Under the pieces are notes generated by a model. It was not told the origin of the DNA. It worked only from the letters and a program-made list of their open reading frames with translations, and did not search any database. The position numbers and the translations under genes are program-made. From Candidatus Paraburkholderia kirkii (lineage in GTDB: Bacteria; Pseudomonadota; Gammaproteobacteria; Burkholderiales; Burkholderiaceae), in assembly GCA_001189345.1 (NCBI GenBank), contig LFKV01000001.1:1-64000 (forward strand): a stretch of 64,000 nucleotides of DNA, read 5' to 3'. Shown here piece after piece: positions 1 to 64,000 of the stretch (its first letter is position 1; each line of letters opens with the position of its first letter).

Positions 1-762
1 GACGACACGGCGCTTGTCGCCGAACTTCATGAGTTGTTAGGCGACGCGCCGACGTATGGATACCGAGGTGCTTGGGCGTTGCTGAGGCGAAGCCGGGACA
101 TGCTGGCTCAACCGCGAGTAAATGCAAAGCGCGTGTATCGCGTGATGCGTCGCCACGGCCTGCTGCTTGAACATCGCCCTCGGCACGCCTCGTCTACGCG
201 TCGGCATGACGGCAAGGTCGCGGTGGATAGCAGCAACATGCGCTGGTGCTCGGATGGCTTCGAATTCCGCTGCGATGCCGGTGTCCCATTGCGTGTCGTC
301 TTCGCACTCGACTGTTGCGACCGCGAAGCCATGAGTTGGGCCGCGAGCACAGGCGGTTACACTGGCGATATGGTGCGTGACGTCATGCTTCAAGCCGTCG
401 AGAACCGCTTCACCGGCGCGTTGAAGGCCGACAGGGAAGTCGAGTGGTTAAGCGGCGATGGTTCCTGCTACATTGCCGATGACACATTGAAGTTCTCTCG
501 AAAAATCGGACTGAAGCCAGTAACGACACCCGTCAGAAGTCCGCAAAGCAACGGGATGGCCGAGAGCTTCGTTAAAACGATAAAGCGTGATTACGAAACG
601 ATAAAGCGTGATTACGTTTCGTGGATGCCGAAACCCGACGCCAGGACGGCGCTGCAAAATCTGGCCATCGCGTTCGATCACGATAACGAGTCACACCCGC
701 ACAGCGCCCTTAAATACCGCTCGCCGCGCGAGTTTCGTCGGCAAGCAAATTCTCCAACCTAA
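1..762 (+). CDS. IS3-family transposase (OrfB/integrase part), 5' end outside window
   Basis: This is the DDE integrase-type transposase of an IS3-family element, open from base 1 to the stop at 762. Conserved acidic regions of the rve domain are visible: [23 protein letters not shown] and QSNGMAESF, the last carrying the catalytic Glu. The N-terminal portion can be read from the second copy at 4349. A 21-bp tandem duplication at 575-616 adds seven residues (TIKRDYE repeated) just after the catalytic Glu segment. Whether this copy is active cannot be told. The family assignment is secure; the IS2-like subgroup is my guess. Confidence 0.85.
575..616. repeat. Perfect 21-bp tandem duplication inside IS3 transposase
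   Basis: A 21-bp unit beginning AAACGATAAAGCGTG occurs at 575-595 and again at 596-616 with no mismatch. It is in frame and duplicates TIKRDYE in the transposase. The other copy of the element is truncated before this point, so it cannot serve as a reference. Confidence 0.9.
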
Positions 763-973
763 ACGGGACCGGCTGTCCGGTTATGCGGGAGCAAGTCCAC
801 TCACATTCATATCTAAAATCCGAGAGTAAACGCGAAATCCGCATTGTTTACAACCCCTTTGTGACCGCTTTCCTATCCCAACATCGCTTCCGGGTGTGTC
901 GACTTCTGTCTGTATAAAGAGATGGGTCGAATGGGCTCATTCTTCATCGGACCATTCACAGGGAGAACCGATC

Positions 974-1682
974 ATGTCGAACCGTTCATCACGGATCGCG
1001 CTTCTGTTGGCCGGCATCGCATTTGCTCTGATTGCACCGGCCGCCTCATACGCACAACTCAATCTCCAGCAATTCGGCTTCGGCAGCGGCAAGTCGGAGG
1101 TCGCCGCCGGCGCGAACGGCGCAGCGCAGCCGTCGGCGCTGAACTCGCTCGTGCAGAACTATCTCGGTGCGAATCAGCAAGTGCTCTCCGGACAGTCGAG
1201 CCCCGCATCGGCAATGGGCATGTCGAGCGTCGCGAGTCAGGCGCAGTCGGCAGCGGGATTGCTGTCGGGCGCGTCGGGCGGCAGCGGCGTGCCGAGCTCG
1301 AGCGTGCTGTCGCAACTCGGGGGCACGCAGCAGAGCGTGTCGCAATCGCTGATGCAGGCGTTTTCGAACGGCACCGCGACGCCGCCCACCGCCGCGAACA
1401 AGCAGACCTTCAGCGACGGTCTCACGTCGCTGGAGCAGGGCGTGAAACAGTACGCGGGCCTGCTCGGATCTCGGTTCCGTGAAGAACTCGATGAACATGT
1501 CGTCGCTGCTGCAGGCCGGCTCGAATCCAGGGACCGCGCAGGCGGCGACGTATATCGCGCAGTCCGCGCCGGGGTAACTGCAATCGCTCATGCAGACGCT
1601 CACGCAGGCCGTGCAGTACGCGAAAACCAACGGCATCTCGGTGCCGTCCGTCGCGACCTCCGCCCTGAGCGGCGCGAAGTGA
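974..1682 (+). pseudogene. Exported protein of unknown function, frameshifted and with a TAA stop
   Basis: The ATG at 974 follows a good GGGAG ribosome-binding site and starts a clear Sec signal peptide (IALLLAGIAFALIAPAASYA). The mature part is rich in Ser, Gly, Gln and Ala. The frame breaks at about 1465-1480, after KQYAGLL. The correct continuation (VKNSMNMSSLLQAGSNPG...) lies in another frame and ends in SALSGAK with TGA at 1680-1682. That second frame also has a TAA at 1575-1577, inside SAPG*LQSLMQ, most simply a CAA to TAA change. Two lesions therefore separate it from a protein of about 235 residues. I do not recognise the family. Confidence 0.7.
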
Positions 1683-1710
1683 CCTGACGCCGCGCGCTCG
1701 TCGCAAAAAA

Positions 1711-1738
1711 AACGGCAAGGCGCGCGAGCCTTACCGTC
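1711..1738. terminator. Bidirectional terminator-like hairpin
   Basis: A hairpin with arms around CGGCAAGGC (1713-1721) and GCCTTACCG (1728-1736) sits between the convergent genes at 974-1682 and 1762-2293. An A run precedes it (T run on the minus strand). This suits a terminator for the minus-strand gene. Confidence 0.6.
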
Positions 1739-1761
1739 TTACCTTGAATTCACCGTCTGCG

Positions 1762-2293
1762 CTATATCGCCGCCTGGCGCATCGCAAGACGCCTGAGAAG
1801 GGGCGTGGGCTGCTTCCGGTGCAACCTGGGCGGCAACGGCGGCAGATAGGAAATGTCGGCAAGACGTTCGAGCAGGTCCGCGCCGAGGACGTCGAGCGCG
1901 GGCGGTTCCACGGGCTCCGCTGCGGCGGTCTCCGGTTCTTCCACGGCGATGCCGAGACTGCGGCGCACGTCCACGCCGCGAATATGAACCTTGTATCCCG
2001 GCATCGCTGATGACGTGCTCGCGGGTTTTCCAGAACTCCAGCGCGGAGGACGTCATCGGATGCGTCGACACGTATTCGATCACGATCTCGTAGCCGCGAA
2101 CCTTCGGGTAATTCAACAGCAATTGGCCGGAGCGAAAATAACTGATGTAGCAGTCGATCTTTTCGTCAGGGCCTTTTGATGGGCTTGTTCCTCGCGCCAG
2201 TCGAGATCGTCGAAGAGCGCGATATACGCGCTTGAAAAGCACATCCACTCCGATGTAATCGATGACGTCCACGTCGCGCAGAGACATGGTCAT
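1762..2293 (-). pseudogene. DUF6572-like small protein, frameshifted
   Basis: On the minus strand an ATG at 2293 (or 2287) begins MSLRDVDVIDYIGVDV, the typical start of DUF6572-type proteins. The next expected block runs through another frame. Then KIDCYISYFRSGQLLLNYPK and YEIVIEYVSTHPM are read in the first frame, and a further shift near 2005 leads to GYKVHIRGVDV and a proline-rich tail ending at 1762. At least two frameshifts are needed to join the pieces. Such proteins are small and cytoplasmic with no established role. The family call rests on my memory of the N-terminal motif and is moderate. Confidence 0.55.
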
Positions 2294-2447
2294 TCCCCTA
2301 CGCCCTCAAGCGGGCAAATCACAAAGGAGTGCATTGTAACGGATACGCATCGTCGAATAATCGTGAAACACCGTATTGGCAGTATCGAAATCTCACTTTC
2401 GTAAGACTCCGAATTTCTGATTTAAGTGCAGTCTTATTGCGCTCTAA

Positions 2448-3221
2448 GAGGACGGTTTCATAAAGGCTGTTGAGATTGCCGAAGAGTGTTCCAGCAGATC
2501 AAGCAACAACCGAGTTTGAGGAACGCTTCATGAATGTCCGCACGACGTTCGAAGCGAGTACGTAGACGGCGGAAGTTATGCAACCAGGCATGTGTACGTT
2601 CGACGACCCAACGGACTTTCCCAAGGCCGCTACCGTGCGGGTGACCGCGCCGCGCGATGCTGGTGGGAATGTTGCGCGCGTGAAGGAGGCACCGGTACTT
2701 GTCATGATCGTAACCGCGGTCGGCATAAACACAGCCAGGGCGACTCAGCGGCCGGCCGCGCACGCCGCCAATCGGTACGATGGCCTCGATCAACGGGATC
2801 AGTTGGGTGACGTCGTGACGATTGGCGCCGGTCAGGATTGCCGCGATCGGCGTACCGTTGGCGTCGGTGGTGACGTGGTGCTTGGAACCGGGTCGTGCTC
2901 GGTCGGTGGGGTTCGGGCCAGTTTTTCGCCCGCCCCAACCGCACGAATCGACGATGAGTCGACGACGACGCGGGAGAAGTCGATCTTCCCGGCCGCTCGT
3001 AGTTTCGCCAGCAGCAGTGCGTGCAGTCGATCCCACACGCCGGCTTGCTGCCAATCGCGCAGCCTGCGCCAGCAACTGACGCCAGAGCCACATCCCATCT
3101 CCGCTGGCAGATCTCGCCACCGGATGCCGGTCTTCAGCACGAACAAGATGCCGGTCAGCGCAGCCCGATCCGGTACCGGCTTGCGGCCCGGATACTTGAA
3201 GCGGCGCGGCTTCGCTGGTGG
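2448..3221 (-). mobile_element. IS5-family (IS427-like) element, truncated by IS630
   Basis: One end lies at about 2448 (GAGGACGGTTTCAT), directly preceded by CTAA, which fits the YTAR-type target used by IS427-group elements. The transposase gene runs on the minus strand. The other end is missing: at 3222 the sequence passes into an IS630-family element, cutting the transposase near its N-terminus. The lost N-terminal part is not found beyond the IS630. Confidence 0.7.
2458..3221 (-). pseudogene. IS5-family transposase in two frames, N-terminus removed
   Basis: The first frame gives PAKPRRFKYPGRKPVPD, GILFVLKTGIRWRDLPAEMG and VVVDSSSIRAVG. The second frame continues GWGGRKTGPNPTDRARPGS through YADRGYDHDKY and WVVERTHAWLHNFRRL to the stop at 2458. 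This is the DDE transposase of IS5 elements, whose conserved D, D and E fall in the VVVDSS, YADRGYD and VERTHAW blocks. The switch occurs around an A run near 2927, and IS427-group elements normally use a frameshift there, so this break may be natural. The real defect is loss of about the first 15-20 codons at 3222. Confidence 0.75.
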
Positions 3222-4339
3222 TAGTGCGCTGCGTTATTGAATTAGCACCCTGTCTGTGTTCAGATACAGGTCATGGGTCAAAATGAACCTGACAGATATC
3301 GAACGTGAGCAACTGTTGTCGGCGGCGCGCAGCCGAACGGTGCGTGCGGCGGACGTGCGACGCGCAAAGTTGATCCTGATGCTCGAGGACGGCGAATCGC
3401 GCGACAGTATCATGCGCACACTGGGTTGCGATTCGCGCTTCATCGCACGCTGGTCGGGGCGCTTCCTCAGCGAGCGACTAGCCGGCATGTACGCCCGGCA
3501 CCGCGGGCGGGCGCCTACGCAGCCACCGGCCAAACTGGAAGCGCGGGTGCTCAAGTGCACCCTCAAGCACAAACCCGCCGACGGTTCGACACACTGGAGT
3601 AGCTACAAGCTCGCAGCAGAACTCGGCGACGTATCGGTCTCGGCCGTGCAGCGCATCTGGCGCAAGCACGGCATCAAGCCGCAGCAGTTGGAGCGGCACA
3701 TGGTCTCCAACGACCCGGACTTCGAGACCAAGGCAGCCGACGTGATCGGGCTGTACCTGAACCCGCCGGCGCACGCAGCGGTGTTCTGCGTGGACGAGAA
3801 GACCGCGATCCAGGCACTCGATCGCAAGGACCGTATGCTGCCGCTGTCGCCCGGGCGCGCCGAGAGTCACGGCTTCGAGTACAAGCGCAACGGCACGCTC
3901 AGCCTGTTCGCGGCGTTCAATACTGCCACCGGCGAGGTGCTGGGCAAGACGGTGGCGCGCCACACCAGCGAGCAGTTCGTGGCCTTCCTGACCGACGTCG
4001 TCGCCAGCCAGCCCAAACGCCGGGAAATCCACGCGATCTGCGACAACGTCAGCAGCCATAAGACGCAGCGGGTTGCCGACTTCCTTGATGCGCAGCGCAA
4101 CGTGCACCTGCACTTCACGCCGACCTACTCGTCGTGGCTCAACCAGGTGGAGAACTGGTTCTCGCGCATTCAGCGTGAAGTGATCGCTCGCGGCATCTTC
4201 ACTTCGGTGAAGGATTGGGATCGCAAACTGATGCCGATACATCCGCGAACACAACAAGAACCCGAAACCGATCAAGTGGAAATATGACGATCCTTCGCGC
4301 CGGATTCGACCAGTGCCAATTCAATGACGCAATGGAGTA
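3222..4339 (+). mobile_element. IS630-family element, copy 1, both ends present
   Basis: Inverted repeats share TGCGT(T/C)ATTGAATT(A/G)GCAC near 3229-3250 and, inverted, near 4312-4331. TA dinucleotides bound the element at 3222-3223 and 4338-4339, as expected for IS630, which duplicates TA. Unusually, the left flank is IS5 sequence and the right flank is IS3 sequence, so the element does not sit in one continuous target. A second, truncated copy starts at 11278. Confidence 0.8.
3283..4327 (+). pseudogene. IS630-family transposase, C-terminal frameshift
   Basis: The ATG at 3283 gives MNLTDIEREQLLSAARSR, followed by an N-terminal helix-turn-helix region. The DDE catalytic blocks are FCVDEKTAIQ, HAICDNVSSHKT and WLNQVENWFSRI. 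After the last block a one-base change near 4230 shifts the frame: the expected tail YIREHNKNPKPIKWKYDD ends in another frame at the TGA 4325-4327, whereas the actual frame ends at 4287. All catalytic residues precede the shift. Whether the altered tail still works is unknown. Confidence 0.8.
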
Positions 4340-4948
4340 GCCGAAGCAATGAAGCAGATTCGCGAGCTGCAGCGATTGCTAGGAAAGAAGACAATGGAGG
4401 TAGAAATCCTCCGTGAAGCAGTGGAGTATGGTCGAACAAAAAAATTGACTGCGCTCACCATTGCTGCCGGGGGACGACCGTTGAAGACGGTCTGTGAAGT
4501 CCTGGGGGTGTCGCGCTCGAATCTCGCAGTCGAGTCGAAGCGGCCGGCTGACTGGGTCGACCGGCGCAAGATGCCCGTGCTCGACGACACGGCGCTTGTC
4601 GCCGAACTTCATGAGTTGTTAGGCGACGCGCCGACGTATGGATACCGAGGTGCTTGGGCGTTGCTGAGGCGAAGCCGGGACATGCTGGCTCAACCGCGAG
4701 TAAATGCAAAGCGCGTGTATCGCGTGATGCGTCGCCACGGCCTGCTGCTTGAACATCGCCCTCGGCACGCCTCGTCTACGCGTCGGCATGACGGCAAGGT
4801 CGCGGTGGATAGCAGCAACATGCGCTGGTGCTCGGATGGCTTCGAATTCCGCTGCGATGCCGGTGTCCCATTGCGTGTCGTCTTCGCACTCGACTGTTGC
4901 GACCGCGAAGCCATGAGTTGGGCCGCGAGCACAGGCGGTTACACTGGC
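4340..4948 (+). mobile_element. IS3-family element, middle fragment
   Basis: This is an internal piece of the same IS3 element as at 1-799. The left side is cut by the IS630 element at 4339. The right side stops abruptly at 4948, after which the sequence no longer matches the first copy. Bases 4583-4948 match 1-366 exactly. Neither terminal repeat is present. Confidence 0.8.
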
Positions 4949-4951
4949 TGA
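4349..4951 (+). pseudogene. IS3 transposase fragment, OrfA tail joined to OrfB
   Basis: The frame starts [20 protein letters not shown] (coiled-coil tail of OrfA) and runs without break across the A7 run at 4437-4444 into [12 protein letters not shown] and the OrfB N-terminus. In many relatives this A run is the site of programmed frameshifting; here the two parts are already in one frame. The fragment ends by chance at a TGA directly after the junction at 4948, before the second and third catalytic residues, so it cannot be active. Confidence 0.8.
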
Positions 4952-4965
4952 GTCACGCCGTTCGC

Positions 4966-5151
4966 ATGAGCATTCTTCGCCTCTGTGACAGCGCGGTCGA
5001 ACAGTGCGAGTCCTCTATCGAGGAATTGATGGTGCATGTGGAGCGCCTGAAGAATGCACTCAGCATCCACGAACAGCATTTGCTCGGCCTCAAACGGCAA
5101 CTCCGTTGTAAAGACACGCTCCATTCTCGCGAGGTATCACCCGACACTTAA
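4966..5151 (+). CDS. Small hypothetical protein (61 aa)
   Basis: An ATG at 4966 just beyond the IS3 breakpoint opens a 61-residue frame beginning MSILRLCDSAVEQCESSIEE. It is rich in Glu, Leu, His and Arg and looks helical, with possible coiled coil through EELMVHVERLKNALSIHEQ. No signal peptide or membrane segment is seen. The breakpoint lies only 17 bases upstream, so this may be a 5'-truncated or newly exposed frame. I do not recognise it. Confidence 0.4.
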   Translation: MSILRLCDSAVEQCESSIEELMVHVERLKNALSIHEQHLLGLKRQLRCKDTLHSREVSPDT

Positions 5152-5510
5152 TCGGTATTGGACGTTGCATCGCAGCGAGCTTTATCCTGAGCCTGCCATC
5201 GGCTTACTGCATTAGAACGACAGAAGAAGCACACGGAGACTTCGCGCAAGCCACGGCAGTGGCCGGCAGCGACCGACACAATCACGACGACGCAGGCGCC
5301 GGGCATGCAGCGCGCGGCGCGCTGTCAGCAGTTCGAGCAACATTCGTTTCCTTACGAGCACGATCACGACAAGGTGATTCGATAGACGTTTCGCCCTTGA
5401 TCGACTCGGTATGCGGCATTACATATATAAATAAGCATAACGAATTAGTCAGTATTTTAAATCTGCTGAAAACAATACGAGATTCAAGTTTTGGAGAAAA
5501 GGAGATATCC
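5152..5510. other. Non-coding stretch upstream of the MFS gene
   Basis: I see no convincing gene. The last 100 bases are A/T-rich compared with the surroundings (for example ACATATATAAATAAGC near 5420), a likely promoter region for the transporter. It ends in a strong Shine-Dalgarno, AAGGAGATATCC at 5499-5510, touching the ATG at 5511. Confidence 0.5.
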
Positions 5511-6854
5511 ATGCGTCAGATCGACCCTCAACGCGTATGAGACGAATCCCGGTTCGGGAAGTTTCACGTTCTTCTTTTGTTCTGGTGCGCGCTTATCATC
5601 ATTTTTGACGGCTACGATCTCGCGGTCGTCGGCATCGCGCTGCCGTCCATCATGCGTGACATGGGCGTGCAGCCGACAAGCGCCGGTTTCATGGTCAGCT
5701 CCACATTGTTCGGGATGATGCTCGGCGCGATCTCCCTCGGCACCATCGCGGACCGCATCGGCCGTGTACGCGCGATCGCGATCTGCATCGTGCTCTTCAG
5801 CGTATTTACCGCGGCCGTGAGACTGACCAGAGATCCCGTCATGTTCGGTATCGCGCGTCTGCTCGCAGGGCTGGGCATCGGAGGAGTCGTACCCAATGTC
5901 GTCGCGCAGATGACCAAATACTCGCCGCGCAAGATCCGCAGCACGATGGTCACGCTCATGTTCAGCGGCTACTCGGTCGGCGGGATGCTGGCTGCGCTGG
6001 TGGGCAAGGCGCTCATCGAACGCTTCGGCTGGCAGTCGGTGTTCTTCGCGGCGGGTATTCCTGCTGTTCTTGCGCCGGTGATCCTGCTGTGCATGCCGGA
6101 TTCAATGTCTTTTCTCGTGCGAACGGGGCGCATCGAGCAAATGAAGAAGATTGTTGCGCGCATCGATCCCGCATATCGTGCGCAGGCCGATGACGTCTTC
6201 GCGCTTTCAAGTCAGGAACCGGCGCACGGCTCGACGATCGCGCGGCTGTTCGCGGACGGCCGCGGCTTCAGCACCGTCATGTTGTGGACAGCGTTCTTTA
6301 TGTGCCTCTTCATGGTCTACGCCTTGAGTTCGTGGCTGACCAAGCTCATGGCGAGCGCGGGCTACAACCTCGGCTCCGCGCTGACCTTCGTTCTCGTGCT
6401 CAACTTCGGCGCGATGGTCGGCGCAATCGGCGGCGGATGGCTGGCGGACCGTTTCAATATCAAGTACGTGCTCGTCATGATGTACGCGCTCGCCGCAGTG
6501 TCCATCAGCCTGCTGGGCTTCAAGGTTCCAGTCGGAATACTGTTTTTCCTGGTGGGGCTGGCCGGCGCATCGACCATCGGTACGCAGATCGTCACGTATG
6601 CGTTCGCAGGGCAATTCTATCCGGCAGCGGTCCGGTCGACCGGAATCGGCTGGGCATCGGGTGTGGGTCGGAGCGGTGCGATTCTCGCGCCAATCGTGAT
6701 TGGCTATCTCGTGAGCCAGGCGTTGCCGCTGCAGCAGAACTTCATCGCGATCGCCGTGCCCGGCGTGGTCGCGGTCGTCGCCGTGAGTCTCATCCGGACG
6801 AGCCGTTCCTCGCAAGCCACGCCAGACGCGGTCGCAGAAGCGGATCCTGCATGA
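5511..6854 (+). pseudogene. MFS transporter, aromatic acid:H+ symporter type, stop at codon 10
   Basis: From the ATG at 5511 the frame reads MRQIDPQRV, then TGA (5538-5540), then continues in the same frame DESRFGKFHVLLLFWC. The stop is most simply a CGA to TGA change. Downstream the protein is complete: 12 membrane segments, the AAHS motif FDGYDLAVVGIALPSIM in helix 1 and the MFS loop motif GTIADRIGRVRAI. It would import aromatic or related acids with protons across the inner membrane. Reinitiation at the TTG at 5577 is possible but would lose the N-terminus and lacks an obvious ribosome-binding site. It is followed closely by a porin, a likely uptake pair. Confidence 0.75.
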
Positions 6855-6916
6855 CATACCCGGTGCATTCAAAACCTCTTTCTCCATTGCATTCGATTAA
6901 AACAAAGGAGATATCC

Positions 6917-8141
6917 GTGATCAGGAAGTGTCGATAAGCGTCGGACTCGCGTGTGCTTCGACGGCGCACGCGCAAAGCAGCGTCACGTTGTACGGAGTAA
7001 TCGATCTAGGCGTCACGTATCTGAACAGCGCGCAGGTGGGCAGGGCGGACAATCAATTGAACGGCGCAAGTCAGGTCGCCATGACCGATGGACATGCAAC
7101 AGGGCTGTCCGGCAGCCGATGGGGCTTGCGCGGGGTCGAGGATCTCGGTGGCGGCATGCAGGCCCTCTTCGTGCTGGAAAACGGCTTAATGGCCAATACC
7201 GGCTCGCTCGCGCAAGGCGGGGCGGAGTTCGGAAGACAGGCCTTCGTGGGGTTGTCGCTGCCGTGCTTCGGCACGCTCACGGCGGGCCGTCAATATGATC
7301 CGCTTGTCGAGTCGGTTCAGCAGTTCGCGGCATCGGGTAACTGGGGCGGTTACATGTCGTCTCATGTCGGGGATGTCGATAATCTCAGCAACACGAGTCG
7401 AGTCAACAATTCCTTGAAGTTCGCGACTTCGCCGCTCGGTGCATTGAAGCTCGAAGGGCTCTATAGTCTCGGCGGCGTGGCGGGGAATGCGACCCAGAAT
7501 CAGGTGTGGTCGCTCGGTGCCAGCTATGCCGGAAGCGCCTTCAATGCCGGCGTGGGCTATCTCAACGCGCGCAATCCCAATGTGTTGTTCTACGGCAATA
7601 CACCGAACAAGGACCTCGCTACTGCCAACAACATCGGCTCGCTCGGCTCGGCCACAGCGCCGGAGGTCTTGCCTGCCTATGCTGGATATGTGTCCGCGAA
7701 CACGCTGCAGATCGTCGGCGTCGGCGCCTCTTATGCGATCGGCAAGACCACGGTGAGCATCGTGGGCACCAGTACTCGCTTTCAGGCATTGGGGTCGGAC
7801 TCGGGACCCAATCCACTCGGATATACCGGGAACGCCACGATCAATAGCGCGGAACTGGGCGTGGCACTTTCGTGACCCCTGCGCTCGTCGCCGGAACGGC
7901 GTTCGACTACACGCAGCGAAGTTCAGTCAAAGGCGACGGCGGAGCGAAGTACATGCAACTCGATGCGGGTGTCGACTATCTCCTTTCGAAGCGCACCGAG
8001 ACCTATCTGTTGGCTGTGCTCCAGCGCGCGACGGGCCGGGATTCGCTCGGACAGGCGGCAGTGGCCAACATCAGCGGTTTCACCGCATCGTCAACGGACA
8101 AACAGATTGGTGTTTGTCTTGGGATTCGGCACAAATTCTAG
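6917..8141 (+). pseudogene. Outer-membrane porin (Gram-negative porin family), frameshifted twice
   Basis: A GTG at 6917 follows AAGGAGATATCC, the same leader as the upstream MFS gene. It reads MIRKC and then hits TAA; the signal peptide continues in another frame as ISVGLACASTAHA, leading to QSSVTLYGVIDLGVTYLNS, the classic Burkholderia porin start. Typical blocks follow (SGSRWGLRGVEDLGGGMQA, FGTLTAGRQYDP). The frame is lost again at about 7870, and the C-terminus (YMQLDAGVDYLLSKRT ... GIRHKF) ends correctly in Phe at 8141. An intact version would be a trimeric beta-barrel of about 400 residues. Confidence 0.8.
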
Positions 8142-8493
8142 GCTGAGGAAGACAAGGGCCTCGATGCAAATATCGCGTCTTGCCACCGCAAGGACTCCGC
8201 TTCGTTGTTGATGCGCTGGCCACGTGTGTTCAAAGAACATGATCCGCGACGGCCGCACCTCGGGGAAGTGTGGCCGTCGCGTACGCACAGCGATCAGTTG
8301 TGTTCCGACAGCAGCCACGCAACTAACCGTCGTTTTCCACCACCACCAATATGGCTTCGCCATCGATGCGTACAGGAAACCGTGCTCGTCGCCCATTCGA
8401 TTCTGCTTGCCTGAAATTTCCGCAACTGCTACTTCAACGAACCGGTGCAGTGCGCGAGGATGAGACGAGCGATAAATCTTTGGGATAAAAGTC
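8142..8493. other. Non-coding stretch after the porin
   Basis: No gene with homology that I can recognise. Its one notable structure is a strong hairpin at 8246-8280, listed separately. Short open frames on both strands look like chance frames. Confidence 0.5.
8246..8280. repeat. Strong hairpin, 13-bp arms
   Basis: Arms GCGACGGCCGCAC (8246-8258) and GTGTGGCCGTCGC (8268-8280) pair with one mismatch around a 9-base loop. No T run follows on either strand, so it is not a canonical terminator. It may still stop or protect the porin transcript. Confidence 0.6.
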
Positions 8494-8697
8494 ATGGAGC
8501 TGATCCGCATGATCCGCATTGTCTTGTCGAGTTTCTTCGGTGTGCACAAGCGCGCCTCGCATGAAGCGGATTTCGCAAACGTCAATATCGTGATGCTGCC
8601 GTTCGTTGCCGTGATACTCGCCCTGATGATCGGGGCGGCGATCTTCGGCTTCGTCCACCTGGTTGCAGACTTCACCAGCTCGAGGCAAGGTTTCTGA
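8494..8697 (+). CDS. Small membrane protein, DUF2970-like (67 aa)
   Basis: The 67-residue protein begins MELIRMIRIVLSSFFGVHKR and has one hydrophobic segment (VNIVMLPFVAVILALMIGAA) near its C-terminal half. The layout (short basic N-terminal region with SFFGV.KR, acidic stretch, one membrane helix) matches what I recall of DUF2970 proteins of beta-proteobacteria. Their role is unknown. It stands alone and has no visible lesion. Confidence 0.6.
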   Translation: MELIRMIRIVLSSFFGVHKRASHEADFANVNIVMLPFVAVILALMIGAAIFGFVHLVADFTSSRQGF

Positions 8698-8844
8698 TCC
8701 ACGCGGATTTGAGCTTCGGGCTCCGGGAATAGGGGGCGTGAATTGCAGCATCACTACTGCCAGGCGCGACGACCCGCCGCATGTGGCATGAACGAGGTAC
8801 GGCGTCGGCTACATCGCGCATCGCACGAAGCACCATCAATCTGC

Positions 8845-9564
8845 CTATGCCTGTCGATATGAAATAAAGAACCGTTCAGCGAGGGCGCCGAATAGTAGGC
8901 CGATCGTTGTCCAGAGAATGACCTGCATGCCAATTGCGGCGACGCGGAATTTCCAGAGCACAACGGCAGGAAACTCAGCCGGAACCTCGTTGATGACCGG
9001 CAAGAGCCATTGCGCCACCACGATGATCACGACATACAAGAGTCCCGATAGGATGGACGCGTTCCAGTCACCCATGGTGGCGATCGCTCGGCGGCGGGCC
9101 TTGAGTGAGAAGATCATGGCCACAATGGAGATCGCGATCATGAGAAAGAATAGACCTGTCCGATATCCGATGGTCTCCGGGTCGCCAACTGACGGCGGGT
9201 TGGCGGGATATTTGATGTTGGGCACGATCACGATCGATATGAACGCCGCGAGCGCGAGCCATGCTGAGAGCGAGCGGGCCTGGAGCCGCCCCGCCCGGCC
9301 ATAGAGATACGCAAATGTCAGCGCAAATATGCCGCCCATCGCGGCTCCATATGTCATCATGCCGGTGAATAGCCCCAATCCCGCCTGAGTGTGCCGGCTC
9401 ACGAGCTCGGGCTCCGGCGCCTCGCCTTTGGCGGCATCGAGCTTTTCCTCGAAGGAGATGGCTTGATCGACTTGCGGCTCGCCAGCCAGTTTCGCGAAGC
9501 CGAATGTGAGAAGTCCCGCGGCGATGCCTGCAAGCATGCCCCGCACCAGCAGCTTTCCGACCAT
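8845..9564 (-). CDS. cbtA: Cobalt transporter subunit CbtA
   Basis: The 239-residue integral membrane protein starts MVGKLLVRGMLAGIAAGLLT and has about five to six membrane segments, with the TRHTQAGLGLFTG-like block seen here as VSRHTQAGLGLFTGMMTYG. This matches the CbtA family of predicted cobalt uptake proteins. It lies directly downstream of cbtB (12 bases between stop and start) and behind a cobalamin riboswitch, so B12 levels should repress it. Conserved His residues lie in the VSRH region. The gene appears intact. Confidence 0.85.
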   Translation of the reverse strand: MVGKLLVRGMLAGIAAGLLTFGFAKLAGEPQVDQAISFEEKLDAAKGEAPEPELVSRHTQAGLGLFTGMMTYGAAMGGIFALTFAYLYGRAGRLQARSLSAWLALAAFISIVIVPNIKYPANPPSVGDPETIGYRTGLFFLMIAISIVAMIFSLKARRRAIATMGDWNASILSGLLYVVIIVVAQWLLPVINEVPAEFPAVVLWKFRVAAIGMQVILWTTIGLLFGALAERFFISYRQA

Positions 9565-9576
9565 TTGGCGCTCCCG

Positions 9577-9786
9577 TCAGTGGCAGGGAAACTCGAGCAA
9601 ATGCCGTCCGTCATGCACGAACTCGTGGACGTACATGCCGGGGACGATGGACGTCGCGCCTTCTTCCGCGCCGACGAAATAAATGGCGATCAACAGCAGC
9701 AAGCCGCCGAAGACGACCCAGGGCAGAAGCTCGCTGATTGGAATGGGCGCCGGCGCTGCAGCCGGCGAGGAAGCGATGATATTCAT
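9577..9786 (-). CDS. cbtB: Cobalt transporter subunit CbtB
   Basis: The 69-residue protein has one membrane helix (LLPWVVFGGLLLLIAIYFVG) and ends with the His-rich motif MYVHEFVHDGRHLLEFPCH, the hallmark of CbtB and presumably the metal-binding site. The start at 9786 follows a GGGAGATGTC Shine-Dalgarno. It precedes cbtA in the same operon under the riboswitch. Intact. Confidence 0.88.
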   Translation of the reverse strand: MNIIASSPAAAPAPIPISELLPWVVFGGLLLLIAIYFVGAEEGATSIVPGMYVHEFVHDGRHLLEFPCH

Positions 9787-9799
9787 GGCAGACATCTCC

Positions 9800-9950
9800 C
9801 GAGGGTTTCGCGCCCTTCGATGATTCAGGAAAAAACGCGGAAGGTCTGGCTTTCGATTCGGATGCAAACCGATTACAGTGGCGCGACCGCGCCGGAATTC
9901 CACCGGCTTCCTCTCGGCGTATCGCTCGCATTCTACGCTCGAAATGTCCG
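9800..9950 (-). promoter_or_regulatory. Cobalamin riboswitch upstream of cbtBA
   Basis: On the minus strand the core consensus is plain: GGAAGCCGGTGGAATTCCGG, then GCGCGGTCGCGCCACTGTAA, then GAAAGCCAGACCTTCCGCG (the B12 box, about 9841-9858). The core spans about 9841-9915 and flanking stems extend both ways. The B12 box sits 55 bases before the cbtB start. Binding of adenosylcobalamin should switch off cobalt uptake. Exact outer limits are estimated. Confidence 0.9.
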
Positions 9951-10032
9951 CGGATCACGGTCGTTGACGCATCAGCCATGCCGTAGGTAATGTTGGACTC
10001 AGTGCAGCTACGTCCTAACGTTGGAGCAGTCA

Positions 10033-10803
10033 GTGAAGAAAATCCTCATCATCGGGATTGGTGCAGGCAATCCGGAGTATGTCACCGTCCAGGCCATCAA
10101 TGCGCTCAATCAGGTGGACGTGTTTTTCGTGATGGACAAGGGCGCATCGAAGGCGAAGCTCGTCGAGCTGCGCAAGGAGATCATCGAGCGATACGTGAAG
10201 GAGCAAGGCTATCGGGTCGTCGAGGCGACGAGCCCGGAACGTCAGGGAGACGCTGCAAGCTATGTCAAAGCAGTCGAAACCCTGAACCGCGACAAGCAGT
10301 TGGTGTTCGAGCGCCTGCTCGAGGAGGAGCTGAGCGACGGCGAATGCGGAGCATTTCTCGTATGGGGGGACCCGTCACTTTACGACAGCACGATGCGCAT
10401 CATCGAAGCAATTGCAAAAAGTGGAAGGCACGCGTTTGAATACGAAGTGATCCCGGGCATCAGCAGCGTGCAGGCTCTGGCCGCGAAGCATCGCATGGCG
10501 CTCAATACGATTGGGCGCGCCGTCGAAATCACGAACGGCAGAGGCATTGCCGAAGGATTCCCGAACAATGTCGACAGCGTAGTCGTCATGCTCGACTCGC
10601 AGAACGCGTTTCGGCACCTGGCGGGAGAGGACGTCGATATTTTCTGGGGCGCCTACGTCGGTACGGAGGACGAGATCCTCATTGCCGGCAAGCTGCGCGA
10701 AGTGATGGACGACATCGAACGCGTGCGTGCAGAAGCACGAAGCCGCAACGGATGGATCATGGACACGTATCTTCTGAAGCGACGAACGATTTCACACGAC
10801 TGA
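10033..10803 (+). CDS. cobF: Precorrin-6A synthase (deacetylating) CobF
   Basis: CobF methylates precorrin-5 at C-1 and removes the C-20 acetyl unit in aerobic cobalamin synthesis. The GTG at 10033 is chosen because GGAG at 10023-10026 is correctly spaced; it gives MKKILIIGIGAGNPEYVTVQ. SAM-binding methylase motifs are visible: GIGAGNPEY at the start, FLVWGDPSLYDST in the middle and EYEVIPGISSVQALA. The end, WIMDTYLLKRR, is typical, and the length (256 residues) is normal. It lies divergent from the riboswitch-controlled cbtBA genes, which fits a B12 function. Intact. Confidence 0.92.
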   Translation: MKKILIIGIGAGNPEYVTVQAINALNQVDVFFVMDKGASKAKLVELRKEIIERYVKEQGYRVVEATSPERQGDAASYVKAVETLNRDKQLVFERLLEEELSDGECGAFLVWGDPSLYDSTMRIIEAIAKSGRHAFEYEVIPGISSVQALAAKHRMALNTIGRAVEITNGRGIAEGFPNNVDSVVVMLDSQNAFRHLAGEDVDIFWGAYVGTEDEILIAGKLREVMDDIERVRAEARSRNGWIMDTYLLKRRTISHD

Positions 10804-10846
10804 ACAGGAAAGCGGATGGGCGACGGCGCTATTGCCCCAAATGGAA

Positions 10847-10866
10847 CTGCCACCCGCAGGTGGCAG
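10847..10866. terminator. Hairpin between cobF and the metE remnant
   Basis: A perfect 8-bp stem, CTGCCACC-CGCA-GGTGGCAG, lies between the convergent cobF and metE genes. There is no T run, so its role as terminator is uncertain. Confidence 0.45.
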
Positions 10867-10890
10867 CAAGACTCGGCTAACGTTCGACGA

Positions 10891-11277
10891 TCACGCGGAC
10901 TGACGCAGGGTCTGCGCGGCCGCGACCATGTTCTTGAGCGCCGGAATCACCTCTTCCCACTGACGCGTCTTCAGGCCGCAATCCGGATTCACCCACAGGC
11001 GTTCCGCCGGAATGCGCTCCGCCGCCTTCTTCATCAGATTGACGATGTGCTCCTGACTCGGAATGTTCGGCGAGTGAATGTCGTACACGCCCGGTCCGAT
11101 CTGGTTCGGATACTTGAAGTCGTCGAATGCATCGAGCAGCTCCATGTCCGAGCGCGACGTTTCGATCGTGATCACGTCGGCATCCATATCCGCGATCGAT
11201 GCGATGATGTCGTTGAACTCCGAATAGCACGTGTGCGTGTGGATCGTAAGCGCTCGATCTGTACCGTTGTCTCGTTC
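10891..11277 (-). pseudogene. metE: metE 3' remnant (cobalamin-independent methionine synthase)
   Basis: The minus strand encodes the last about 129 residues of Met[56 protein letters not shown] and [17 protein letters not shown]. The Zn-binding His and Cys in HTHTCYS and the Cys in NPDCGLKTR are present. Everything upstream, more than 600 residues including the N-terminal domain, is cut off by the IS630 copy at 11278. It cannot make an active enzyme. Confidence 0.88.
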
Positions 11278-11989
11278 TATTGCACTGCGTTATTGAATTA
11301 GCACCCTGTCTGTGTTCAGATACAGGTCATGGGTCAAAATGAACCTGACAGATATCGAACGTGAGCAACTGTTGTCGGCGGCGCGCAGCCGAACGGTGCG
11401 TGCGGCGGACGTGCGACGCGCAAAGTTGATCCTGATGCTCGAGGACGGCGAATCGCGCGACAGTATCATGCGCACACTGGGTTGCGATTCGCGCTTCATC
11501 GCACGCTGGTCGGGGCGCTTCCTCAGCGAGCGACTAGCCGGCATGTACGCCCGGCACCGCGGGCGGGCGCCTACGCAGCCACCGGCCAAACTGGAAGCGC
11601 GGGTGCTCAAGTGCACCCTCAAGCACAAACCCGCCGACGGTTCGACACACTGGAGTAGCTACAAGCTCGCAGCAGAACTCGGCGACGTATCGGTCTCGGC
11701 CGTGCAGCGCATCTGGCGCAAGCACGGCATCAAGCCGCAGCAGTTGGAGCGGCACATGGTCTCCAACGACCCGGACTTCGAGACCAAGGCAGCCGACGTG
11801 ATCGGGCTGTACCTGAACCCGCCGGCGCACGCAGCGGTGTTCTGCGTGGACGAGAAGACCGCGATCCAGGCACTCGATCGCAAGGACCGTATGCTGCCGC
11901 TGTCGCCCGGGCGCGCCGAGAGTCACGGCTTCGAGTACAAGCGCAACGGCACGCTCAGCCTGTTCGCGGCGTTCAATACTGCCACCGGC
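11278..11989 (+). mobile_element. IS630-family element, copy 2, right part missing
   Basis: The left end repeats copy 1 (offset 8056) and begins at a TA (11278-11279). From the ATG at 11339 the encoded transposase sequence is the same as copy 1 up to 11989, after which the match ends at once. The right inverted repeat and last third of the element are missing. Confidence 0.85.
11339..11989 (+). pseudogene. IS630 transposase, 3'-truncated
   Basis: The copy encodes residues 1-217 of the transposase, from MNLTDIEREQ to AAFNTATG, including the first catalytic Asp block (FCVDEKT) but not the second Asp or the Glu. It then runs into foreign sequence. Inactive. Confidence 0.85.
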
Positions 11990-12996
11990 AAATTTAAGCG
12001 TCACCGCATGTCCGGCTTTTGCGGGGGACGGCCCATCCTGTCACACCTAAGTCACAAGGATACGATTGCTTCGTGCTGGATGTTTTCGACACGCAGACCC
12101 TTGTTCGAAGGGCAATCGAGGATGGCGGATTGCCCAACGAAATCGTTTCACGGATCGAAGAAGTCGACTTGGTTGGTTCATCCGCTGCTATCGCCGAGCT
12201 GGTCGAAGCGCTGGGAGCGAAGGGCTCGATCAGATACATAATATCGTCCCATAACTTCGAACACGTTCCCAATCCGGTGAAGTTTCTCCAGGGTTGTGCT
12301 GCTGTTCTGGAGCCGGGCGGGGTATTGTCGATGGCTATTCCGGACAAGCGCGGTTGCTTCGATTATTTTCGGCCCTTGAGTAGTCTCGCGCAGGTTCTCG
12401 AGGCCGATTTCACGAACCGTAATCGTCCGACGCGAGCGCAGATTTTCGAGCGCTTCTCGTTGCATGCGCGATGCAACTACCATGGCCGGGAGCTTATCGG
12501 GTTTCCGATCGGCGCTGATCCCGATTCGATTCATCCATTCGAGACGCTTGAGGTCGCGTTCAATGAATGGGTCGCGTTCGAACGACATCCTGATGACACG
12601 TACGTCGATACACATTGCTGGACGTTCACGCCAGCCTCGTTCGAACTGATCGTGCGTGATCTGATCTTTCTGAAGGTGATCCAACTCGAATTGATGGAAG
12701 TGGTCGAGGGCGGCGAGAACGAGTTCTACGTGCATTTGGGCAAGCCGCCAAGTGAGGGAGCACGGCATTCGCGTGAAGATTTCTATCGAAAGCGCGCTGA
12801 GTTGATGCGGCGTGTGCTCGATGAATCTTCCCCTTCTCTTGCCGCGCAACTCGCGGAAACTACGTCACAGTTGCAGTCTCAGAACGCGCACTATCAAACT
12901 CTCCTGAGTCAAAAGGAAACGCAGTTGGTCCGGGCAGAAGAGGCACGCGCTCACGCCGAATACCGTGTTGAAACCATGTTGAACTCGAAGAGCTAG
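11990..12996 (+). pseudogene. SAM-dependent methyltransferase, 5' end lost
   Basis: An open frame from 12019 reads VMRGTAHP-like residues, then CFVLDVFDTQTLVRRAIEDG, YIISSHNFEHVPNPVKFLQG and LEPGGVLSMAIPDKRGCFDY, the second half of a class I methyltransferase fold, and ends with a coiled-coil tail at 12996. The N-terminal glycine-rich SAM motif is missing because the sequence before it was replaced by the IS630 fragment at 11989. Similar enzymes usually occur in surface-polysaccharide clusters, consistent with the acyltransferase next door. A TAA at 11995 closes the frame upstream, so no normal start remains. Confidence 0.7.
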
Positions 12997-13213
12997 CTGG
13001 TGACCTCGCTAATTCGCGCGCTGCGCAAAAAGCTTTTTTAGGGATCGCGGCCCCCACACACCCTGAGTACGCGTCCCTGCGTGCGAATCGGCTTAAGACG
13101 CACCAATACTCAAGAACTCATTTGGCACCGGCTCAAGCGTGTGTACTTTGCATGCTCGCAAAATCGCGCCCGCGAAAGACTGCCAATCGAGGCCGTGATC
13201 GACCAAAGGGCCG

Positions 13214-14371
13214 TCAAGACGCAACGGAATCGAAATTCGCACTGGCGCGCTTCACTTGCGGCTGATACTTTCGCGCCAGCCTTCGAAACGGCGTCTCTAT
13301 GAATCGATACGAGAGGTCGCTAAATACCGCAATCAAGCTTGCAGCGACGACGACGGCGACCGCGACGTGCGTAAAATCGACCTCGAGTCCGATCGATCTT
13401 GTCATCAATTCTTTCGTTAGCAGGTACATCGGCAGATGACATAGATATATCGAGTACGACCGTTCGCCGATCCAAACGAGGGGAGCCGCAAGTTTGTATC
13501 GCGAGTAGCTGTTACCCGACAACGCCGACACGAGGCACAGGAGCGCCCCTGCCGCTACCACGGGTAGGACGTATGGTTGTGGGAGATGCGTGGGTGCGGA
13601 AATACACACGAGTACTCCGATCGTGAGCATTGTGATGCAGGCAACGGGGGGTAACAATAGTTTCGGCAGATCACCGCTTCTCCCAAGAACCAGGAATGTC
13701 GCGGCTCCTAGGGCGAATGCCTGTACTCTGAATGCCCAAAGATACGAGAAGCTGGGTGCCGGGAACGCGGACATGACAACGGCTGCCACAAGCATCAGTG
13801 CCACTGCCCGTTTGCGGCCAACCGTGACGATCGAAAGTGTCAGCGTGGCGTACAACTGCCATTCGAGAGAAAGCGACCAGGTAACGCCATTGAAATCCGA
13901 ATGGCCGCAGGTCGCGATTGCATGCTGAACGCAGTAACTCCAATAGACGTTGGAAATGCCGAATATGGCCGCTGCTCCGCTTACGGCAACCTTGCCAGCA
14001 TCGGCGCCCGGGTTGTGCGTAGCGATGGCGGCGATGCACACGGACACTCCGACCCAGAACGCGACGGCGGGAAACAGCCTTCCCATTCGCCGGATCCAGA
14101 ATGCTATCAACGCGTTCCTGCTGGAGTCGGTCTGTTGCAGATCTCGTAGGAAGGAATGGCAGATTAGAAGTCCGGATATACCGAAGAAGATGTCGACCCC
14201 AGTCCAGAAGGTAAAGTGCTCGAACAAGTTTGAATACCCATCGGACGCTGGAAGGCGGTTCCGATAGTGCTGCATCATCACGAGGATAATCGCCACGGCG
14301 CGCAGGCACTGGACGTCAGCGTTTCTGTGGTTCGGCATTGAAAATTGAGTGCTCGGTGTCAATCGGCGCAT
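13214..14371 (-). CDS. Acyltransferase 3 (OafA/YrhL-type) membrane protein
   Basis: About ten membrane segments and the family motifs are present: DVQCLRAVAIILVMMQHY near the N-terminus, FTFWTGVDIFFGISGLLICH, and WIGERSYSIYLCHLPMYL near the C-terminus. Such proteins acetylate or acylate surface polysaccharides such as O-antigen. The ATG at 14371 gives 385 residues; the second ATG at 14338 (MPNHRNADVQ) resembles relatives better, and neither has a strong ribosome-binding site. The frame is unbroken. Together with the methyltransferase remnant it suggests a former polysaccharide locus. Confidence 0.82.
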   Translation of the reverse strand: MRRLTPSTQFSMPNHRNADVQCLRAVAIILVMMQHYRNRLPASDGYSNLFEHFTFWTGVDIFFGISGLLICHSFLRDLQQTDSSRNALIAFWIRRMGRLFPAVAFWVGVSVCIAAIATHNPGADAGKVAVSGAAAIFGISNVYWSYCVQHAIATCGHSDFNGVTWSLSLEWQLYATLTLSIVTVGRKRAVALMLVAAVVMSAFPAPSFSYLWAFRVQAFALGAATFLVLGRSGDLPKLLLPPVACITMLTIGVLVCISAPTHLPQPYVLPVVAAGALLCLVSALSGNSYSRYKLAAPLVWIGERSYSIYLCHLPMYLLTKELMTRSIGLEVDFTHVAVAVVVAASLIAVFSDLSYRFIETPFRRLARKYQPQVKRASANFDSVAS

Positions 14372-14394
14372 TGAGAAATGGAGCGAACGGAAAA

Positions 14395-14850
14395 ACGTGC
14401 GCGCTGCGGGGGCAAGTCCAGGTCAGCGTATTGAAGCTGACACCGTGGCGATGAATGCGCTCCACGCCACGCATGGCCCTGTCGAAGGTCGGCTTGCCCG
14501 AGCGCGACAGCGATAGAGGTCGTGAAGCTCGCGAGGGCCGTCGACGGATAGGCCGACGAGCCAGTCGTGTTCCTTGAGAAAGCCGCACCAGTCCTCGTCG
14601 AGCGCGGTGCCGTTCGTTTGCAGATTGTTTTCGATACGCTGCCCGACAGGCTTGTTTGTATTTCTCCTGCAGTGCGACGACTTTTGGGAAGAAGTCGAGG
14701 CCCATCAAGGTGGGCTCGCCGCCTTGCCACGAGACCGGACGACGAACGCAGCAAAAGGCGGTACGGCCCGCCCGCCGATGCACGGGGCGAGGACGACACG
14801 TGACGCATGGATGTACTCATCTGCGCAACTACCGAAGCTAAAGTAGCGAC
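14395..14850 (-). pseudogene. Anaerobic sulfatase-maturase (radical SAM/SPASM) remnant
   Basis: Pieces in several minus-strand frames spell the N-terminal third of a sulfatase-maturating enzyme: [61 protein letters not shown] and [20 protein letters not shown]. The enzyme converts the active-site Cys/Ser of sulfatases to formylglycine. The CxxxCxxC cluster motif, the SPASM C-terminus and the stop are missing, and at least two frameshifts are present. No sulfatase gene is seen nearby. Confidence 0.7.
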
Positions 14851-14972
14851 AGAGGTTACAGACATTACGGAAATCTGAAATCTAACTATGTCTCGCGCTT
14901 GTTTTGAACAAATTTTACCTACGGGTCCCATGTGTCGATTCTCCTTGACGGGACCCGCGGGCGCCGTTCAGC

Positions 14973-15395
14973 TCATTGCACGACGACCGTCCCCGTCATG
15001 TGCGGATGCAGCAAGCAGAAGTACTTGTAGGTGCCCGGCTTGTCGAACACGTGCGAGAAGCTGTCGCCGTTGTCGAGCGGGTCGGACTTGAAGGTCTTGC
15101 CCTTGTCGGTGACGGTGTGCAGCATGTCGTCGTGATTCACCCACGTCACCTTCGTCCCGACCGGCACCGTGATCGTCGGCTTGCTGAACGCGAAGTTGTC
15201 GATGGAGATGCTCGGCGCGGCCGCCGCCGCGACCTGCTGCGCGGCCTCCTGCGCACAGGCGGTCGGAACCGCGCTGATCACGCCTTTCACGACGAGCGCG
15301 AGCGCGGCCTTGCGCAGCAGCTTGCCGGCGAGCGGGCGGAGATTGGCGGGCGAGATCATGCTCGAGGCCCGGCTCGAGAAATGGGCGGCGTTCAT
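14973..15395 (-). CDS. Cupredoxin (plastocyanin-like), exported
   Basis: The 140-residue protein has an N-terminal signal (LRKAALALVVKGVISAVPTA) and then a cupredoxin domain: ISIDNFAFSKPTITVPVGTK, WVNHDDMLHTVTD and YKYFCLLHPHMTGTV. The copper ligands are all present: His in DMLH and Cys, His and Met in CLLHPHM. It is a periplasmic electron carrier or copper-binding protein. Its ATG overlaps the expected stop of the metallophosphoesterase upstream, so both belong to one operon divergent from the ECF sigma gene. Confidence 0.85.
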   Translation of the reverse strand: MNAAHFSSRASSMISPANLRPLAGKLLRKAALALVVKGVISAVPTACAQEAAQQVAAAAAPSISIDNFAFSKPTITVPVGTKVTWVNHDDMLHTVTDKGKTFKSDPLDNGDSFSHVFDKPGTYKYFCLLHPHMTGTVVVQ

Positions 15396-16380
15396 GATTG
15401 CGCCACGGCGAGCCCGTGTCCGTGACCGTCAGTTGTCCGCGTCCCGCGATGTGCGTGACTTCGCGCAGGCCGAGCATCGTGCGCAACTGCTCCGACGGAA
15501 CTTTCATCGGCCCGGGGCCGGCTGCCGCGCCCGGCGCGGGCTGCGGGAACGCGGTGGACATCGCCGAATAGAAACGCATCCCCCCTCCACTTTTTTGCGC
15601 CACCTGATGGACGTGGCCGTTCAATACCGTCACCGAGCCGAAGCGCTTCAGGAGCGCGAGCGCCTGTGCGCTGTCGTCGGTACCCCAGCCCCACTGCGGA
15701 TACAGCGCCCACAGCGGGATGTGCGCGAACACGACGATCGGCGTGCTGCTCGACTTTCCCTGCAGATCGGCCTTGAGCCAGGCGAGTTACGCATCGCCGA
15801 GAAAGCCGAGGCCGCCGCCCTTCAGGTCGATCACGTTGGTCAGGCCGATGAAGTGCACGCCGCCCTGATCGAAACTATACCAGTGACAGTTGCCGCCACG
15901 GCCGTATTGCCCGGAAAAACGCTCGAAGAACGGATTGCCGTCCTCAACGAGCACGTCGTGCTCGCCCGGCACATAGTGCACGTCCATGCCCGCGCGGCCG
16001 ATGATCTGCGTCGCCGTATCGAATTCGGCGGGCTCCGAGAGATGCGTGACGTCGCCGGTGTGGATCATGAAGGCGGGGCGCCCGCCCATCGCGCTCACGC
16101 GGCCGACGGCTTCTTCCAGCGTGCTCGCCGGTTCGGTGTTCGGGTCCTTGTTGAAGCCGATATGGCTGTCGCTGATCCGCACGAAGCTGAACGAGCTCGT
16201 CTTCTCGGCGGCTTCCGCGGACGAGATCAGGCGCGACGCGGGCACGCCGCCGCTCACGGTCCAGATCACGCCGGCGCCGGCCCAGGCCATGCAGGAGAGT
16301 GCGGTGCGGCGGCGCTTGCCGTGGGCGTCGAGTTCGTCGCGTTCCTGCGCAGGCGGCAGGGCGGTCGGGTCGGGTTTCAT
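15392..16380 (-). pseudogene. Calcineurin-like metallophosphoesterase, TAA stop and late frameshift
   Basis: From the ATG at 16380 the protein has a twin-arginine-like N-terminus (KRRRTALSCMAWAGAG) and metallophosphoesterase motifs VRISDSHIGF, MIHTGDVTHL, YVPGEHDV and, after the break, VLNGHVHQV. At 15787-15789 the frame has TAA within LGDA*LAWLKADL, most simply CAA to TAA. Near 15410 the frame shifts so that the expected end LAVAQS with TGA overlaps the cupredoxin ATG. It would be an exported phosphoesterase. The set ECF sigma, anti-sigma, metallophosphoesterase and cupredoxin is a recurrent Burkholderia neighbourhood as far as I recall. Confidence 0.8.
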
Positions 16381-16714
16381 CGTGGTTCCTTTCGGGTCGC
16401 GGCCGCGGATCTCGTCGTTCGAATCGGCGAACGTTCGGCGAACGTTTGGCAAATTCGCACGCGTATGGCGGCTCGATACATGGGCGTGACGCCGACGACT
16501 TCCGCTCGACGAGCAGACTCGCTGCGGCATCCGTTCATCGAACCGGCGAAAGCGGCGCGTTATTCCCGCTATATTTTTTTCGAGACGATGGCGAAAACGG
16601 GAATAAAACGGGTGCGCGGGGCGTAAGGGAGGGTGAGGGCACGGGAAAGCGATATGGCCGCGATGCCCGGACGAAGTTTCCCGAACGTGGCAGGCGAAAG
16701 GAGACCCGCGCGAT
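16381..16714. other. Divergent intergenic region between phosphoesterase and ECF sigma
   Basis: This 334-bp region should hold promoters for both directions, possibly an autoregulated ECF promoter. Its visible structure is the tandem 11-mer at 16425-16446. A good GAAAGGAG Shine-Dalgarno lies at about 16698-16705 before the sigma gene. No gene is seen in it. Confidence 0.5.
16425..16446. repeat. Tandem 11-mer CGGCGAACGTT x2
   Basis: CGGCGAACGTT occurs at 16425-16435 and 16436-16446 without mismatch. Each copy contains the palindrome AACGTT. Position in a divergent promoter region suggests a regulator-binding site, but there is no direct support. Confidence 0.6.
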
Positions 16715-17371
16715 GTGGCGAGGCAGGTCGAGACAGGACGAGTCCGGGCATGGCGGGCGCGTGGAGGTACAGGCGCCCATGCGCGCTTCGAGGCGACCGT
16801 GATGCCGCACCTGGACGCCGCGTACAACCTCGTGCGTTGGTTGTCCGGCAATGCGAGCGACGCCGACGACGTCGTTCAGGAAGCGTATCTGCGCGCGTTC
16901 CGTTTTTTCAGCGGATTCGAGGGCGGCGAGGAGGGAAACGCGCGGGCGTGGCTGCTCGCGATCGTGCGCAACACCTGGTTCACGGAATGGCGGCGGTGCG
17001 TGCAACTGGCGGACGCGACGCCCTACGACGAGGAATTCGGCGGCGACGAAGCGCTGCCGGGCTGGTCGAAGGAGAGCGCGGCCGACCCGGAGACGCTCGC
17101 CGTGCGCCGCGACGAGATTCATCTGGTGCATCGCGCGCTGGAGGCGCTGCCGATCGCCTTCCGCGAGGTGCTGGTGTTACGTGAGCTGGAAGACATAAGC
17201 TACAAGGAAGTGGCGTTCGTGACCGGCGTGCCGATCGGCACGGTGATGTCGCGGCTCGCGCGCGGCCGCAAGATGCTGGCGGGGGCGGTACGCGCGGCCC
17301 AGGGCGGGCAGGATCGGCGAGCGTGCGGCTCGTGCGCCGCGCCGGGCCCGGTCATTCAAAGGAGTCGGGAA
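16715..17371 (+). CDS. ECF-type RNA polymerase sigma factor, in frame with anti-sigma
   Basis: Region 2 (MPHLDAAYNLVRWLSGNASD, DVVQEAYLRAFRFF, WLLAIVRNTWF) and region 4 (ALEALPIAFREVLVLRELED, VPIGTVMSRLARGRKML) of an ECF sigma factor are clear. The GTG at 16715 is a possible start; an ATG at 16713-16714 in another frame also follows the AAAGGAG site, so the first about 28 codons are uncertain. After region 4 the frame does not stop. It runs through a linker (AAQGGQDRRACGSCAAPG) into the anti-sigma protein. Either the stop was lost by a small indel, or the two are a true fusion. Confidence 0.8.
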
Positions 17372-18112
17372 ATGGAAAATAACGATACCGCCTCGCTCGA
17401 TACGAGGCTCGCCGATGGTTCGCTCTATCATCGCGCACCCGTGCATCTGCGGGCGCAGGTGTTGGCCCGCGTGCGGGCGGAGGTCGAAGAGGCGGCACGC
17501 GAGCGCGCGCCGGCACGCCGCGCGGGGCGCGGCTGGAGCAATCCGTTCGCGGCGCCTTGGCCGTTCTTCGGCGGCGCGTTCATGGGCGCGACGCTCTCCG
17601 CGCTCGTGCTCGGCACGATGCTGTGGTTTCAGGCGGTGCCGCTCGGGGCGGGTGTTTCGGGCGGCTCGCCGATTGCGCAGGAGATCGTGTCGAGTCATGT
17701 TCGCGCGTTGATGTCGAATCGCCCGATCGACGTGCTCTCGAGCGACAGGCATACGGTCAAGCTGTGGTTCAACGGCCGCATCGACTATGCGCCGTCGGTT
17801 ATCGATCCGGCGGGACCGGGCTTCGCGCTGGTCGGCGGGCGGCTGGACTACATCGATCATCGGCCGGTGGCGGTCGTGGTTTACCGCTATCTGAAGCATC
17901 CGATCGACGTGTATGTGTTTCCCGAACGCAAGGGCGAGGCGAAGAGCGCGTCGAACGACAAGGCGTTCTCGCCGGTCGTCACGCAATCCGACGACGGCTA
18001 TGCGCTCGCGCGCTGGAACCGCGACGGCATGACATTCTGGGCTGTCACCGATGCGTCGGGCGCGGTACTCCGCCAGTTCGCGCACGCCATCGAAACCGGC
18101 GCCGCGCGCTAG
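17372..18112 (+). CDS. Membrane anti-sigma factor
   Basis: An ATG at 17372 preceded by AAAGGAGTCGGGAA begins MENNDTASLDTRLADGSLYH. A cytosolic N-terminal region is followed by one membrane helix (GGAFMGATLSALVLGTMLWF) and a periplasmic domain containing VKLWFNGRIDYAPSV, VGGRLDYIDHRPVAVVVYRY and DVYVFPE. This layout is that of transmembrane anti-sigma proteins paired with ECF sigma factors. A ribosome-binding site of its own argues that it can be made separately even though the upstream frame reads into it. 246 residues, no lesion. Confidence 0.8.
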   Translation: MENNDTASLDTRLADGSLYHRAPVHLRAQVLARVRAEVEEAARERAPARRAGRGWSNPFAAPWPFFGGAFMGATLSALVLGTMLWFQAVPLGAGVSGGSPIAQEIVSSHVRALMSNRPIDVLSSDRHTVKLWFNGRIDYAPSVIDPAGPGFALVGGRLDYIDHRPVAVVVYRYLKHPIDVYVFPERKGEAKSASNDKAFSPVVTQSDDGYALARWNRDGMTFWAVTDASGAVLRQFAHAIETGAAR

Positions 18113-18551
18113 AAAGGTGCATGCCGCAAACGCTTTCCATCGGTAAAGAAGCCAGAGGGGTGCGCAAGGTTGCGCGCGGTCATTCTCCGGGATGCCGTGC
18201 GCTTTTTTTCGCGTTCGACTCTACATGTATTCCCGCTGTCGTGCCGCTTGCGGCCGGCTGAAGAAACACTTTGGATGCTGTCCAAATCCCTCCGCGCAAT
18301 CCTTGTTTTCGCGTTGATTCCCTGCCTTGTACACTTACGATGCGTCAGGTGTGCGCTAATGCTCGTGCTCTTCGGGTATGTCCGAATATGGTCATATCCT
18401 TACATTTTTCTAAACTCGGTCACCGCCTATGTAATCGATAATGCGCACGGCGCTTAAAAGCATTGCTGAAGCGGACAAGCGGGACTGGGCGCGCGCGCCG
18501 ACGTTTCGGCGCGCCGACCTTCACATAACGATTCAAGCGACGGAGACACAC
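18113..18551. other. Non-coding stretch upstream of the livK fragment
   Basis: I see no gene in these 439 bases. The region 18300-18440 is less GC-rich and likely contained the promoter of the branched-chain amino-acid binding protein. Confidence 0.5.
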
Positions 18552-18994
18552 ATGGGTATGCAGATGAAGCTCATCGCGAGCGCGCTCGCGTTCGGGGGTT
18601 TTTTCGTTGGCCCACGCGGTCGACCCGATCAAGATCGGTGTCGATGGTCCGTTCACGGGCGGTTCGTCTTCCATGGGCGTCAGCATGCGCGACGGCGTGC
18701 GTCTCGCCACTGCCGAGATCAACAAGTCAGGCGGCGTGCTCGGGCGTCAGATCGTGCTGGCCGAACGCGATGACGAGGCCAAGAACGAGCGCGGCGTGCA
18801 GATTGCGCAGGAGCTCATCAACAAGGAGAAGGTCGTCGCGGTGGTCGGCTACATTAACACGGGTGTGGCGCTCGCGTCGCAGCGCTTCTTCCAGGAAGCG
18901 AAGATTCCGGTGTTCAACAACGTCGCGACCGGGACGGTGGTGACGAAGCAATTCGATGATCAGCCCGACAACTATGTGTTCCGCAACGCGGCTT
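18552..18994 (+). pseudogene. Branched-chain amino-acid ABC substrate-binding protein (LivK-like), 5' fragment
   Basis: The ATG at 18552 gives a signal peptide (MKLIASALAFGG). A frameshift in the T-rich run at 18600-18605 precedes AHAVDPIKIGVDGPFTGGSS. The mature part continues GVLGRQIVLAERDDEAKNER and VAVVGYINTGVALASQRF, typical of periplasmic leucine-binding proteins. The gene is cut after NYVFRNAA at about 18994, losing more than half (about 230 residues), and joins directly to the upstream region of the next gene. Confidence 0.82.
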
Positions 18995-19007
18995 GAGAAC
19001 GGGTGCC

Positions 19008-19625
19008 ATGAAACACTATTTGTCTATTTGCTTCGCTTTCCTCCTTGCATCGATGTCCTTCACGGGCGAGGCGCTCGCACAAACGAGTCCCGATTCAGTC
19101 GTCAAGACCGCCGTCGAAGGTACCGTCAACGCGATGAAGGCCGACCCGCAGGCGCGCGGCGGCGACATGGCGAAGATCACGCAGCTCGTCGAAACGCGCT
19201 TCCTGCCCGCCACCGACTTCCAGCGCACGACGCGCATCGCGGTCGGCAAGGCCTGGGCGAGCGCCACGCCCGACCAGCAGAAGCAGCTTTACGACCAGTT
19301 CCAGACGCTCCTGGTTCGCACTTACGCCGCGTCCCTCTCGCAATTGCGCGATCAGGACGTGAAGTTCCGCTTCGACTCCCCCAGCGTCGACGCCAGCACG
19401 AAGGACACCGTCGTCGAATCGCACGTCATTTCCACGGGCGGCGACAATCCCGTGCGCTATCGCCTGCAAAAGACGCCGCAGGGCTGGAAGATCTACGACA
19501 TCGACATGATGGGCGCCTGGCTCATCCAAATCTACCAGCAACAGTTCGCCGGCCAGTTGAAGAAGGGCGGCGTCGACGGTCTCATCAAGTTTCTCTCCGA
19601 GCACAACGCCCGTTCGGCGGGCTGA
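19008..19625 (+). CDS. MlaC/Ttg2D-type protein (HpnM-like)
   Basis: The 205-residue protein starts MKHYLSICFAFLLASMSFTG (signal peptide) and carries the MlaC family pattern: MAKITQLVETRFLPATDFQR, RIAVGKAWASATPDQQKQLY, FQTLLVRTYAASL, GWKIYDIDMMGAWLI and YQQQFAGQL. Such periplasmic proteins ferry phospholipids, and in hopanoid producers the HpnM version is linked to hopanoid transport. hpn genes occur 5 kb away. Only 13 bases separate it from the livK breakpoint and the ribosome-binding site is weak, so its native promoter has probably been lost. Confidence 0.85.
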   Translation: MKHYLSICFAFLLASMSFTGEALAQTSPDSVVKTAVEGTVNAMKADPQARGGDMAKITQLVETRFLPATDFQRTTRIAVGKAWASATPDQQKQLYDQFQTLLVRTYAASLSQLRDQDVKFRFDSPSVDASTKDTVVESHVISTGGDNPVRYRLQKTPQGWKIYDIDMMGAWLIQIYQQQFAGQLKKGGVDGLIKFLSEHNARSAG

Positions 19626-19656
19626 CCCGCTCGCGTCCTTCCGGCCTGGCCGGGCG

Positions 19657-20295
19657 TCACTTTCGGCGGTGCTCCACCGCGAACTTGATCAGCTCGGCCT
19701 GTCCGTCGATGTCCAGTTTGCGCTTCAAATTCAGCCGATGCGTTTCCACCGTGCGCACGGAAAGCCCGTGTTGCTGCGCGATCTGCTTGCTGGACAATCC
19801 TTCCGCCAGCGCATCGAGAACGTCGAGTTCGCGGGGCATCAGGCGTTCGAGCGGAGTCCGCATCGAACGTGCCTGAATCATCCGTGCCGCGACGCCTGCG
19901 CTGAAGAAGGTCTTGCCGGCGAGCACCGCATCGATCGCCTGGATGATCTCGGCGGACGGTGAGTCCTTGAGCACATAGCCGCTCGCCCCCGCGCGCACCG
20001 CCTGCGTCACGTATTCGACGTTGTCGTGCATCGACAACATCAGCACGCGGATGCCCGGAAAGCGCTCGTGAAAGCGCGCCGCCAGCTCGATGCCGCTCAT
20101 GCCCGCCATGCCCACGTCCATCAGCACGAGATCGGGCGGGTTCGATTCGTCGGCGGCGAGCGCGAGCGCTTCGCCGGCGCTGCCCGCTTCGCCGATCACG
20201 CGCAGATGCGGCACGGAGTCGAGGCGTGCGCGCAGGCCGTCGCGCACAAGCGGGTGATCGTCCACGAGCATGATGCGTGCGGGTTCAGCGCTCAT
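19657..20295 (-). CDS. LuxR/NarL-family response regulator
   Basis: The 212-residue protein has a receiver domain (MLVDDHPLVRDGLRARL, phospho-Asp in VLMDVGMAGMSG, Lys in GYVLKDSPSA) and a C-terminal LuxR helix-turn-helix (LMPRELDVLDALAEGLSSKQ, LSVRTVETHRLNLKRKLD). It overlaps the 3' end of the kinase gene by 11 bases (20285-20295) and should be its partner. It is intact although the kinase is broken. Confidence 0.9.
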   Translation of the reverse strand: MSAEPARIMLVDDHPLVRDGLRARLDSVPHLRVIGEAGSAGEALALAADESNPPDLVLMDVGMAGMSGIELAARFHERFPGIRVLMLSMHDNVEYVTQAVRAGASGYVLKDSPSAEIIQAIDAVLAGKTFFSAGVAARMIQARSMRTPLERLMPRELDVLDALAEGLSSKQIAQQHGLSVRTVETHRLNLKRKLDIDGQAELIKFAVEHRRK

Positions 20296-21691
20296 CGGTG
20301 TGTCCTTGCAGATTGGGCGCCGCGAGCGGCAACGGCACGGTCGCGGCGATGACCGTGCGGCCGAGTTGCGAGCTGATCGCTAGCGTGCCGCCGAGCGTAT
20401 CGAGCCGTTCGCGCATGTTGCGTAGGCCGACGCCGCTCGCCGGATCGGAGAACGCATTGTGAGCGTCGAAGCCGCGGCCGTTGTCGGAGATCTCGAGCGT
20501 GACGGCGTGCGCCGCGATGTCGAGCGTCAGCGCCGCGCGCGAAGCGTGCGCGTGGCGCGCGATGTTGGTCAGCGCTTCCTGCGCGATGCGAAAGAGCACC
20601 GTGTTGACCGGATCGGGAAGCGTCGTGCGTTGCGCCGCAAAGGCTTGCCGTTCGAAGTCGATTCGAAGCGCGCCTCGATGCCGCCCTGACCGTCGAACTC
20701 GCGCGCGAGCTGCTCCAGCGCGGCGGCGAGGCCGAGATCGTCGAGCATCGCGGGACGCAGCGCGTGCGAGATGCGGCGTACTTCGCGCAGTGTGCCGGAG
20801 AGCCGTCCGAGGCTGGTCGCGAGCGCGGTCTCCGCGGTTGGTTCGCGCGCCGCGCTTCGCTCGAGACGCGCGAGCGCCGATTCGAGCAGCAGCTTCACGG
20901 AGACGAGCATCTGGCTGATGCCGTCGTGCAGTTCGCGCGACAGGCGCGCGCGCTCTTGCTCCTGCGATTCCACCACTTGCCGCGCGAGGCGCTTGAGTTT
21001 CGCGTCCGCGCTTCGGTGCTCGCTGATGTTGAGCACCGCGCCGCACAGCGCGATGACCCCGAGCGCGGCGAGCGCGATCGCGCCGATCCACATCAGCGTG
21101 CGCGCGATGTTCGCGGCGGCCTGCGCATCGATGCGCGCGAGCGTCGTCTCGACGTCCTCCAGATAGATGCCGGTGCCCATCATTCAGCCCCAGCGCTCGA
21201 GCGGCATAGCCGAGCTTCGGCGCGAGCATGCCGGTGGACGGCCGCCGCCACACGTAACGCACGTAGCCGCCGCCGCGCGACGCCTGCTCGATGAGCTCCT
21301 GGATGGTCAGCGCGCCTTTCGGATCGCGCATCAGCCACAGATCGCGCCCGACCAGATCGGGCTGGCGCGGATGCATCAGCGACGTGCCGTGCATCGTGTA
21401 GACGAAAAAGTGGCCGTCCTGGCCGAAGTCGAGTCGCTGCAGCGCATCGAGCGCGAGCCGGCGGCGCTCGTCGTCGCTTCTCGGGTCGCTGGCGGGCGCG
21501 TCGTAATACGGCGCGATCGCGCTTTTCGCGATCTCGACGTAATGCTGCAGCTCGATCTCCTTGCTCGACATGTACGCGGCCTGCGTGGTCGCATGCTGTG
21601 CCTGCGCGAGCTATGCAGCCTGCTGGCGCACGCCGTACGTGATGCCGCCGATCGCCAGCAGGAAGATTTTTGCCTTGAGATTCATCGGCAT
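20285..21691 (-). pseudogene. Cache-domain sensor histidine kinase (HisKA_3 type), TAG and two frameshifts
   Basis: From the ATG at 21691 (MPMNLKAKIFLLAIGGITYG) the frame meets TAG at 21611-21613, most simply CAG to TAG, then continues TTQAAYMSSKEIELQHYVEI and a Cache sensor domain (DGHFFVYTMHGTSLMHPRQP, DLVGRDLWLMRDPKGALTI). A shift near 21190 leads to the membrane helix and the HisKA_3 H-box QEQERARLSRELHDGISQML. A second shift near 20650 returns to the ATPase part (LFRIAQEALTNIARHAHASR, LEISDNGRGFDA, GVGLRNMRERLDTLGG). It would have controlled the adjacent regulator. Confidence 0.85.
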
Positions 21692-21853
21692 TGTGATGTA
21701 TTTCTTGCTACGTGATTCTACGTAGGTCGGGTACGTAGTTGTGCGCTTGTAAGGCTTTGGGCGAAGGCGAATACTACCGCCCAATGCGTCGCTGCGGCGC
21801 ATGGATCGATACCAAGGGCTTACCCCCAAGGGCCAAGTAAACAAGGAGACACC

Positions 21854-23862
21854 ATGAATCGGGCTTCCGGATTCCTGGTCTGGATCGCGCTCGCGCTGCT
21901 GGGCGCGTTCGCATTCGGCACCATCGCGCTCGCGCACGGCGAGCGTATCAGCACACTATGGATCGTCATCGCGGCGGTCTGCGTCTATCTCATCGCTTAC
22001 CGCTTCTACTCGCGCTTCATCGCGGGCACCGTGCTGCAGCTCGACGGCCTGCGCATGACGCCGGCCGTGCGCCACAACGACGGCCTCGACTACGTGCCGA
22101 CTAACAAGTACGTGCTGTTCGGCCACCACTTCGCGGCCATCGCGGGCGCGGGTCCGCTCGTCGGTCCGGTGCTCGCCGCGCAGATGGGCTACACGCCCAG
22201 CATGCTGTGGATTCTCGCGGGCGTGGTGTTCGCGGGTGCGGTGCAGGACTTCGTCGTGCTGTTCATCTCGACGCGCCGCGATGGCCGCTCGCTCGGCGAT
22301 CTCATCAAGATGGAGCTGGGCACCGTGCCCGGCGTGATCGCGCTGTTCGGCGCGTTCCTCATCATGGTGATCATTCTCGCGGTGCTCGTGCTGATCGTCG
22401 TGAAAGCGCTGACGAATTCGCCGTGGGGCACGTTCACCGTGGCCGCGACGATTCCGATCGCGCTGTTCATGGGCCTCTACACGCGCTACATCCGGCCGGG
22501 GCGCATCGGCGAGGTGTCGATCATCGGCTTCGTCCTGCTGATGCTCGCGATCACGTACGGCGGTCAGGTCGCGCAATCGCCGACGCTCGCGCCGCTGTTC
22601 ATCTTCACGGGCGTGCAGCTCGTGTGGATCCTGATCGGCTACGGCTTCGTCGCGTCGGTGCTGCCGGTGTGGCTGCTGCTCGCGCCGCGCGATTATCTGT
22701 CGACGTTCCTCAAGATCGGTACGATTCTCGGTCTTGCGATCGGCATTCTGATCGTTGCGCCCGAACATTAAGATGCCCGCCTTGACGAAGTTCGTCGACG
22801 GCTCCGGTCCGGTGTGGGCGGGCAACCTGTTCCCGTTCCTCTTCATCACGATCGCATGCGGCGCGGTGTCGGGCTTCCACGCGCTGATCTCCTCGGGCAC
22901 GACGCCCAAGATGATCGACAACGAAGTGAACATGCGCTTTATCGGCTATGGCGCGATGCTGATGGAATCGTTCGTCGCGATCATGGCGCTGGTCGCCGCG
23001 TGCGTGATCGAGCCGGGCGTGTACTTCGCGATGAACAGCCTGGCCGCGCTGCTCGGCACGACGCCGGAAGCCGTTGCGCAGACGGTGTCGAGCTGGGGTT
23101 TTCGCGCTGACGCCGGACATGCTCACGGCGACGGCGAAGGCAGTCGGCGAAACGACCATCGTCGCGCGTGCCGGCGGTGCGCCGACGCTCGCGGTCAGCA
23201 TGGCGCAGATTCTCCATCAGGTGATCGGCGGCCCCGCGATGATGGCCTTCTGGTACCACTTCGCGATTCTGTTCGAGGCGCTCTTCATCCTGACCGCCGT
23301 CGATGCGGGCACGCGCGCCGGCCGCTTCATGCTGCAGGACCTGCTCGGCACGTTCCATCCGGCGCTGCGCCGCACGGAATCGCTGCTGGCGAATATGGTC
23401 GCGACGGGGCTTTGCGTTGCCGCGTGGGGCTACTTCCTATATCAGGGCTTGGTCGATCCGTTCGGCGGCATCAATACGCTGTGGCCGCTCTTCGGCATTT
23501 CGAACCAGATGCTCGCGAGCATCGTGCTGATCCTCGGCACCGTCGTGCTGTTCAAGATGAAGCGCGAGCGCTATGCGTGGGTCACGCTCGTGCCGACCGC
23601 GTGGCTGCTCATCTGCACGCTGACGGCCGGCTGGCAGAAGATCTTCGATGCCAAGCCCGAAGCTGGGCTTCCTGGCTCACGCCGGCAAGCTGCGCGAAGC
23701 TTACGATGCGGGCAAGGTGATGGCGCCGGCGAAGTCGCTGCCGGAGATGCAGCGCATCATCTTCAACGATTACGTCGATGCGGCGCTTTCGGGCTCTTCA
23801 TCTTCGTGGTGGTGAGCATTGCGGTGTATGGCCTGCTGTCGGTGCTGCGTGCGCGCCCGTGA
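21854..23862 (+). pseudogene. cstA: Carbon starvation protein CstA, at least four frameshifts
   Basis: CstA is a large inner-membrane transporter (peptides or pyruvate). The ATG at 21854 follows AAGGAGACACC. Typical blocks are [71 protein letters not shown] and [19 protein letters not shown]. The frame breaks at about 22770, 23095, 23660 and 23785. The end, FVVVSIAVYGLLSVLRARP, is read in the last frame to 23862. All parts are present, so this is recent inactivation or a series of sequence errors. ybdD follows, as usual. Confidence 0.9.
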
Positions 23863-23962
23863 AGCCAAGCCGACCGTTCGCGAGACGCCTTTTGAAGCGA
23901 TGCCCGCGGGCGCGGCGGTGCGCTCGGGTCACTGATCGCATCGGCGACGAATGGAGGCTGCG

Positions 23963-24157
23963 ATGTTCAGCGATCTTCGACAGGCGGGACGGTACCTCGG
24001 CCAGGCGATGCGCCTGATGGTCGGGATGCCCGACTACGATGCGTACGTTACGCACATGCAGACGACGCACCTGGACAAGCCGGTGATGACCTACGCGGAG
24101 TTTTTCTGCGAGCGGCAGGAGGCGAGGTACGGGTCGGGGGCGGGGAAGTGCTGCTGA
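23963..24157 (+). CDS. ybdD: YbdD/YjiX family small protein
   Basis: The 64-residue protein reads [40 protein letters not shown] and [16 protein letters not shown] and ends in Cys-Cys. This is the YbdD/YjiX family that accompanies CstA and is thought to be needed for its transport function. The ATG at 23963 is preceded by GGAGGCTGCG. Intact next to a broken cstA. Confidence 0.88.
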
Positions 24158-24185
24158 TGTGATGCTGCTCGGTGGCAGTGAATGA

Positions 24186-24217
24186 AAACGCGACGGTGAT
24201 GAGCCGTCGCGTTTTTG
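24186..24217 (+). terminator. Rho-independent terminator of cstA-ybdD
   Basis: An 11-bp perfect stem AAACGCGACGG / CCGTCGCGTTT with a 7-base loop is followed by a T run (24211-24215), 30 bases after the ybdD stop. Confidence 0.92.
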
Positions 24218-24275
24218 TTTGGGCTGGATGACCCAGGTCACCCGCCCTTCGCGTTTCTACGGACTCAACCGCAAC

Positions 24276-25430
24276 TCAATGTGCCGCCGCGGTCTGCTTC
24301 GCGCCCTTGTTCTTCTGCATGCGCCCGATCTCTTCCAGCTTGATCTCGACGTGCTTCGAGAACACGTACTCGGCCGGGCGCTGCTTGTCGATCGGCAGTT
24401 CCTTCGCGAAAGCGCCCTGCGTGCGCGGGCCCGAAAGCGCGATCTTCGCGGCTTTGAGCGGATGCGCCACCGTGTCCATCACGGCGGTCGCCTCGAAGCC
24501 GCAGTGAACCATGCAGTCCGCGCATTTCTCGTACTTGCCCGTGCCGTACTTGTCCCACTCGGTGGTTTCCATCAGTTCCTTGAAGGTCTTCACATAGCCT
24601 TCGCCGACCAGATAGCATGGCTTTTGCCAGCCGAACACGGTGCGCGCGGGGTTGCCCCACGGCGTGCACTGATACGTCTGGTTGCCCGCGAGGAAGTCGA
24701 GGAACAGCGTCGACTGGCTGAACGACCAGTTCTTGCCGTTGTTGCCGCGCTTGAAGATCTCGCGGAACAGGTTCTTTGTCTTTTCGCGGTTCAGGAAGTG
24801 CTGCTGGTCCGGTGCGCGCTCGTACGCGTAGCCCGGCGAGACCGTGATGCCGTCCACGCCCATCGGGCCGAGCGTGTCGAAGAACTTCGCCACGCGCTCG
24901 GGTTCCGCATCGTTGAATAGCGTGCAGTTGATGTTCACGCGGAAGCCGCGGCGCTTCGCTTCCTTGATGGCCGCGACGGCCTTGTCGTACGTGCCCGGCT
25001 GCGAAACCGAGTGGTCGTGCGCCTCGCGGTCGCCGTCGAGGTGAACGGACCAGACGAAGTACGGGCTCGGCTGATAGTCGTCCATCTTCTTTTCCATCAG
25101 CAGCGCGTTCGTGCAGAGATACACGAACTTCTTGCGCTGGATGATGCCCTTCACGATCTGCGGCATTTCCTTGTGCAGCAGCGGCTCGCCGCCCGCGATG
25201 GAAACGACCGGCGCGCCGCACTCGTCGACGGTGCCCAGGCACTCTTCGAGCGACAGGCGCTGGTTCAGGATGGGATCCGGATAGTCGATCTTGCCGCAGC
25301 CATTACAGGCGAGATTGCAGCGGAACAGCGGTTCCAGCATGAGCGCGAGCGGGTAGCGCTTGTTGCGGGTCAGGTGCTGCTTGAAGATGTAGGCGCCAAC
25401 GCGGGCCTTCTGGAGCATCGGGATAGACAA
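24276..25430 (-). CDS. hpnH: Adenosyl-hopene transferase HpnH (radical SAM)
   Basis: HpnH joins the 5'-deoxyadenosyl group to diploptene, the first step of extended (C35) hopanoid synthesis. The radical SAM cluster motif is [10 protein letters not shown] near residue 40, and the C-terminal cysteines [11 protein letters not shown] are present. [20 protein letters not shown] and [14 protein letters not shown] are family landmarks. I choose the TTG at 25430 ([15 protein letters not shown]) because AAGGAGAG lies just upstream and relatives start MSIP. 384 residues, unbroken. The gene lies 13 bases after the ispH copy in the same direction. Confidence 0.92.
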
Positions 25431-25443
25431 TTGCGTCCTCTCC

Positions 25444-26407
25444 TTATTCTTCGCGAATGGCCGTGGCCGCAACGGCGGCGAGCGGCTGAATGAGCTTCGC
25501 GGGGAGTTTGAATTCGACCTTTTCCTCGCGGCCTTCCATCGTCGTGACTTCGACGTGGCCGAACGCGCGCAGGGCATCGATCACATGTTTGACCATTTCC
25601 TCGGGCGCCGAGGCGCCCGCGGTGATGCCGAACGTCTGCACGTCGGCAAACCATTCCGGCTTGATCTCCGAACTGTCCGCGACGAGGTAGCTCGGCACGC
25701 CGCTCTCGGCGCCGATCTCCCGCAGGCGGTTCGAATTGGAACTGTTGGTGGCGCCGACCACGAGCAGCACGTCCACCTGGCTCGAGAGCTCGCGCACGGC
25801 GGCCTGGCTGTTCTGCGTCGCGTAGCAGATGTCGCGCGTGTCCGGGTCGACGATATCCGTGAAGCGGCGCTGCAGGGCGTCGATGATGCCGCGCGTGCGT
25901 CGACGGAAAGCGTGGACTGCGGACGTACGCCACCGGCGTATCGGCCGCGAGCGTCAGCTTCTCGACTTCGGCTTCGCTCTGCACGAGCACGACCTTGCCG
26001 GGGATCTGGCCGATGGTGCCTTCGACCTCGGGATGGCCCGCGTGCCCGATCAGAATGAGCGTGCGCCCTTGCGATACGTACTGCCGGCCCTGCACATGAA
26101 CCTCGGTGACGAGCGGGCAGGTGGCGTCGAGCACGTCCAGCCCGCGCGCCTGCGCGTCCTTCTCGACGCTTTGTGCGCAACGCCGTGCGCGCTGAAGATC
26201 GCAACCGCGCCGTGCGGCACTTCATCGAGCTCTTCGACGAAACGTGCGCCCTTGCTGCGCAAGGTTATCGACGACATGACGGTTATGAACGATCTCATGA
26301 CGCACGTAAACCCGTGCGCCATGCCGTTCGAGGGCCAGATCGACGATTTCGATCGCACGGACCACTCCCGCACAAAAGCCGCGGGGTTGAGCAAGGATAA
26401 TACGCAT
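25444..26407 (-). pseudogene. ispH: 4-hydroxy-3-methylbut-2-enyl diphosphate reductase IspH, hpn-linked copy, frameshifted
   Basis: IspH makes IPP and DMAPP in the last step of the MEP pathway. The ATG at 26407 gives [20 protein letters not shown], with the first cluster Cys. Further blocks are [40 protein letters not shown] (second Cys), [10 protein letters not shown] (third Cys region) and [20 protein letters not shown]. They lie in different frames, with shifts at about 26240-26290, 26170 and 25910. IspH is essential, but Burkholderia usually carry a second copy elsewhere, so loss of this one can be tolerated. It precedes hpnH by 13 bases and would feed isoprenoids to hopanoids. Confidence 0.87.
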
Positions 26408-26876
26408 ATTCGAGCGAACTCCGACTGACGCGGGTTTCGGGTTAGCCGGCGCGAAGCTCGCGCTTTCCGATGATTCGGCCCGAACGACGCCTGAACGTCC
26501 GAAAGAGGCCGGGAAAGCAGACCGGAAAAAAGACACAGTGGATTCGGTCTGCGCGCCGAAGTTGGCCGCGTATTCTAACGCGTTCCCTTTTTGGGTGCTC
26601 AGTGCCTGCGTCGCCGCGCGGAACGCCGCGATGCACGCGAATACGGCGATTTGCAGAACCCAGTAAACTATCGAACGCTTCGGGCCGCGCGGCCTGCCGC
26701 GCCGGTTTGCGGTACCGCCCGTGCCTTGTATTTTTTTGCGCAACGCCCGGCCGCCGCACATCGGCGGAAATTGCCCGGCCCGGCACCATCGCGCTTCCCG
26801 AATTTCGCGGGGACGGATCGGACGTCATTCGCGCGATCCTTCTCGCACCGTTTTTTTAAAGCTAATTGTTTACTTC
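26408..26876. other. Divergent intergenic region between ispH and hpnB
   Basis: No gene recognised in 469 bases. It should contain promoters for the ispH-hpnH operon and for hpnB. Homopolymer runs (CCCTTTTTGGG near 26585, T7 at 26851-26857) are the only visible features. Confidence 0.45.
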
Positions 26877-28012
26877 ATGCTACTGATTGCCTGGCTGTCT
26901 TTCTTGATCTGGATCGTGTTGCTTTTCGCGCGCGGCGGTTTCTGGCGGGCCGAGCCCGCTCCGGCGCTCTCGGACACGACGATCCACGCCGTCGGCAACG
27001 CGGAGATCGCGCGGCGCGGCGCCTGGCCGGCGCTCGTCGCCGTGGTGCCGGCGCGCAACGAAGCCGACGTCATCGGCCGCGCCGTCGGCTCGCTGCTGAA
27101 GCAGGATTACGCGGGCGCGTTCTACGTGATCGTCGTCGACGACCACAGCACCAACGGCACCGCCAGCGTCGCGCTTGCCGCCGCACGCGATCTCGGTCTC
27201 GAAGACCGCCTCACGGTGTTGACCGGGGAGCCGCTGCCGCCGGACTGGTCGGGCAAGGTGTGGGCGCAGTCGCAAGGCATTGGAGCGATCGATTCGCTCG
27301 GTCTGCCCGCCGAATATCTGCTGCTCACAGACGCGGACATCTACCATCCGGCCGATGCCGCGACGCAGCTCGTCGCGCGCACGATTCTCGAGGACCGCGA
27401 CCTGGTTTCGCTGATAGTGCGTCTGCGCTGCGATTCGTTCTGGGAAAAGACGCTGATTCCCGCCTTCGTGTGCTGTATCCGTTTGCCTGGGTGAACGACG
27501 TGAAGAAACCCACAGCGGGCGCCGCGGGCGGCTGCATGCTCGTGCGCCGCTCGGCGCTCGTGGAAGCGGGCGGGATCGAATCGATCCGCCAGGAACTTAT
27601 CGACGACTGCAGTCTCGCCGCGTGCATCAAGCATCGCACGGACCGCAACGGCGCACGGCCGATTCGCCTCGATCTCGCCGAGCGCAGCGAGTCGCTGCGT
27701 CCGTACGACAGTTGGCGGGACATCTGGAACATGATCGCGCGCACAGCCTTCACGCAACTGCGCTACTCGCCGCTGCTACTCATCGGGACCGTGCTGGGCA
27801 TGGTGATCATCTATCTCGCGCTGCCGGTGCTCGCCCTGACGATTACGGGCCGATGCTGCGTTATTACCGCAGACCGCTCTGGTGGGCACCGTTCCTGCCG
27901 CTCGTGGCGTTGTTCTATGTCAGCCGACGATCGGTTCCGCCGTGCGTTACTGGAGCGGAAAGGGCGGTCAGTGGAAGGCGCGGTGCAGGCCCCGACGCAG
28001 GAAGGCTCCTGA
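26877..28012 (+). pseudogene. hpnB: Hopene-associated glycosyltransferase HpnB, several frameshifts
   Basis: The protein begins with a membrane helix (MLLIAWLSFLIWIVLLFARG) and a GT2 glycosyltransferase domain: ALVAVVPARNEADVIGRAVG, VIVVDDHSTNGTASVALAAA, LPPDWSGKVWAQSQ and YLLLTDADIYHPADAA (the DxD-type site). The frame shifts near 27470, after which RVLYPFAWVNDVKKPTAGAA and QELIDDCSLAACIK follow, and breaks again near 27847, 27925 and 27990 in the C-terminal membrane part. The stop after VQAPTQEGS is at 28010-28012. Family: HpnB of hopanoid loci. No strong ribosome-binding site is seen at 26877. Confidence 0.82.
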
Positions 28013-28043
28013 ACGGCCCGGGCGGCTTCCGGGCGAAGCCGCC

Positions 28044-28588
28044 TTACTTCGTCAGCATGGCATACAGCTCGATGACCATGTTCGGCGAGAACGTGAACGG
28101 CACCCAGCCATGCCCGCCGTGACGCAGGACCAGAAGGCGGTCGCCGTTGGCATATTTCTGCGTCGCCATGATCGGGTTCTTGGTCGCCGCGAAGCGCCAG
28201 CCGGGCGCAATGCCGGCCGGCTGCTCGACCGACATCGACGCGCGCACGTTCGACAATTCCTCGATGAGCTCCGAGACGCCTTCCGGGCTCAGCTTCACCG
28301 ACTTGCCCGCAATCGTCATTTCGATCGCATCGCGGTCCGGCCGCGAGACGACAAGCGTCGGCGGCTCGTTCAGCGTGGGCGTCGGATCCAGCGCGGGCGG
28401 CTCGATGGGAGCGGCATCATCGGATGAAAGCGCGGCGGGCGAAACGACGTGTCGACGGACGCATCGGGTGTCTACCCGGAAACGGCGGACTCCGGCGATT
28501 CAGCAGACGATCGGGCAGATGCGGCAGCGTTCTGAAGGAGCGCATCGAGGCTCGACTCCAGCGCGCCGAGCTGGTCATTTAGATTCAT
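28044..28588 (-). pseudogene. Conserved hypothetical protein, TAG and one frameshift
   Basis: The ATG at 28588 gives MNLNDQLGALESSLDALLQN, then reaches TAG at 28472-28474 inside ESAVSG*TPDASVDT, possibly from CAG. A shift near 28450 moves to the frame reading SPAALSSDDAAPIEPPALDP and the C-terminal domain from MTIAGKSVKLSPEGVSELIE to YAMLTK. About 180 residues would be the full length. The C-terminal 91 residues form a compact region with no signal or membrane segment. I do not recognise the family. Confidence 0.55.
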
Positions 28589-28758
28589 GCGAATGGGTCG
28601 AATGGGTCTGTGTCTTACGAGCTTGACGAGCTTGACGAGCTTGCGGCGAGGCAACGATTCTACCTGCTCACCTTTGGCGAGGTCGGCACAGGTTGTAACC
28701 AATTGCACCGACCGTGCGGATTAAACGACAGTTTTTCGTCGCCCAAAATTTCGTCGCC

Positions 28759-28794
28759 CAAAAAACAAAACCGGCACCCCGAGGGATGCCGGTT
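28759..28794 (-). terminator. Rho-independent terminator after the icd remnant
   Basis: On the minus strand CCGGCATCCCTCGGGGTGCC... forms a stem of CCGGCA/TGCCGG with inner CCC/GGG pairs, followed by TTTTGTTTTTT (28759-28770). It lies 36 bases beyond the icd stop. Confidence 0.9.
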
Positions 28795-28829
28795 CATCGC
28801 GGCGCACCTGACGATGCGCCCGTCCCGCC

Positions 28830-29296
28830 TTACTTCGCGAGCGCCTGCGCTTCGGCCAGCGCGGTGCTGAGCGTCTTGCTCGGACGCATCACGGCTTCGA
28901 GCTTCTTCCCGTCCGGCTTGTAGTAGCCGCCGATGTCCGCTTCCTTGCCCTGCACGGCGCCGAGCTCCTCGACGATCTTCTGCTCGTTCTCGGCGAGCTC
29001 GCGGTCTTCCGACTGCGAAGCGAGCTCCTGCGCCCAGTACATCGCGAGGTAGAACTGGCTGCCGCGGTCATCGAGCTGGCCGGTCTTCGGCGACGGGCTC
29101 TTGTTGTTGTCGAGCAGCTTGCCGGTCGCGGCGTCGAGCGCCTTCGCGAGGAGCTTCGCACGTGCGTTGTCGTTCTTGATGCCGAGCTCTTCGAGCGACA
29201 CCGCCAGCGCCAGGAACTCGCCGAGCGAGTCCTAGCGCAGGTGGTTTTCCTGCACAAGCTGCTGCACGTGCTTCGGCGCCGAGCCGCCCGCGCGGC
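28830..29296 (-). pseudogene. icd: Monomeric NADP isocitrate dehydrogenase, 3' remnant
   Basis: The minus strand encodes only the C-terminus of the monomeric (about 740-residue) isocitrate dehydrogenase: APKHVQQLVQENHLR, DSLGEFLALAVSLEELGIKN, LLDNNKSPSPKTGQLDDRGS, FYLAMYWAQELASQSED and ADIGGYYKPDGKKLEAVMRP. A TAG at 29232-29234 stands where Trp is expected (TGG to TAG). Next to ELAENEQ a stretch of about a dozen residues found in relatives seems missing. The 5' side joins hpnA sequence at about 29296, so the rest of the gene was deleted. Confidence 0.85.
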
Positions 29297-30085
29297 AGCT
29301 TGACGGTCGGCGGCTTGCGCCCGACGAAGCCGGCGATGTCCGCCAGCATCTGCTGCAGGGGGCAGGTTCTCGCCGCCCAGGATGTACCGCTCGCCGATCC
29401 TGCCGCGCTCCAGCGCGAGGAAATGCCCGTTCGCGACGTCGTCGACGTGCACGAGATTCAGGCCCGTATTGACGAACGCCGGAATCTTGCCCGTCGCCGC
29501 TTCGACGATGATGCGTCCGGTCGGCGTCGGGCGCACGTCGCGCGGGCCGATCGGCGTCGACGGATTGATGATCACCGCCGGCAGCGCGTCGTTCGCGACC
29601 ATGCGCTTGACCGCGCGCTCCGCCAGCACCTTGCTGCGCTTGTAGGTGCCGATGGTGCTCGCCGGGTCCGCGGGTCTGGTTTCATCGACGATCGCGCCCG
29701 AGCTCGTCACCTTGAGCGTCGCGATGCTGCTGGTATAGACGATGCGCTCGACGCCTTCGGCCAGCGCCGCGCGCATGGGGTCGCCTCGGTGCCTTCGAGG
29801 TTCGCGCGCTCGATCTCGCTCGGGTCCGGCGCCCAGATGCGGTAGTCGGCGGCGACGTGGAGGAGAAACCGCACGCCCTTGAGCGCGGCGCGCATCGACG
29901 CTTCGTCGCGCATGTCGCCGACGACGATCTCCGCATCCAGCGATTCGACGTTCTTGCGCGGGCTGGTGGCGCGCACGAGCACACGCACGTCGAAGCCGCG
30001 CTCGATGGCGAGCCGCGCGACCGCGGACCCGACGAATCCCGATGCGCCCGTGACGAGCACGCGAGAGCCTGGAAAAATCAGTCAT
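29297..30085 (-). pseudogene. hpnA: Hopanoid-associated sugar epimerase HpnA, frameshifted and 3'-truncated
   Basis: The ATG at 30085 follows GAGGTAACA and starts MTDFSRLS. A shift then leads to RVLVTGASGFVGSAVARLAI (Rossmann NAD motif) and VVGDMRDEASMRAALKGVRF. Another near 29785 leads to PMRAALAEGVERIVYTSSIA, TIGTYKRSKVLAERAVKRMV (YxxxK catalytic motif) and HVDDVANGHFLALERGRIGE. After FVGRKPPTVKLPR the hpnA sequence ends and joins icd, losing the last part of the protein. HpnA is an extended short-chain dehydrogenase/epimerase of hopanoid loci. Confidence 0.85.
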
Positions 30086-30252
30086 TGTTACCTCATTGAA
30101 AACGCTGGCGCGGCCGTTCTTCGTAACAACTGCCGCGCGGGAAAGCACGCCCCGAGGGGCTGCAAAGCCAGATGTGACAAGGGCTTGCGCCTCATGCTAT
30201 GGTCCGTGCCTTGCTGCCGGCGCGAGATCCGCGCAAAACTCGAACACAACCG

Positions 30253-33093
30253 GTGAACGATGCCTCAAGACACTCGAAATCTCTCTCCTGGACCTACTTC
30301 GCCATCGCGATCGCGCTTGTTGCCGTGTTCGCCATCGATCTGCTCACGCCGATGCGCGTCGCGGTCTGGGTGTTCTACGTGCTGCCGGTCGTGCTCTGCG
30401 TATGGGCGGACCGGCCGGCGGCGCCGATCGTCACCGCGGTCGCTTCGTCGCTGCTGATGATCGCGGGGTACGAATTCTCCTCCGCCGACCCGGGCGCGAG
30501 CCGCGAGGTGCTGCAGTTCAATCGTGCGATCGGCATTCTCGTGCTGCTCGTGCTCGCGGCGGTGGCGCACCTGTATATCAAATCGCGGCTCGCGGTACAA
30601 CGCACGACCTGGCTGCAGCAGGGCATCGTACAGCTCAGCCTGCAATTGCGCGGCGAGTAGTCGCTGGCTTCGATCGGCGCGAGCATCCTGCGTTCGATCG
30701 TTCCGTATCTGGGAAAGTTGGCGTCGTCTACGTGCTCGAAGGCGATGCGCTCGTGCGCGTCGCGGCCTGGGCGCTGCCGGACGAGGAGAGCGCGCCGCGC
30801 AGGATCGCGCGCGGCGAGGGGCTCGTGGGTCAGGCGATCGCGGATGCGCGCGTGCTCGAACTGCGCGACGCTTCCGCGCATTACCTGAGAACCGGTTCCG
30901 CGCTCGGCTCGGCGACCGCGTCGCGCGTCGTGATCGCGCCAGTCTACGCCGATGGCGAAGTGGCGGGCGCCGTCGAGCTCGGCTTCGTCGGCGGCGAAGG
31001 GCGCTTCGACGACGCCCGCACGCTGCTCGAAATGGCGTCGGAGCCGGTCGGCATGGCGCTGCGCTCCGCGCGCTATCGCGCGCGTCTCGTCGAGCTGCTC
31101 GAGGAGACGCTCTCGCGAAGCTGCTGCAGGACAACAAGCAGGGCAATCTGACCGACGAGCAGGTGCGCTATGCCGCGACGATCCACTCGTCGAACAGCGA
31201 CTTGCTCGCGCTCATCAACGACATTCTGGACCTGTCGAAGGTCGAGGCCGGGCAGATGGACGTGCAGTTCGCCCCCGCCGCCGTCGATTCGATTCTGGAG
31301 GCGCTCAGGCAATCCTTCGCGCCGGTCGCCGGGAACAAGGGCCTTGAATTCGCCACCGAGCATGGCGAGAATGTGCCGCAGTACTTCGTCACCGACAGTC
31401 AGCGGCTTCTCCAGGTGCTGCGCAACCTCCTGTCGAACGCGTTCAAGTTCACCGAGCGCGGCCGCGTGACGGTCGCGGTGGAACGCGCGGGGGACAACGC
31501 GCTGCGTTTCGAGGTGCGCGACACGGGCATCGGCATCGCGCGCTAGAAGCAGGACCTGATCTTCCAGGCGTTCCAGCAGGCCGACGGCACCACGAGCCGC
31601 AAGTACGGCGGCAGCGGCCTCGGACTCTCGATCTCGCGCGAGTTCTCGCGCCTGCTCGGCGGAACGGTCGGCGTGTCGAGCGAGCTGGGCAAGGGCAGCG
31701 TGTTCTCTGTGACGCTGCCGATCGCCGCGCGCGAAGGCACCGTCGCGGTCAAGCTCGAGACGATCGCCCATGCGAACGAGCCGGCGCCGGCCGGGGTCCA
31801 CCCGCCGCCTCCGGAGCTGGCACCCGCGCCGATGCGGACGCCTAGGCCCGTTCAGCCGCCCGCCGCGATGCCCGAGCCGGCCGTCATCGCCGACGACCGC
31901 GCTGACCGCAAGCCGTCCGGACCGCGTGATACTCGTCATCGAGGACAATCAGCTGTTCGCGCGGATTTTCTACGATCTCGCGCACGAGCTCGATTTCGAC
32001 TGCGTGCATGCGGCCACTGCGACGCAAGGTGTCGAGCTCGCGCGCTCGCTGCAGCCGAACGGCGTGCTGCTCGACATCGGCGGCCTGCCGGATCAGTCGG
32101 GACTCACGGTGCTCGAATGGCTGAAGCACGATCCGCTCACGCGCCATATTCCGATCCACATCGTTTCCGCGACCGATCACGCCGACGTCGCGCTGCATCT
32201 CGGCGTGATCGGCTACACGCTCAAGCCGAGCGCGCGCGACGAACTCGCGAACGCGATCCGCAAGCTCGAGGCGCGATCGTCGCAGGGCATGCGCCGCGTG
32301 CTCGTCGTGGAGGACGATCCGGCGCTGCGCCAGAGCATCCACGCGCTGCTCGCGAGCGAGACGGTGGCAATCGTGGAGGCGGGATCGATCGCCGAGGCGC
32401 TCGAGGAAATGCAGCGCGGCGTGTTCGATTGCGTCGTCATGGATCTCGCGCTGCCCGACGGCTCCGGCTACGAACTGCTCGAACGCGTGTCGATGAGCGG
32501 CGGGGCCACGTCGCCGCCGGTGATCGTCTATACGGGGCCGGCGGCTGTCGCAGGAAGAGGAGCAGCGGCTGCGCCGCTACTCGAAATCGATCATTATCAA
32601 GGGGGCGAAGTCGCCGGAGCGCCTGCTCGACGAAGTGACGCTCTTTCTGCACAGCGTCGAGAGCGCGCTGCTGCCGGAACAGCAGCGCATGCTGCGCGCC
32701 GCGCGCCAGCGCGACGACGTGTTCGAAGGCCGCACGATCCTGCTGGCGGAGGACGACGTGCGCAACATCTTCGCGCTGTCGCGCGTGATCGAGCCGCTGG
32801 GCGCGACGCTCGAGATCGCGCGCAACGGACGCGAGGCGCTGGAGGCGCTCGCGCGCCGCAGCGACATCGATCTCGTTGATGGACGTGATGTGCCCGAGAT
32901 GGACGGCCTGACCGCCATGATGGAGATTCGCAAGCAGGCGGAGCATGTGCGCCTGCCGATCATTGTGCTGACGGCGAAGGCGGTGCCGAGCGACCGCCAG
33001 AAATGTCTCGAAGCGGGTGCGGACGACTACATATCCAAGCCCATCGACGTGGATAAGCTCGTCTCACTGTGCCGCGTGTGGTCGCGCCAGTGA
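30253..33093 (+). pseudogene. GAF-domain hybrid histidine kinase with three receivers, multiply broken
   Basis: Order of parts: membrane helices (WTYFAIAIALVAVFAIDLLT...), TAG at 30658-30660 in LRGE*SLASIGA, a shift near 30715, GAF domain (GVVYVLEGDALVRVAAWALP, VVIAPVYADGEVAGAVELGF), a deletion at about 31105-31115, kinase core (LLALINDILDLSKVEAGQMD), TAG at 31543-31545, G-box [20 protein letters not shown], a shift near 31920, receiver 1, receiver 2 ([14 protein letters not shown]), a shift near 32545 and receiver 3 (ILLAEDDVRNIFALSR). The coiled coil and the H-box with the phospho-His are gone. Start chosen at GTG 30253. It heads the cheR-cheB-kinase cluster. Confidence 0.85.
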
Positions 33094-33113
33094 CGACCGG
33101 ACCGACCTCTCAG

Positions 33114-33937
33114 ATGAACGACAGCAGGCACGAGGAAGAAGCGGCGTTCCACATCGAACTGAAGCTGATTCTGGAAGCGATCTACTTGCGATATCAGGAC
33201 GACTTCCGGCACTACTCCGTGAGTTCGCTGAGAAGGCGGCTCGCGCAGGCGGTGCACGATTTCGGCGTGCCCACGCTTTCGCAGTTGCAGGAACGCATCT
33301 GCGCGACCCGGCGTTGTTCGCGCGGCTGTTCCAGTACCCCACCGTGCAGGTGAGCGAGATGTTCCGCGACCCGCAGTATTTCCGCGCGATCCGCGAGCAG
33401 GTGGTGCCGATTCTGCAGACCTATCCATCGATCAAGGTATGGGTCGCGGGATGTAGCAGCGGCGAGGAGCTGTGGTCGCTCGCGGTGATGTTCGCCGAGG
33501 AGAAGATCGCGGATCGCACCGTGTTCTACGCGACCGATATCAACGCCGAAGCGTTGCGCCAGGCCGAAAGCGGCATTTATCCGCTCGAGTGCATGGCGGG
33601 CTTCAGCCAGAACTATCTGGCGGCGGGCGGCAAGCGTTCGCTCTCCGACTACTATCACGCGGTCTACGGCGCGGCGAAGTTCTCGCAGACGCCCAAGTCG
33701 CGCGTCGTGTTCGCGGATCACAGCCTTGCCACCGACAGCGTGTTTCTGGAAGCGCATCTCGTATCGTGCCGCAATGTGCTGATCCGTTTCGACCGCGCGC
33801 TGCAGGACCGCGCGCTCGGCCTCTTCAGCAATTCACTCGTGCGGCGCGGGTTTCTCGGTCTGGGCAGCAAGGAGAGCCTGCGCTTTTCGAAGTTCGCGGA
33901 CTTCAATCCGCGCGAGCGGCTCTATCAGAAGGTGTGA
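33114..33937 (+). pseudogene. CheR-type protein-glutamate methyltransferase, one frameshift
   Basis: The ATG at 33114 begins MNDSRHEEEAAFHIELKLIL and the N-terminal CheR helix bundle (YQDDFRHYSVSSLRRRLAQA). At about 33297 the frame shifts and continues LFQYPTVQVSEMFRDPQYFR, the SAM-binding IKVWVAGCSSGEELWSLAVM, TVFYATDINAEALRQAESGI and VSCRNVLIRFDRALQDRALG, ending at 33937. Such stand-alone CheR proteins accompany hybrid kinases and methylate a sensor. One indel separates it from an intact protein of about 274 residues. Confidence 0.85.
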
Positions 33938-33939
33938 CG

Positions 33940-34454
33940 ATGAACACCTCATTCGACGCGCAACGCATCGGGGCCATCGTGATCGGCGCATCGGCGGGCG
34001 GCGTCGAGGGCTCAACCAGTTGCTGCCCGTGCTGCCGAAGACGTTCGCGCCGCCGGTGCTCGTCGTCGTGCACGTGCGGCAGGGGCAGCCGAGCCTGTTG
34101 CCGGGGCTGTTCGCGCCGCGCTGCGCGCTCGCCATCGAGGAGTCGTTCGACAAGGACGAGATCGCGCCGGGCGCGGTGTATTTCGCGCCGCCGGGTTATC
34201 CATGCTGGTCGAGGCGGAAGGCGGCACGGCGCCGTCGATCGCGCTCTCGGTCGATCTGCCGGTGCGCTTCTCCAAGCTGTCGGTGGACGTGCTGTTCGAA
34301 TCGGCGGCGCATGCGTACGGCGAGCGGCTGCTCGGCATCGTGCTGTCCGGCGCGAACGACGACGGCGCCCGCGGCGCGCGCGATTCGCGATGCGGCTCAC
34401 GCAGTGCATCGACCGCAGGCAATGAAAAAAGCAAGGCAAGGAGTCACCATATGA
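33940..34454 (+). pseudogene. CheB-type methylesterase domain, frameshifts and C-terminal deletion
   Basis: The start at 33940 gives MNTSFDAQRIGAIVIGASAG, with the active-site Ser in GASAGG. Shifts occur near 34010 and 34200. The blocks VVVHVRQGQPSLLPGLF, DKDEIAPGAVYFAPPGYP and LFESAAHAYGERLLGIVLSG follow, then the catalytic SGANDDGA motif. Just after it about 30 residues appear deleted; the residual end HAVHRPQAM with stop at 34452-34454 lies in a different frame. In the current frame the protein reads straight into the next gene. Confidence 0.8.
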
Positions 34455-35590
34455 CCCAACTCATCCACGTGCTGATCGTCGACGACATCCGCAACAACAT
34501 CACGGCGCTCGAAGCGTCGCTCGCGCGGCCGGATTTGTTGGTGCTGAAGGCCGAATCGGGGCCCGCCGTGCTCGAGCTGCTGCTCAAGCACGAAGTCGCG
34601 CTCGCGATTCTCGACGTCAACATGCCCGGCATGGACGGGTTCGAACTCGCCGAGCTGATGCGCGGCAGCCCGCGCACCGCGCACGTGCCGATCATCTTTC
34701 TCACGGCGACGGCGCAGGACGCGAGCCGCACGTTCCGCGGCTACGAAGCCGGCGCGGTGGATTTTCTCTACAAGCCGTTCGACTCGCGCATCCTGAACTC
34801 GAAGGTCGACGTGTTCATCCAGATGGAGCGCCAGAAGCAGCAGCTCGCGACGCAGCTCGCCACGGTGCAGCAACTGCTCGATGCGCACGAGATGCTGATG
34901 GCCGTGCTCGGTCACGATCTGCGCACGCCGCTGTCGGCGGTGATCACGTCGGCGGAATATCTCGCGCGCTTCGTGCCGGACGAGAACGTCGCGAACATCG
35001 GCACGCGCATCAAGTCGAGCGGCATGCGCATGGTGCGCATGGTCGATCAGTTGCTGAATCTCGCGCGCCTGCGCGGCGGTCGCGTGACCTTGCAGCCGCG
35101 CGCAGTGGAGCTGACGACGCTCGCGAAGAACATCGTCGACGAGTACGAGGCGCGCGTCGGCAAGGGGCGCACCTCCCTGCTGCACCAGGGCGACACGCTG
35201 CTGCAGGGCGACGGCGACCTGCTCTCGCAGGTATTCTCGAACCTCATCGGCAACGCGCTGCAACACGGGCTGGAAGGCTCGGCGATCCAGGTGCGACTGG
35301 ACGGCGGGGGCGAGGACGTGACCATCGCCGTGTAGAACGCCGGCGAGATTCCCGCCGACGTCCTGCCGACGATCTTCGCGCCGTATCGCTTGGGCCGGCG
35401 CCAGCTCGAATCGAGCGGCCTGGGACTCGGGCTCTACATCACGCGCGAAATCGCGCAGATGCACGGCGGCGACGTCAGGGCGCGCTCGACGTCCGAAGCG
35501 GGCATGGTCTTCGAAGTGACGCTGCCGCGTGTGCCGCGGCCGCGCGCGGGCGAGTGCGCCGAGACGGCCCAGCCATTCCGCCTGAGCTGA
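34451..35590 (+). pseudogene. Receiver-histidine kinase hybrid, TAG in the ATPase domain
   Basis: The ATG at 34451 overlaps the original cheB stop (ATGA). Receiver domain: IHVLIVDDIRNNITALEASL, phospho-Asp in LAILDVNMPGMDGFELAELM, Lys in YKPFDSRI. HisKA: MLMAVLGHDLRTPLSAVITS with the phospho-His. HATPase: LLSQVFSNLIGNALQHGLEG (N-box), then TAG at 35333-35335 before NAGEIPADVLPTIFAPYRLG, then SSGLGLGLYITREIAQMHGG (G-box). The stop probably replaced a Gln or similar codon. It removes the last 85 residues, so catalysis is unlikely. Confidence 0.85.
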
Positions 35591-35652
35591 CACGCTCGCG
35601 GCCGGTCGTGTCTACAATGCGGCCTGTGAACGACGAACGAAGGGAGTGCGCG

Positions 35653-35953
35653 ATGTCCGGCCCGGATCTGGACACGAGGATCGAAACCTATTACGTGCGC
35701 GTGCGAGGCGTCGTCCAGGGTGTCGGCTTCCGGCATCACACGGTGGGTGCGGCGCGCGCATGCGCTCGGCGTGCGCGGCTGGGTCGCCAATCTCGACGAC
35801 GGCTCCGTCGAGGCGGTCATTCAGAGGGCGCCGCCAACCAGGTCGACCTGATGCTCGAATGGCTGCGACGCGGCCCCCGCATGCCCGCGTCACCGATTTA
35901 TTCAGCGAAGAGCGCCACGTCGAAAGCGCTACGAGCGCTTCGAGCAGCACTAG
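35653..35953 (+). pseudogene. acyP: Acylphosphatase, frameshifted
   Basis: The ATG at 35653 gives TYYVRVRGVVQGVGFRHHTV with the acylphosphatase active-site Arg in GVVQGVGFR. The continuation HALGVRGWVANLDDGSVEAV, including the Asn of WVAN, lies in another frame. A third frame carries the tail DLFSEERHVES...RYERFEQH to TAG at 35951-35953. Two indels break the roughly 98-residue enzyme, which hydrolyses acyl phosphates. Its 3' end meets egtD with one base between stops. Confidence 0.85.
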
Positions 35954-35954
35954 C

Positions 35955-36923
35955 TCATCGCGCTACCAGCAGGCTCTCCGCGAACTGCCATTCCTCGTCG
36001 CGCCACTGATGCGTGCATTCGAAGCCCGCGTCGGCGGCGATCGGCGCGACTTCCCCGGTCGCGTACTTGTGGCTGCTTTCGGTCCAGATCGTCTCGCCCT
36101 CGCGGAACTCGACGCGCAGGTCCGCATCGCGCACGCGAACGGAAAGCGCGCGCTTCGCGCGCAAATGCATCTCGATGCTGCGTGCATCGGGGTTGAAGCG
36201 CGCGACATGCTCGAAGGCGTCGAGCGGAAAATCGCCGCCCAGTTCGCGGTTGATGCGCGCGAGCACGTTCAGATTGAACGCGGCGGTGACGCCGATCGGG
36301 TCGTCATATGCGGCGATCAGGATCGGCAGCGGCTTGATGAGATCCGTGCCGAGCAAAAGCGCGTCGCTGGGCTGGAGCATGCCGCGAATCGAGCGCAGAA
36401 ACTTCGTCGCCGCGAGCCGCGCGAAGTTGCCGATCGTGCTGCCGAGAAACAGCACGAGGAGCCTTTCGCCTGCTTTGCGCTTCGAGCTGACCTCCGACAG
36501 CCCCGTGAGATAATCGCGCTCGTGCCCGACGATCGACACGCGCTCGATGTCGCTCAGCTCGCGGTGGCACAGCTGCAAGGCGGTGCGCGAAATTTCAATC
36601 GGATGGTAAGCGGTGGGCTGCTTTTTACACAGCGCTTCAAGAATGCGGCGCGTCTTGCGGCCGCTGCCGCTGCCCAGCTCCGCGACCTTCACGTCGCCCG
36701 GCATGGCCGCGACGATGTCCGTCGCATGGTCCTTCAGCACGCGTTCCTCGGCGCGCGTCACGCCGTATTCGGGCAATGCGGTGATCACCTCGAAGAGGGC
36801 GGAACCCACTTCGTCATACAGATACATCGAGGGCAATTCTTTCTGCGGATGCTTGCGGAGACCGGCGTGGACGACCTCTGCGAAGGCGTTGGAAAAGCGG
36901 GGCGACAAGGCTGGTTGAGTCAT
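35955..36923 (-). CDS. egtD: L-histidine N(alpha)-methyltransferase (EgtD)
   Basis: EgtD trimethylates histidine to hercynine in ergothioneine synthesis. The 322-residue protein begins MTQPALSPRFSNAFAEVVHA and has LPEYGVTRAEERVLKDHATD, the SAM-binding VAELGSGSGRKTRRILEAL, AYHPIEISRTALQLC, LLVLFLGSTIGNFARLAATK and LLGTDLIKPLPILIAAYDDP. GGAGACGTC precedes the ATG. The frame is unbroken. EgtB, the usual operon partner, is not upstream; the 420 bases before it are non-coding. Confidence 0.9.
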   Translation of the reverse strand: MTQPALSPRFSNAFAEVVHAGLRKHPQKELPSMYLYDEVGSALFEVITALPEYGVTRAEERVLKDHATDIVAAMPGDVKVAELGSGSGRKTRRILEALCKKQPTAYHPIEISRTALQLCHRELSDIERVSIVGHERDYLTGLSEVSSKRKAGERLLVLFLGSTIGNFARLAATKFLRSIRGMLQPSDALLLGTDLIKPLPILIAAYDDPIGVTAAFNLNVLARINRELGGDFPLDAFEHVARFNPDARSIEMHLRAKRALSVRVRDADLRVEFREGETIWTESSHKYATGEVAPIAADAGFECTHQWRDEEWQFAESLLVAR

Positions 36924-37343
36924 GACGTCTCCATCGATGCGGCGTTTTCTTCGCGCGCCGCCGCTGAAAGCGACGGCGTACGGCGCCTGATGCTGCGGAT
37001 GCAACGACGTGAGCGGCGGATGATCGCGCGTAGCGCCGCTCGGACTTCGGGAGAGGACCGGCGGCGAGCGCCGGACTTCCCAGGGTCGCCGATCGTCGTG
37101 ACCGGCGAAAGACAGTGCTGGACAACTCAGAACCACCGTGCGAGAGAAAGTTCACGCGGGGTTCATGCCGCAATGCGAAGCGTGAAGGGAGCAAAAAGGG
37201 GAGCAAAAAGCGGGCACGCCCGGAAAATGCGTTTGAAACGGATCTTGAAAAACGGGGGCAAGGTCCGTTTAGAATGCGCCATTCCTGGCAGTTTCCATTG
37301 AGTCCGGCTCGCGTTCCACCTTCAGCGCTTCGCGCCACATTTG
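36924..37343. other. Divergent intergenic region between egtD and rarD
   Basis: No gene is recognised. The expected egtB partner of egtD is absent. A tandem of GGGAGCAAAAAG-like units lies near 37188-37212. Promoters for both flanking genes should be here. Confidence 0.5.
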
Positions 37344-38321
37344 ATGAATCAGCATGACCTGGGACGCGGCATCGCGCTGTCCGTCGCCGCTTCCGCGCTT
37401 TTTGCGCTCATGTCCTGCTACACGAAATGGCTCGCGCCGCTCGATGGGCTCGACATCTTCGCGTGGCGCATCGTCTGGACGCTGCCCGGCGCGCTCGCGC
37501 TCGTCGCGCTGCGAAGCCGCTGGCCGCAATTATGCGCGCTCGTTTCGAAGCTCGCCAAAACGCCGCAGCTGCTGCTGGCGTTCGCCGTCGCCGCGGCCTT
37601 GCTCGGCCTGCAACTGTGGATCTTTCCGTGGGCGCCGCTGCACGGACGGGCGCTCGAAGTCTCGCTCGGCTATTTCCTCTTGCCGCTCGCGATGGTGTTG
37701 CTCGGGCGCTTCCATTACGGCGAGCGCCTCGACGGATTTCAGTGGGCGGGTGTCGCCGTGGCCGCGGCGGGCGTCGCGCACGAGCTCATCGTCACGCATG
37801 CGTTCGCGTGGCCGACGCTCGTGGTGGTGCTCGGCTATCCGCCGTACTTCGTGATCCGGCGGCGGCTCAATGCCGATCCGCTGGTGTCGTTCGCCGTGGA
37901 GATCACGCTGATTGCACCCGTCGCACTGATCATGCTGTTCGTGCGCGGCTCGTTCGCGGAAGTCGCGGGCGCGCCGCATCTGTGGCTTCTGATTTTGCCC
38001 GGCCTCGGCGCATTGAGCACGGTCGCGCTCGCGTCTTATCTGCGCGCGAGCCGCCATCTGCCGCTCGCGTTCTTCGGCATTCTCGGTTACGTGGAGCCGG
38101 TGCTGCTGGTGGGCGTTGCCGTGCTGCTGCTGGGCGAACCGTTTTCAGCGCGGCAACTCGGCACCTACGTGCCGATCTGGATCGCGGTCGTGCTGACGGG
38201 CGTGCATAGCGCGCGTCTCCTGATGCGCACGCGTTCGCGCGAGGCGGCGTTGCCGATGAGCGAGCATCATGCGAGCGTCGAGCATGAAACGGTCGCGGAG
38301 GAAGTCGAGCGCGTGGAGTGA
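37344..38321 (+). CDS. rarD: RarD-type EamA permease
   Basis: The 325-residue protein has ten predicted membrane helices: GIALSVAASALFALMSCYTK, FAWRIVWTLPGALALVAL, EVSLGYFLLPLAMVLLGRF and FGILGYVEPVLLVGVAVLLL. The pattern fits the RarD subgroup of drug/metabolite (EamA) transporters, inner-membrane exporters of unknown substrate. The ATG at 37344 is used. The C-terminal tail is longer than usual (SREAALPMSEHHAS...) and overlaps the Mpo1-like frame on the other strand. Intact. Confidence 0.88.
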   Translation: MNQHDLGRGIALSVAASALFALMSCYTKWLAPLDGLDIFAWRIVWTLPGALALVALRSRWPQLCALVSKLAKTPQLLLAFAVAAALLGLQLWIFPWAPLHGRALEVSLGYFLLPLAMVLLGRFHYGERLDGFQWAGVAVAAAGVAHELIVTHAFAWPTLVVVLGYPPYFVIRRRLNADPLVSFAVEITLIAPVALIMLFVRGSFAEVAGAPHLWLLILPGLGALSTVALASYLRASRHLPLAFFGILGYVEPVLLVGVAVLLLGEPFSARQLGTYVPIWIAVVLTGVHSARLLMRTRSREAALPMSEHHASVEHETVAEEVERVE

Positions 38322-38829
38322 TCAGCGCGCGGCGCGCGCGCCTGAATGGCATCGTGAAGATCGCGCCTGAGCCCGAGTCCGGACAGAAGCTCCACGAGGA
38401 TGAAGAGCGGCCCGATCAGAAGCCCGATGATGTCGTCGACGAACGCGGGCTTGCGATGTTCATAGCGAACGTGCCCGATGAACTGGAATATCCAGCCGCT
38501 CACGAACATGCCGATGCCGATCGCGAGCCAGATCGACGTGGCGCGCGAGGCCGCCCAATCTCCGAACGCCGCGCTCAGCGCGGATACGATACCCATGCCA
38601 ATGCCGAGCGGCACGTCGAGCCGGAGAGATAGTAGAGGGTGGCGAGCGCGAACAGCAGCCATGCCGGCGTGAGCGTGAACGCACCCGAAAGGACCGGCCA
38701 TGCGGGACGGCTCAGCAGCGCGGCGATCGCGAGCACGATGAGCGGAATGCCGACGAAGTGCGTGGCGACGTTGCGTCTGTCGCGATGATATTCGGCGTAT
38801 TGCGACAGATGATCGGTCAGCGTGCGCAT
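38267..38829 (-). pseudogene. Mpo1-like (DUF962/YGL010w family) membrane protein, one frameshift
   Basis: The ATG at 38829 gives MRTLTDHLSQYAEYHRDRRN, then VATHFVGIPLIVLAIAALLS, the family start with conserved HxxxxN-type region. The frame shifts at about 38620 and continues IWLAIGIGMFVSGWIFQFIG and HRKPAFVDDIIGLLIGPLFI, also typical (IGHxxxE.R.PA). The frame ends at 38267 inside the rarD 3' end, though the natural stop may lie a little earlier. Mpo1 in yeast is a dioxygenase acting on 2-hydroxy fatty acids; bacterial roles are unknown. Confidence 0.8.
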
Positions 38830-38936
38830 GGCGAGTGTCTCCTTCGTGTTCTTTTATTCCACGAATGATAAGCTGCGTGTCGGCATCGGCAAGTAGAGCG
38901 TTTCCTTTAGCGTGCCGGAATCGCGGCCGGCAAAGG

Positions 38937-38963
38937 AAAAAGCGAGCCCGCAGGCTCGCTTTT
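38937..38963. terminator. Terminator hairpin, bidirectional
   Basis: AAAAGCGAGCC-CGCA-GGCTCGCTTTT forms an 8-bp GC stem extended by A/T pairs, with a T run on either strand. It lies just downstream of the small minus-strand frame at 38986-39115. Confidence 0.88.
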
Positions 38964-38985
38964 GATCGAACGCACCGGAATGTCG

Positions 38986-39115
38986 TTATGCAATGCCCGG
39001 TGCGCGATGCGAATGACGTCGGCCTCCCTTGCTGCTTCGCCGCGTCGACCTTCGCATCGACGGCCGCTTTGTTTGCGTCGCTTTGTGCCTCGACTTTCTC
39101 CTTGTCGGCCTTCAT
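38986..39115 (-). pseudogene. Small Lys/Ala/Asp-rich helical protein, frame disturbed
   Basis: An ATG at 39115 with an AGGAAAACTC site begins MKADKEKVEAQSDANKAAVD and AKVDAAKQQ, a charged helix. No stop occurs before the terminator at 38963 in this frame; another frame ends at 38986-38988. The protein was probably about 40-60 residues and has lost its proper end through an indel. Function unknown. Confidence 0.4.
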
Positions 39116-39119
39116 TTGA

Positions 39120-39513
39120 GTTTTCCTGTGTCGGTCGCCGCGGTTTGCGCGGATACCGTAGCTTTAACCGTGAAAACGCCGAATCCACGGATAGTGTTGA
39201 CGTTCTTCCGGTGACAAACGGTAACCAGTCGCGAACAAATGAAACGGCGTCCGGTAAGAGCGGCCGGGTGCTTCAAGCGTCTCGACGCGCGTTACCGGAC
39301 GTGCGGGAAAGTTGTTACGGTTTAGCGAATTCGATTCGATTTGTAACCATGCTCAGTGTAATTCGGTATCCGAACTGAAAACTCCACGTCACGCATTTCG
39401 GGCATCCCATTTGTAAGCATTGAAATGCACGGTTACCAACTGCAGCACTTATTTCTTAGCCGGCTGCTTAAGACGAGTCCCATGAACCCGGTCAACGGGA
39501 AATGGAGAAGCTC
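39120..39513. other. Non-coding stretch before the small exported proteins
   Basis: No gene seen in 394 bases. The stretch 39300-39430 is less GC-rich and includes likely promoter sequence for the gene at 39514. Confidence 0.45.
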
Positions 39514-39822
39514 ATGAAACGCGCAGCACTTGTCTTGTTGATAATCGGCAGTTTGACGGTGGCGGGCCGGGCTTCGGCGCACGGACACAGCGGCGGCGGT
39601 CGCCATGGCGGCGGAGGAAATGGCGGCGCGATCGTCGACGCATTGATCGGCGGTGCGGTGCTCGGTGCGCTCGTCACTTCGGTCGCCAACGCGCAGCCGA
39701 CTTATGCGCAGCCAGTCTATCAACAGCCTGCGTATGCGCAACCCGTCTACGCGCAACCGGCGCAGCCTCCCGGCTACTGCTACGACAACTATCGCGGTGC
39801 CTATGTGCCTTGCGGTTATTGA
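39514..39822 (+). CDS. Small exported Gly/His- and Gln/Pro/Tyr-rich protein
   Basis: The ATG at 39514 is chosen because GGAG at 39504-39507 serves as its ribosome-binding site. A signal peptide (MKRAALVLLIIGSLTVAGRA) is followed by a His/Gly-rich segment (HGHSGGGRHGGGGNGG), a glycine-zipper-like hydrophobic stretch (IVDALIGGAVLGALVTSVAN) and four to five repeats of YAQP/YQQP, ending in two Cys-containing turns. It is probably a periplasmic or outer-membrane-associated protein. 102 residues, intact, function unknown. Confidence 0.7.
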   Translation: MKRAALVLLIIGSLTVAGRASAHGHSGGGRHGGGGNGGAIVDALIGGAVLGALVTSVANAQPTYAQPVYQQPAYAQPVYAQPAQPPGYCYDNYRGAYVPCGY

Positions 39823-39934
39823 GCGCATGGCCCGACACGACGAAGCAGCCGCGGCACGTCGTTTGCGCTGAAGCGGATGCGGTCGTTGCAGCATTCGGTT
39901 GTCGCGACCGATGCGCATACTTTGGAGACTTGCA

Positions 39935-40279
39935 ATGAACGCGACTACGAAAAAGCTGCTGATCTCGGCGTTGGTGCTGGGCCTGTCCGGCGGCGTCCAT
40001 GTACAGGCTGGAGGCGGCGCAGTGGGCGGCTCGACGGGCGCGGGCGGCAATGGTTCGTCCGGCTTGGGTTCGCCTGCGGCGGGCAAGGGCGGCGGCGCCG
40101 GCATGGGCGGTTCATCGGACGGCACGACCGGCACGGGCGCCAAGAGCGGAATGGGCAACGGCGTGAACAACGGCATGAGCCAGGATCAGGGCACCGTGCA
40201 GCGCAGTGCGCCGAACAACGGCAACATGAATTCGGGCGGCACGAACCCGAACGGCAGCGGCGCGCAGAAGGCCTATTGA
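39935..40279 (+). CDS. Small exported Gly/Ser/Asn-rich protein
   Basis: The ATG at 39935 follows TTTGGAGACTTGCA. After a signal peptide (MNATTKKLLISALVLGLSGG) the 114-residue protein is almost wholly Gly, Ser, Asn, Thr and Ala, low in complexity. Burkholderia carry many such small exported proteins of unknown role. Intact. Confidence 0.65.
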   Translation: MNATTKKLLISALVLGLSGGVHVQAGGGAVGGSTGAGGNGSSGLGSPAAGKGGGAGMGGSSDGTTGTGAKSGMGNGVNNGMSQDQGTVQRSAPNNGNMNSGGTNPNGSGAQKAY

Positions 40280-40403
40280 TGCGCCAGCGCGCACGCGGGT
40301 GCGATCGCCGCGACATCGCCGTGACGCGATTGCGGCATCCGCCCGACGACGGCGCGCAATTCAGACGGGAGGCAGGCAGAACGCGCCGTGAACGGCGCGG
40401 GAT

Positions 40404-40970
40404 TCACTGACCGCTTGCGGACGCCGTATCGGCGGACGTAGCGTGTTTGAACGTTTTCGCGCGCAAGCTGACCTTTTCCGCATAAGCGCGCGATCCGCCG
40501 TAATTCTTCAGCGCGGCGTCGATGTCGCCTTGCGCGGATTTCATATAGTCGTGCAGGATGGCCGAACCGGCTTCGATGTTGTCCTCAGGGTCCGTCAGAT
40601 CGATGTTTCGCACGAGCTTCCTGTGCGCTGACGGCACCATCTGCATGAGCCCCGTTGCGTTGTTCGGGCCTCTGGTCGTTTCCTTGAAGCGCGATTCGAT
40701 GGAGATGATGGCGAGCAGGAGCGTCGGGGGAAGCGAATATTTCGATGCGGACGACATGACCGCGGATGCGATGGTCTGAGCCTTTTCGCGGGCCACGCCG
40801 AATTTCCGTGTAAGGAATTCCGAAATCTTGTGAATTTCCTGCTGTGCCTTCGTGTCCTGTTGGACGGATGCGTCGCTGGCGGCGGCAAGCGCGCTTTCCT
40901 GAGCGAACGCGGTGTGCGCGGTGCTCAGCGAGATGGTAAGGGCGGCGAAGGTGACGAGAAGTCGGCGCAT
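40404..40970 (-). CDS. Lytic transglycosylase (SLT domain), exported
   Basis: The 188-residue protein has a signal peptide (MRRLLVTFAALTISLSTAHT...) and an SLT domain: PPTLLLAIISIESRFKETTR with the catalytic Glu in SIESRF, GPNNATGLMQMVPSAHRKLV with the GLMQ motif, and AALKNYGGSRAYAEKVSLRA with NYGGS. It would cleave peptidoglycan glycan strands in the periplasm, as in secretion or cell-wall turnover. Alone, intact. Confidence 0.9.
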   Translation of the reverse strand: MRRLLVTFAALTISLSTAHTAFAQESALAAASDASVQQDTKAQQEIHKISEFLTRKFGVAREKAQTIASAVMSSASKYSLPPTLLLAIISIESRFKETTRGPNNATGLMQMVPSAHRKLVRNIDLTDPEDNIEAGSAILHDYMKSAQGDIDAALKNYGGSRAYAEKVSLRAKTFKHATSADTASASGQ

Positions 40971-41075
40971 CGGATGGGGAAATCAAAGCGGAGCCGCATT
41001 ATATCCCCATAAAAAATCCTTGTGGATCATGCACTTGTATTAAATCTGATGTTTCGTTTCGAAAATCGGAATGAA

Positions 41076-42369
41076 TTACGTGCGTTCGGCCCGCTTCGCG
41101 GAGGGCGCGGAAATGCCCTCGCCGGCATCCAAGGAAAGGCGCGCGAACATCGGCAGCGACGCCAGCACGACCAGCGCGGTCGCGATAAAGCCGCACGCCA
41201 GTTGCCAGCGCTCCGTGTGCGCGCTGTCGGAAACGAGCATCGTCGCCTGGATCGTCCCGGCGGCGACCGTCACGCCCACGGCCTTCATGAGCTGTTGCGC
41301 GGTGCCCTGGAAAGACGTGGCGGCGGCGAGGCGCGGCCTGGGCACGTCGGCGAAGGCGAGCGCGCCCATCGTCGCGAAACTGAGCGAGCGACCGAGTCCG
41401 CCCAGCAGCAATAGCAGGAAGATCGCGGCGGCGGGCCAGGCCTGCGACATCGTCGAGCAAACGAGCAGTACGGCCGCGAAACAGACGCTGCCCGCGCACA
41501 GCACCGTGCGCACGGAGAAGCGCCGCAGCGCGAGCGCGGTCATCGGGCGCATACAGAACGAGCCGAGCGCGCTCGCGAACGTGACGAGGCCGTTGGCCGT
41601 CGCGCTGTAGCCGAAGCCTGTTTGCAGCGTGAGCGGTACGAGAAACGGCAGCGCGCCGGCGCCGGCGCCGGCGCCGGCGCGGAACAGGCTGCCGGCGACC
41701 GTGGCGGCGTGAAACGTGGAGATGGACAGGAGCGAGATCATGAAAAGACTGAGCGACGTGCCCGAGAGCAGCATGCCGCGCAGATCGGGCGGCGTGCGGC
41801 TCTCGGGCGGCGAGGGCGGCAGCAGCTTCCAGGTGAGCAGAAGGCCCACCGCGCCGACCGGCACGTTGACCCAGAAGATGCTGCGCCAGGTGAGGGCGTC
41901 GGTCAGAAAGCCGCCGAGCGGCGGGCCGAGCAAGGGGCCGACCAGAGCGGGCATCGTGAGCCAGGTGGTGGCCTGCAGCAATTCCTCGCGCTTGACGCCG
42001 CGAAACAGGATCAGGCGGCCGACCGGCACCATCATCGCGCCGCCGAGACCCTGCACGATGCGCGCGGCGAGCAGTTGCGGCAGGTTCATCGCGGCGGCGC
42101 ACGCGACGGAGGCGAGCGTGAAGGTCGCGATCGCCCACATGAACACGCGCCGCGCGCCGAAGCGGTCGGCGACCCAGCCGCTCGCGGGAATGAAGACCGT
42201 CAGCGCGACGAAATACGCGGTGATCGCGCTGCTCAGATGAATGGGGTCGATCTTGAAGATCGCGGGCCATCGTCGGGATGGCGGTCGCGACGATCGTGCC
42301 GTCCATGTTCTGCATGAACAGCGCGCTGGCCACGACGGCGGCGGTGATGCGAAAGTTGCTGCCTTTCAC
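41076..42369 (-). pseudogene. MFS drug:H+ antiporter (EmrB/QacA, DHA2 type), one frameshift
   Basis: From GTG at 42369 the frame reads ITAAVVASALFMQNMDGTIV and ATAIPTMARDLQ, the DHA2 first helix with its conserved Asp. A shift near 42255 is needed to reach FMWAIATFTLASVACAAAMN, LPQLLAARIVQGLGGAMMVP, LRGMLLSGTSLSLFMI and the remaining helices to 41076. The later part is unbroken. A hexanucleotide repeat expands Gly-Ala near the centre. An intact form would have 14 helices and export drugs or other compounds. Confidence 0.82.
41655..41678. repeat. Hexanucleotide repeat (GCCGGC)4
   Basis: Four perfect GCCGGC units plus a partial one lie within the MFS coding region, encoding the repeated Gly-Ala in FRAGAGAGAGALPF. 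As a 6-mer, gain or loss keeps the frame. Confidence 0.9.
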
Positions 42370-42583
42370 GATGCGGCGCCCGTTTGCGCGCTGAAGGCTT
42401 GCTGCAAGATTCGTTGCAAGGCGTGCTGGAATGGGAATGGGGCATGCCGCAGAGTCTAGCGCGATAAGCGCACGGGCGTTTTTCGACGCATCCATCACGT
42501 CCGCGACGAGCGTCTGGCGTGTCTGCGTGGGCAGCATGCGGCGGTCGGGCTCTGCCGGCGGAGTGCGGCCGGACGGCTCGTGC

Positions 42584-43141
42584 CTAAAAGCCTGCGCGCG
42601 GACGATGCCCGCCGCTATCGCCATGAAATACGGAAGTTCGGGCGTCACGCGATGCGCGTCCTTCGCTTGGTCGTCCCAGCGGCGCAGCGCGAGCGCATCC
42701 TCCGCGTAGGGCTTCGCGAGGAAGGCATGCGCATCCTCCGCGTCGAATACGCCGCCTTGCAGTTGCAGGCTGCGCACGGAATCCGCCGAGAGGCGCGCGT
42801 GATACGACGCATCGATCGCGCACAGGCAGCGCTTCGCGTCGACGTGCAGGCGAATCGGCTCGAGCACGGCATCGGAGAAGAGCGGCCGCAGGAACGGCAG
42901 CGCGAAGTACTGGTGCAGATCGTCGATGCCGTGCTCGGTCGGCGTCTCGCCCTGCAGATTGAGCAGATGCCCCCAGGTCGTGCAGCAATGCGGCGACGAC
43001 GAGCTCGCGGCTCGCACCCGCCTGTTCCGCGAGCGTCGCGCTTTGCAGCGCGTGCTGCAACTGGGTGACCGGCTCGCCGCTGTAGGCGATCGCGCCATGT
43101 GCGTCGAACAGATGCCGGATGTCGTCGAGGGAAAGCGCCAT
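42584..43141 (-). pseudogene. HD-domain oxygenase/phosphohydrolase (PhnZ-like), frameshifted
   Basis: The ATG at 43141 gives MALSLDDIRHLFDAHGAIAY, QHALQSATLAEQAGASRELV and VVAALLHDLG with the HD motif. A shift near 42988 leads to GHLLNLQGETPTEHGIDDLH, IRLHVDAKRCLCAIDASYHA, RLSADSVRSLQLQGGVFD and ALALRRWDDQAKD, followed by an end near 42584 in the first frame. These blocks match the phosphonate-degradation HD family (PhnZ type, di-iron enzyme). No phosphonate genes lie nearby, so the substrate is open. Confidence 0.72.
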
Positions 43142-43263
43142 CTTGAGGAAGCCGGAGAATGCGTATGCTGCTGAAATGAAATCCAGCGATTGTCGCTCCG
43201 CTTTGTGACGCGACGATGGCGAACCTCGGCAGCGCGACCTGCGACGCGCGAGGAACGAACGCG

Positions 43264-43610
43264 ATGCCTTTCTCCTTCAGACGCCACCCCGAACTCGCCG
43301 GCCTCGATCTTCGATCTTCGATCTTCGATCTTCGATCTTCGATCGCGGCGCGAGGTGCGCCGCATCGCCTGGTATTTCGCGCAAAGGCACTGGACCCTGC
43401 ACGCGCCCGCGTTCGCCTGGATCGTTTTCGTGCTGCTGCACACGCTATCAGGTGGTGCCGGAGCGGCGCGACTATCTGCTGGTCACGCTCGTGATTTTCG
43501 TGGTGGCGGTCGTCAACGTCAGGTTCCACATCGAGCGCTATCTGCGGCCCGCGCGCGCCATTTTCGACTTGCTGGGAAGCGCCGCGGCGCGCATCGTCAC
43601 GGGCCGCTAG
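43264..43610 (+). pseudogene. Small membrane protein with a 7-bp repeat near its start, frameshifted
   Basis: An ATG at 43264 reads [15 protein letters not shown] and enters five GATCTTC repeats (DLRSSIF...). In the present copy number the frame leads to Arg/Ala-rich nonsense. The likely real continuation, [20 protein letters not shown] and [11 protein letters not shown], is in the frame reached by removing one 7-bp unit. A further one-base loss near 43446 leads to [40 protein letters not shown] and [14 protein letters not shown] with TAG at 43608-43610. Two membrane helices are evident. Unknown family. Confidence 0.5.
43306..43344. repeat. Heptanucleotide tandem repeat (GATCTTC)5
   Basis: Five perfect copies of GATCTTC at 43306-43340 are followed by a partial copy (GATC). 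The unit length is not a multiple of three, so each copy gained or lost changes the reading frame of the surrounding gene. Confidence 0.95.
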
Positions 43611-43696
43611 ATGACGTGTTGCATTGCCGCATCTGCCGAAGAGGTCCCGTTTTCGCGTGTTACGATGCTCGGCGACCCGTATCCACCGAACGCAAG

Positions 43697-44280
43697 ATGG
43701 CAACGCTATACGAAACGCTCGGCGTGGACGAGCACGCCACCGACGAAGAAATCAAGCGCGCGTACCGCAAGGCCGCAATGCGCTGCCACCCTGACCGCAA
43801 CACGGGCAACGAGGACGCCGCCCGCGCGAAATTCCAGGAGATCAAGGAAGCCTACGCGATTCTCTCCGACCCCCGAGCAGCGGGCGGTGTACGACCGGAT
43901 CTTCGCCGAGGAGATGCGTCGCTGGGAGGAACGCGCGCGCCGGGAGGAAGCGGAACGCGAAGCAAAGGAGCGCGAGGCGCTCTATGCGGAGCGCGTGTCG
44001 CTCGTGATGCGTTTCGCGTCGCAGGGCCATAACCGTGACGTCGTGTTCGGCGTCCTGCTCGGCGCGCAATGCGACGAATCCACGGCGCGGCAGATCGCGG
44101 ACAGCGCGATCGCGTTGCACGAGTCGCGTCAGGCCGGAGCAGGCGCGTCGAGAGCGTGAAGAAGCCCCCGCCGGCGAAGTCCATGCGAGCAAGGAAGAAG
44201 AGAAGGAGGCCGCCGATACCGGCGCGGCGAATCCGCTCGGCGCAATGTGGTTTCAGTTCCTCAACAATCTGCGTTTCTAG
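43697..44280 (+). pseudogene. DnaJ-domain protein, two frameshifts
   Basis: The ATG at 43697 gives [40 protein letters not shown] (HPD motif intact) and [16 protein letters not shown], a full J-domain. The frame shifts at the C run at 43870-43874, continuing [20 protein letters not shown], a charged helix and [21 protein letters not shown] second shift near 44130 leads to the end AANPLGAMWFQFLNNLRF at 44280. The J-domain could still be made. It would stimulate an Hsp70; the C-terminal half is not a standard DnaJ. Confidence 0.82.
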
Positions 44281-44366
44281 TTGCAGGCGGCCGACGCGAG
44301 GAACGCCCCGTCTTTGAAGCGGGGCGGCAGGAACCGGACTCGAACCGATTCGCCGATGGAAGGCCC

Positions 44367-44615
44367 TTAGGCTGCGAGCTTTTCGCCGCGCATGTTGCTT
44401 TGCCGCGGCGCGGGCGGATAGACGCACCAGTGCCCGTCGTCATGACGGAAGAAGAACAGCGCTCGCGAGGCCTTGCCGTGGCACGTCTCGACACACACAT
44501 AGCGCCGTCCGTCGGAACGGATGCGGCTGAACTGTCTCACATGAACCGGCACGCTGCCCGGCGCGAGCCATTTTTCGACCTGGTAACGAAGTGATCGCTC
44601 ATTCGCGCGTTTCAT
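44367..44615 (-). CDS. Small hypothetical protein (82 aa)
   Basis: The ATG at 44615 follows GGAGACTGAA and starts MKRANERSLRYQVEKWLAPG. The middle (VHVRQFSRIRSDGRRYVCVE) and the end (FFFRHDDGHWCVYPPAPRQS) suggest a compact beta-rich protein rich in Arg and aromatics. No signal or membrane helix. Intact; similar short proteins occur in Burkholderia, role unknown. Confidence 0.6.
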   Translation of the reverse strand: MKRANERSLRYQVEKWLAPGSVPVHVRQFSRIRSDGRRYVCVETCHGKASRALFFFRHDDGHWCVYPPAPRQSNMRGEKLAA

Positions 44616-44969
44616 TTCAGTCTCCTGCACGCGGCATTCATGATCGGGTCAACGGCGCAACCTTTGAACGGTTTAAAGCCCGATCGAAACCCCTGCCGCA
44701 ACGCGCCACGTCCCTCACAAAGCACTTTAACTCTACGCCCGTATGCATGGGCGGAGCCCATTTTTGCGAAATAGCAACAGCGGAAGAAAAATGCGCTTTG
44801 CCACGCCCTGTTCACAAAAAACGCTGGACCGGCTCATGAACGTATCCTCATGCAACGCGATGCGCGGATATGTACGCGAACGGTCATATCAATGACCTGG
44901 TGCGTACGCTAGCCGTCACTTGGAAGGGGAGCGATTCCCGTGCCCAGGCCCGCGCGAGTGGCAGGCGAT
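44616..44969. other. Non-coding stretch
   Basis: I see no gene or clear repeat in these 354 bases between a minus-strand start and the glyoxalase stop. Confidence 0.45.
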
Positions 44970-45311
44970 TCAGAGCGGGCGGGCGAAGCTCAGTTCGTGG
45001 CCGTCAGGATCGGTGAGATGGAAATAGCACTCGTTCCACGGCGCATCGCGTGGTTCGAATTGCGGCTCGATGCCGTGCGCTTTCGCCTTGCGATAGAAGG
45101 CGGCCACGTCGGAGACGTAGATGATGACGCGGCCCCAGAATCGGACCGGCTCATGCCTTTCGCTGGTCAGATTCAGGAACGAATCGCCGAGCGCGAACGA
45201 AGTGAACGCCTCGTTCGCGCTACCATGCAGGATGCGAAAGCCGAGCGCCTCGTAGAAGCGCACCGCGCGCCATGTCGTGCGTGGCGAGCGTGATCGCGCT
45301 CAGGCTTTCGA
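44970..45311 (-). pseudogene. Glyoxalase/bleomycin-resistance (VOC) protein, start codon unclear
   Basis: The minus-strand frame reads VESLSAITLATHDMARAVRF, YEALGFRILHGSANEAFTSF, ALGDSFLNLTSERHEPVRFW and NECYFHLTDPDGHELSFARP, ending at 44970. This is a one-unit VOC fold with metal-site-like residues (His near the DMARAVRFYE start, Glu in GHELSFA). In frame the only start candidates, ATG 45272 and GTG 45263, fall after the first beta strand; upstream the frame is closed by TGA. The proper start seems to have been lost by a small indel. Substrate unknown. Confidence 0.65.
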
Positions 45312-45365
45312 CGTGCGCATCGTCGTCTTGTCGTCAATCGTTCGGCGTTCCCATGCGCTCGAATG

Positions 45366-45719
45366 TCATCCCGGATGATGATGCGACACGAGCGACAGCA
45401 CCGACAGGTCCGGATGCGTGCCATCGACGATGCTCTTGCCGACGTGCCGCGCCTCTTCGACGGCGTCCTCCGCCGTCTTGTATTCGTCGTCGCCGTCCGC
45501 GTGGAAATGTACCGCTTCGCCGGGTGCGTCCGCATGGGCGCCGTGTCTGCACACGTGGCCGATGTAGACGAAGCGGTCCACCGCGCGCGGTGGCGCATGC
45601 TCAGGTGTGGGCTTGAGCTGGGGCAGCACGTGGATCTCGAAGTCTTCGTATTCGAACACGCGCCATTGAGCGGGGTCGTCGGGCACGATCGCCTCCCCTT
45701 GGTCTATTTGTTCGCTCAC
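45366..45719 (-). CDS. Hypothetical acidic His-rich protein (117 aa)
   Basis: The frame starts MSEQIDQGEAIVPDDPAQWR and continues FEIHVLPQLKPTPEHAPPRA, FVYIGHVCRHGAHADAPGEA and VGKSIVDGTHPDLSVLSLVS, ending in HHHPG. It is acidic with many His, soluble, and unbroken. No known domain is recognised. Confidence 0.65.
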   Translation of the reverse strand: MSEQIDQGEAIVPDDPAQWRVFEYEDFEIHVLPQLKPTPEHAPPRAVDRFVYIGHVCRHGAHADAPGEAVHFHADGDDEYKTAEDAVEEARHVGKSIVDGTHPDLSVLSLVSHHHPG

Positions 45720-45985
45720 CAGCCAATGTTACTCCTGTTGGCGCGCCGAATCCACCGCAATGCGCGGCGGTGCGCGCCGTATCGGCGCGCGTTCATCGGA
45801 TCGGGACAGTGTCCGCTTCTCATATCGGACGAAATACGTGGCGGCAAGCACATCCGGCGGCCGTTTCCCTTATTCGTGCGCGCCGTGCCGCGCCTCGCCG
45901 TCGCGAACGAAGCATTGCCGAGACATCATGAGCACGCATCCGATGCGTCGATGCGTGCCCGCGATGGGTACGTCACGCATGAGCA

Positions 45986-46198
45986 TCAGTTCTCGCGTTG
46001 GGTGCCGACGATGCGGTCTTCGAAAATGGCCGTGTTGATGTCGAAATCGTCGATGGTCGCGGACCCGCGTCCGTCCACGGTGGCCAGCACCGCGCGGCCG
46101 CCGGCGATGCGCCGCATCTGCGCTTGCGTGAGCGAGGTTTCATCGAGTTGTGCGGGACCGATGGGAAGGTCCTTGATGACGAGAGTGCGTTGCGTGAT
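45986..46198 (-). CDS. Small hypothetical protein with a GG-leader-like segment, start codon in doubt
   Basis: The minus-strand frame contains QRTLVIKDLPIGPAQLDE, TSLTQAQMRRIAGGRAVLA and TIDDFDINTAIFEDRIVG, ending at 45986. GGGAGAACC lies correctly spaced before ATC at 46198-46196, where an ATG would be expected (ATG to ATC). The segment LDETSLTQAQMRRIAGG resembles the double-glycine leaders of small secreted peptides, with about 30 residues after the GG. No transporter or modification gene lies next to it. Function unknown; the leader idea is an inference. Confidence 0.4.
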   Translation of the reverse strand: MTQRTLVIKDLPIGPAQLDETSLTQAQMRRIAGGRAVLATVDGRGSATIDDFDINTAIFEDRIVGTQREN

Positions 46199-46470
46199 GG
46201 TTCTCCCTGAATGAGTTAGCCGAAGCAGGTCGAGCACGGTACGTGTGCCCGCCTGTTTTTTTGCAAGCGCTGTGCCATTCTTCGAAACGAATGCGGCATG
46301 CGCGCATGCCCAGCGCGCGATGCCCGCCGCGCCTGCATGCGACTCATCGCGGCTCGATGTGATGCCCCGCTTGATCGATGCTTCGATGACCGGCATGTTG
46401 GACGCGCGCGAACAAGTATGCGATCTGCTGTTGGCGCTTGCAGGCGCCCAAACACATCGAGGCCGGGACC

Positions 46471-46998
46471 ATGACCCACAGACTCTGCGCGTCGCTCGCG
46501 ATGGCCTTCTCCATCGTCACGAGCAGCGCACTTGCGCAACACGCATCGCAATCGATCGCGATACCCGACTGCACGCTGATCGACGACAACGCAGCCTACA
46601 ACGATGCGCAGACCAATCGCGACCAGACCGCGCGCCTCGCGATGGTGAGCGGCGCATTGCGCGACGACCTGCGCGAGCGCCGTCTCTTCCGCGTCGCCGA
46701 CAATGCGGGCGCGCGCGATCTGATCGCGTCGCTGCAGGGCGCGCAGGACATGAGCGCGTGCAACGGCTGCGCACGACGCTTGGCGAAGCAACTGGGCACG
46801 TCGCGCGTCGGCGTGTGCGGGGTGCAGAAGATCAGCAATCTCATCCTCAACATCAACCTGCGCGTGGAGGACGCCGCCACCGGCAAGTCGCTCTTCCAGC
46901 GTTCGGTGGACATGCGCGGCAACACCGATCAGTCGTGGCGCCGCGCCGCCAGGACGCTCGCCGATCTGCTGGCGGACGATCCCTCGGCCACGCGCTGA
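46471..46998 (+). CDS. DUF2380-type exported protein
   Basis: The ATG at 46471 starts a signal peptide (CASLAMAFSIVTSSALAQHA) and a mature domain: AIPDCTLIDDNAAYNDAQTN, ARLAMVSGALRDDLRERRLF, DLIASLQGAQDMSACNGCAR, LGTSRVGVCGVQKISNLILN and LFQRSVDMRGNTDQSWRRAA. The pattern matches my memory of DUF2380 proteins that accompany PQQ-dependent alcohol-oxidation genes. Role unknown. Intact, 175 residues, and directly upstream of the beta-propeller gene. Confidence 0.75.
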   Translation: MTHRLCASLAMAFSIVTSSALAQHASQSIAIPDCTLIDDNAAYNDAQTNRDQTARLAMVSGALRDDLRERRLFRVADNAGARDLIASLQGAQDMSACNGCARRLAKQLGTSRVGVCGVQKISNLILNINLRVEDAATGKSLFQRSVDMRGNTDQSWRRAARTLADLLADDPSATR

Positions 46999-47184
46999 CA
47001 GCGTATCGGAATGCGCGCAATGCGGCATGCGCCGTCGAATTCGGGAATTTCTCCCGGCCCCGAGCGTTGCCACCCTCGCGCTTGTTGGGCTAAGTTGGCC
47101 CTGCAGGCACGTGCGCCCTGGTATGCGCCGCGCGTGTGCGCCCACGAACTCGAATAATTCGAATCGAAACCGCTGGAGACGAAC

Positions 47185-48249
47185 ATGCACGTCAGATTCA
47201 AGGCGGCGCGCATTGTCTGCGCGTCGGTCATCGCGCCATCGCTCGCCGTTGCCGCGAGCCTCGCGCACGCCGCCGCGCCGACCGCCTACGTGACGACCGA
47301 GAGCGCCGGAGTCGGCGTGATCGATCTCGACAGCCTCTCGCTGGCGAAGACCTACGACGTCGGCAAGGACGGTCCGCGCGGCCTCTCCCTGAACAAGGAC
47401 GGCACGCGTCTCTATTTGGCGAACAAGGCGACGAGCGATCTCTCGGAGATCGATACCTCCACGGGCAAGGTCGTGCGCCGCGTCAAGATCGGCAAGAATC
47501 CGGAATTTGTGCGCGTCTTCGGCGGCTATGCGTACGTGACCTACGAACCGGGAGAGAGCGGTGGCCCGCCCAAGCCCGGCGAATCGGAAAAGGACGACGA
47601 CGACGCGAACTCCCCGCCCGCCGAAATCGCCATCGTCGATCTGAAGACGATGAAGGTCACGCGCTCCGTCAAGAGCGGCCACGAGACCGAAGGCGTCGAG
47701 TTCTCGCCGGACGGCAAGCTGATTCTCGTGACCAACGAGGGCGACGACACGGTGTCGGTGTATCGCGTCGGCACGGGCAAGCCGGTGCGCACGGTGAAGT
47801 TGCCGAAGGGCTCGCGCCCCCGCGGCATCAAGGCGTCGCCCGACGGCAAGCAGTATGTGGTCACGCTGGAGAACGCGAACAAGTTCGTCGTGCTCGATGG
47901 CGGCAGCCTCAAGACCGTCAAGACCGTCGACACGAAGACGGGGCCGTATGGCGTCTCGTTCGACCCTGCGGGCAAGCGGCTGCTGGTTGCCGCATCGCGC
48001 AACAAGACCTTGCAGGTGTTCGACGGCGCCACCTACGAGCACGTTCAGGACGTCCCGGTCGGCCAGCGCTGCTGGCACTTCAGCTTCACGCCGGACGGCT
48101 CGAAGCTGCTGCTCGCGTGCGGCCGCTCGAATGCGGTCTATGTGCTGGACGGCTCGGACTACAAGGAGATCAAGCAGATCGGCGATCTGCCGCTCGCCTG
48201 GGGCATCGTGACGTATCCGCCGAGCGCGGGGTCGATCGTCGGACGCTGA
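47185..48249 (+). CDS. YVTN-type beta-propeller protein, PQQ-catabolism associated
   Basis: A signal peptide (MHVRFKAARIVCASVIAPSL...) is followed by repeated blades: AYVTTESAGVGVIDLDSL, GPRGLSLNKDGTRLYLANKA, EGVEFSPDGKLILVTNEGDD, RPRGIKASPDGKQYVVTLEN and GPYGVSFDPAGKRLLVAASR. An acidic insert (EKDDDDANSPP) interrupts blade three. This is a seven-bladed-type YVTN propeller like the ones co-occurring with PQQ and quinoprotein alcohol dehydrogenases. 354 residues, intact. It probably acts in the periplasm. Confidence 0.82.
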   Translation: MHVRFKAARIVCASVIAPSLAVAASLAHAAAPTAYVTTESAGVGVIDLDSLSLAKTYDVGKDGPRGLSLNKDGTRLYLANKATSDLSEIDTSTGKVVRRVKIGKNPEFVRVFGGYAYVTYEPGESGGPPKPGESEKDDDDANSPPAEIAIVDLKTMKVTRSVKSGHETEGVEFSPDGKLILVTNEGDDTVSVYRVGTGKPVRTVKLPKGSRPRGIKASPDGKQYVVTLENANKFVVLDGGSLKTVKTVDTKTGPYGVSFDPAGKRLLVAASRNKTLQVFDGATYEHVQDVPVGQRCWHFSFTPDGSKLLLACGRSNAVYVLDGSDYKEIKQIGDLPLAWGIVTYPPSAGSIVGR

Positions 48250-48387
48250 CCGAACTGCGAAGACGTTCGCGAAATGGCCGCCGTGCGCGGCCATTTCGTT
48301 TTCCGCGGCCGGTCATTGCACGATCCGCTGCCCGCCGCGTCCGCATTGGCTGCTAGTATCGACCTGGACCCGCCTGCGAGGACCTTC

Positions 48388-48818
48388 ATGCTCACCCTGG
48401 CCGAGGCATTCGAGGAAATCCGCGAGGCGCCCTTGCGCAAGCGCGTTCTGATCGCGGTCTAGAACGATTGCGGCAATTGCCGTTGGCTGCCCGCGCATAT
48501 CGGCAAGCATGGCGAGCTCCGCTGCGATGCCGACCCCGATGCCGGGATCGAGCTCGACGAAGACGCCGCCGACGCGCTCGGCCTGTTCGATGCGGGTTCG
48601 CTGTCGTCGTGCGCCTGGGCGCGCTGGGCGTCGGCGCACTCGTGATGGGCACGGAATCGCCGAGCGACGCCATGCGCATGATGGAACAGCTGAAAGCCAA
48701 CGCGCTCAGCTGCTTCGTCGAACACTATCTCGCCGAATTGCAGCAGCGGCGGCCCGCGAAGGTGTGTATCCGTTCAGGCCGCGCTGAGACGCTCTACCAG
48801 GCTCATTTCCACGCGTAA
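48388..48818 (+). pseudogene. Conserved hypothetical protein in the PQQ region, TAG and frameshift
   Basis: The ATG at 48388 gives MLTLAEAFEEIREAPLRKRV LIAV-type residues, then TAG at 48460-48462, most simply CAG to TAG, then NDCGNCRWLPAHIGKHGELR and DADPDAGIELDEDAADALG. A shift near 48602 leads to VVVRLGALGVGALVMGTESP, SDAMRMMEQLKANALSCFVE and HYLAELQQRRPAK, ending at 48818. The CGNC motif may bind metal or be redox active. About 142 residues if repaired. It overlaps the TonB receptor stop by 16 bases. Unknown family. Confidence 0.55.
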
Positions 48819-51164
48819 CGCATCCCTACCCACACGCCGCGCGGCGTGCCGACGCCCAGGAACTGCTCGTTCACGGTGAACGTGCCGTTGAACGTATGGT
48901 TCGGGCTGTTGAAGAAGTTCTCGCCGAGAATCGCGAAGTTCGCGTAGCGCCTGTTCAACAGGTTCTTCACCGCGTCGCGTAGACCTGCAATTGCTTGGTC
49001 ACGTTGTAGGTCGTGTCGAGGTCGATGAGGAAATAGCCCGCGATGCTGCCGTTCGCGTCCTGGTTGTTCTCGTCGCCGCGCGCGAAGATGTTGCTGCGAT
49101 ACGTGAGATTCGTGCCGATGTTCCAGCGCGAGATCGGGTTGTAGTCGACGCGCAGCCTCACGGTGTTGGCCGGAATGCCCGGAATGCGGTCGCCCGAATG
49201 CACGGTGATGTTGCCGTCGTCGTCCACGCTCGAATTGCTGGCGCTGCTTTCGGTCCAGGTCGAGCGGTACGTCGCGTTCACATAGCAGCTGTAGCTCGCC
49301 GCGACGCCGAGCGGTCCCCATTGCATGCGGCCCGCGAGCTCGAAGCCTTGCCGGCGCGTCTTGCCGACGTTCTGGAAATAGCCGAGCGTGCTCGCCGCGC
49401 CCTGGCTGCTTACGAACTGGATGTCGTCGGACAGCGTCGTGCTGTAGGCCGCGGCGCTCCACGTCGTATGGCTGCCGATGCGGCCGCGCGCGCCGATCTC
49501 GAAGGTGCGCGAGATGACCGGCTTCAGGTCCGGGTCGGCGATGAAGTCGTTGGGCAGCGAGCAGGGCGCGTTCGGGTCCGCGCACGCGAGCTCGATGGTG
49601 GTCGGCGAGCGCATGCCCTCGTTATAGGTCGCATAGGCCGTGAAGTATGGCGTCGGATTCCAGTTGAAGCCCACGGCCGGGTTGAAGCGCGAGAACGTGT
49701 GCCGTCCATCGAGCAGCGGCTGCACGCCGCTTTCGTCGCCGATGGTCGCCTTCGCCCAGTTGTAGCGGCCGGCGAGCGTCATCGACCATTGCTCGGTGAA
49801 CGACAGCGTGTTCTCGAAGTAAATGCCCCAGTTCTCGTTGCGCGTCTTGGCGTCGGTCGTCGGCGCGAACGGGCCCGTGCCGATGGTCGCGCGGGAGTCG
49901 GTGAACTCGGCCGGCTGCGAGGACTGTGTGAAGTGCGAATTGGTGAAGTCGCCCGCGGCGCCCAGGATCAGCTAGTTGTCCATGCCGAAGAGCTTGTTGA
50001 GCAGCGTGAGCTGCAAGCTTGCGCCGTAGCTGTCCGTCACGATTACCGACTGATCGTTGGTGGCCTGCGTGAGTTCGTCTTCGTCGTCGCCGTCGGGGTC
50101 GAAGTCGTCGTTGACGTTGCTGCTCACGTTCTTGTTGCGGTAGTGCCGATAGTACACGTTGCCGCTCAACTGAATGTTCGGCGTGAAGTAGTGCTCCGCG
50201 TTGATCGTCAGATAGCCGACCTGGTTCTCGCTCGTGTCCGGGAAAGTGTACGCCTGCCGGAAGTTGTCCATGAACGAGCGGGGAATTGTCTGCGAGCCGT
50301 TCAGCGTGTTGTCGGCGCCGCCCATCGAGACGGAGATGGTCGTATCGGCGTCGGTGTAGCGGATCTTGCCGAAGGCCTGGCGCAGGCGGCTCGAATTGTG
50401 ATCCGCCCAGCCATTGTCGTTCGTGATGTTCGCGGTGAAGTAGTAATCGAGGTGATCGCCGATCATGCCGCCCTGTTCGATCTGTGCGACCTTGCGCCCA
50501 AACGAGCCGAAGCTCAGGTCCACGTTGCCGCCGGGATTGCTGCGGCCGTTCTTGGTCTGCACGGCGACGGCGCCGCCCAGCGTGTTCAGGCCGAAGGTCG
50601 GGTTCGAACCGGGGATGATCTGCATGGTCTGGATCGCGGCCTGCGGAATCAGATCCCAGTTGACGACATCGCCGAAGGGCTCGTTGATGCGGACGCCGTC
50701 CATGAACACGGACAGGCCTTGCGGCGTGCCGAGCAGCGGCGAAGCGGTGAAGCCGCGATAGAGGATGTCGGTTTGAGACGGGTTGCCTTGCGCGTCGTTG
50801 GTATCGACGCTCGTGAGGTTTTTCTGCAGGTAATCGGTGACGGTCTGCGAATGCTGCGCCTCAATCTCACTGCCCTTGATCGTCTGCACGTTGGCGGGCA
50901 CTTTCTCGAGCGGCGTGCCGACGCCGACGAGCGGTGTGGTCCCGACGACGACGATCGTGGGCAGCTCGGTGTCAGGCGGCGCGCCGGTCGTGGCGGCGCC
51001 GTGGCCGAAGCGGGCGCGGGCGCTTCCGCCGCGCCGGTGGCGGGCGGTGTCTGCGCCCACGCGGCCACCGTGATGCTCGCGAACGCGCTGCCGAAAACGA
51101 GCCGCAGACCCGCTCGGGGTTTGAACGGATGCGCGGGCGCGGACTTGCGCGGCATGCTCTTCAT
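48803..51164 (-). pseudogene. TonB-dependent outer-membrane receptor, TAG and two frameshifts
   Basis: The ATG at 51164 follows GAGGAGACGACG and begins a signal peptide (LVFGSAFASITVAAWA). A shift near 50995 leads to the TonB-box-like LPTIVVVGTTPLVGVG and the plug (VQTIKGSEIEAQHSQTVTDY, DVVNWDLIPQAAIQTMQIIP, GLNTLGGAVAVQTKNGR). The barrel is interrupted by TAG at 49972-49974 (DN*LILGAAG, most simply CAG to TAG) and a shift near 48975, then ends GVWVGMRYAWK with terminal aromatic plus Lys. Next to pqq genes it may import a metal complex or cofactor for alcohol oxidation; that is a guess. Confidence 0.85.
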
Positions 51165-51339
51165 CGTCGTCTCCTCTCGTATTCTGATCCACGCGTCGAG
51201 AATGTTCCTTTCAATGAAAGCGTCGCATAAGAATGAACGCGTGGACCGGGAGCTTTTCCCGATTGCGCAGGGAAGCGTTCCCAATTGCGTTCCACGCGCC
51301 GCACCGCCCGATGACGCTGTGCGTAGAATGCATTCCGTG

Positions 51340-52386
51340 ATGTCGTCCGAATCCCTGCCCCCTCTTAAGAAGGACGCTGCCCGCCGCACGCCGCGCTCGC
51401 CGGTGTGGCGCGATCTCGCCTGCGTGCTCGCCGCGACGTTCGTCGCCGGCGCGCTCTTCGCAAGGTTCGACTTCAACGAGTACGCGTACCGCCTGATGCG
51501 CAGCGCCGAGCGCTTCCAGCTCGACGAGCTGCCTCCGACGCTCGTCGTGCTCGCGGTCGGTTTTGCGTGGTTCGCGTGGCGGCGCTATCGCGAGGCACGC
51601 TCGGAAGTGCGCAGGCGGCGCGCGCTGGAGGAGGCGGAGCATCTGCTCGCGGAAAACCGCCGGCTCGCGAGTCAGGCGCTCGCCGCGCAGGAAACCGAGC
51701 GTCGCCATCTCGCGCGCGAGTTGCACGATGAACTCGGCCAATACCTCAATGCGATATCGCTCGATGCGGGCCGCATCCACGATCTGTCGGCGGAACGTGA
51801 GGCGGAGATCCATCGCCTGTCGCTCGCGCTGATGCAGAGCGCGACGCACGTGTATCGCGAGATCGGCGGGATGATCCGCAAGCTGCGGCCCATCGGTCTC
51901 GATGAGTTCGGCCTGCCCACCGCGCTGGAGCATTGCGTCGACGGCTGGCGCGAGCGCCTGCCCGATGCGACATTTACGTTTACCGTCGACGGCGATTTCG
52001 ACAACCTGAGCGATGCCCTCAACATCACGCTTTATCGGCTCGTGCAGGAAGGGCTCACGAACGTGTCAAAGTTCTCCCGGACTTCACGCGTGGAGATCTA
52101 TCTGGCGCGCGCGCCGGAGGAAATCGTCGTGACGATGGCCGACGACGGGCCGGGCGTCGACCTCGCGAAGCCGCGCAAGGGCCTCGGTCTGATCGGCATG
52201 CGCGAGCGCGTCGAAGCGCTCGGCGGGGAGTTTCACGTCGCGAGCGAGCCGGGCGCGGGCTTTCTCTTCTGCGCGCGCGTGCCGGCTCAGGCCGGACTGC
52301 CGTTGCCCACCGACCCGAGGGCGCCGAGCGAGCCGAACGAAGCGGTGAACGCGGCGTCGGCCGATCCGGCGAAATCGGCGAAGTGA
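51340..52386 (+). CDS. Sensor histidine kinase (HisKA_3 type) of the PQQ/C1 region
   Basis: Two membrane helices (DLACVLAATFVAGALFARFD and PTLVVLAVGFAWFAWRRYRE) flank a short periplasmic loop. A coiled coil leads to the HisKA_3 H-box TERRHLARELHDELGQYLNA with phospho-His, then KLRPIGLDEFGLPTALEHCV, the N-box LYRLVQEGLTNVSKFSRTS and G-box GLIGMRERVEALGGEFHVAS. The ATG at 51340 is used (another lies at 51328). Unbroken, 348 residues. The 3' end overlaps the convergent regulator by 100 bases. Such pairs control quinoprotein dehydrogenase genes in related bacteria. Confidence 0.85.
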   Translation: MSSESLPPLKKDAARRTPRSPVWRDLACVLAATFVAGALFARFDFNEYAYRLMRSAERFQLDELPPTLVVLAVGFAWFAWRRYREARSEVRRRRALEEAEHLLAENRRLASQALAAQETERRHLARELHDELGQYLNAISLDAGRIHDLSAEREAEIHRLSLALMQSATHVYREIGGMIRKLRPIGLDEFGLPTALEHCVDGWRERLPDATFTFTVDGDFDNLSDALNITLYRLVQEGLTNVSKFSRTSRVEIYLARAPEEIVVTMADDGPGVDLAKPRKGLGLIGMRERVEALGGEFHVASEPGAGFLFCARVPAQAGLPLPTDPRAPSEPNEAVNAASADPAKSAK

Positions 52387-53009
52387 AGGCCCAGGCGATT
52401 GGCGATCTGCGCGAGCTGCACGCCGTTGTCCGCGCCGAATTTCTGGCGGATCACGGATTGGTGATTGGCCACCGTCTTCTGGCTTAGGCCGAGCCTCTCG
52501 GCGATGCTCGGCAACGTGTAACCTTGCACGAGCAGGCGCAGCACTTCGAACTCGCGCGCCGATAGCTGGCGTCCCGGCGGCCCTTCCTGGATCGTCGCGC
52601 GCAACGCGAGCGCCTGCGAGATGTCCGGGCTCAGATAGCACACGCGCCGCGCCACCGAGCGCACCGCTTCGACGAGTACGTCGGGCGCGCTCGCCTTCGT
52701 GACATAACCGCGCGCATAACCGCGCGCGTCGGCGTCGAGCGCGCGGCGCACGAAGATCGCCTCCTCGTGCACGCTGAAGATCAGCACATGCGCATGCGGC
52801 TCGCGCGTCAGCATGCGCCGCATCGCCTCGATGCCGCTCGCGCCGGGCAGGGCGAGATCCATCACGACGACATCCGGCTGCAACGCGCAGAACTTCTGGT
52901 AAGCCTCCGCGGCATCCGCCGCTTCGCCCGCGACGCTCACGTCGGGGCTCAGTTCGAGCAGACGCTTGTAGCCTTCGCGGACCACGGCGTGGTCGTCCAC
53001 GAGCAGCAC
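52287..53009 (-). CDS. LuxR-family response regulator at the end of the pqq operon
   Basis: Receiver domain: VLLVDDHAVVREGYKRLLEL, phospho-Asp in [19 protein letters not shown], Lys in GYVTKASAPDVLV. LuxR domain: GRQLSAREFEVLRLLVQGYT and RLGLSQKTVANHQSVIRQKF. A 12-bp duplication (52703-52726) inserts four residues next to the conserved Lys (ARGYARGYVTK). The GTG at 53009 is the only usual start in frame, yet the AAGGAGAAAA site lies further upstream where an ATG seems to have been lost (CTAGCCACG context). It follows pqqE directly and is the probable partner of the kinase at 51340. Confidence 0.78.
   Translation of the reverse strand: MLLVDDHAVVREGYKRLLELSPDVSVAGEAADAAEAYQKFCALQPDVVVMDLALPGASGIEAMRRMLTREPHAHVLIFSVHEEAIFVRRALDADARGYARGYVTKASAPDVLVEAVRSVARRVCYLSPDISQALALRATIQEGPPGRQLSAREFEVLRLLVQGYTLPSIAERLGLSQKTVANHQSVIRQKFGADNGVQLAQIANRLGLHFADFAGSADAAFTASFGSLGALGSVGNGSPA
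52703..52726. repeat. 12-bp tandem duplication in the response regulator
   Basis: CATAACCGCGCG occurs twice in tandem (52703-52714 and 52715-52726), perfect. It adds four in-frame codons to the receiver domain. Confidence 0.9.
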
Positions 53010-53029
53010 GGATATGTCGGCAATCGTGG

Positions 53030-54223
53030 CTAGTTTTCTCCTTCTTCTGAACCATTTTCGCGTTCGGGCGCCGCGATGCGCCGGGAATTCGCATCGTTGC
53101 GGAAGACGATGGCCTGCTCCTGCGCTTCCTGTCTCGCCGATGCCGCGCGCACCACTTCAATGACGCGCTCGTGATGCGGGGACTTGTCGCATACGGGATC
53201 CGCGTTCGCGGGGTCCTGCGTGAGCAGATACGCCTGACAGCGGCAACCGCCGAGATCGATCGCCTTCTCGTCGCAGCTGCGGCACGGCTCCTTCATCCAG
53301 CCGAAGCCACGAAAGCGATTGAACGCATCGCTGTCGTACCAGATGTCCTTGAACGGCATCTCGGCGACGTTCGGAAAGGTGAGGCCCGGCAGCGAGCGCG
53401 CGGTATGACAAGGCAGCGCGGCGCCATCGGGCGCGATGCCGAGAAACACCGAGCCCCAGCCGTTCATGCAGCGCTTCGGCCGCCGCTCGTAGTAATCCGG
53501 CACGACGAAGAAGATCCTGCACTGGTCGCCGATCTCGCTGCGATAGCGTTCGACGACGGCTTCCGCTTCCTCCAGTTGCGCCTTCGTCGGCATGAGCTGC
53601 GCGCGGTTCTTGTGCGCCCAGCCGTAATACTGCGTGTTCGCGAGCTCGAGATACTTCGCGCCCATCGCGAGCGCCATGTCGATGATGCGCCCGACATGCG
53701 GCAGGTTGTAGCGATGCAGCACGCAATTGAGAACCATCGGAAAGCCGTGCGCCTTGATCAGGCTCGCGACGCGCTTCTTGTAGTCGAAGGTCTTCGTGCT
53801 GGAGAGAAAGTCGTTGAGCTCCTGCGAGGAATCCTGAAACGAGAGCTGGATATGATCGAGCCCGGCCTCCTGCAATGCGCCGATGCGCTTCTCCGTCAGG
53901 CCGATGCCCGACGTGATCAGGTTGGTATAGAAGCCGAGCTTGCGAGCCTCGCCGACGAGCGTTTCGAGATCGTCGCGCAAGAGCGGTTCTCCGCCCGAGA
54001 AGCCCAGTTGCGCCGCGCCCAGCGCGCGCGCCTGACGCAGCACGTCGAGCCATTGCGCGGTGTCGAGCTCGCGTGCGTGATCGGCGTAGTTCACCGGGTT
54101 GTAGCAGAACACGCAATGCAGCGGACAGCGATACGTCAGCTCCGCGAGCAGCCACAGCGGCGGCGCGACGGGCGCGCCTTCGTGCTCGGGCCTGGCGACG
54201 GGTTCGGACAGGTCGGTCATCAC
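53030..54223 (-). CDS. pqqE: PqqA peptide cyclase PqqE (radical SAM)
   Basis: PqqE makes the Glu-Tyr carbon-carbon crosslink in PqqA, the first step of PQQ synthesis. The radical SAM motif is CPLHCVFCYNPVNYADH near residue 35, followed by AAQLGFSGGEPLLRDDLETL. The SPASM-type cysteines lie in PCHTARSLPG, CRSCDEKAIDLGGCRCQAYL and DPVCDKSPHH. ATG at 54220 or GTG at 54223. The C-terminal tail beyond HERVIE is about 35 residues longer than usual. Unbroken. It follows pqqD by one or four bases. Confidence 0.93.
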   Translation of the reverse strand: MMTDLSEPVARPEHEGAPVAPPLWLLAELTYRCPLHCVFCYNPVNYADHARELDTAQWLDVLRQARALGAAQLGFSGGEPLLRDDLETLVGEARKLGFYTNLITSGIGLTEKRIGALQEAGLDHIQLSFQDSSQELNDFLSSTKTFDYKKRVASLIKAHGFPMVLNCVLHRYNLPHVGRIIDMALAMGAKYLELANTQYYGWAHKNRAQLMPTKAQLEEAEAVVERYRSEIGDQCRIFFVVPDYYERRPKRCMNGWGSVFLGIAPDGAALPCHTARSLPGLTFPNVAEMPFKDIWYDSDAFNRFRGFGWMKEPCRSCDEKAIDLGGCRCQAYLLTQDPANADPVCDKSPHHERVIEVVRAASARQEAQEQAIVFRNDANSRRIAAPERENGSEEGEN

Positions 54224-54224
54224 G

Positions 54225-54534
54225 CTACTCTAGCCAGCCTCGCGCGCGCGCGCCGGCGATGAACGCCCGCACGTCGTCGCCGAGGCCGGTCGCATTGAAC
54301 GCCGTTTCCAGATCGGCGACGAGGGCCGGGATATCGCGCGTGCCGTCGCGGCGCAGAAGAATCTGCGCCGCGCTCTGATTGAGCTTCACCATGCCCTCGG
54401 GATAGAGCAGCACGTGCGCGTCCTGCGCCGGTTCCCATTGCAGGCGGAACGGGCGGTTCAGTTTCGGATGCAACGAATTGTCCGGCGCTTTCGACGGCTT
54501 CCTGCACTCGTTGAGTCGGGTTGTGATCGCTCAT
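54225..54534 (-). pseudogene. pqqD: PqqD, frameshift after the N-terminus
   Basis: The ATG at 54534 overlaps the pqqC stop (ATGA) and gives [18 protein letters not shown]. At about 54475 the frame shifts to LHPKLNRPFRLQWEPAQDAH, VLLYPEGMVKLNQSAAQILL and GLGDDVRAFIAGARARGWLE, the PqqD core. PqqD is the RiPP recognition element that presents PqqA to PqqE. A TTG at 54473 could restart translation of the 82-residue core, which holds the whole peptide-binding fold, so function may survive. Confidence 0.8.
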
Positions 54535-55277
54535 TGCGGAAACGCCTTCTCGATCGAGTCGAGCATGGTCCAGAGGATATCGAGCTTGAATTGCAGGATG
54601 TCGAGCGCGCGCTGCTGCTCTTGACGAGTGGTGAAATGCGCGAGCGTCACTTCGAGCCCGTGCTCGACGTCGCGCTGCGCAAGCGATACGCGCGAGCGGA
54701 AGTACGCGAGCCCGTCCGGCTCGATCCACTTGTAGTGCTCGGGCCACGTCGCCAGACGATCCTTGTGGATCTGCGGCGCGAACATTTCGGTCAGCGACGA
54801 GCACACCGATTCCTGCCACGGCACGCGCCGCGCGAAGTTCACGTAGGCGTCGACGGCGAAGCGCACGCCCGGCGTCACGAACTTCAGCGACCAGAGATCG
54901 TCGCGCGAGAGGCCGACCGCGCCGCCGAGACGCGCCCATGCCTCGATGCCGCCGGGCTGATCGCCGTAGCCGTCGTGATCGAGAATGCGCAGCACCCAGC
55001 GGCGGCGCGTTTCGCGATCGTGACAGTTGGACATCACCGCCGCATCCTTCAGCGGAATGTTGATCTGATAGTAGAAGCGGTTCGCGACCCAGCCGCGTAT
55101 CTGCTCGCGGGAGCAACCGCCGCCGTTCATCTTCACGTTGAATGGATGATGGATGTGATATGCCATGCCCTTCGCGCGCAATTGCGCTTCGAATTCCTTG
55201 CGCGTCCACGCGGGGCCGGCGTCCTTCGACGCGGTGAAGATTGGGCCTGTGGTCGGGTTGAGCATCGGGTCGAACAT
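54531..55277 (-). CDS. pqqC: Pyrroloquinoline-quinone synthase PqqC
   Basis: PqqC performs the final ring closure and eight-electron oxidation to PQQ. The 248-residue protein shows [80 protein letters not shown] and the C-terminal [20 protein letters not shown]. The expected active-site His and Arg residues are in place. Unbroken; 22 bases after pqqB and overlapping pqqD by four. Confidence 0.94.
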
Positions 55278-55299
55278 TGAGGGGTCTCCAGTGCGAATG

Positions 55300-56226
55300 T
55301 CACAGCTCGAAGGTCATGCCGTCGTGCGCGACTTCGATGCCGTGCTCCGACAGGATGCGCCTTTCGGGTCCGTCCTCGACGAGGATCGGATTCGTGTTGT
55401 TGATATGGATCAGCACTTTTCGCACGCCCGCGCGGTCGATCGAATCGAGCACGTCGATCATGCCGCCCGGGCCGCTCTGTGCGAGATGGCCCATGTCCCT
55501 GCCGGTCTTCTTCGTGAGTCCGAGGCGGATCATCTCGTCGTCGGTTCAGACGGTGCCGTCGACGAGCAGGAGATCGGCTTCGCGCATGGCATCGAGCACG
55601 TGCGCGTCCAGCGCGCCCAGGCCCGGCGCATAGAACGCGCGCTTGCCCGTCGCGCTGTTCGTGAACATCAGGCCGATGTTGTCGCCGACTTCCGGCGCCT
55701 CGCGATGCGGCGAATAGGGCGGCGCCTTGCTCGACAGAGGTAATGCGTCGATCGTCACGCGCGGCAGCTCGGGCACGGAGAACGAAGCGCCGTCGAGCGC
55801 GATGCGCCTGTGCTCGACGCCGCAGTAATGCGAAAGGATCGACGTGATCGGGAAGCCCGTGGAAAGGTCCTGCCATACCGCATTCGTCGTATAGAGCGGC
55901 AGGGGCGTGCCGCGCTCGCGCAGCATCAGGAGGCCGGTGACGTGATCGATCTGCGCGTCCATCGTGACGACCGCGGCGATACCCGTATCGCGGACCTGGC
56001 GCGCGGGTTGCAGCTCGGTATTCGCCGCGATCTGCGCGAGCACGTCCGGCGATGCGTTGACGAGCAGCCAGTCCTCGCCGTTGTCGGTGACGGTGATCGA
56101 CGATTCCGTGCGCGCGCGCGCTGCGACGGTGCCGCGCCGCACGCCGTCGCAATTGCGGCAGTTGCAGTTCCATTGCGGGAAGCCGCCGCCCGCCGAGGAG
56201 CCCAGCACGCGGATTTTCAAGGCCAC
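55300..56226 (-). pseudogene. pqqB: PqqB, Trp codon changed to TGA
   Basis: The GTG at 56226 follows GGAGGAT and starts MALKIRVLGSSAGGGFPQWN, with the CNCRNCDGVRRG Zn-binding region. DAQIDHVTGLLMLRERGTPL and PPYSPHREAPEVGDNIGLMF are further PqqB landmarks. At 55546-55548 the frame has TGA between LLVDGTV and [20 protein letters not shown]; relatives have Trp there (TGG to TGA). The last about 82 residues follow in frame to 55300. PqqB is a metallo-beta-lactamase-fold hydroxylase that oxidises the Glu-Tyr intermediate. The break should inactivate it. Confidence 0.9.
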
Positions 56227-56789
56227 ATCCTCCGCAGGAGACCGTCGCGGTCGATCAGTTGATGCTTCATCGCGCCGAGAAAGTGCAGTATGACCAGCGC
56301 GGCCATGATCCACGCGAGATACTCGTGGATGCCGAAAAAGACCTGCCGCAGATGCTTATCGTCCCAGCCCCATTGCGGCAGCGCCAGGCCCCAGAACTTG
56401 GTGCCGTACTTGTTGAACGACGAGCCCAGATAACCGGTGAGCGGCATCGCCACCATGCCAACGTATAAAAGAGCCTGCGTGATGCTCGCGGCGGCGCGTT
56501 GCCACGCCCGCATCGGCGGCAGAGGCGGACGGCCATAAGCCAGGCGTACCAGGATGCGGATCAGCACCAGCAGGAAAACGGTGATTCCAAGCGACTTGTG
56601 GAAGTTGACGAGGTCCGACTTGAACGGCAGTCCGCGCGGCAGGCCGACCATATAGAAGCCGATGCACAGCATCGCGATGATGGCGATCGCGATCAGCCAG
56701 TGCAGCGCGATCATCGGGCGCGCATAACGCTCGCTTGCGGCGTTCAGGCTGCCGTCGCGCGAGGTTGCGGAGGTCCGCGCGGTGCTCAT
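56217..56789 (-). CDS. Cytochrome b561-type membrane protein
   Basis: The 190-residue protein has four membrane helices: PMIALHWLIAIAIIAMLCIG, LGITVFLLVLIRILVRLAYG, ITQALLYVGMVAMPLTGYLG and FGIHEYLAWIMAALVILHFL. Haem-ligand His residues lie in ALHWLIA, FHKSLGI, IHEYLAW and ILHFLGAMKHQ. It overlaps the start of pqqB by ten bases and is preceded closely by fhcC, linking the two pathways. It may pass electrons from a periplasmic dehydrogenase to quinone. Intact. Confidence 0.87.
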   Translation of the reverse strand: MSTARTSATSRDGSLNAASERYARPMIALHWLIAIAIIAMLCIGFYMVGLPRGLPFKSDLVNFHKSLGITVFLLVLIRILVRLAYGRPPLPPMRAWQRAAASITQALLYVGMVAMPLTGYLGSSFNKYGTKFWGLALPQWGWDDKHLRQVFFGIHEYLAWIMAALVILHFLGAMKHQLIDRDGLLRRMWP

Positions 56790-56853
56790 GGCATCTCTCC
56801 CGTAAAAATGGTTTTCGATCCACAGTATACAAGGTCCATTCTTTCTCGCTCGG

Positions 56854-57574
56854 CTATGAATTGGCGATCAGCAATTCCCCCCGTCCGTCCACCGCGAGGT
56901 CGCCTGCGTAGCGCCGCGGCAACACATCGCCCGCGAGCGTTGCGAAGCACGCAAACCCGTGCGCGGTCTCGCGCGCGAGCATGCGCGTGAAAAGCAGCCA
57001 GAACACGTCGAAGCCGTGTCCGCCTTCGGTGAAGGTCGGCGGAATGCGAGACGGCGCGTTCGTCAGAAGCACGGTGCCGCGCCGCATGCGGTCGCCCAGC
57101 CGCGCGCCGGCGCTGCCGCGGATCGCGAGCGTGCCGCCGGTCATGCTTTCCATGTCGCCGGGCAGCGCGCCCGCCGCGAAATCGCCGGCATTGCCTTGCA
57201 CGCTCAGACGTCCGCCCTGCATTTCGCAGGCGGCGAACAGGCCTGCGTCGGCCATATAGGTGCAACGCGCCGCCGGACATCTTCATGCCCGCGAAATCGC
57301 CCGCGTTGCCGTGCACCGTGAGCGTGCCCTCGCGCATGTTCGCGCCTACCTGGTCGAGCCATTGCAACGTCGCCCTCGATTGTGAGCGACGGTTCGTCCG
57401 CGTCCGCCTGCGCGATGTCGAAAAGATCGCCGAGCGCGCAATGTTCTCCCGTGCCTTGCAGCGCGATGCGCGGCAGTTCAGCCGACGAAGCAGCCGCAAG
57501 CGCGGCGGGCAGTAATTTCGACCCGTCGACGCGAAAGCCCGGCGCATTTTTACGCGCAACGTGATGGCGTTCAT
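56854..57574 (-). pseudogene. fhcC: Formyltransferase/hydrolase complex subunit C (FhcC), frameshifted
   Basis: The ATG at 57574 overlaps the fhcD stop (ATGA). Blocks in order: NAPGFRVDGSKLLPAALAAA, CALGDLFDIAQADADEPSLT, QVGANMREGTLTVHGNAGDF, GNAGDFAAGALPGDMESMTG, GTLAIRGSAGARLGDRMRRG and FDVFWLLFTRMLARETAHG. The glycine-rich parallel-beta repeats are those of FwdC/FmdC. Shifts at about 57545, 57375 and 57255 separate them. In methylotrophs FhcABCD releases formate from formyl-H4MPT via methanofuran. Confidence 0.87.
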
Positions 57575-58508
57575 GCGCGGCTCCCGTCGATGCCCTGCGA
57601 CAGCTCATGCAGCCTGAAGTGATACGGCCCGAGCTTGCCGCCGTAATTGCCCGCGGAAATGCGCAGCACGCCGCTCGCGCGCCCGAGGTTCGTCGCGGCG
57701 GCGATGCCGGCCGTCATCGCGGCGCCGACGTCGGCGTCGGTCAGGCCGTCGATCACGATTTCGAGCACGCATGCGACGTCGGCCGTCAGCTCGCTCTTCT
57801 TCAACAATCCGACGAGCGTCGGGCAGAACGCGTCGTTGGTGGACGCCGTCGCGCTCGCGTACTTCGAGCCGATTTTCGAGCCCGAGCGCACCACGCCGCC
57901 CGGAAACGGCGTGATGATATTCGGCAGGCGATGCATCGCCGCGACGGCGGCTTCCGCCGCATCCAACGCGCTGTCGAGGTCGCGCGCGAGCAGCAGCAGA
58001 TTGCCGCCGCCGACCGCTTTCATGGTGGCGGTGAAATCCTCGCAGACGAACTCGCCGTCCATCACAGGCACGCGCCAGTAACGCGTGCCGTCGAGCACTT
58101 TCGAGATCTGCCAGCCGTCGCCGAAGAAGCGCAGTCCCGCGCCGAGCGGCGCGTCGTCGGAGAGCGGGGCGCGCTCGTCGCGGGATCGATGCCGCCGTAC
58201 ACTGCCGTCGTCGGGCACGTCAGCACGCATTGCCCGACGCGGCGCGACCTGCCTGGCCAGTTCCTTCGACGATATCGCGAAGATCAGCACCGCGACGCCG
58301 GGCCGGCCGTCGGCGTTTCGTCGCCGGACAGATCGCGCTCGATGCCCGCCTCGCAGCCGCAATCGATGACGGACGTGGCGAACCCCGTCAGCGAGTTGGC
58401 CGCGTGCCGCGCCCACGTCGGCATGTGCGCGGTGATGACGAGACGCGTCGCCTTCATCGGGAAGGCTTCGGCGAAGGTGTCGTCGATCTGCGTGTTGTTG
58501 ATGCGCAT
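57571..58508 (-). pseudogene. fhcD: Formylmethanofuran:H4MPT formyltransferase FhcD, frameshifted
   Basis: From the ATG at 58508: MRINNTQIDDTFAEAFPMKA, RLVITAHMPTWARHAANSLT and GFATSVIDCGCEAGIERDLS, then shifts near 58300 and 58200, after which DDAPLGAGLRFFGDGWQISK, YWRVPVMDGEFVCEDFTATM, GSKIGSKYASATASTNDAFC and VLRISAGNYGGKLGPYHFRL follow to the stop at 57571. Blocks such as CVLTCPTTAVYGGI lie in the disturbed part. The enzyme moves the formyl group between H4MPT and methanofuran. Two indels only. Confidence 0.88.
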
Positions 58509-58513
58509 CGCCG

Positions 58514-60203
58514 TCACCTTTCGCCCGCGGCGAAGCACGCGACCGGCAGCAGCCGTCCGCCATTGCAGCACGCGCAGACTTCGTCGTCGTCGATCGCTAT
58601 GTTCTCGAAGCGCGTCGCGAAGTTCGCTTGCGCATATTCGCGTATGCGCTTTTCGATCGAGCGGTCGTAGTCCGGGTTCACGTAATGAATGGAATGCCGC
58701 CCGTGGGCGTGGCGAGCAGCGTGCCGTCGCGCGCGATCAGTTCGCCGTCCTTGAACACGAACGCGGGCGACGTGAACATGCGCTCGCGGTCGGCGTCGTC
58801 GCGATACACGGCGATATCCGCTGCCGCGCCCGCGCCGAGATGCCCGCGACCCTTCAGGCCGAGCAGCTTCGCCGGACCGGCGCGCGTGATGATCGCGATG
58901 TCGTACAGCGAGAACTCGCGCGTGATTTCGCTCAGGGCGCTGGCGGTCTTCGCATCGGCGTGCAGCTTGTCGAGTTGTTCGTCGCGGAAGGACTTGTCCA
59001 TCAGCAGGCGGATCAGATGCGGATAGCTCGTGAAAGGGCCGCCGTTCGGATGGTCGGTCGTCGTCGACACGCGCCACGGATCGTCGGCGAACAGAAAGAT
59101 TTCCAGCCCGATGATCCATTGCAGCGCGTTCACGAGGCTTTGCTCGCGATAGCGGAACGGCACGACGCCGCAGCCCGCGTCGCATTCGATATCGCCGAGC
59201 ACCCATTTGCGCGGACGGGCCATCGGCGCGTTCCTGAACTGCATCATCGTGTCGCCGGATGCGGTGACCGTCTGGCCGAAGATGATCTGGCCGACATCGA
59301 TCGTCACGTTGGGCCGCGCGTTCACCGCTTCGGCGATCGCCCGCGCGCCCGACGAGAACTTGCGCAGGCTTTCCGCGCCGTAGCGCGTCAGATGAATGGG
59401 CAGGCCTTCGGCGGCGTCCATCGTCTTGATCGTCGATTCGAGGTTGCCCGGCACGCCCAGGTTGCTCGCGTGAACGTGCAGCGGATGGGGCACCCGCAGC
59501 TCGGTGAGCGCGCGCGTGAGCGTCTTTAGCACCTCGCGCGGCGTGATGCCGTAATGCACGTGCCTTTCGTCGACGTCCAGAGAATGCTGATTGAACTTGA
59601 ACGCCGAGATGCCGCCCGGATTCACGACTTTCACGTCGAGCGCCTTGCTCGAACCGATGGTCCAGCCGACGTAATCGCGCAGGCGCTCGAAGTCTTCGTT
59701 CGCGGCGAGCATCTGCAGAAAGAGCTTGTCGTTGCCGCTCATCACTTAGGCGCCGTGATCGATGATCGGCGTGTCGCCCATTTCCAGATGGGCGTGGCGC
59801 GCGTTCGATGCGATCATCGCGGGCTCGAATACGGCCGTGTAGCCCATCTCCGCATAGCGATAGCCGGTTGCGAGCGTGCCCGGCGCGCACACGCCGCAAG
59901 AGGGCAGGCGCATGTAGCGGCCTTCGTCGGGACGATCGGGCACGGCGCGCAGATCGTCGCGATGATCTTCCGGCAGGAGCAGGCGCGAGAGATTCGTCTT
60001 GCCGCCGCCGATGTGCGAATGCAGGTCGATGCCGCCGGCCATCACGACCATGCCGCTCGCGTCGAAGTCGCGCTCGGGCGCGACGGTGTCGCCTTGGGCG
60101 TAATCGACGATACGGCCATCGCGGATATGGATGTCGCGCTTCGCGCCGTCGACGCCGTTGGCCGGATCGTAGAGCGTGCCGCCTCTGAGGCGCGTGGGCT
60201 CAT
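58514..60203 (-). pseudogene. fhcA: FhcA (formylmethanofuran dehydrogenase subunit A-like amidohydrolase), frameshifts and TAA
   Basis: The ATG at 60203 overlaps the fhcB stop. The frame shifts immediately, then reads RLRGGTLYDPANGVDGAKRD, MVVMAGGIDLHSHIGGGKTN (metal-binding HSH) and TGYRYAEMGYTAVFEPAMIA. A TAA at 59746-59748 follows IIDHGA; the same frame resumes VMSGNDKLFLQMLAANEDFE, HVHASNLGVPGNLESTIKTM and FADDPWRVSTTTDHPNGGPF. A last shift near 58678 leads to the end YDRSIEKRIREYAQANFATR ... CNGGRLLPVACFAAGER. It is the hydrolase that frees formate. Confidence 0.88.
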
Positions 60204-61420
60204 TGCGGCCTCCTTGCCTGGGCGAGCCGCGATGCGATCGTCGCGACGCTCGGCAGGCCTGTGTCGCGCGCGGCGGCGAGCGGCGCGACCACGGAAGTAT
60301 CGACGCGAAAGAGGTGGCCGCCGCTGTTGATGCTTGGCGTCGCGACGGGGATGAACACGGTCGGGCCGGTGCGTGCGGGCAGCGTCGTCGACGGATGGCC
60401 GAGGACGATCGCGGGCATGGTGTCGTCGAGCGCTGCGGGCAGCGGCTCGGGCGCGAAGCTCGACACCCACAGGAGCGCATCGGGTTCGCGGCGGTTCAGG
60501 AGCGTTTCGGTGCGGTAGCGATACGCGTCGTGATCGAGCGGCAGGCCGTATGCGACGCGCGTGCGCAGCGGGAAGCCCGAGAGCCACGTCGCCGCCTGAT
60601 TGACGGTCAGCGCGCCGTCGTCGCCGGCGAGTGCGAGCGCGCCTGCGCGGACGGTGCGGTTGACGGCCTTGACGATGCGCTGGAGCGCTTCGATCGCGAG
60701 CGCCGCGTGCGGCGCGGGCAGCGACGACGGCTCGTAGATGAACACGGTGTATTTTGCGGCGCTGATGTGCTCGGTCAGGGCGACGAGCTCGGGCGCCGGA
60801 ATCGGGCGGCCGCTTTCCATATGCGCTGACCAGAGTGCGAGAGTATCGAAGGGATCGATTGTCTGCGGAATCGATTCGGTTCGGCTGGTTCGTGCCCAGG
60901 CGGCCTGATCGATGTCGCACCCCACGAACACGACGCTCGTTGCGCTGCCTTCATCGATGATGCGTTCGTAGAAGTGCGGATAGCGCCGCGACGGCTCGCA
61001 GGCGAACACGATGACGAGATCGGCGCGCGAGCGCACTTCGGAGAGCGTCGTAAAGAAGGCGCCGCGGTTCTGCAGGGCGCGATTGGAATTGGCGAGCGTA
61101 TCGCCGTGCAGATGATCGAGGATGGCGCCGCAGTGCGCGGCGAGTTCATAGAGCGCGCGTGCGCCGGCCACGTCGGTCGCGAGGCCGCCGAAGAGCGGCC
61201 GCCGTGCGTTCGACAGGATCTCGCCGGCCCGCGAGAGCGCCGATGCGAGATCGGTGCTTTGTCCGTCGATCGTGGGTTTTTGGTTTGCATCCTGCGGACC
61301 GAAGCGGGCAAGCGAGTCTGCCAGACGCGGGCAGGCGGTGTGCGGCGCTGCGAGCCGCTGATCGCCGGTGGGTGCGAGCGTGATGTCGTCGCATAGCAGT
61401 GGGCATAAATATTGAGTTAC
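60200..61420 (-). pseudogene. fhcB: FhcB (formylmethanofuran dehydrogenase subunit B-like), start lost or unclear
   Basis: The frame reads TQYLCPLLCDDITLAPTGD near its start (a degenerate CPxCxxxCDD-type region) and runs unbroken to 60200 through PLFGGLATDVAGARALYELA, VIVFACEPSRRYPHFYERII, YGLPLDHDAYRYRTETLLNR and SGGHLFRVDTSVVAPLAAAR. It is the molybdopterin-fold subunit without the catalytic cofactor in methylotrophs. In frame there is no usual start codon after the hisA-like stop (61417-61419); an ATG in another frame lies near 61445. One indel at the start would explain this. The rest is complete. Confidence 0.82.
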
Positions 61421-62148
61421 CCCACCGACGATCCGCGTCCCACATCGCGACGAATGCAAACCGTCCCGAATCGCGGAAGCGACGAGCCACGCGTACGCGC
61501 CGCTGTCGGCGGCAAGAGCGAGATCGGCGTCATGGCGGACGCCGCCCGCCCCGATCATTTCACGCTCACCGGCGAGCGCGCGCACGTCGGCGAACGTATC
61601 GAGATCGGGCCCGGCGTAGGCGCCCACGTGATCCAGCGTCATCACGATCACGCGCGACGGCCACCACGCGCTCCCGGCATGCGTTGAGCCGAGGGCGGTC
61701 CGCCGCGATAGTCGAGCGAGAGAATCGGCTTGAAGCCGCACGCCGACGCTTCGGCGATGGCGCCCGTGTCGAGCAGGGTCTCGGTGCCGAACACGGGCAC
61801 GATCGCGGCGCGCGATGCGGACCGCGACAGGCGCGTGACACGTTCGACGAGCGCCCGCCTCGGGGCGAACGCGGTGAAGCCCGCGTCGAGCCAGATGTCG
61901 ACGCCCTCGCCGAGCGCATCGCACAGCGCGGCAAGCGCCTCGTCGTGCGCGCCGCGCCGCAGGATCGCGCCCAGGTCCGCGACGTACAGCGTACGCGAGC
62001 CGGTGGCGGCGACGAGCGCACGGGCGATCGCAACGGGATCGCTCGTCGCGCACAACGAGGACTGGATCGGCCGGTAGCGCGAACGCTCGCCGCGCACCGC
62101 GCGCACCGCATGGCCGTCGAGCAGATCGAGAACGGGTATCACCTGCAT
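61417..62148 (-). pseudogene. HisA/HisF-like protein of the H4MPT/methanofuran cluster, frameshifted
   Basis: The ATG at 62148 gives MQVIPVLDLLDGHAVRAVRG, SRYRPIQSSLCATSDPVAIA, LYVADLGAILRRGAHDEAL, DIWLDAGFTAFAPRRALVER and GFKPILSLDYRGGPP, a TIM-barrel protein of the HisA-related family. A shift near 61690 leads to VIVMTLDHVGAYAGPDLDTF and EREMIGAGGVRHDADLALAA. A further shift near 61445 gives an end at TAA 61417-61419. This HisA-related family occurs in methanopterin/methanofuran gene clusters; its exact reaction is not known to me. Confidence 0.78.
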
Positions 62149-63197
62149 GGATGGCTTTCCTTTGATCAAGATCTTTGTATTCGAGTATCTCACCGGCGGC
62201 GGCATCGATCCGGACGCGGCGGGCATGGGCAGCCTCGCCGATCTCTCGGCGCTGATCGTCGAGGGCCGCGTGATGCGCGATGCCATCACCGCCGACCTGC
62301 GCGCGCTGCCGGGCATCGAGGTGACCGTTGCGAGCTCGCGCTTCGAACAGTTCGACGACGCCCGGCGCCACGTGCGCGGGCAGCCGGGCGAGCCGCTCAC
62401 GCGCTTCGTCGCCCGCATGGCCCGCGAACACGACTATGCCTGCATCGTCGCGCCCGAGTGCGACGGATTGCTCCTCAAGCTCTACGACGCCGTCGGCCAG
62501 GCGCGCTGGCTCGGCTGCGCGAAGGAAGCGCGCGGCATCGAGCAAGAGCGCGACGGCCGCGTGTCTCGCCGCGCGCGGCATCGCCGCCACGCCCGCGCTC
62601 GAATCCGACGCCGCCGTCGCGGGAGCCGGCCGCCGCTGGGTCGTCAAGCCCGACGACGGCGCGGGCGGCCTCGATGCCTACGTCTATGACGATCTCGATG
62701 CCGCGCGCGCCGAATACGAAACGCGCGCGGCATCGGGCCGCAATCCCGTGCTGCAGGAATGGATCGACGGCGAACCGCTGAGTCTTTCGCTCATCTACCG
62801 CGAGCGCCTCGCGCGGCTCGTCAGCATCAACCGGCAGCGCATCGGACTGTCGGGTGCGGCGGGGTCGGAGCGCCGCGAGCGCATCGTCCAGTTCGACGGC
62901 GTGGACGTCGATCGCATCGAGCGGCACGGACCGCAGGGGCGCGCGCTGGAGCGTCTGGCGCTGCGGGTCGCCGAGGCGTTCCCCGGCTTGCGCGACTTCG
63001 TGGACATCGATGTCGTGTGGCATCCGGAGTTGGGACCAATCGTGATCGAGGTCAATCCGCGTCTGACGGTCGCGTATGCGGAACTGAGCTGGCGCGGTGG
63101 GAAGAACCTCGCGGCAGAGTTGCTCGCGGCGCATCGCGTGCCCGGCTTCGACGGCGACGCCCGACGCCTGCGCGCATGCGGCGGAGCATCGTCATGA
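62147..63197 (+). pseudogene. ATP-grasp ligase of the methanofuran pathway (MfnD-like), frameshifted
   Basis: The ATG at 62147 (or TTG at 62162, giving MIKIFVFEYLTGGG) starts IKIFVFEYLTGGGIDPDAAG, LIVEGRVMRDAITADLRALP and YACIVAPECDGLLLKLYDAV. A shift near 62540 leads to AACLAARGIAATPALESDAA, WVVKPDDGAGGLDAYVYDDL, VLQEWIDGEPLSLSLIYRER and PIVIEVNPRLTVAYAELSWR, the ATP-grasp metal site (E.NPR). The family is close to tyramine-glutamate ligase MfnD of methanofuran synthesis. The start codon overlaps that of the divergent hisA-like gene. The 3' end overlaps the next gene (ATGA). Confidence 0.8.
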
Positions 63198-64000
63198 CGA
63201 CGTTTTCCGAGGCGCCGGTGTTCGGCTGGGACGTGGGCGGCGCGCACGTCAAGGTATCGCTGGCGACGCGCGCGGGCGCGCTCGTCGACGTCGCGCAATG
63301 GGCGTGTCCGCTGTGGCAGGGCATCGCGCATTTGGAGCGCGTGATCGACGGCGTGCTGGAGCGCTGGCCCGGCGCCGCCGATGCGTCGGCGCGCCACGCC
63401 GTCACGATGACGGGCGAAATGGTCGATCTCTTCGCCGACCGCGCCGAGGGCGCGCACGCTCACGCGAACGCTGGTTCAATGGCTCGGTCCGCGCACGATG
63501 TTCTATGCGGGAGATGCGGGCTGGCTCGCGCGCTCGGCGTGCGCGGACGGCTGGCGCAAGGTGGCGTCGGCGAACTGGCTCGCGACCGCGCAATGGGTCG
63601 CGACGCGCGTCCCCGATGCATTGCTCGTCGATATCGGCAGCAAGACCACGGACATCATTCCGATCGTCGGCTCCCGTGTCGCGGCGCGCGGCGCGAACGA
63701 CGCGGAGCGTCTGATGAGCGGCGAGCTCGTCTATCAGGGCGTCGTGCGCACGCCGTTGTGCGGGGTAGCGCATCGCATCGCGTTTCGCGGCGAGACGAAC
63801 GAATGGTTCGCGACCACCGCGGACGTGTATCGTCTGACAGGTGAGCTGCGGCCCGAGCACGATCAGCATCCGAGCGCGGACAACGGGCCGAAAACGGAGG
63901 CCGCGAGCCGCGCGCGCATTGCGCGGATGATCGGCCGCGACGCCGCCGATGCGAGCGACGCCGAATGGCGGAGCTTCGCACAAGGCTGGCGGCACGAGCA
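63194..64000 (+). pseudogene. H4MPT-linked C1 pathway protein (hydantoinase/oxoprolinase-like, MfnF-like), frameshifted, 3' end outside window
   Basis: The ATG at 63194 gives MTTFSEAPVFGWDVGGAHVK, VSLATRAGALVDVAQWACPL and HAVTMTGEMVDLFADRAEGA, an ASKHA-type nucleotide-binding start. A shift near 63470 leads to MFYAGDAGWLARSACADGWR, ANWLATAQWVATRVPDALLV, DIGSKTTDIIPIVGSRVAAR and GELVYQGVVRTPLCGVAHRI, and the frame runs on to the window end. This is the protein linked with H4MPT-dependent C1 transfer; archaeal MfnF, which couples the two halves of methanofuran, appears to be the same family. It follows mfnD-like by overlap. Confidence 0.8.

Follow-up and report, generated by a model that had tools for sequence, protein, structure and literature searches.

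The window, by which we mean the whole stretch of 64,000 bases analysed here, is almost certainly chromosomal DNA of Candidatus Burkholderia kirkii UZHbot2, a Psychotria leaf-nodule symbiont that is uncultured, groups with Caballeronia and has an eroding genome: 24 of the 37 genes judged by alignment to relatives under a leave-one-out rule are disrupted, or 23 if a trivial case is set aside, with a total of 59 frameshifts or large indels and 12 stops in 37.6 kb. The assembly holding the window comprises 3,914,712 bases in 48 contigs, and identical figures are given for UZHbot2, a leaf-nodule symbiont, in the table seen of PMC4896955; nothing tested differs between the two.

At 3.9 Mb, the genome compares with 5.1–10.3 Mb in 49 of the 58 genus genomes examined and with 7.7 Mb in the nearest relative, the soil isolate Caballeronia ptereochthonis (G047). 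Positions 18995..61408 of the window are colinear with one C. ptereochthonis contig (C35) at a DNA identity of mostly 89–94%, and it is on this stretch that the gene counts rest; positions 1-18995, where colinearity with relatives is absent, and 61408-64000 lie outside the counts. A soil relative at this distance, together with outgroups, makes the system a useful example, with breaks being assignable to one branch.

Gene disruption in the window and beyond

Gene names in the colinear stretch were obtained by running Pfam on the C. ptereochthonis orthologues and the state of each gene by alignment, other evidence being given in parentheses:

20285..21685, minus: Cache-domain histidine kinase, broken (2 frameshifts, 2 stops)
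21854..23935, plus: CstA, broken (5 frameshifts)
24276..25577, minus: radical SAM / DUF3463 protein, presumably HpnH-type, intact
25444..26407, minus: LytB/IspH copy, broken (4 frameshifts)
26602..28012, plus: family 2 glycosyltransferase (hpnB of the first-pass annotation), broken (8 frameshift events, 5 of them in the clean part)
28044..28708, minus: conserved gene with no Pfam match, broken (1 frameshift, 1 stop; alignment)
28830..29286, minus: monomeric isocitrate dehydrogenase, roughly 80% lost to deletion; also a stop
29286..30148, minus: NAD epimerase (previously hpnA), 3 frameshifts, end lost to a 2.2-kb deletion
30260..33096, plus: hybrid histidine kinase, broken by 2 stops and 7 indels, of which one spans 310 bases
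33069..33937, plus: CheR, broken (1 frameshift)
34.0-34.4 kb: interval previously called cheB (putative name), 116-base deletion and three small frame-breaking deletions
34451..35590, plus: response regulator-histidine kinase, broken by a premature stop (codon 295 of 379)
35608..35953, plus: acylphosphatase, broken (4 frameshifts)
35955..37135, minus: histidine-specific methyltransferase family, broken (1 frameshift)
37344..38321, plus: EamA transporter, intact
38322..38829, minus: Mpo1-like protein, broken (2 frameshifts)
40404..40970, minus: SLT transglycosylase, intact (Pfam and alignment)
41076..42369, minus: MFS transporter, broken (1 frameshift, 129-base deletion)
42584..43141, minus: HD-domain protein, broken (1 frameshift)
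43697..44280, plus: DnaJ-domain protein, broken (2 frameshifts)
45874..46098, plus: SulP/STAS transporter remnant (about 10%)
46438..46998, plus: DUF3280 protein, intact
47185..48249, plus: beta-propeller (YNCE-like) protein, intact
48803..51299, minus: TonB-dependent receptor, broken (2 frameshifts, 1 stop)
50837..52386, plus: histidine kinase, intact over the 62% of its length judged (Pfam and alignment)
53024-54247: gene with stops solely at codons 6 and 406 of 407, for which reason it was scored intact
54531..55277, minus: TENA/PqqC family protein, intact
55300..56832, minus: Lactamase_B_2 protein, which we take to be PqqB-type, truncated by a stop within the domain
56854..57772, minus: FhcC (GXGXG), broken (3 frameshifts, 114-base deletion)
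57571..58571, minus: FhcD (FTR), broken (3 frameshifts)
58514..60203, minus: FhcA (Amidohydro_3), broken (2 frameshifts, 1 stop)

The first-pass annotation, made from the sequence alone, had claimed, among others, at least four frameshifts in cstA, four in hpnB and three each in the ispH copy and fhcC, together with breaks in fhcD, fhcA, hpnA, cheR, cheB, the DnaJ-like gene, the acylphosphatase and the Cache kinase: these recur above, at numbers agreeing with the claim for cstA and fhcC and at higher ones for hpnB and the ispH copy. Its statement that most genes are broken is correct for the judged set, in which 14 of the 37 are intact once the trivial case at 53024-54247 is included, and its description of the decay as genome-wide is borne out by three arbitrary 20-kb stretches elsewhere in the genome, in which 27 of 44 genes are broken. 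Three open reading frames opposite conserved genes (46219-48294, minus; 53054-54220, plus; 57568-59526, plus) have no Pfam match and were set aside as antisense frames.

Under the same leave-one-out rule, one of 37 genes is called broken in each of the relatives G046 and G001, four in G009 and three in G011, the latter two values implying that a few calls are alignment or gene-model faults. This rule replaced a count with untrimmed gene starts, which had flagged 14, 14, 18 and 12 of 38 genes in relatives where the window had 27 and was rejected for its inflated controls; one of the 38 genes dropped out in the change. The RNA polymerase/ribosomal (rpo) region, which lies on the same contig, has no broken gene among 30, and the nuo region has 5 among 28. 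By a looser rule, under which over-long gene starts give false breaks (one is suspected close to where a gene of the nuo region begins), the values are 30/43 for the window, 0/32 for the rpo region (26.9 kb) and 8/31 for the nuo region. The combined rate of frame-breaking indels, stops and larger deletions is about 1.6–1.9 per kb in the window and the three other stretches and zero in the polymerase/ribosomal region, so that many pseudogenes are found alongside spared housekeeping genes, as in early reduction. Within the window, random hits would leave 9.0 +/- 2.4 genes intact, and the 14 seen are only a mild excess.

Selection and mutation on the kirkii branch

The ratio dN/dS (omega) amounts to 0.230 (0.194–0.275) on the kirkii branch, about twofold the 0.118 (0.089–0.147) of the C. 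ptereochthonis branch: purifying selection has been weaker on the kirkii branch, and its relaxation is recent. This comparison with a free-living relative had been proposed as a check on the early-reduction reading and agrees with it. Intact genes (0.247) and broken genes (0.223) are alike in omega on the kirkii branch, so that stronger selection on the survivors is not evident. We infer that a sheltered life in the plant and vertical passage via small populations would have made many genes for catabolism, chemotaxis, two-component signalling and C1 metabolism dispensable, and that drift then fixed inactivating mutations faster than the DNA could diverge. This order of events would account for the good conservation that persists between the breaks.

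The share of neutral expectation reached by nonsense changes (33%, 17–54%; n = 11) suggests a longer neutral phase than that reached by missense changes (13%, 8–18%). The same difference could be taken to mean that the inactivations were partly favoured by selection, with costly chemotaxis, C1 and two-component functions being shed, rather than fixed by passive drift only. We consider this unlikely, however, given the small number of nonsense changes, an onset of relaxation that may vary from gene to gene, the same omega in intact genes and the fact that no function is singled out. It is equally doubtful that null changes (stops, perhaps frameshifts) were fixed at about two to three times the rate expected from the missense excess, although if this were true, shedding some functions would itself have been advantageous inside the plant.

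Drift in a sheltered symbiont remains our preferred reading. Deletions outweigh insertions on the kirkii branch (92 deletions of 5,515 bases in sum against 48 insertions of 213 bases), whereas the C. ptereochthonis branch shows 10 deletions (22 bases) against 16 insertions (146 bases). The 20 deletions of at least 30 bases have a mean junction homology of 1.5 against 0.79 by chance, with at least 4 bases in 3 of the 20, although this set is weak, about half of it stemming from one loss at 45.9-46.1 kb that was split by the aligner. AT-bias of new mutations is a mark of old reductions, albeit not a defining one; a stronger bias was not seen on the kirkii branch, the ratio of GC>AT to AT>GC changes being 1.88 against 1.92 in C. 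ptereochthonis.

Origin of the frameshifts

Indel errors of sequencing or assembly, named as the rival explanation in the first-pass annotation, could in principle have caused the frameshifts: of 69 private indels that are small and break the frame, 42 are one base long; of 54 one-base indels, 11 fall in runs of at least 4, far above what the frequency of such runs would give; and a contig-end overlap of 8,154 bases (with C24; 4 mismatches, no indels) shows that the assembly is an unfinished draft. Against this stand the 26.9 kb of the same contig without a broken gene, as well as 33 full copies of an insertion sequence, that of the window included, which over 36,962 bases differ by 69 mismatches and no gap bases. 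Two additional full copies are also gap-free, so that 35 copies and the contig overlap are free of indels, though both would be blind to errors copied by the assembler. Furthermore, in-frame stops and deletions of up to 2.2 kb are not indel errors, and the one-base indels do not in the main fall in homopolymers, 43 of the 54 standing in runs of 1-3. Since the rpo region is unbroken, the copies are free of indels and these indels lie mostly in short runs, we exclude sequencing error as the main cause and regard it as a highly improbable one: the widespread frameshifts are biology.

Just as improbable is a mutator, for instance through defective mismatch repair, in a bacterium that otherwise lives freely, as the source of the breaks, for although 0.10-0.27 small frameshifts per neutral change may be high and transitions make up 0.71 of changes against 0.64 in C. 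ptereochthonis, MutS is full length with 920 codons open, most one-base indels lie outside runs and a mutator alone does not explain the halving of the genome.

Insertion sequences and cyclitol genes

The following features were identified in the non-colinear left part of the window:

1..800, plus: IS3-type transposase region (rve integrase core; Pfam rve, rve_3 and HTH_21 on 34-759)
3222..4341, plus: IS630-like insertion sequence, full copy with open transposase frame (Pfam DDE_3)
4583..4948, plus: partial copy of the IS3-type element (1-800), with no differences
6928-7872: porin (Pfam Porin_4 match)
11278..11989, plus: IS630-like element, truncated second copy (99.7% over 712 bases)

Near-identical copies of the IS3-type element occur elsewhere in the same genome. 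The IS630-like element is present at no fewer than 38 further places with 97–100% identity, besides those in the window and the C24 overlap, whilst C. ptereochthonis holds partial traces of at most 89% identity among the matches listed: the element has spread recently in this genome, and the proliferation of insertion sequences previously proposed is thereby supported. For the porin, C. ptereochthonis gave short partial matches among the matches listed.

Two open EEVS-type genes are located on contig C43, with 4p53 ('Cyclase') as the best solved-structure match; both C. ptereochthonis and G046, the two relatives checked, lack such genes. At E<=1e-60, one copy finds a match in 6 of the 58 genomes of the genus, the kirkii assembly included, and is 85–94% identical to copies in four other genomes, amongst them Ca. 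B. verschuerenii. A search of a plasmid collection with the second cyclitol cluster returned no close relative, only 19 records with short matches of 60–80% identity. Judging from similarity, the EEVS-type genes appear to resemble those of leaf-nodule cyclitol synthesis, as would befit a symbiont, and the portion seen of PMC8599487 places EEVS on pKIR01, a 140-kb plasmid of Ca. B. kirkii. Together with the matching assembly figures and the spread of the IS630-like element, these genes support the earlier comparison of the pattern with early reduction in host-restricted bacteria, leaf-nodule Burkholderia among them; the lifestyle had thus been read correctly from the sequence alone.

Comparison with known symbionts

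Ca. B. verschuerenii shares the EEVS cluster of kirkii at 91% but is chromosomally distant: over 48803-52383 of the window it (G015) is 83% identical, against 94% for C. ptereochthonis. As its chromosome is not close, the reduction in kirkii looks independent of that in verschuerenii.

Ca. B. kirkii UZHbot1 and UZHbot2 are reportedly the subject of work by Carlier and Eberl in 2012 and Pinto-Carbo et al. in 2016. A further eroding plant symbiont, which we take to be Nostoc azollae, differs from kirkii as a nitrogen-fixing cyanobacterium, and Sodalis glossinidius differs as an insect symbiont and gammaproteobacterium. The genomes of UZHbot1 and UZHbot2 show 'massive erosion' in the text seen of PMC8599487; as erosion of Ca. 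B. kirkii is thus already in the literature, our finding is no discovery and its addition is measurement. Excerpts of PMC8599487 and PMC3168474 describe leaf-nodule residence and vertical transmission of Psychotria symbionts, and that of PMC4896955 gives reduced genomes of 2.4-6.2 Mb for Ca. B. verschuerenii UZHbot4 and other leaf-nodule symbionts. PMC10405798 gave no match to reduction terms. The plant symbiont of PMC2900214 is, in the extract used, likewise vertically transmitted with genome erosion, and Sodalis, according to an extract of PMC7067036, resembles kirkii in its host-restricted genome rich in pseudogenes (almost 50%).

Gene disruption in the window

The assembly of Ca. B. kirkii comprises 3,914,712 bases in 48 contigs and is 97.34% complete, and a protein scan of named genomes placed the window in Caballeronia, with C. 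ptereochthonis LMG 29326 (G047) as its nearest relative; the genome of the latter is reported at 7,714,803 bases (PMC4896955). C. ptereochthonis is colinear with the window over 18995-61408, where identity is 89-94% except in one 123-base piece (84.6%); four further relatives are colinear with it over 18995-64000, at 76-91% identity. Alignment with these four revealed 103 clean private indels in the window, 69 of which are at most 30 bases long with a length not divisible by three; in the relatives themselves, private indels number 29, 20, 13 and 17, with 15, 12, 11 and 12 in this class. We then analysed 18995-61408 gene by gene, each genome being judged only over the part kept open in three other relatives: 24 of the 37 window genes are disrupted, via 59 frameshifts or large indels and 12 stops, and by the same test 1/37 genes is disrupted in G046, 1/37 in G001, 4/37 in G009 and 3/37 in G011 (relatives used as controls). 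If the gene at 53024-54247 is counted as intact, since its sole stops lie at codons 6 and 406 of 407, 23 disrupted genes remain. The observation of the first-pass annotation, frameshifts in many genes with conserved protein sequence between them, is confirmed.

Gene names derive from a Pfam run on the intact genes of the relatives; names such as hpnB, hpnA, HpnH and PqqB go beyond the Pfam family level, hpnB and hpnA being those of the first-pass annotation. At 54531-56832 a PqqC-type gene is intact and the adjoining PqqB-type gene is cut short by a stop. The open frames 46219-48294 (-), 53054-54220 (+) and 57568-59526 (+), of 389-692 codons, were rejected as genes: they lack a Pfam match and lie opposite conserved genes, and long antisense open frames are usual in GC-rich DNA.

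Extent of decay across the genome

Three 20-kb stretches of other contigs (C15, C10 and C23) were chosen by position only and compared with C. ptereochthonis over their alignable parts, parts with no match there being left out: 7/13, 12/16 and 8/15 genes are broken, at 1.6-1.9 events per kb. The window gives 24/39 genes and 1.63 events per kb by this rule, in keeping with the proposal that decay is genome-wide. Under a looser rule, which scores 30/43 window genes as broken, the rpoB region of the same contig shows 0/32 broken genes in 26.9 kb (0/30 by the three-stretch rule) and the nuo operon region 8/31 (5/28). Of the two AroB-type copies in the Ca. B. kirkii genome, the one at C41:24275-24613 is open over only 189 codons, compared with 367-381 for the two copies of C. 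ptereochthonis, and may be broken too.

Insertion sequences and sequencing error

The window holds the following insertion sequences:

3222-4341, IS630-like element, full copy
11278-11989, IS630-like element, truncated copy
1-800, IS3-type piece
4583-4948, IS3-type piece

With 40 of 383 candidates scored, the IS630-like element is found at at least 38 further places in the genome at 97-100% identity, the overlap with contig C24 not counted; in C. ptereochthonis, the 40 candidates scored show no more than partial traces, with identities not exceeding 89%. Several copies adjoin one and the same repeated sequence, as if the element had often inserted into or beside another repeated element in a seemingly nested arrangement.

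Indel-prone sequencing, the rival explanation raised in the first-pass annotation, is ruled out as the main cause of the breaks. The unbroken rpoB region on the same contig argues against it, as do three comparisons within the assembly, all blind to errors copied by the assembler: 33 full IS630-like copies including that of the window (36,962 bases, 69 mismatches, 0 gaps), two further copies (2 mismatches each, 0 gaps) and the 8,154-base overlap between the start of contig C1 (window 1-8154) and the end of C24 (G000:C24:38060-46213), with 4 mismatches and no indel. These two contigs are probably neighbours left unjoined by the assembler, or else reflect a very recent duplication. Of the one-base indels, 43/54 lie in runs of 1-3 bases and 11/54 in runs of at least 4; indels are indeed drawn to runs, as replication slippage predicts likewise.

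Mode of decay and selection

Relative to C. ptereochthonis and four outgroups, the window branch shows 92 deletions (5,515 bases) and 48 insertions (213 bases), versus 10 deletions (22 bases) and 16 insertions (146 bases) on the C. ptereochthonis branch; the number of events on the window branch is overestimated, since the aligner broke up one large loss. The AT bias of base changes is not raised (1.88 versus 1.92 in C. ptereochthonis). The dN/dS ratio is 0.230 (0.194-0.275) on the window branch versus 0.118 (0.089-0.147) on that of C. ptereochthonis, and a simpler count on broken genes gave 0.178 versus 0.089. If constraint vanished late, the neutral share of the branch would be about 13% (8-18%), in poor agreement with the 33% (17-54%) obtained from 11 nonsense changes. 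As the raised ratio is alike in broken (0.223) and intact (0.247) genes, and as the 14 intact genes are only a mild excess over the 9.0 +/- 2.4 expected under random hits, many "intact" genes may have escaped inactivation so far only by chance. Across the 37 genes of 18995-61408, nonsense changes are some 2-3 times commoner than the missense excess predicts (n=11), which may reflect chance or selection for gene loss.

Symbiosis genes kept open

Two DHQ-synthase-family genes on contig C43, extra to the AroB-type copies, are open (404 and 406 codons) and were absent from both C. ptereochthonis and G046 when searched for there. The best solved-structure match of both is the "Cyclase" 4p53, which we take to be the valiolone synthase ValA; their neighbours encode aminotransferases, a GH4-type protein, an inositol-dehydrogenase-like protein, a GT20 glycosyltransferase and a nucleotidyltransferase. 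One copy is matched in 6 of 58 genomes of the genus (E<=1e-60), Ca. B. kirkii included: G003 (94%), G015 (91%; Ca. B. verschuerenii, by letter-for-letter identity over 7,155 bases), G034 (87%), G042 (85%) and, distantly, G066 (40%). All four cluster genes checked are open in Ca. B. kirkii, G003 and G034; one carries a stop in G015 and two are disrupted in G042.

The genome of Ca. B. kirkii and the phenomenon of erosion are already published: the account describes massive erosion of these leaf-nodule symbiont genomes, a retained plasmid carrying EEVS in Ca. B. kirkii, and kirkamide and streptol glucoside in nodulated leaves (PMC8599487). The pattern observed here, in which symbiosis genes are open and general genes broken, fits this account. 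The interpretation of the first-pass annotation, that a host-restricted symbiont such as leaf-nodule Burkholderia is at an early stage of genome reduction, is supported.

Further features of the window

The segments 925-2444 and 2441-3224 have their matches on separate C. ptereochthonis contigs, which fits rearrangement within 1-18995. An MFS transporter gene and a porin gene lie at 5577-7872; the matches listed for them in C. ptereochthonis are all short and partial and fall in the porin part, and these genes were possibly acquired in Ca. B. kirkii or lost in C. ptereochthonis. A cobalamin riboswitch at 9822-9967 (-) (Rfam RF00174, 35.9 bits) lies upstream of the gene at 8845-9564 (-), which encodes a cobalt transporter of the CbtA type; this arrangement is ordinary.
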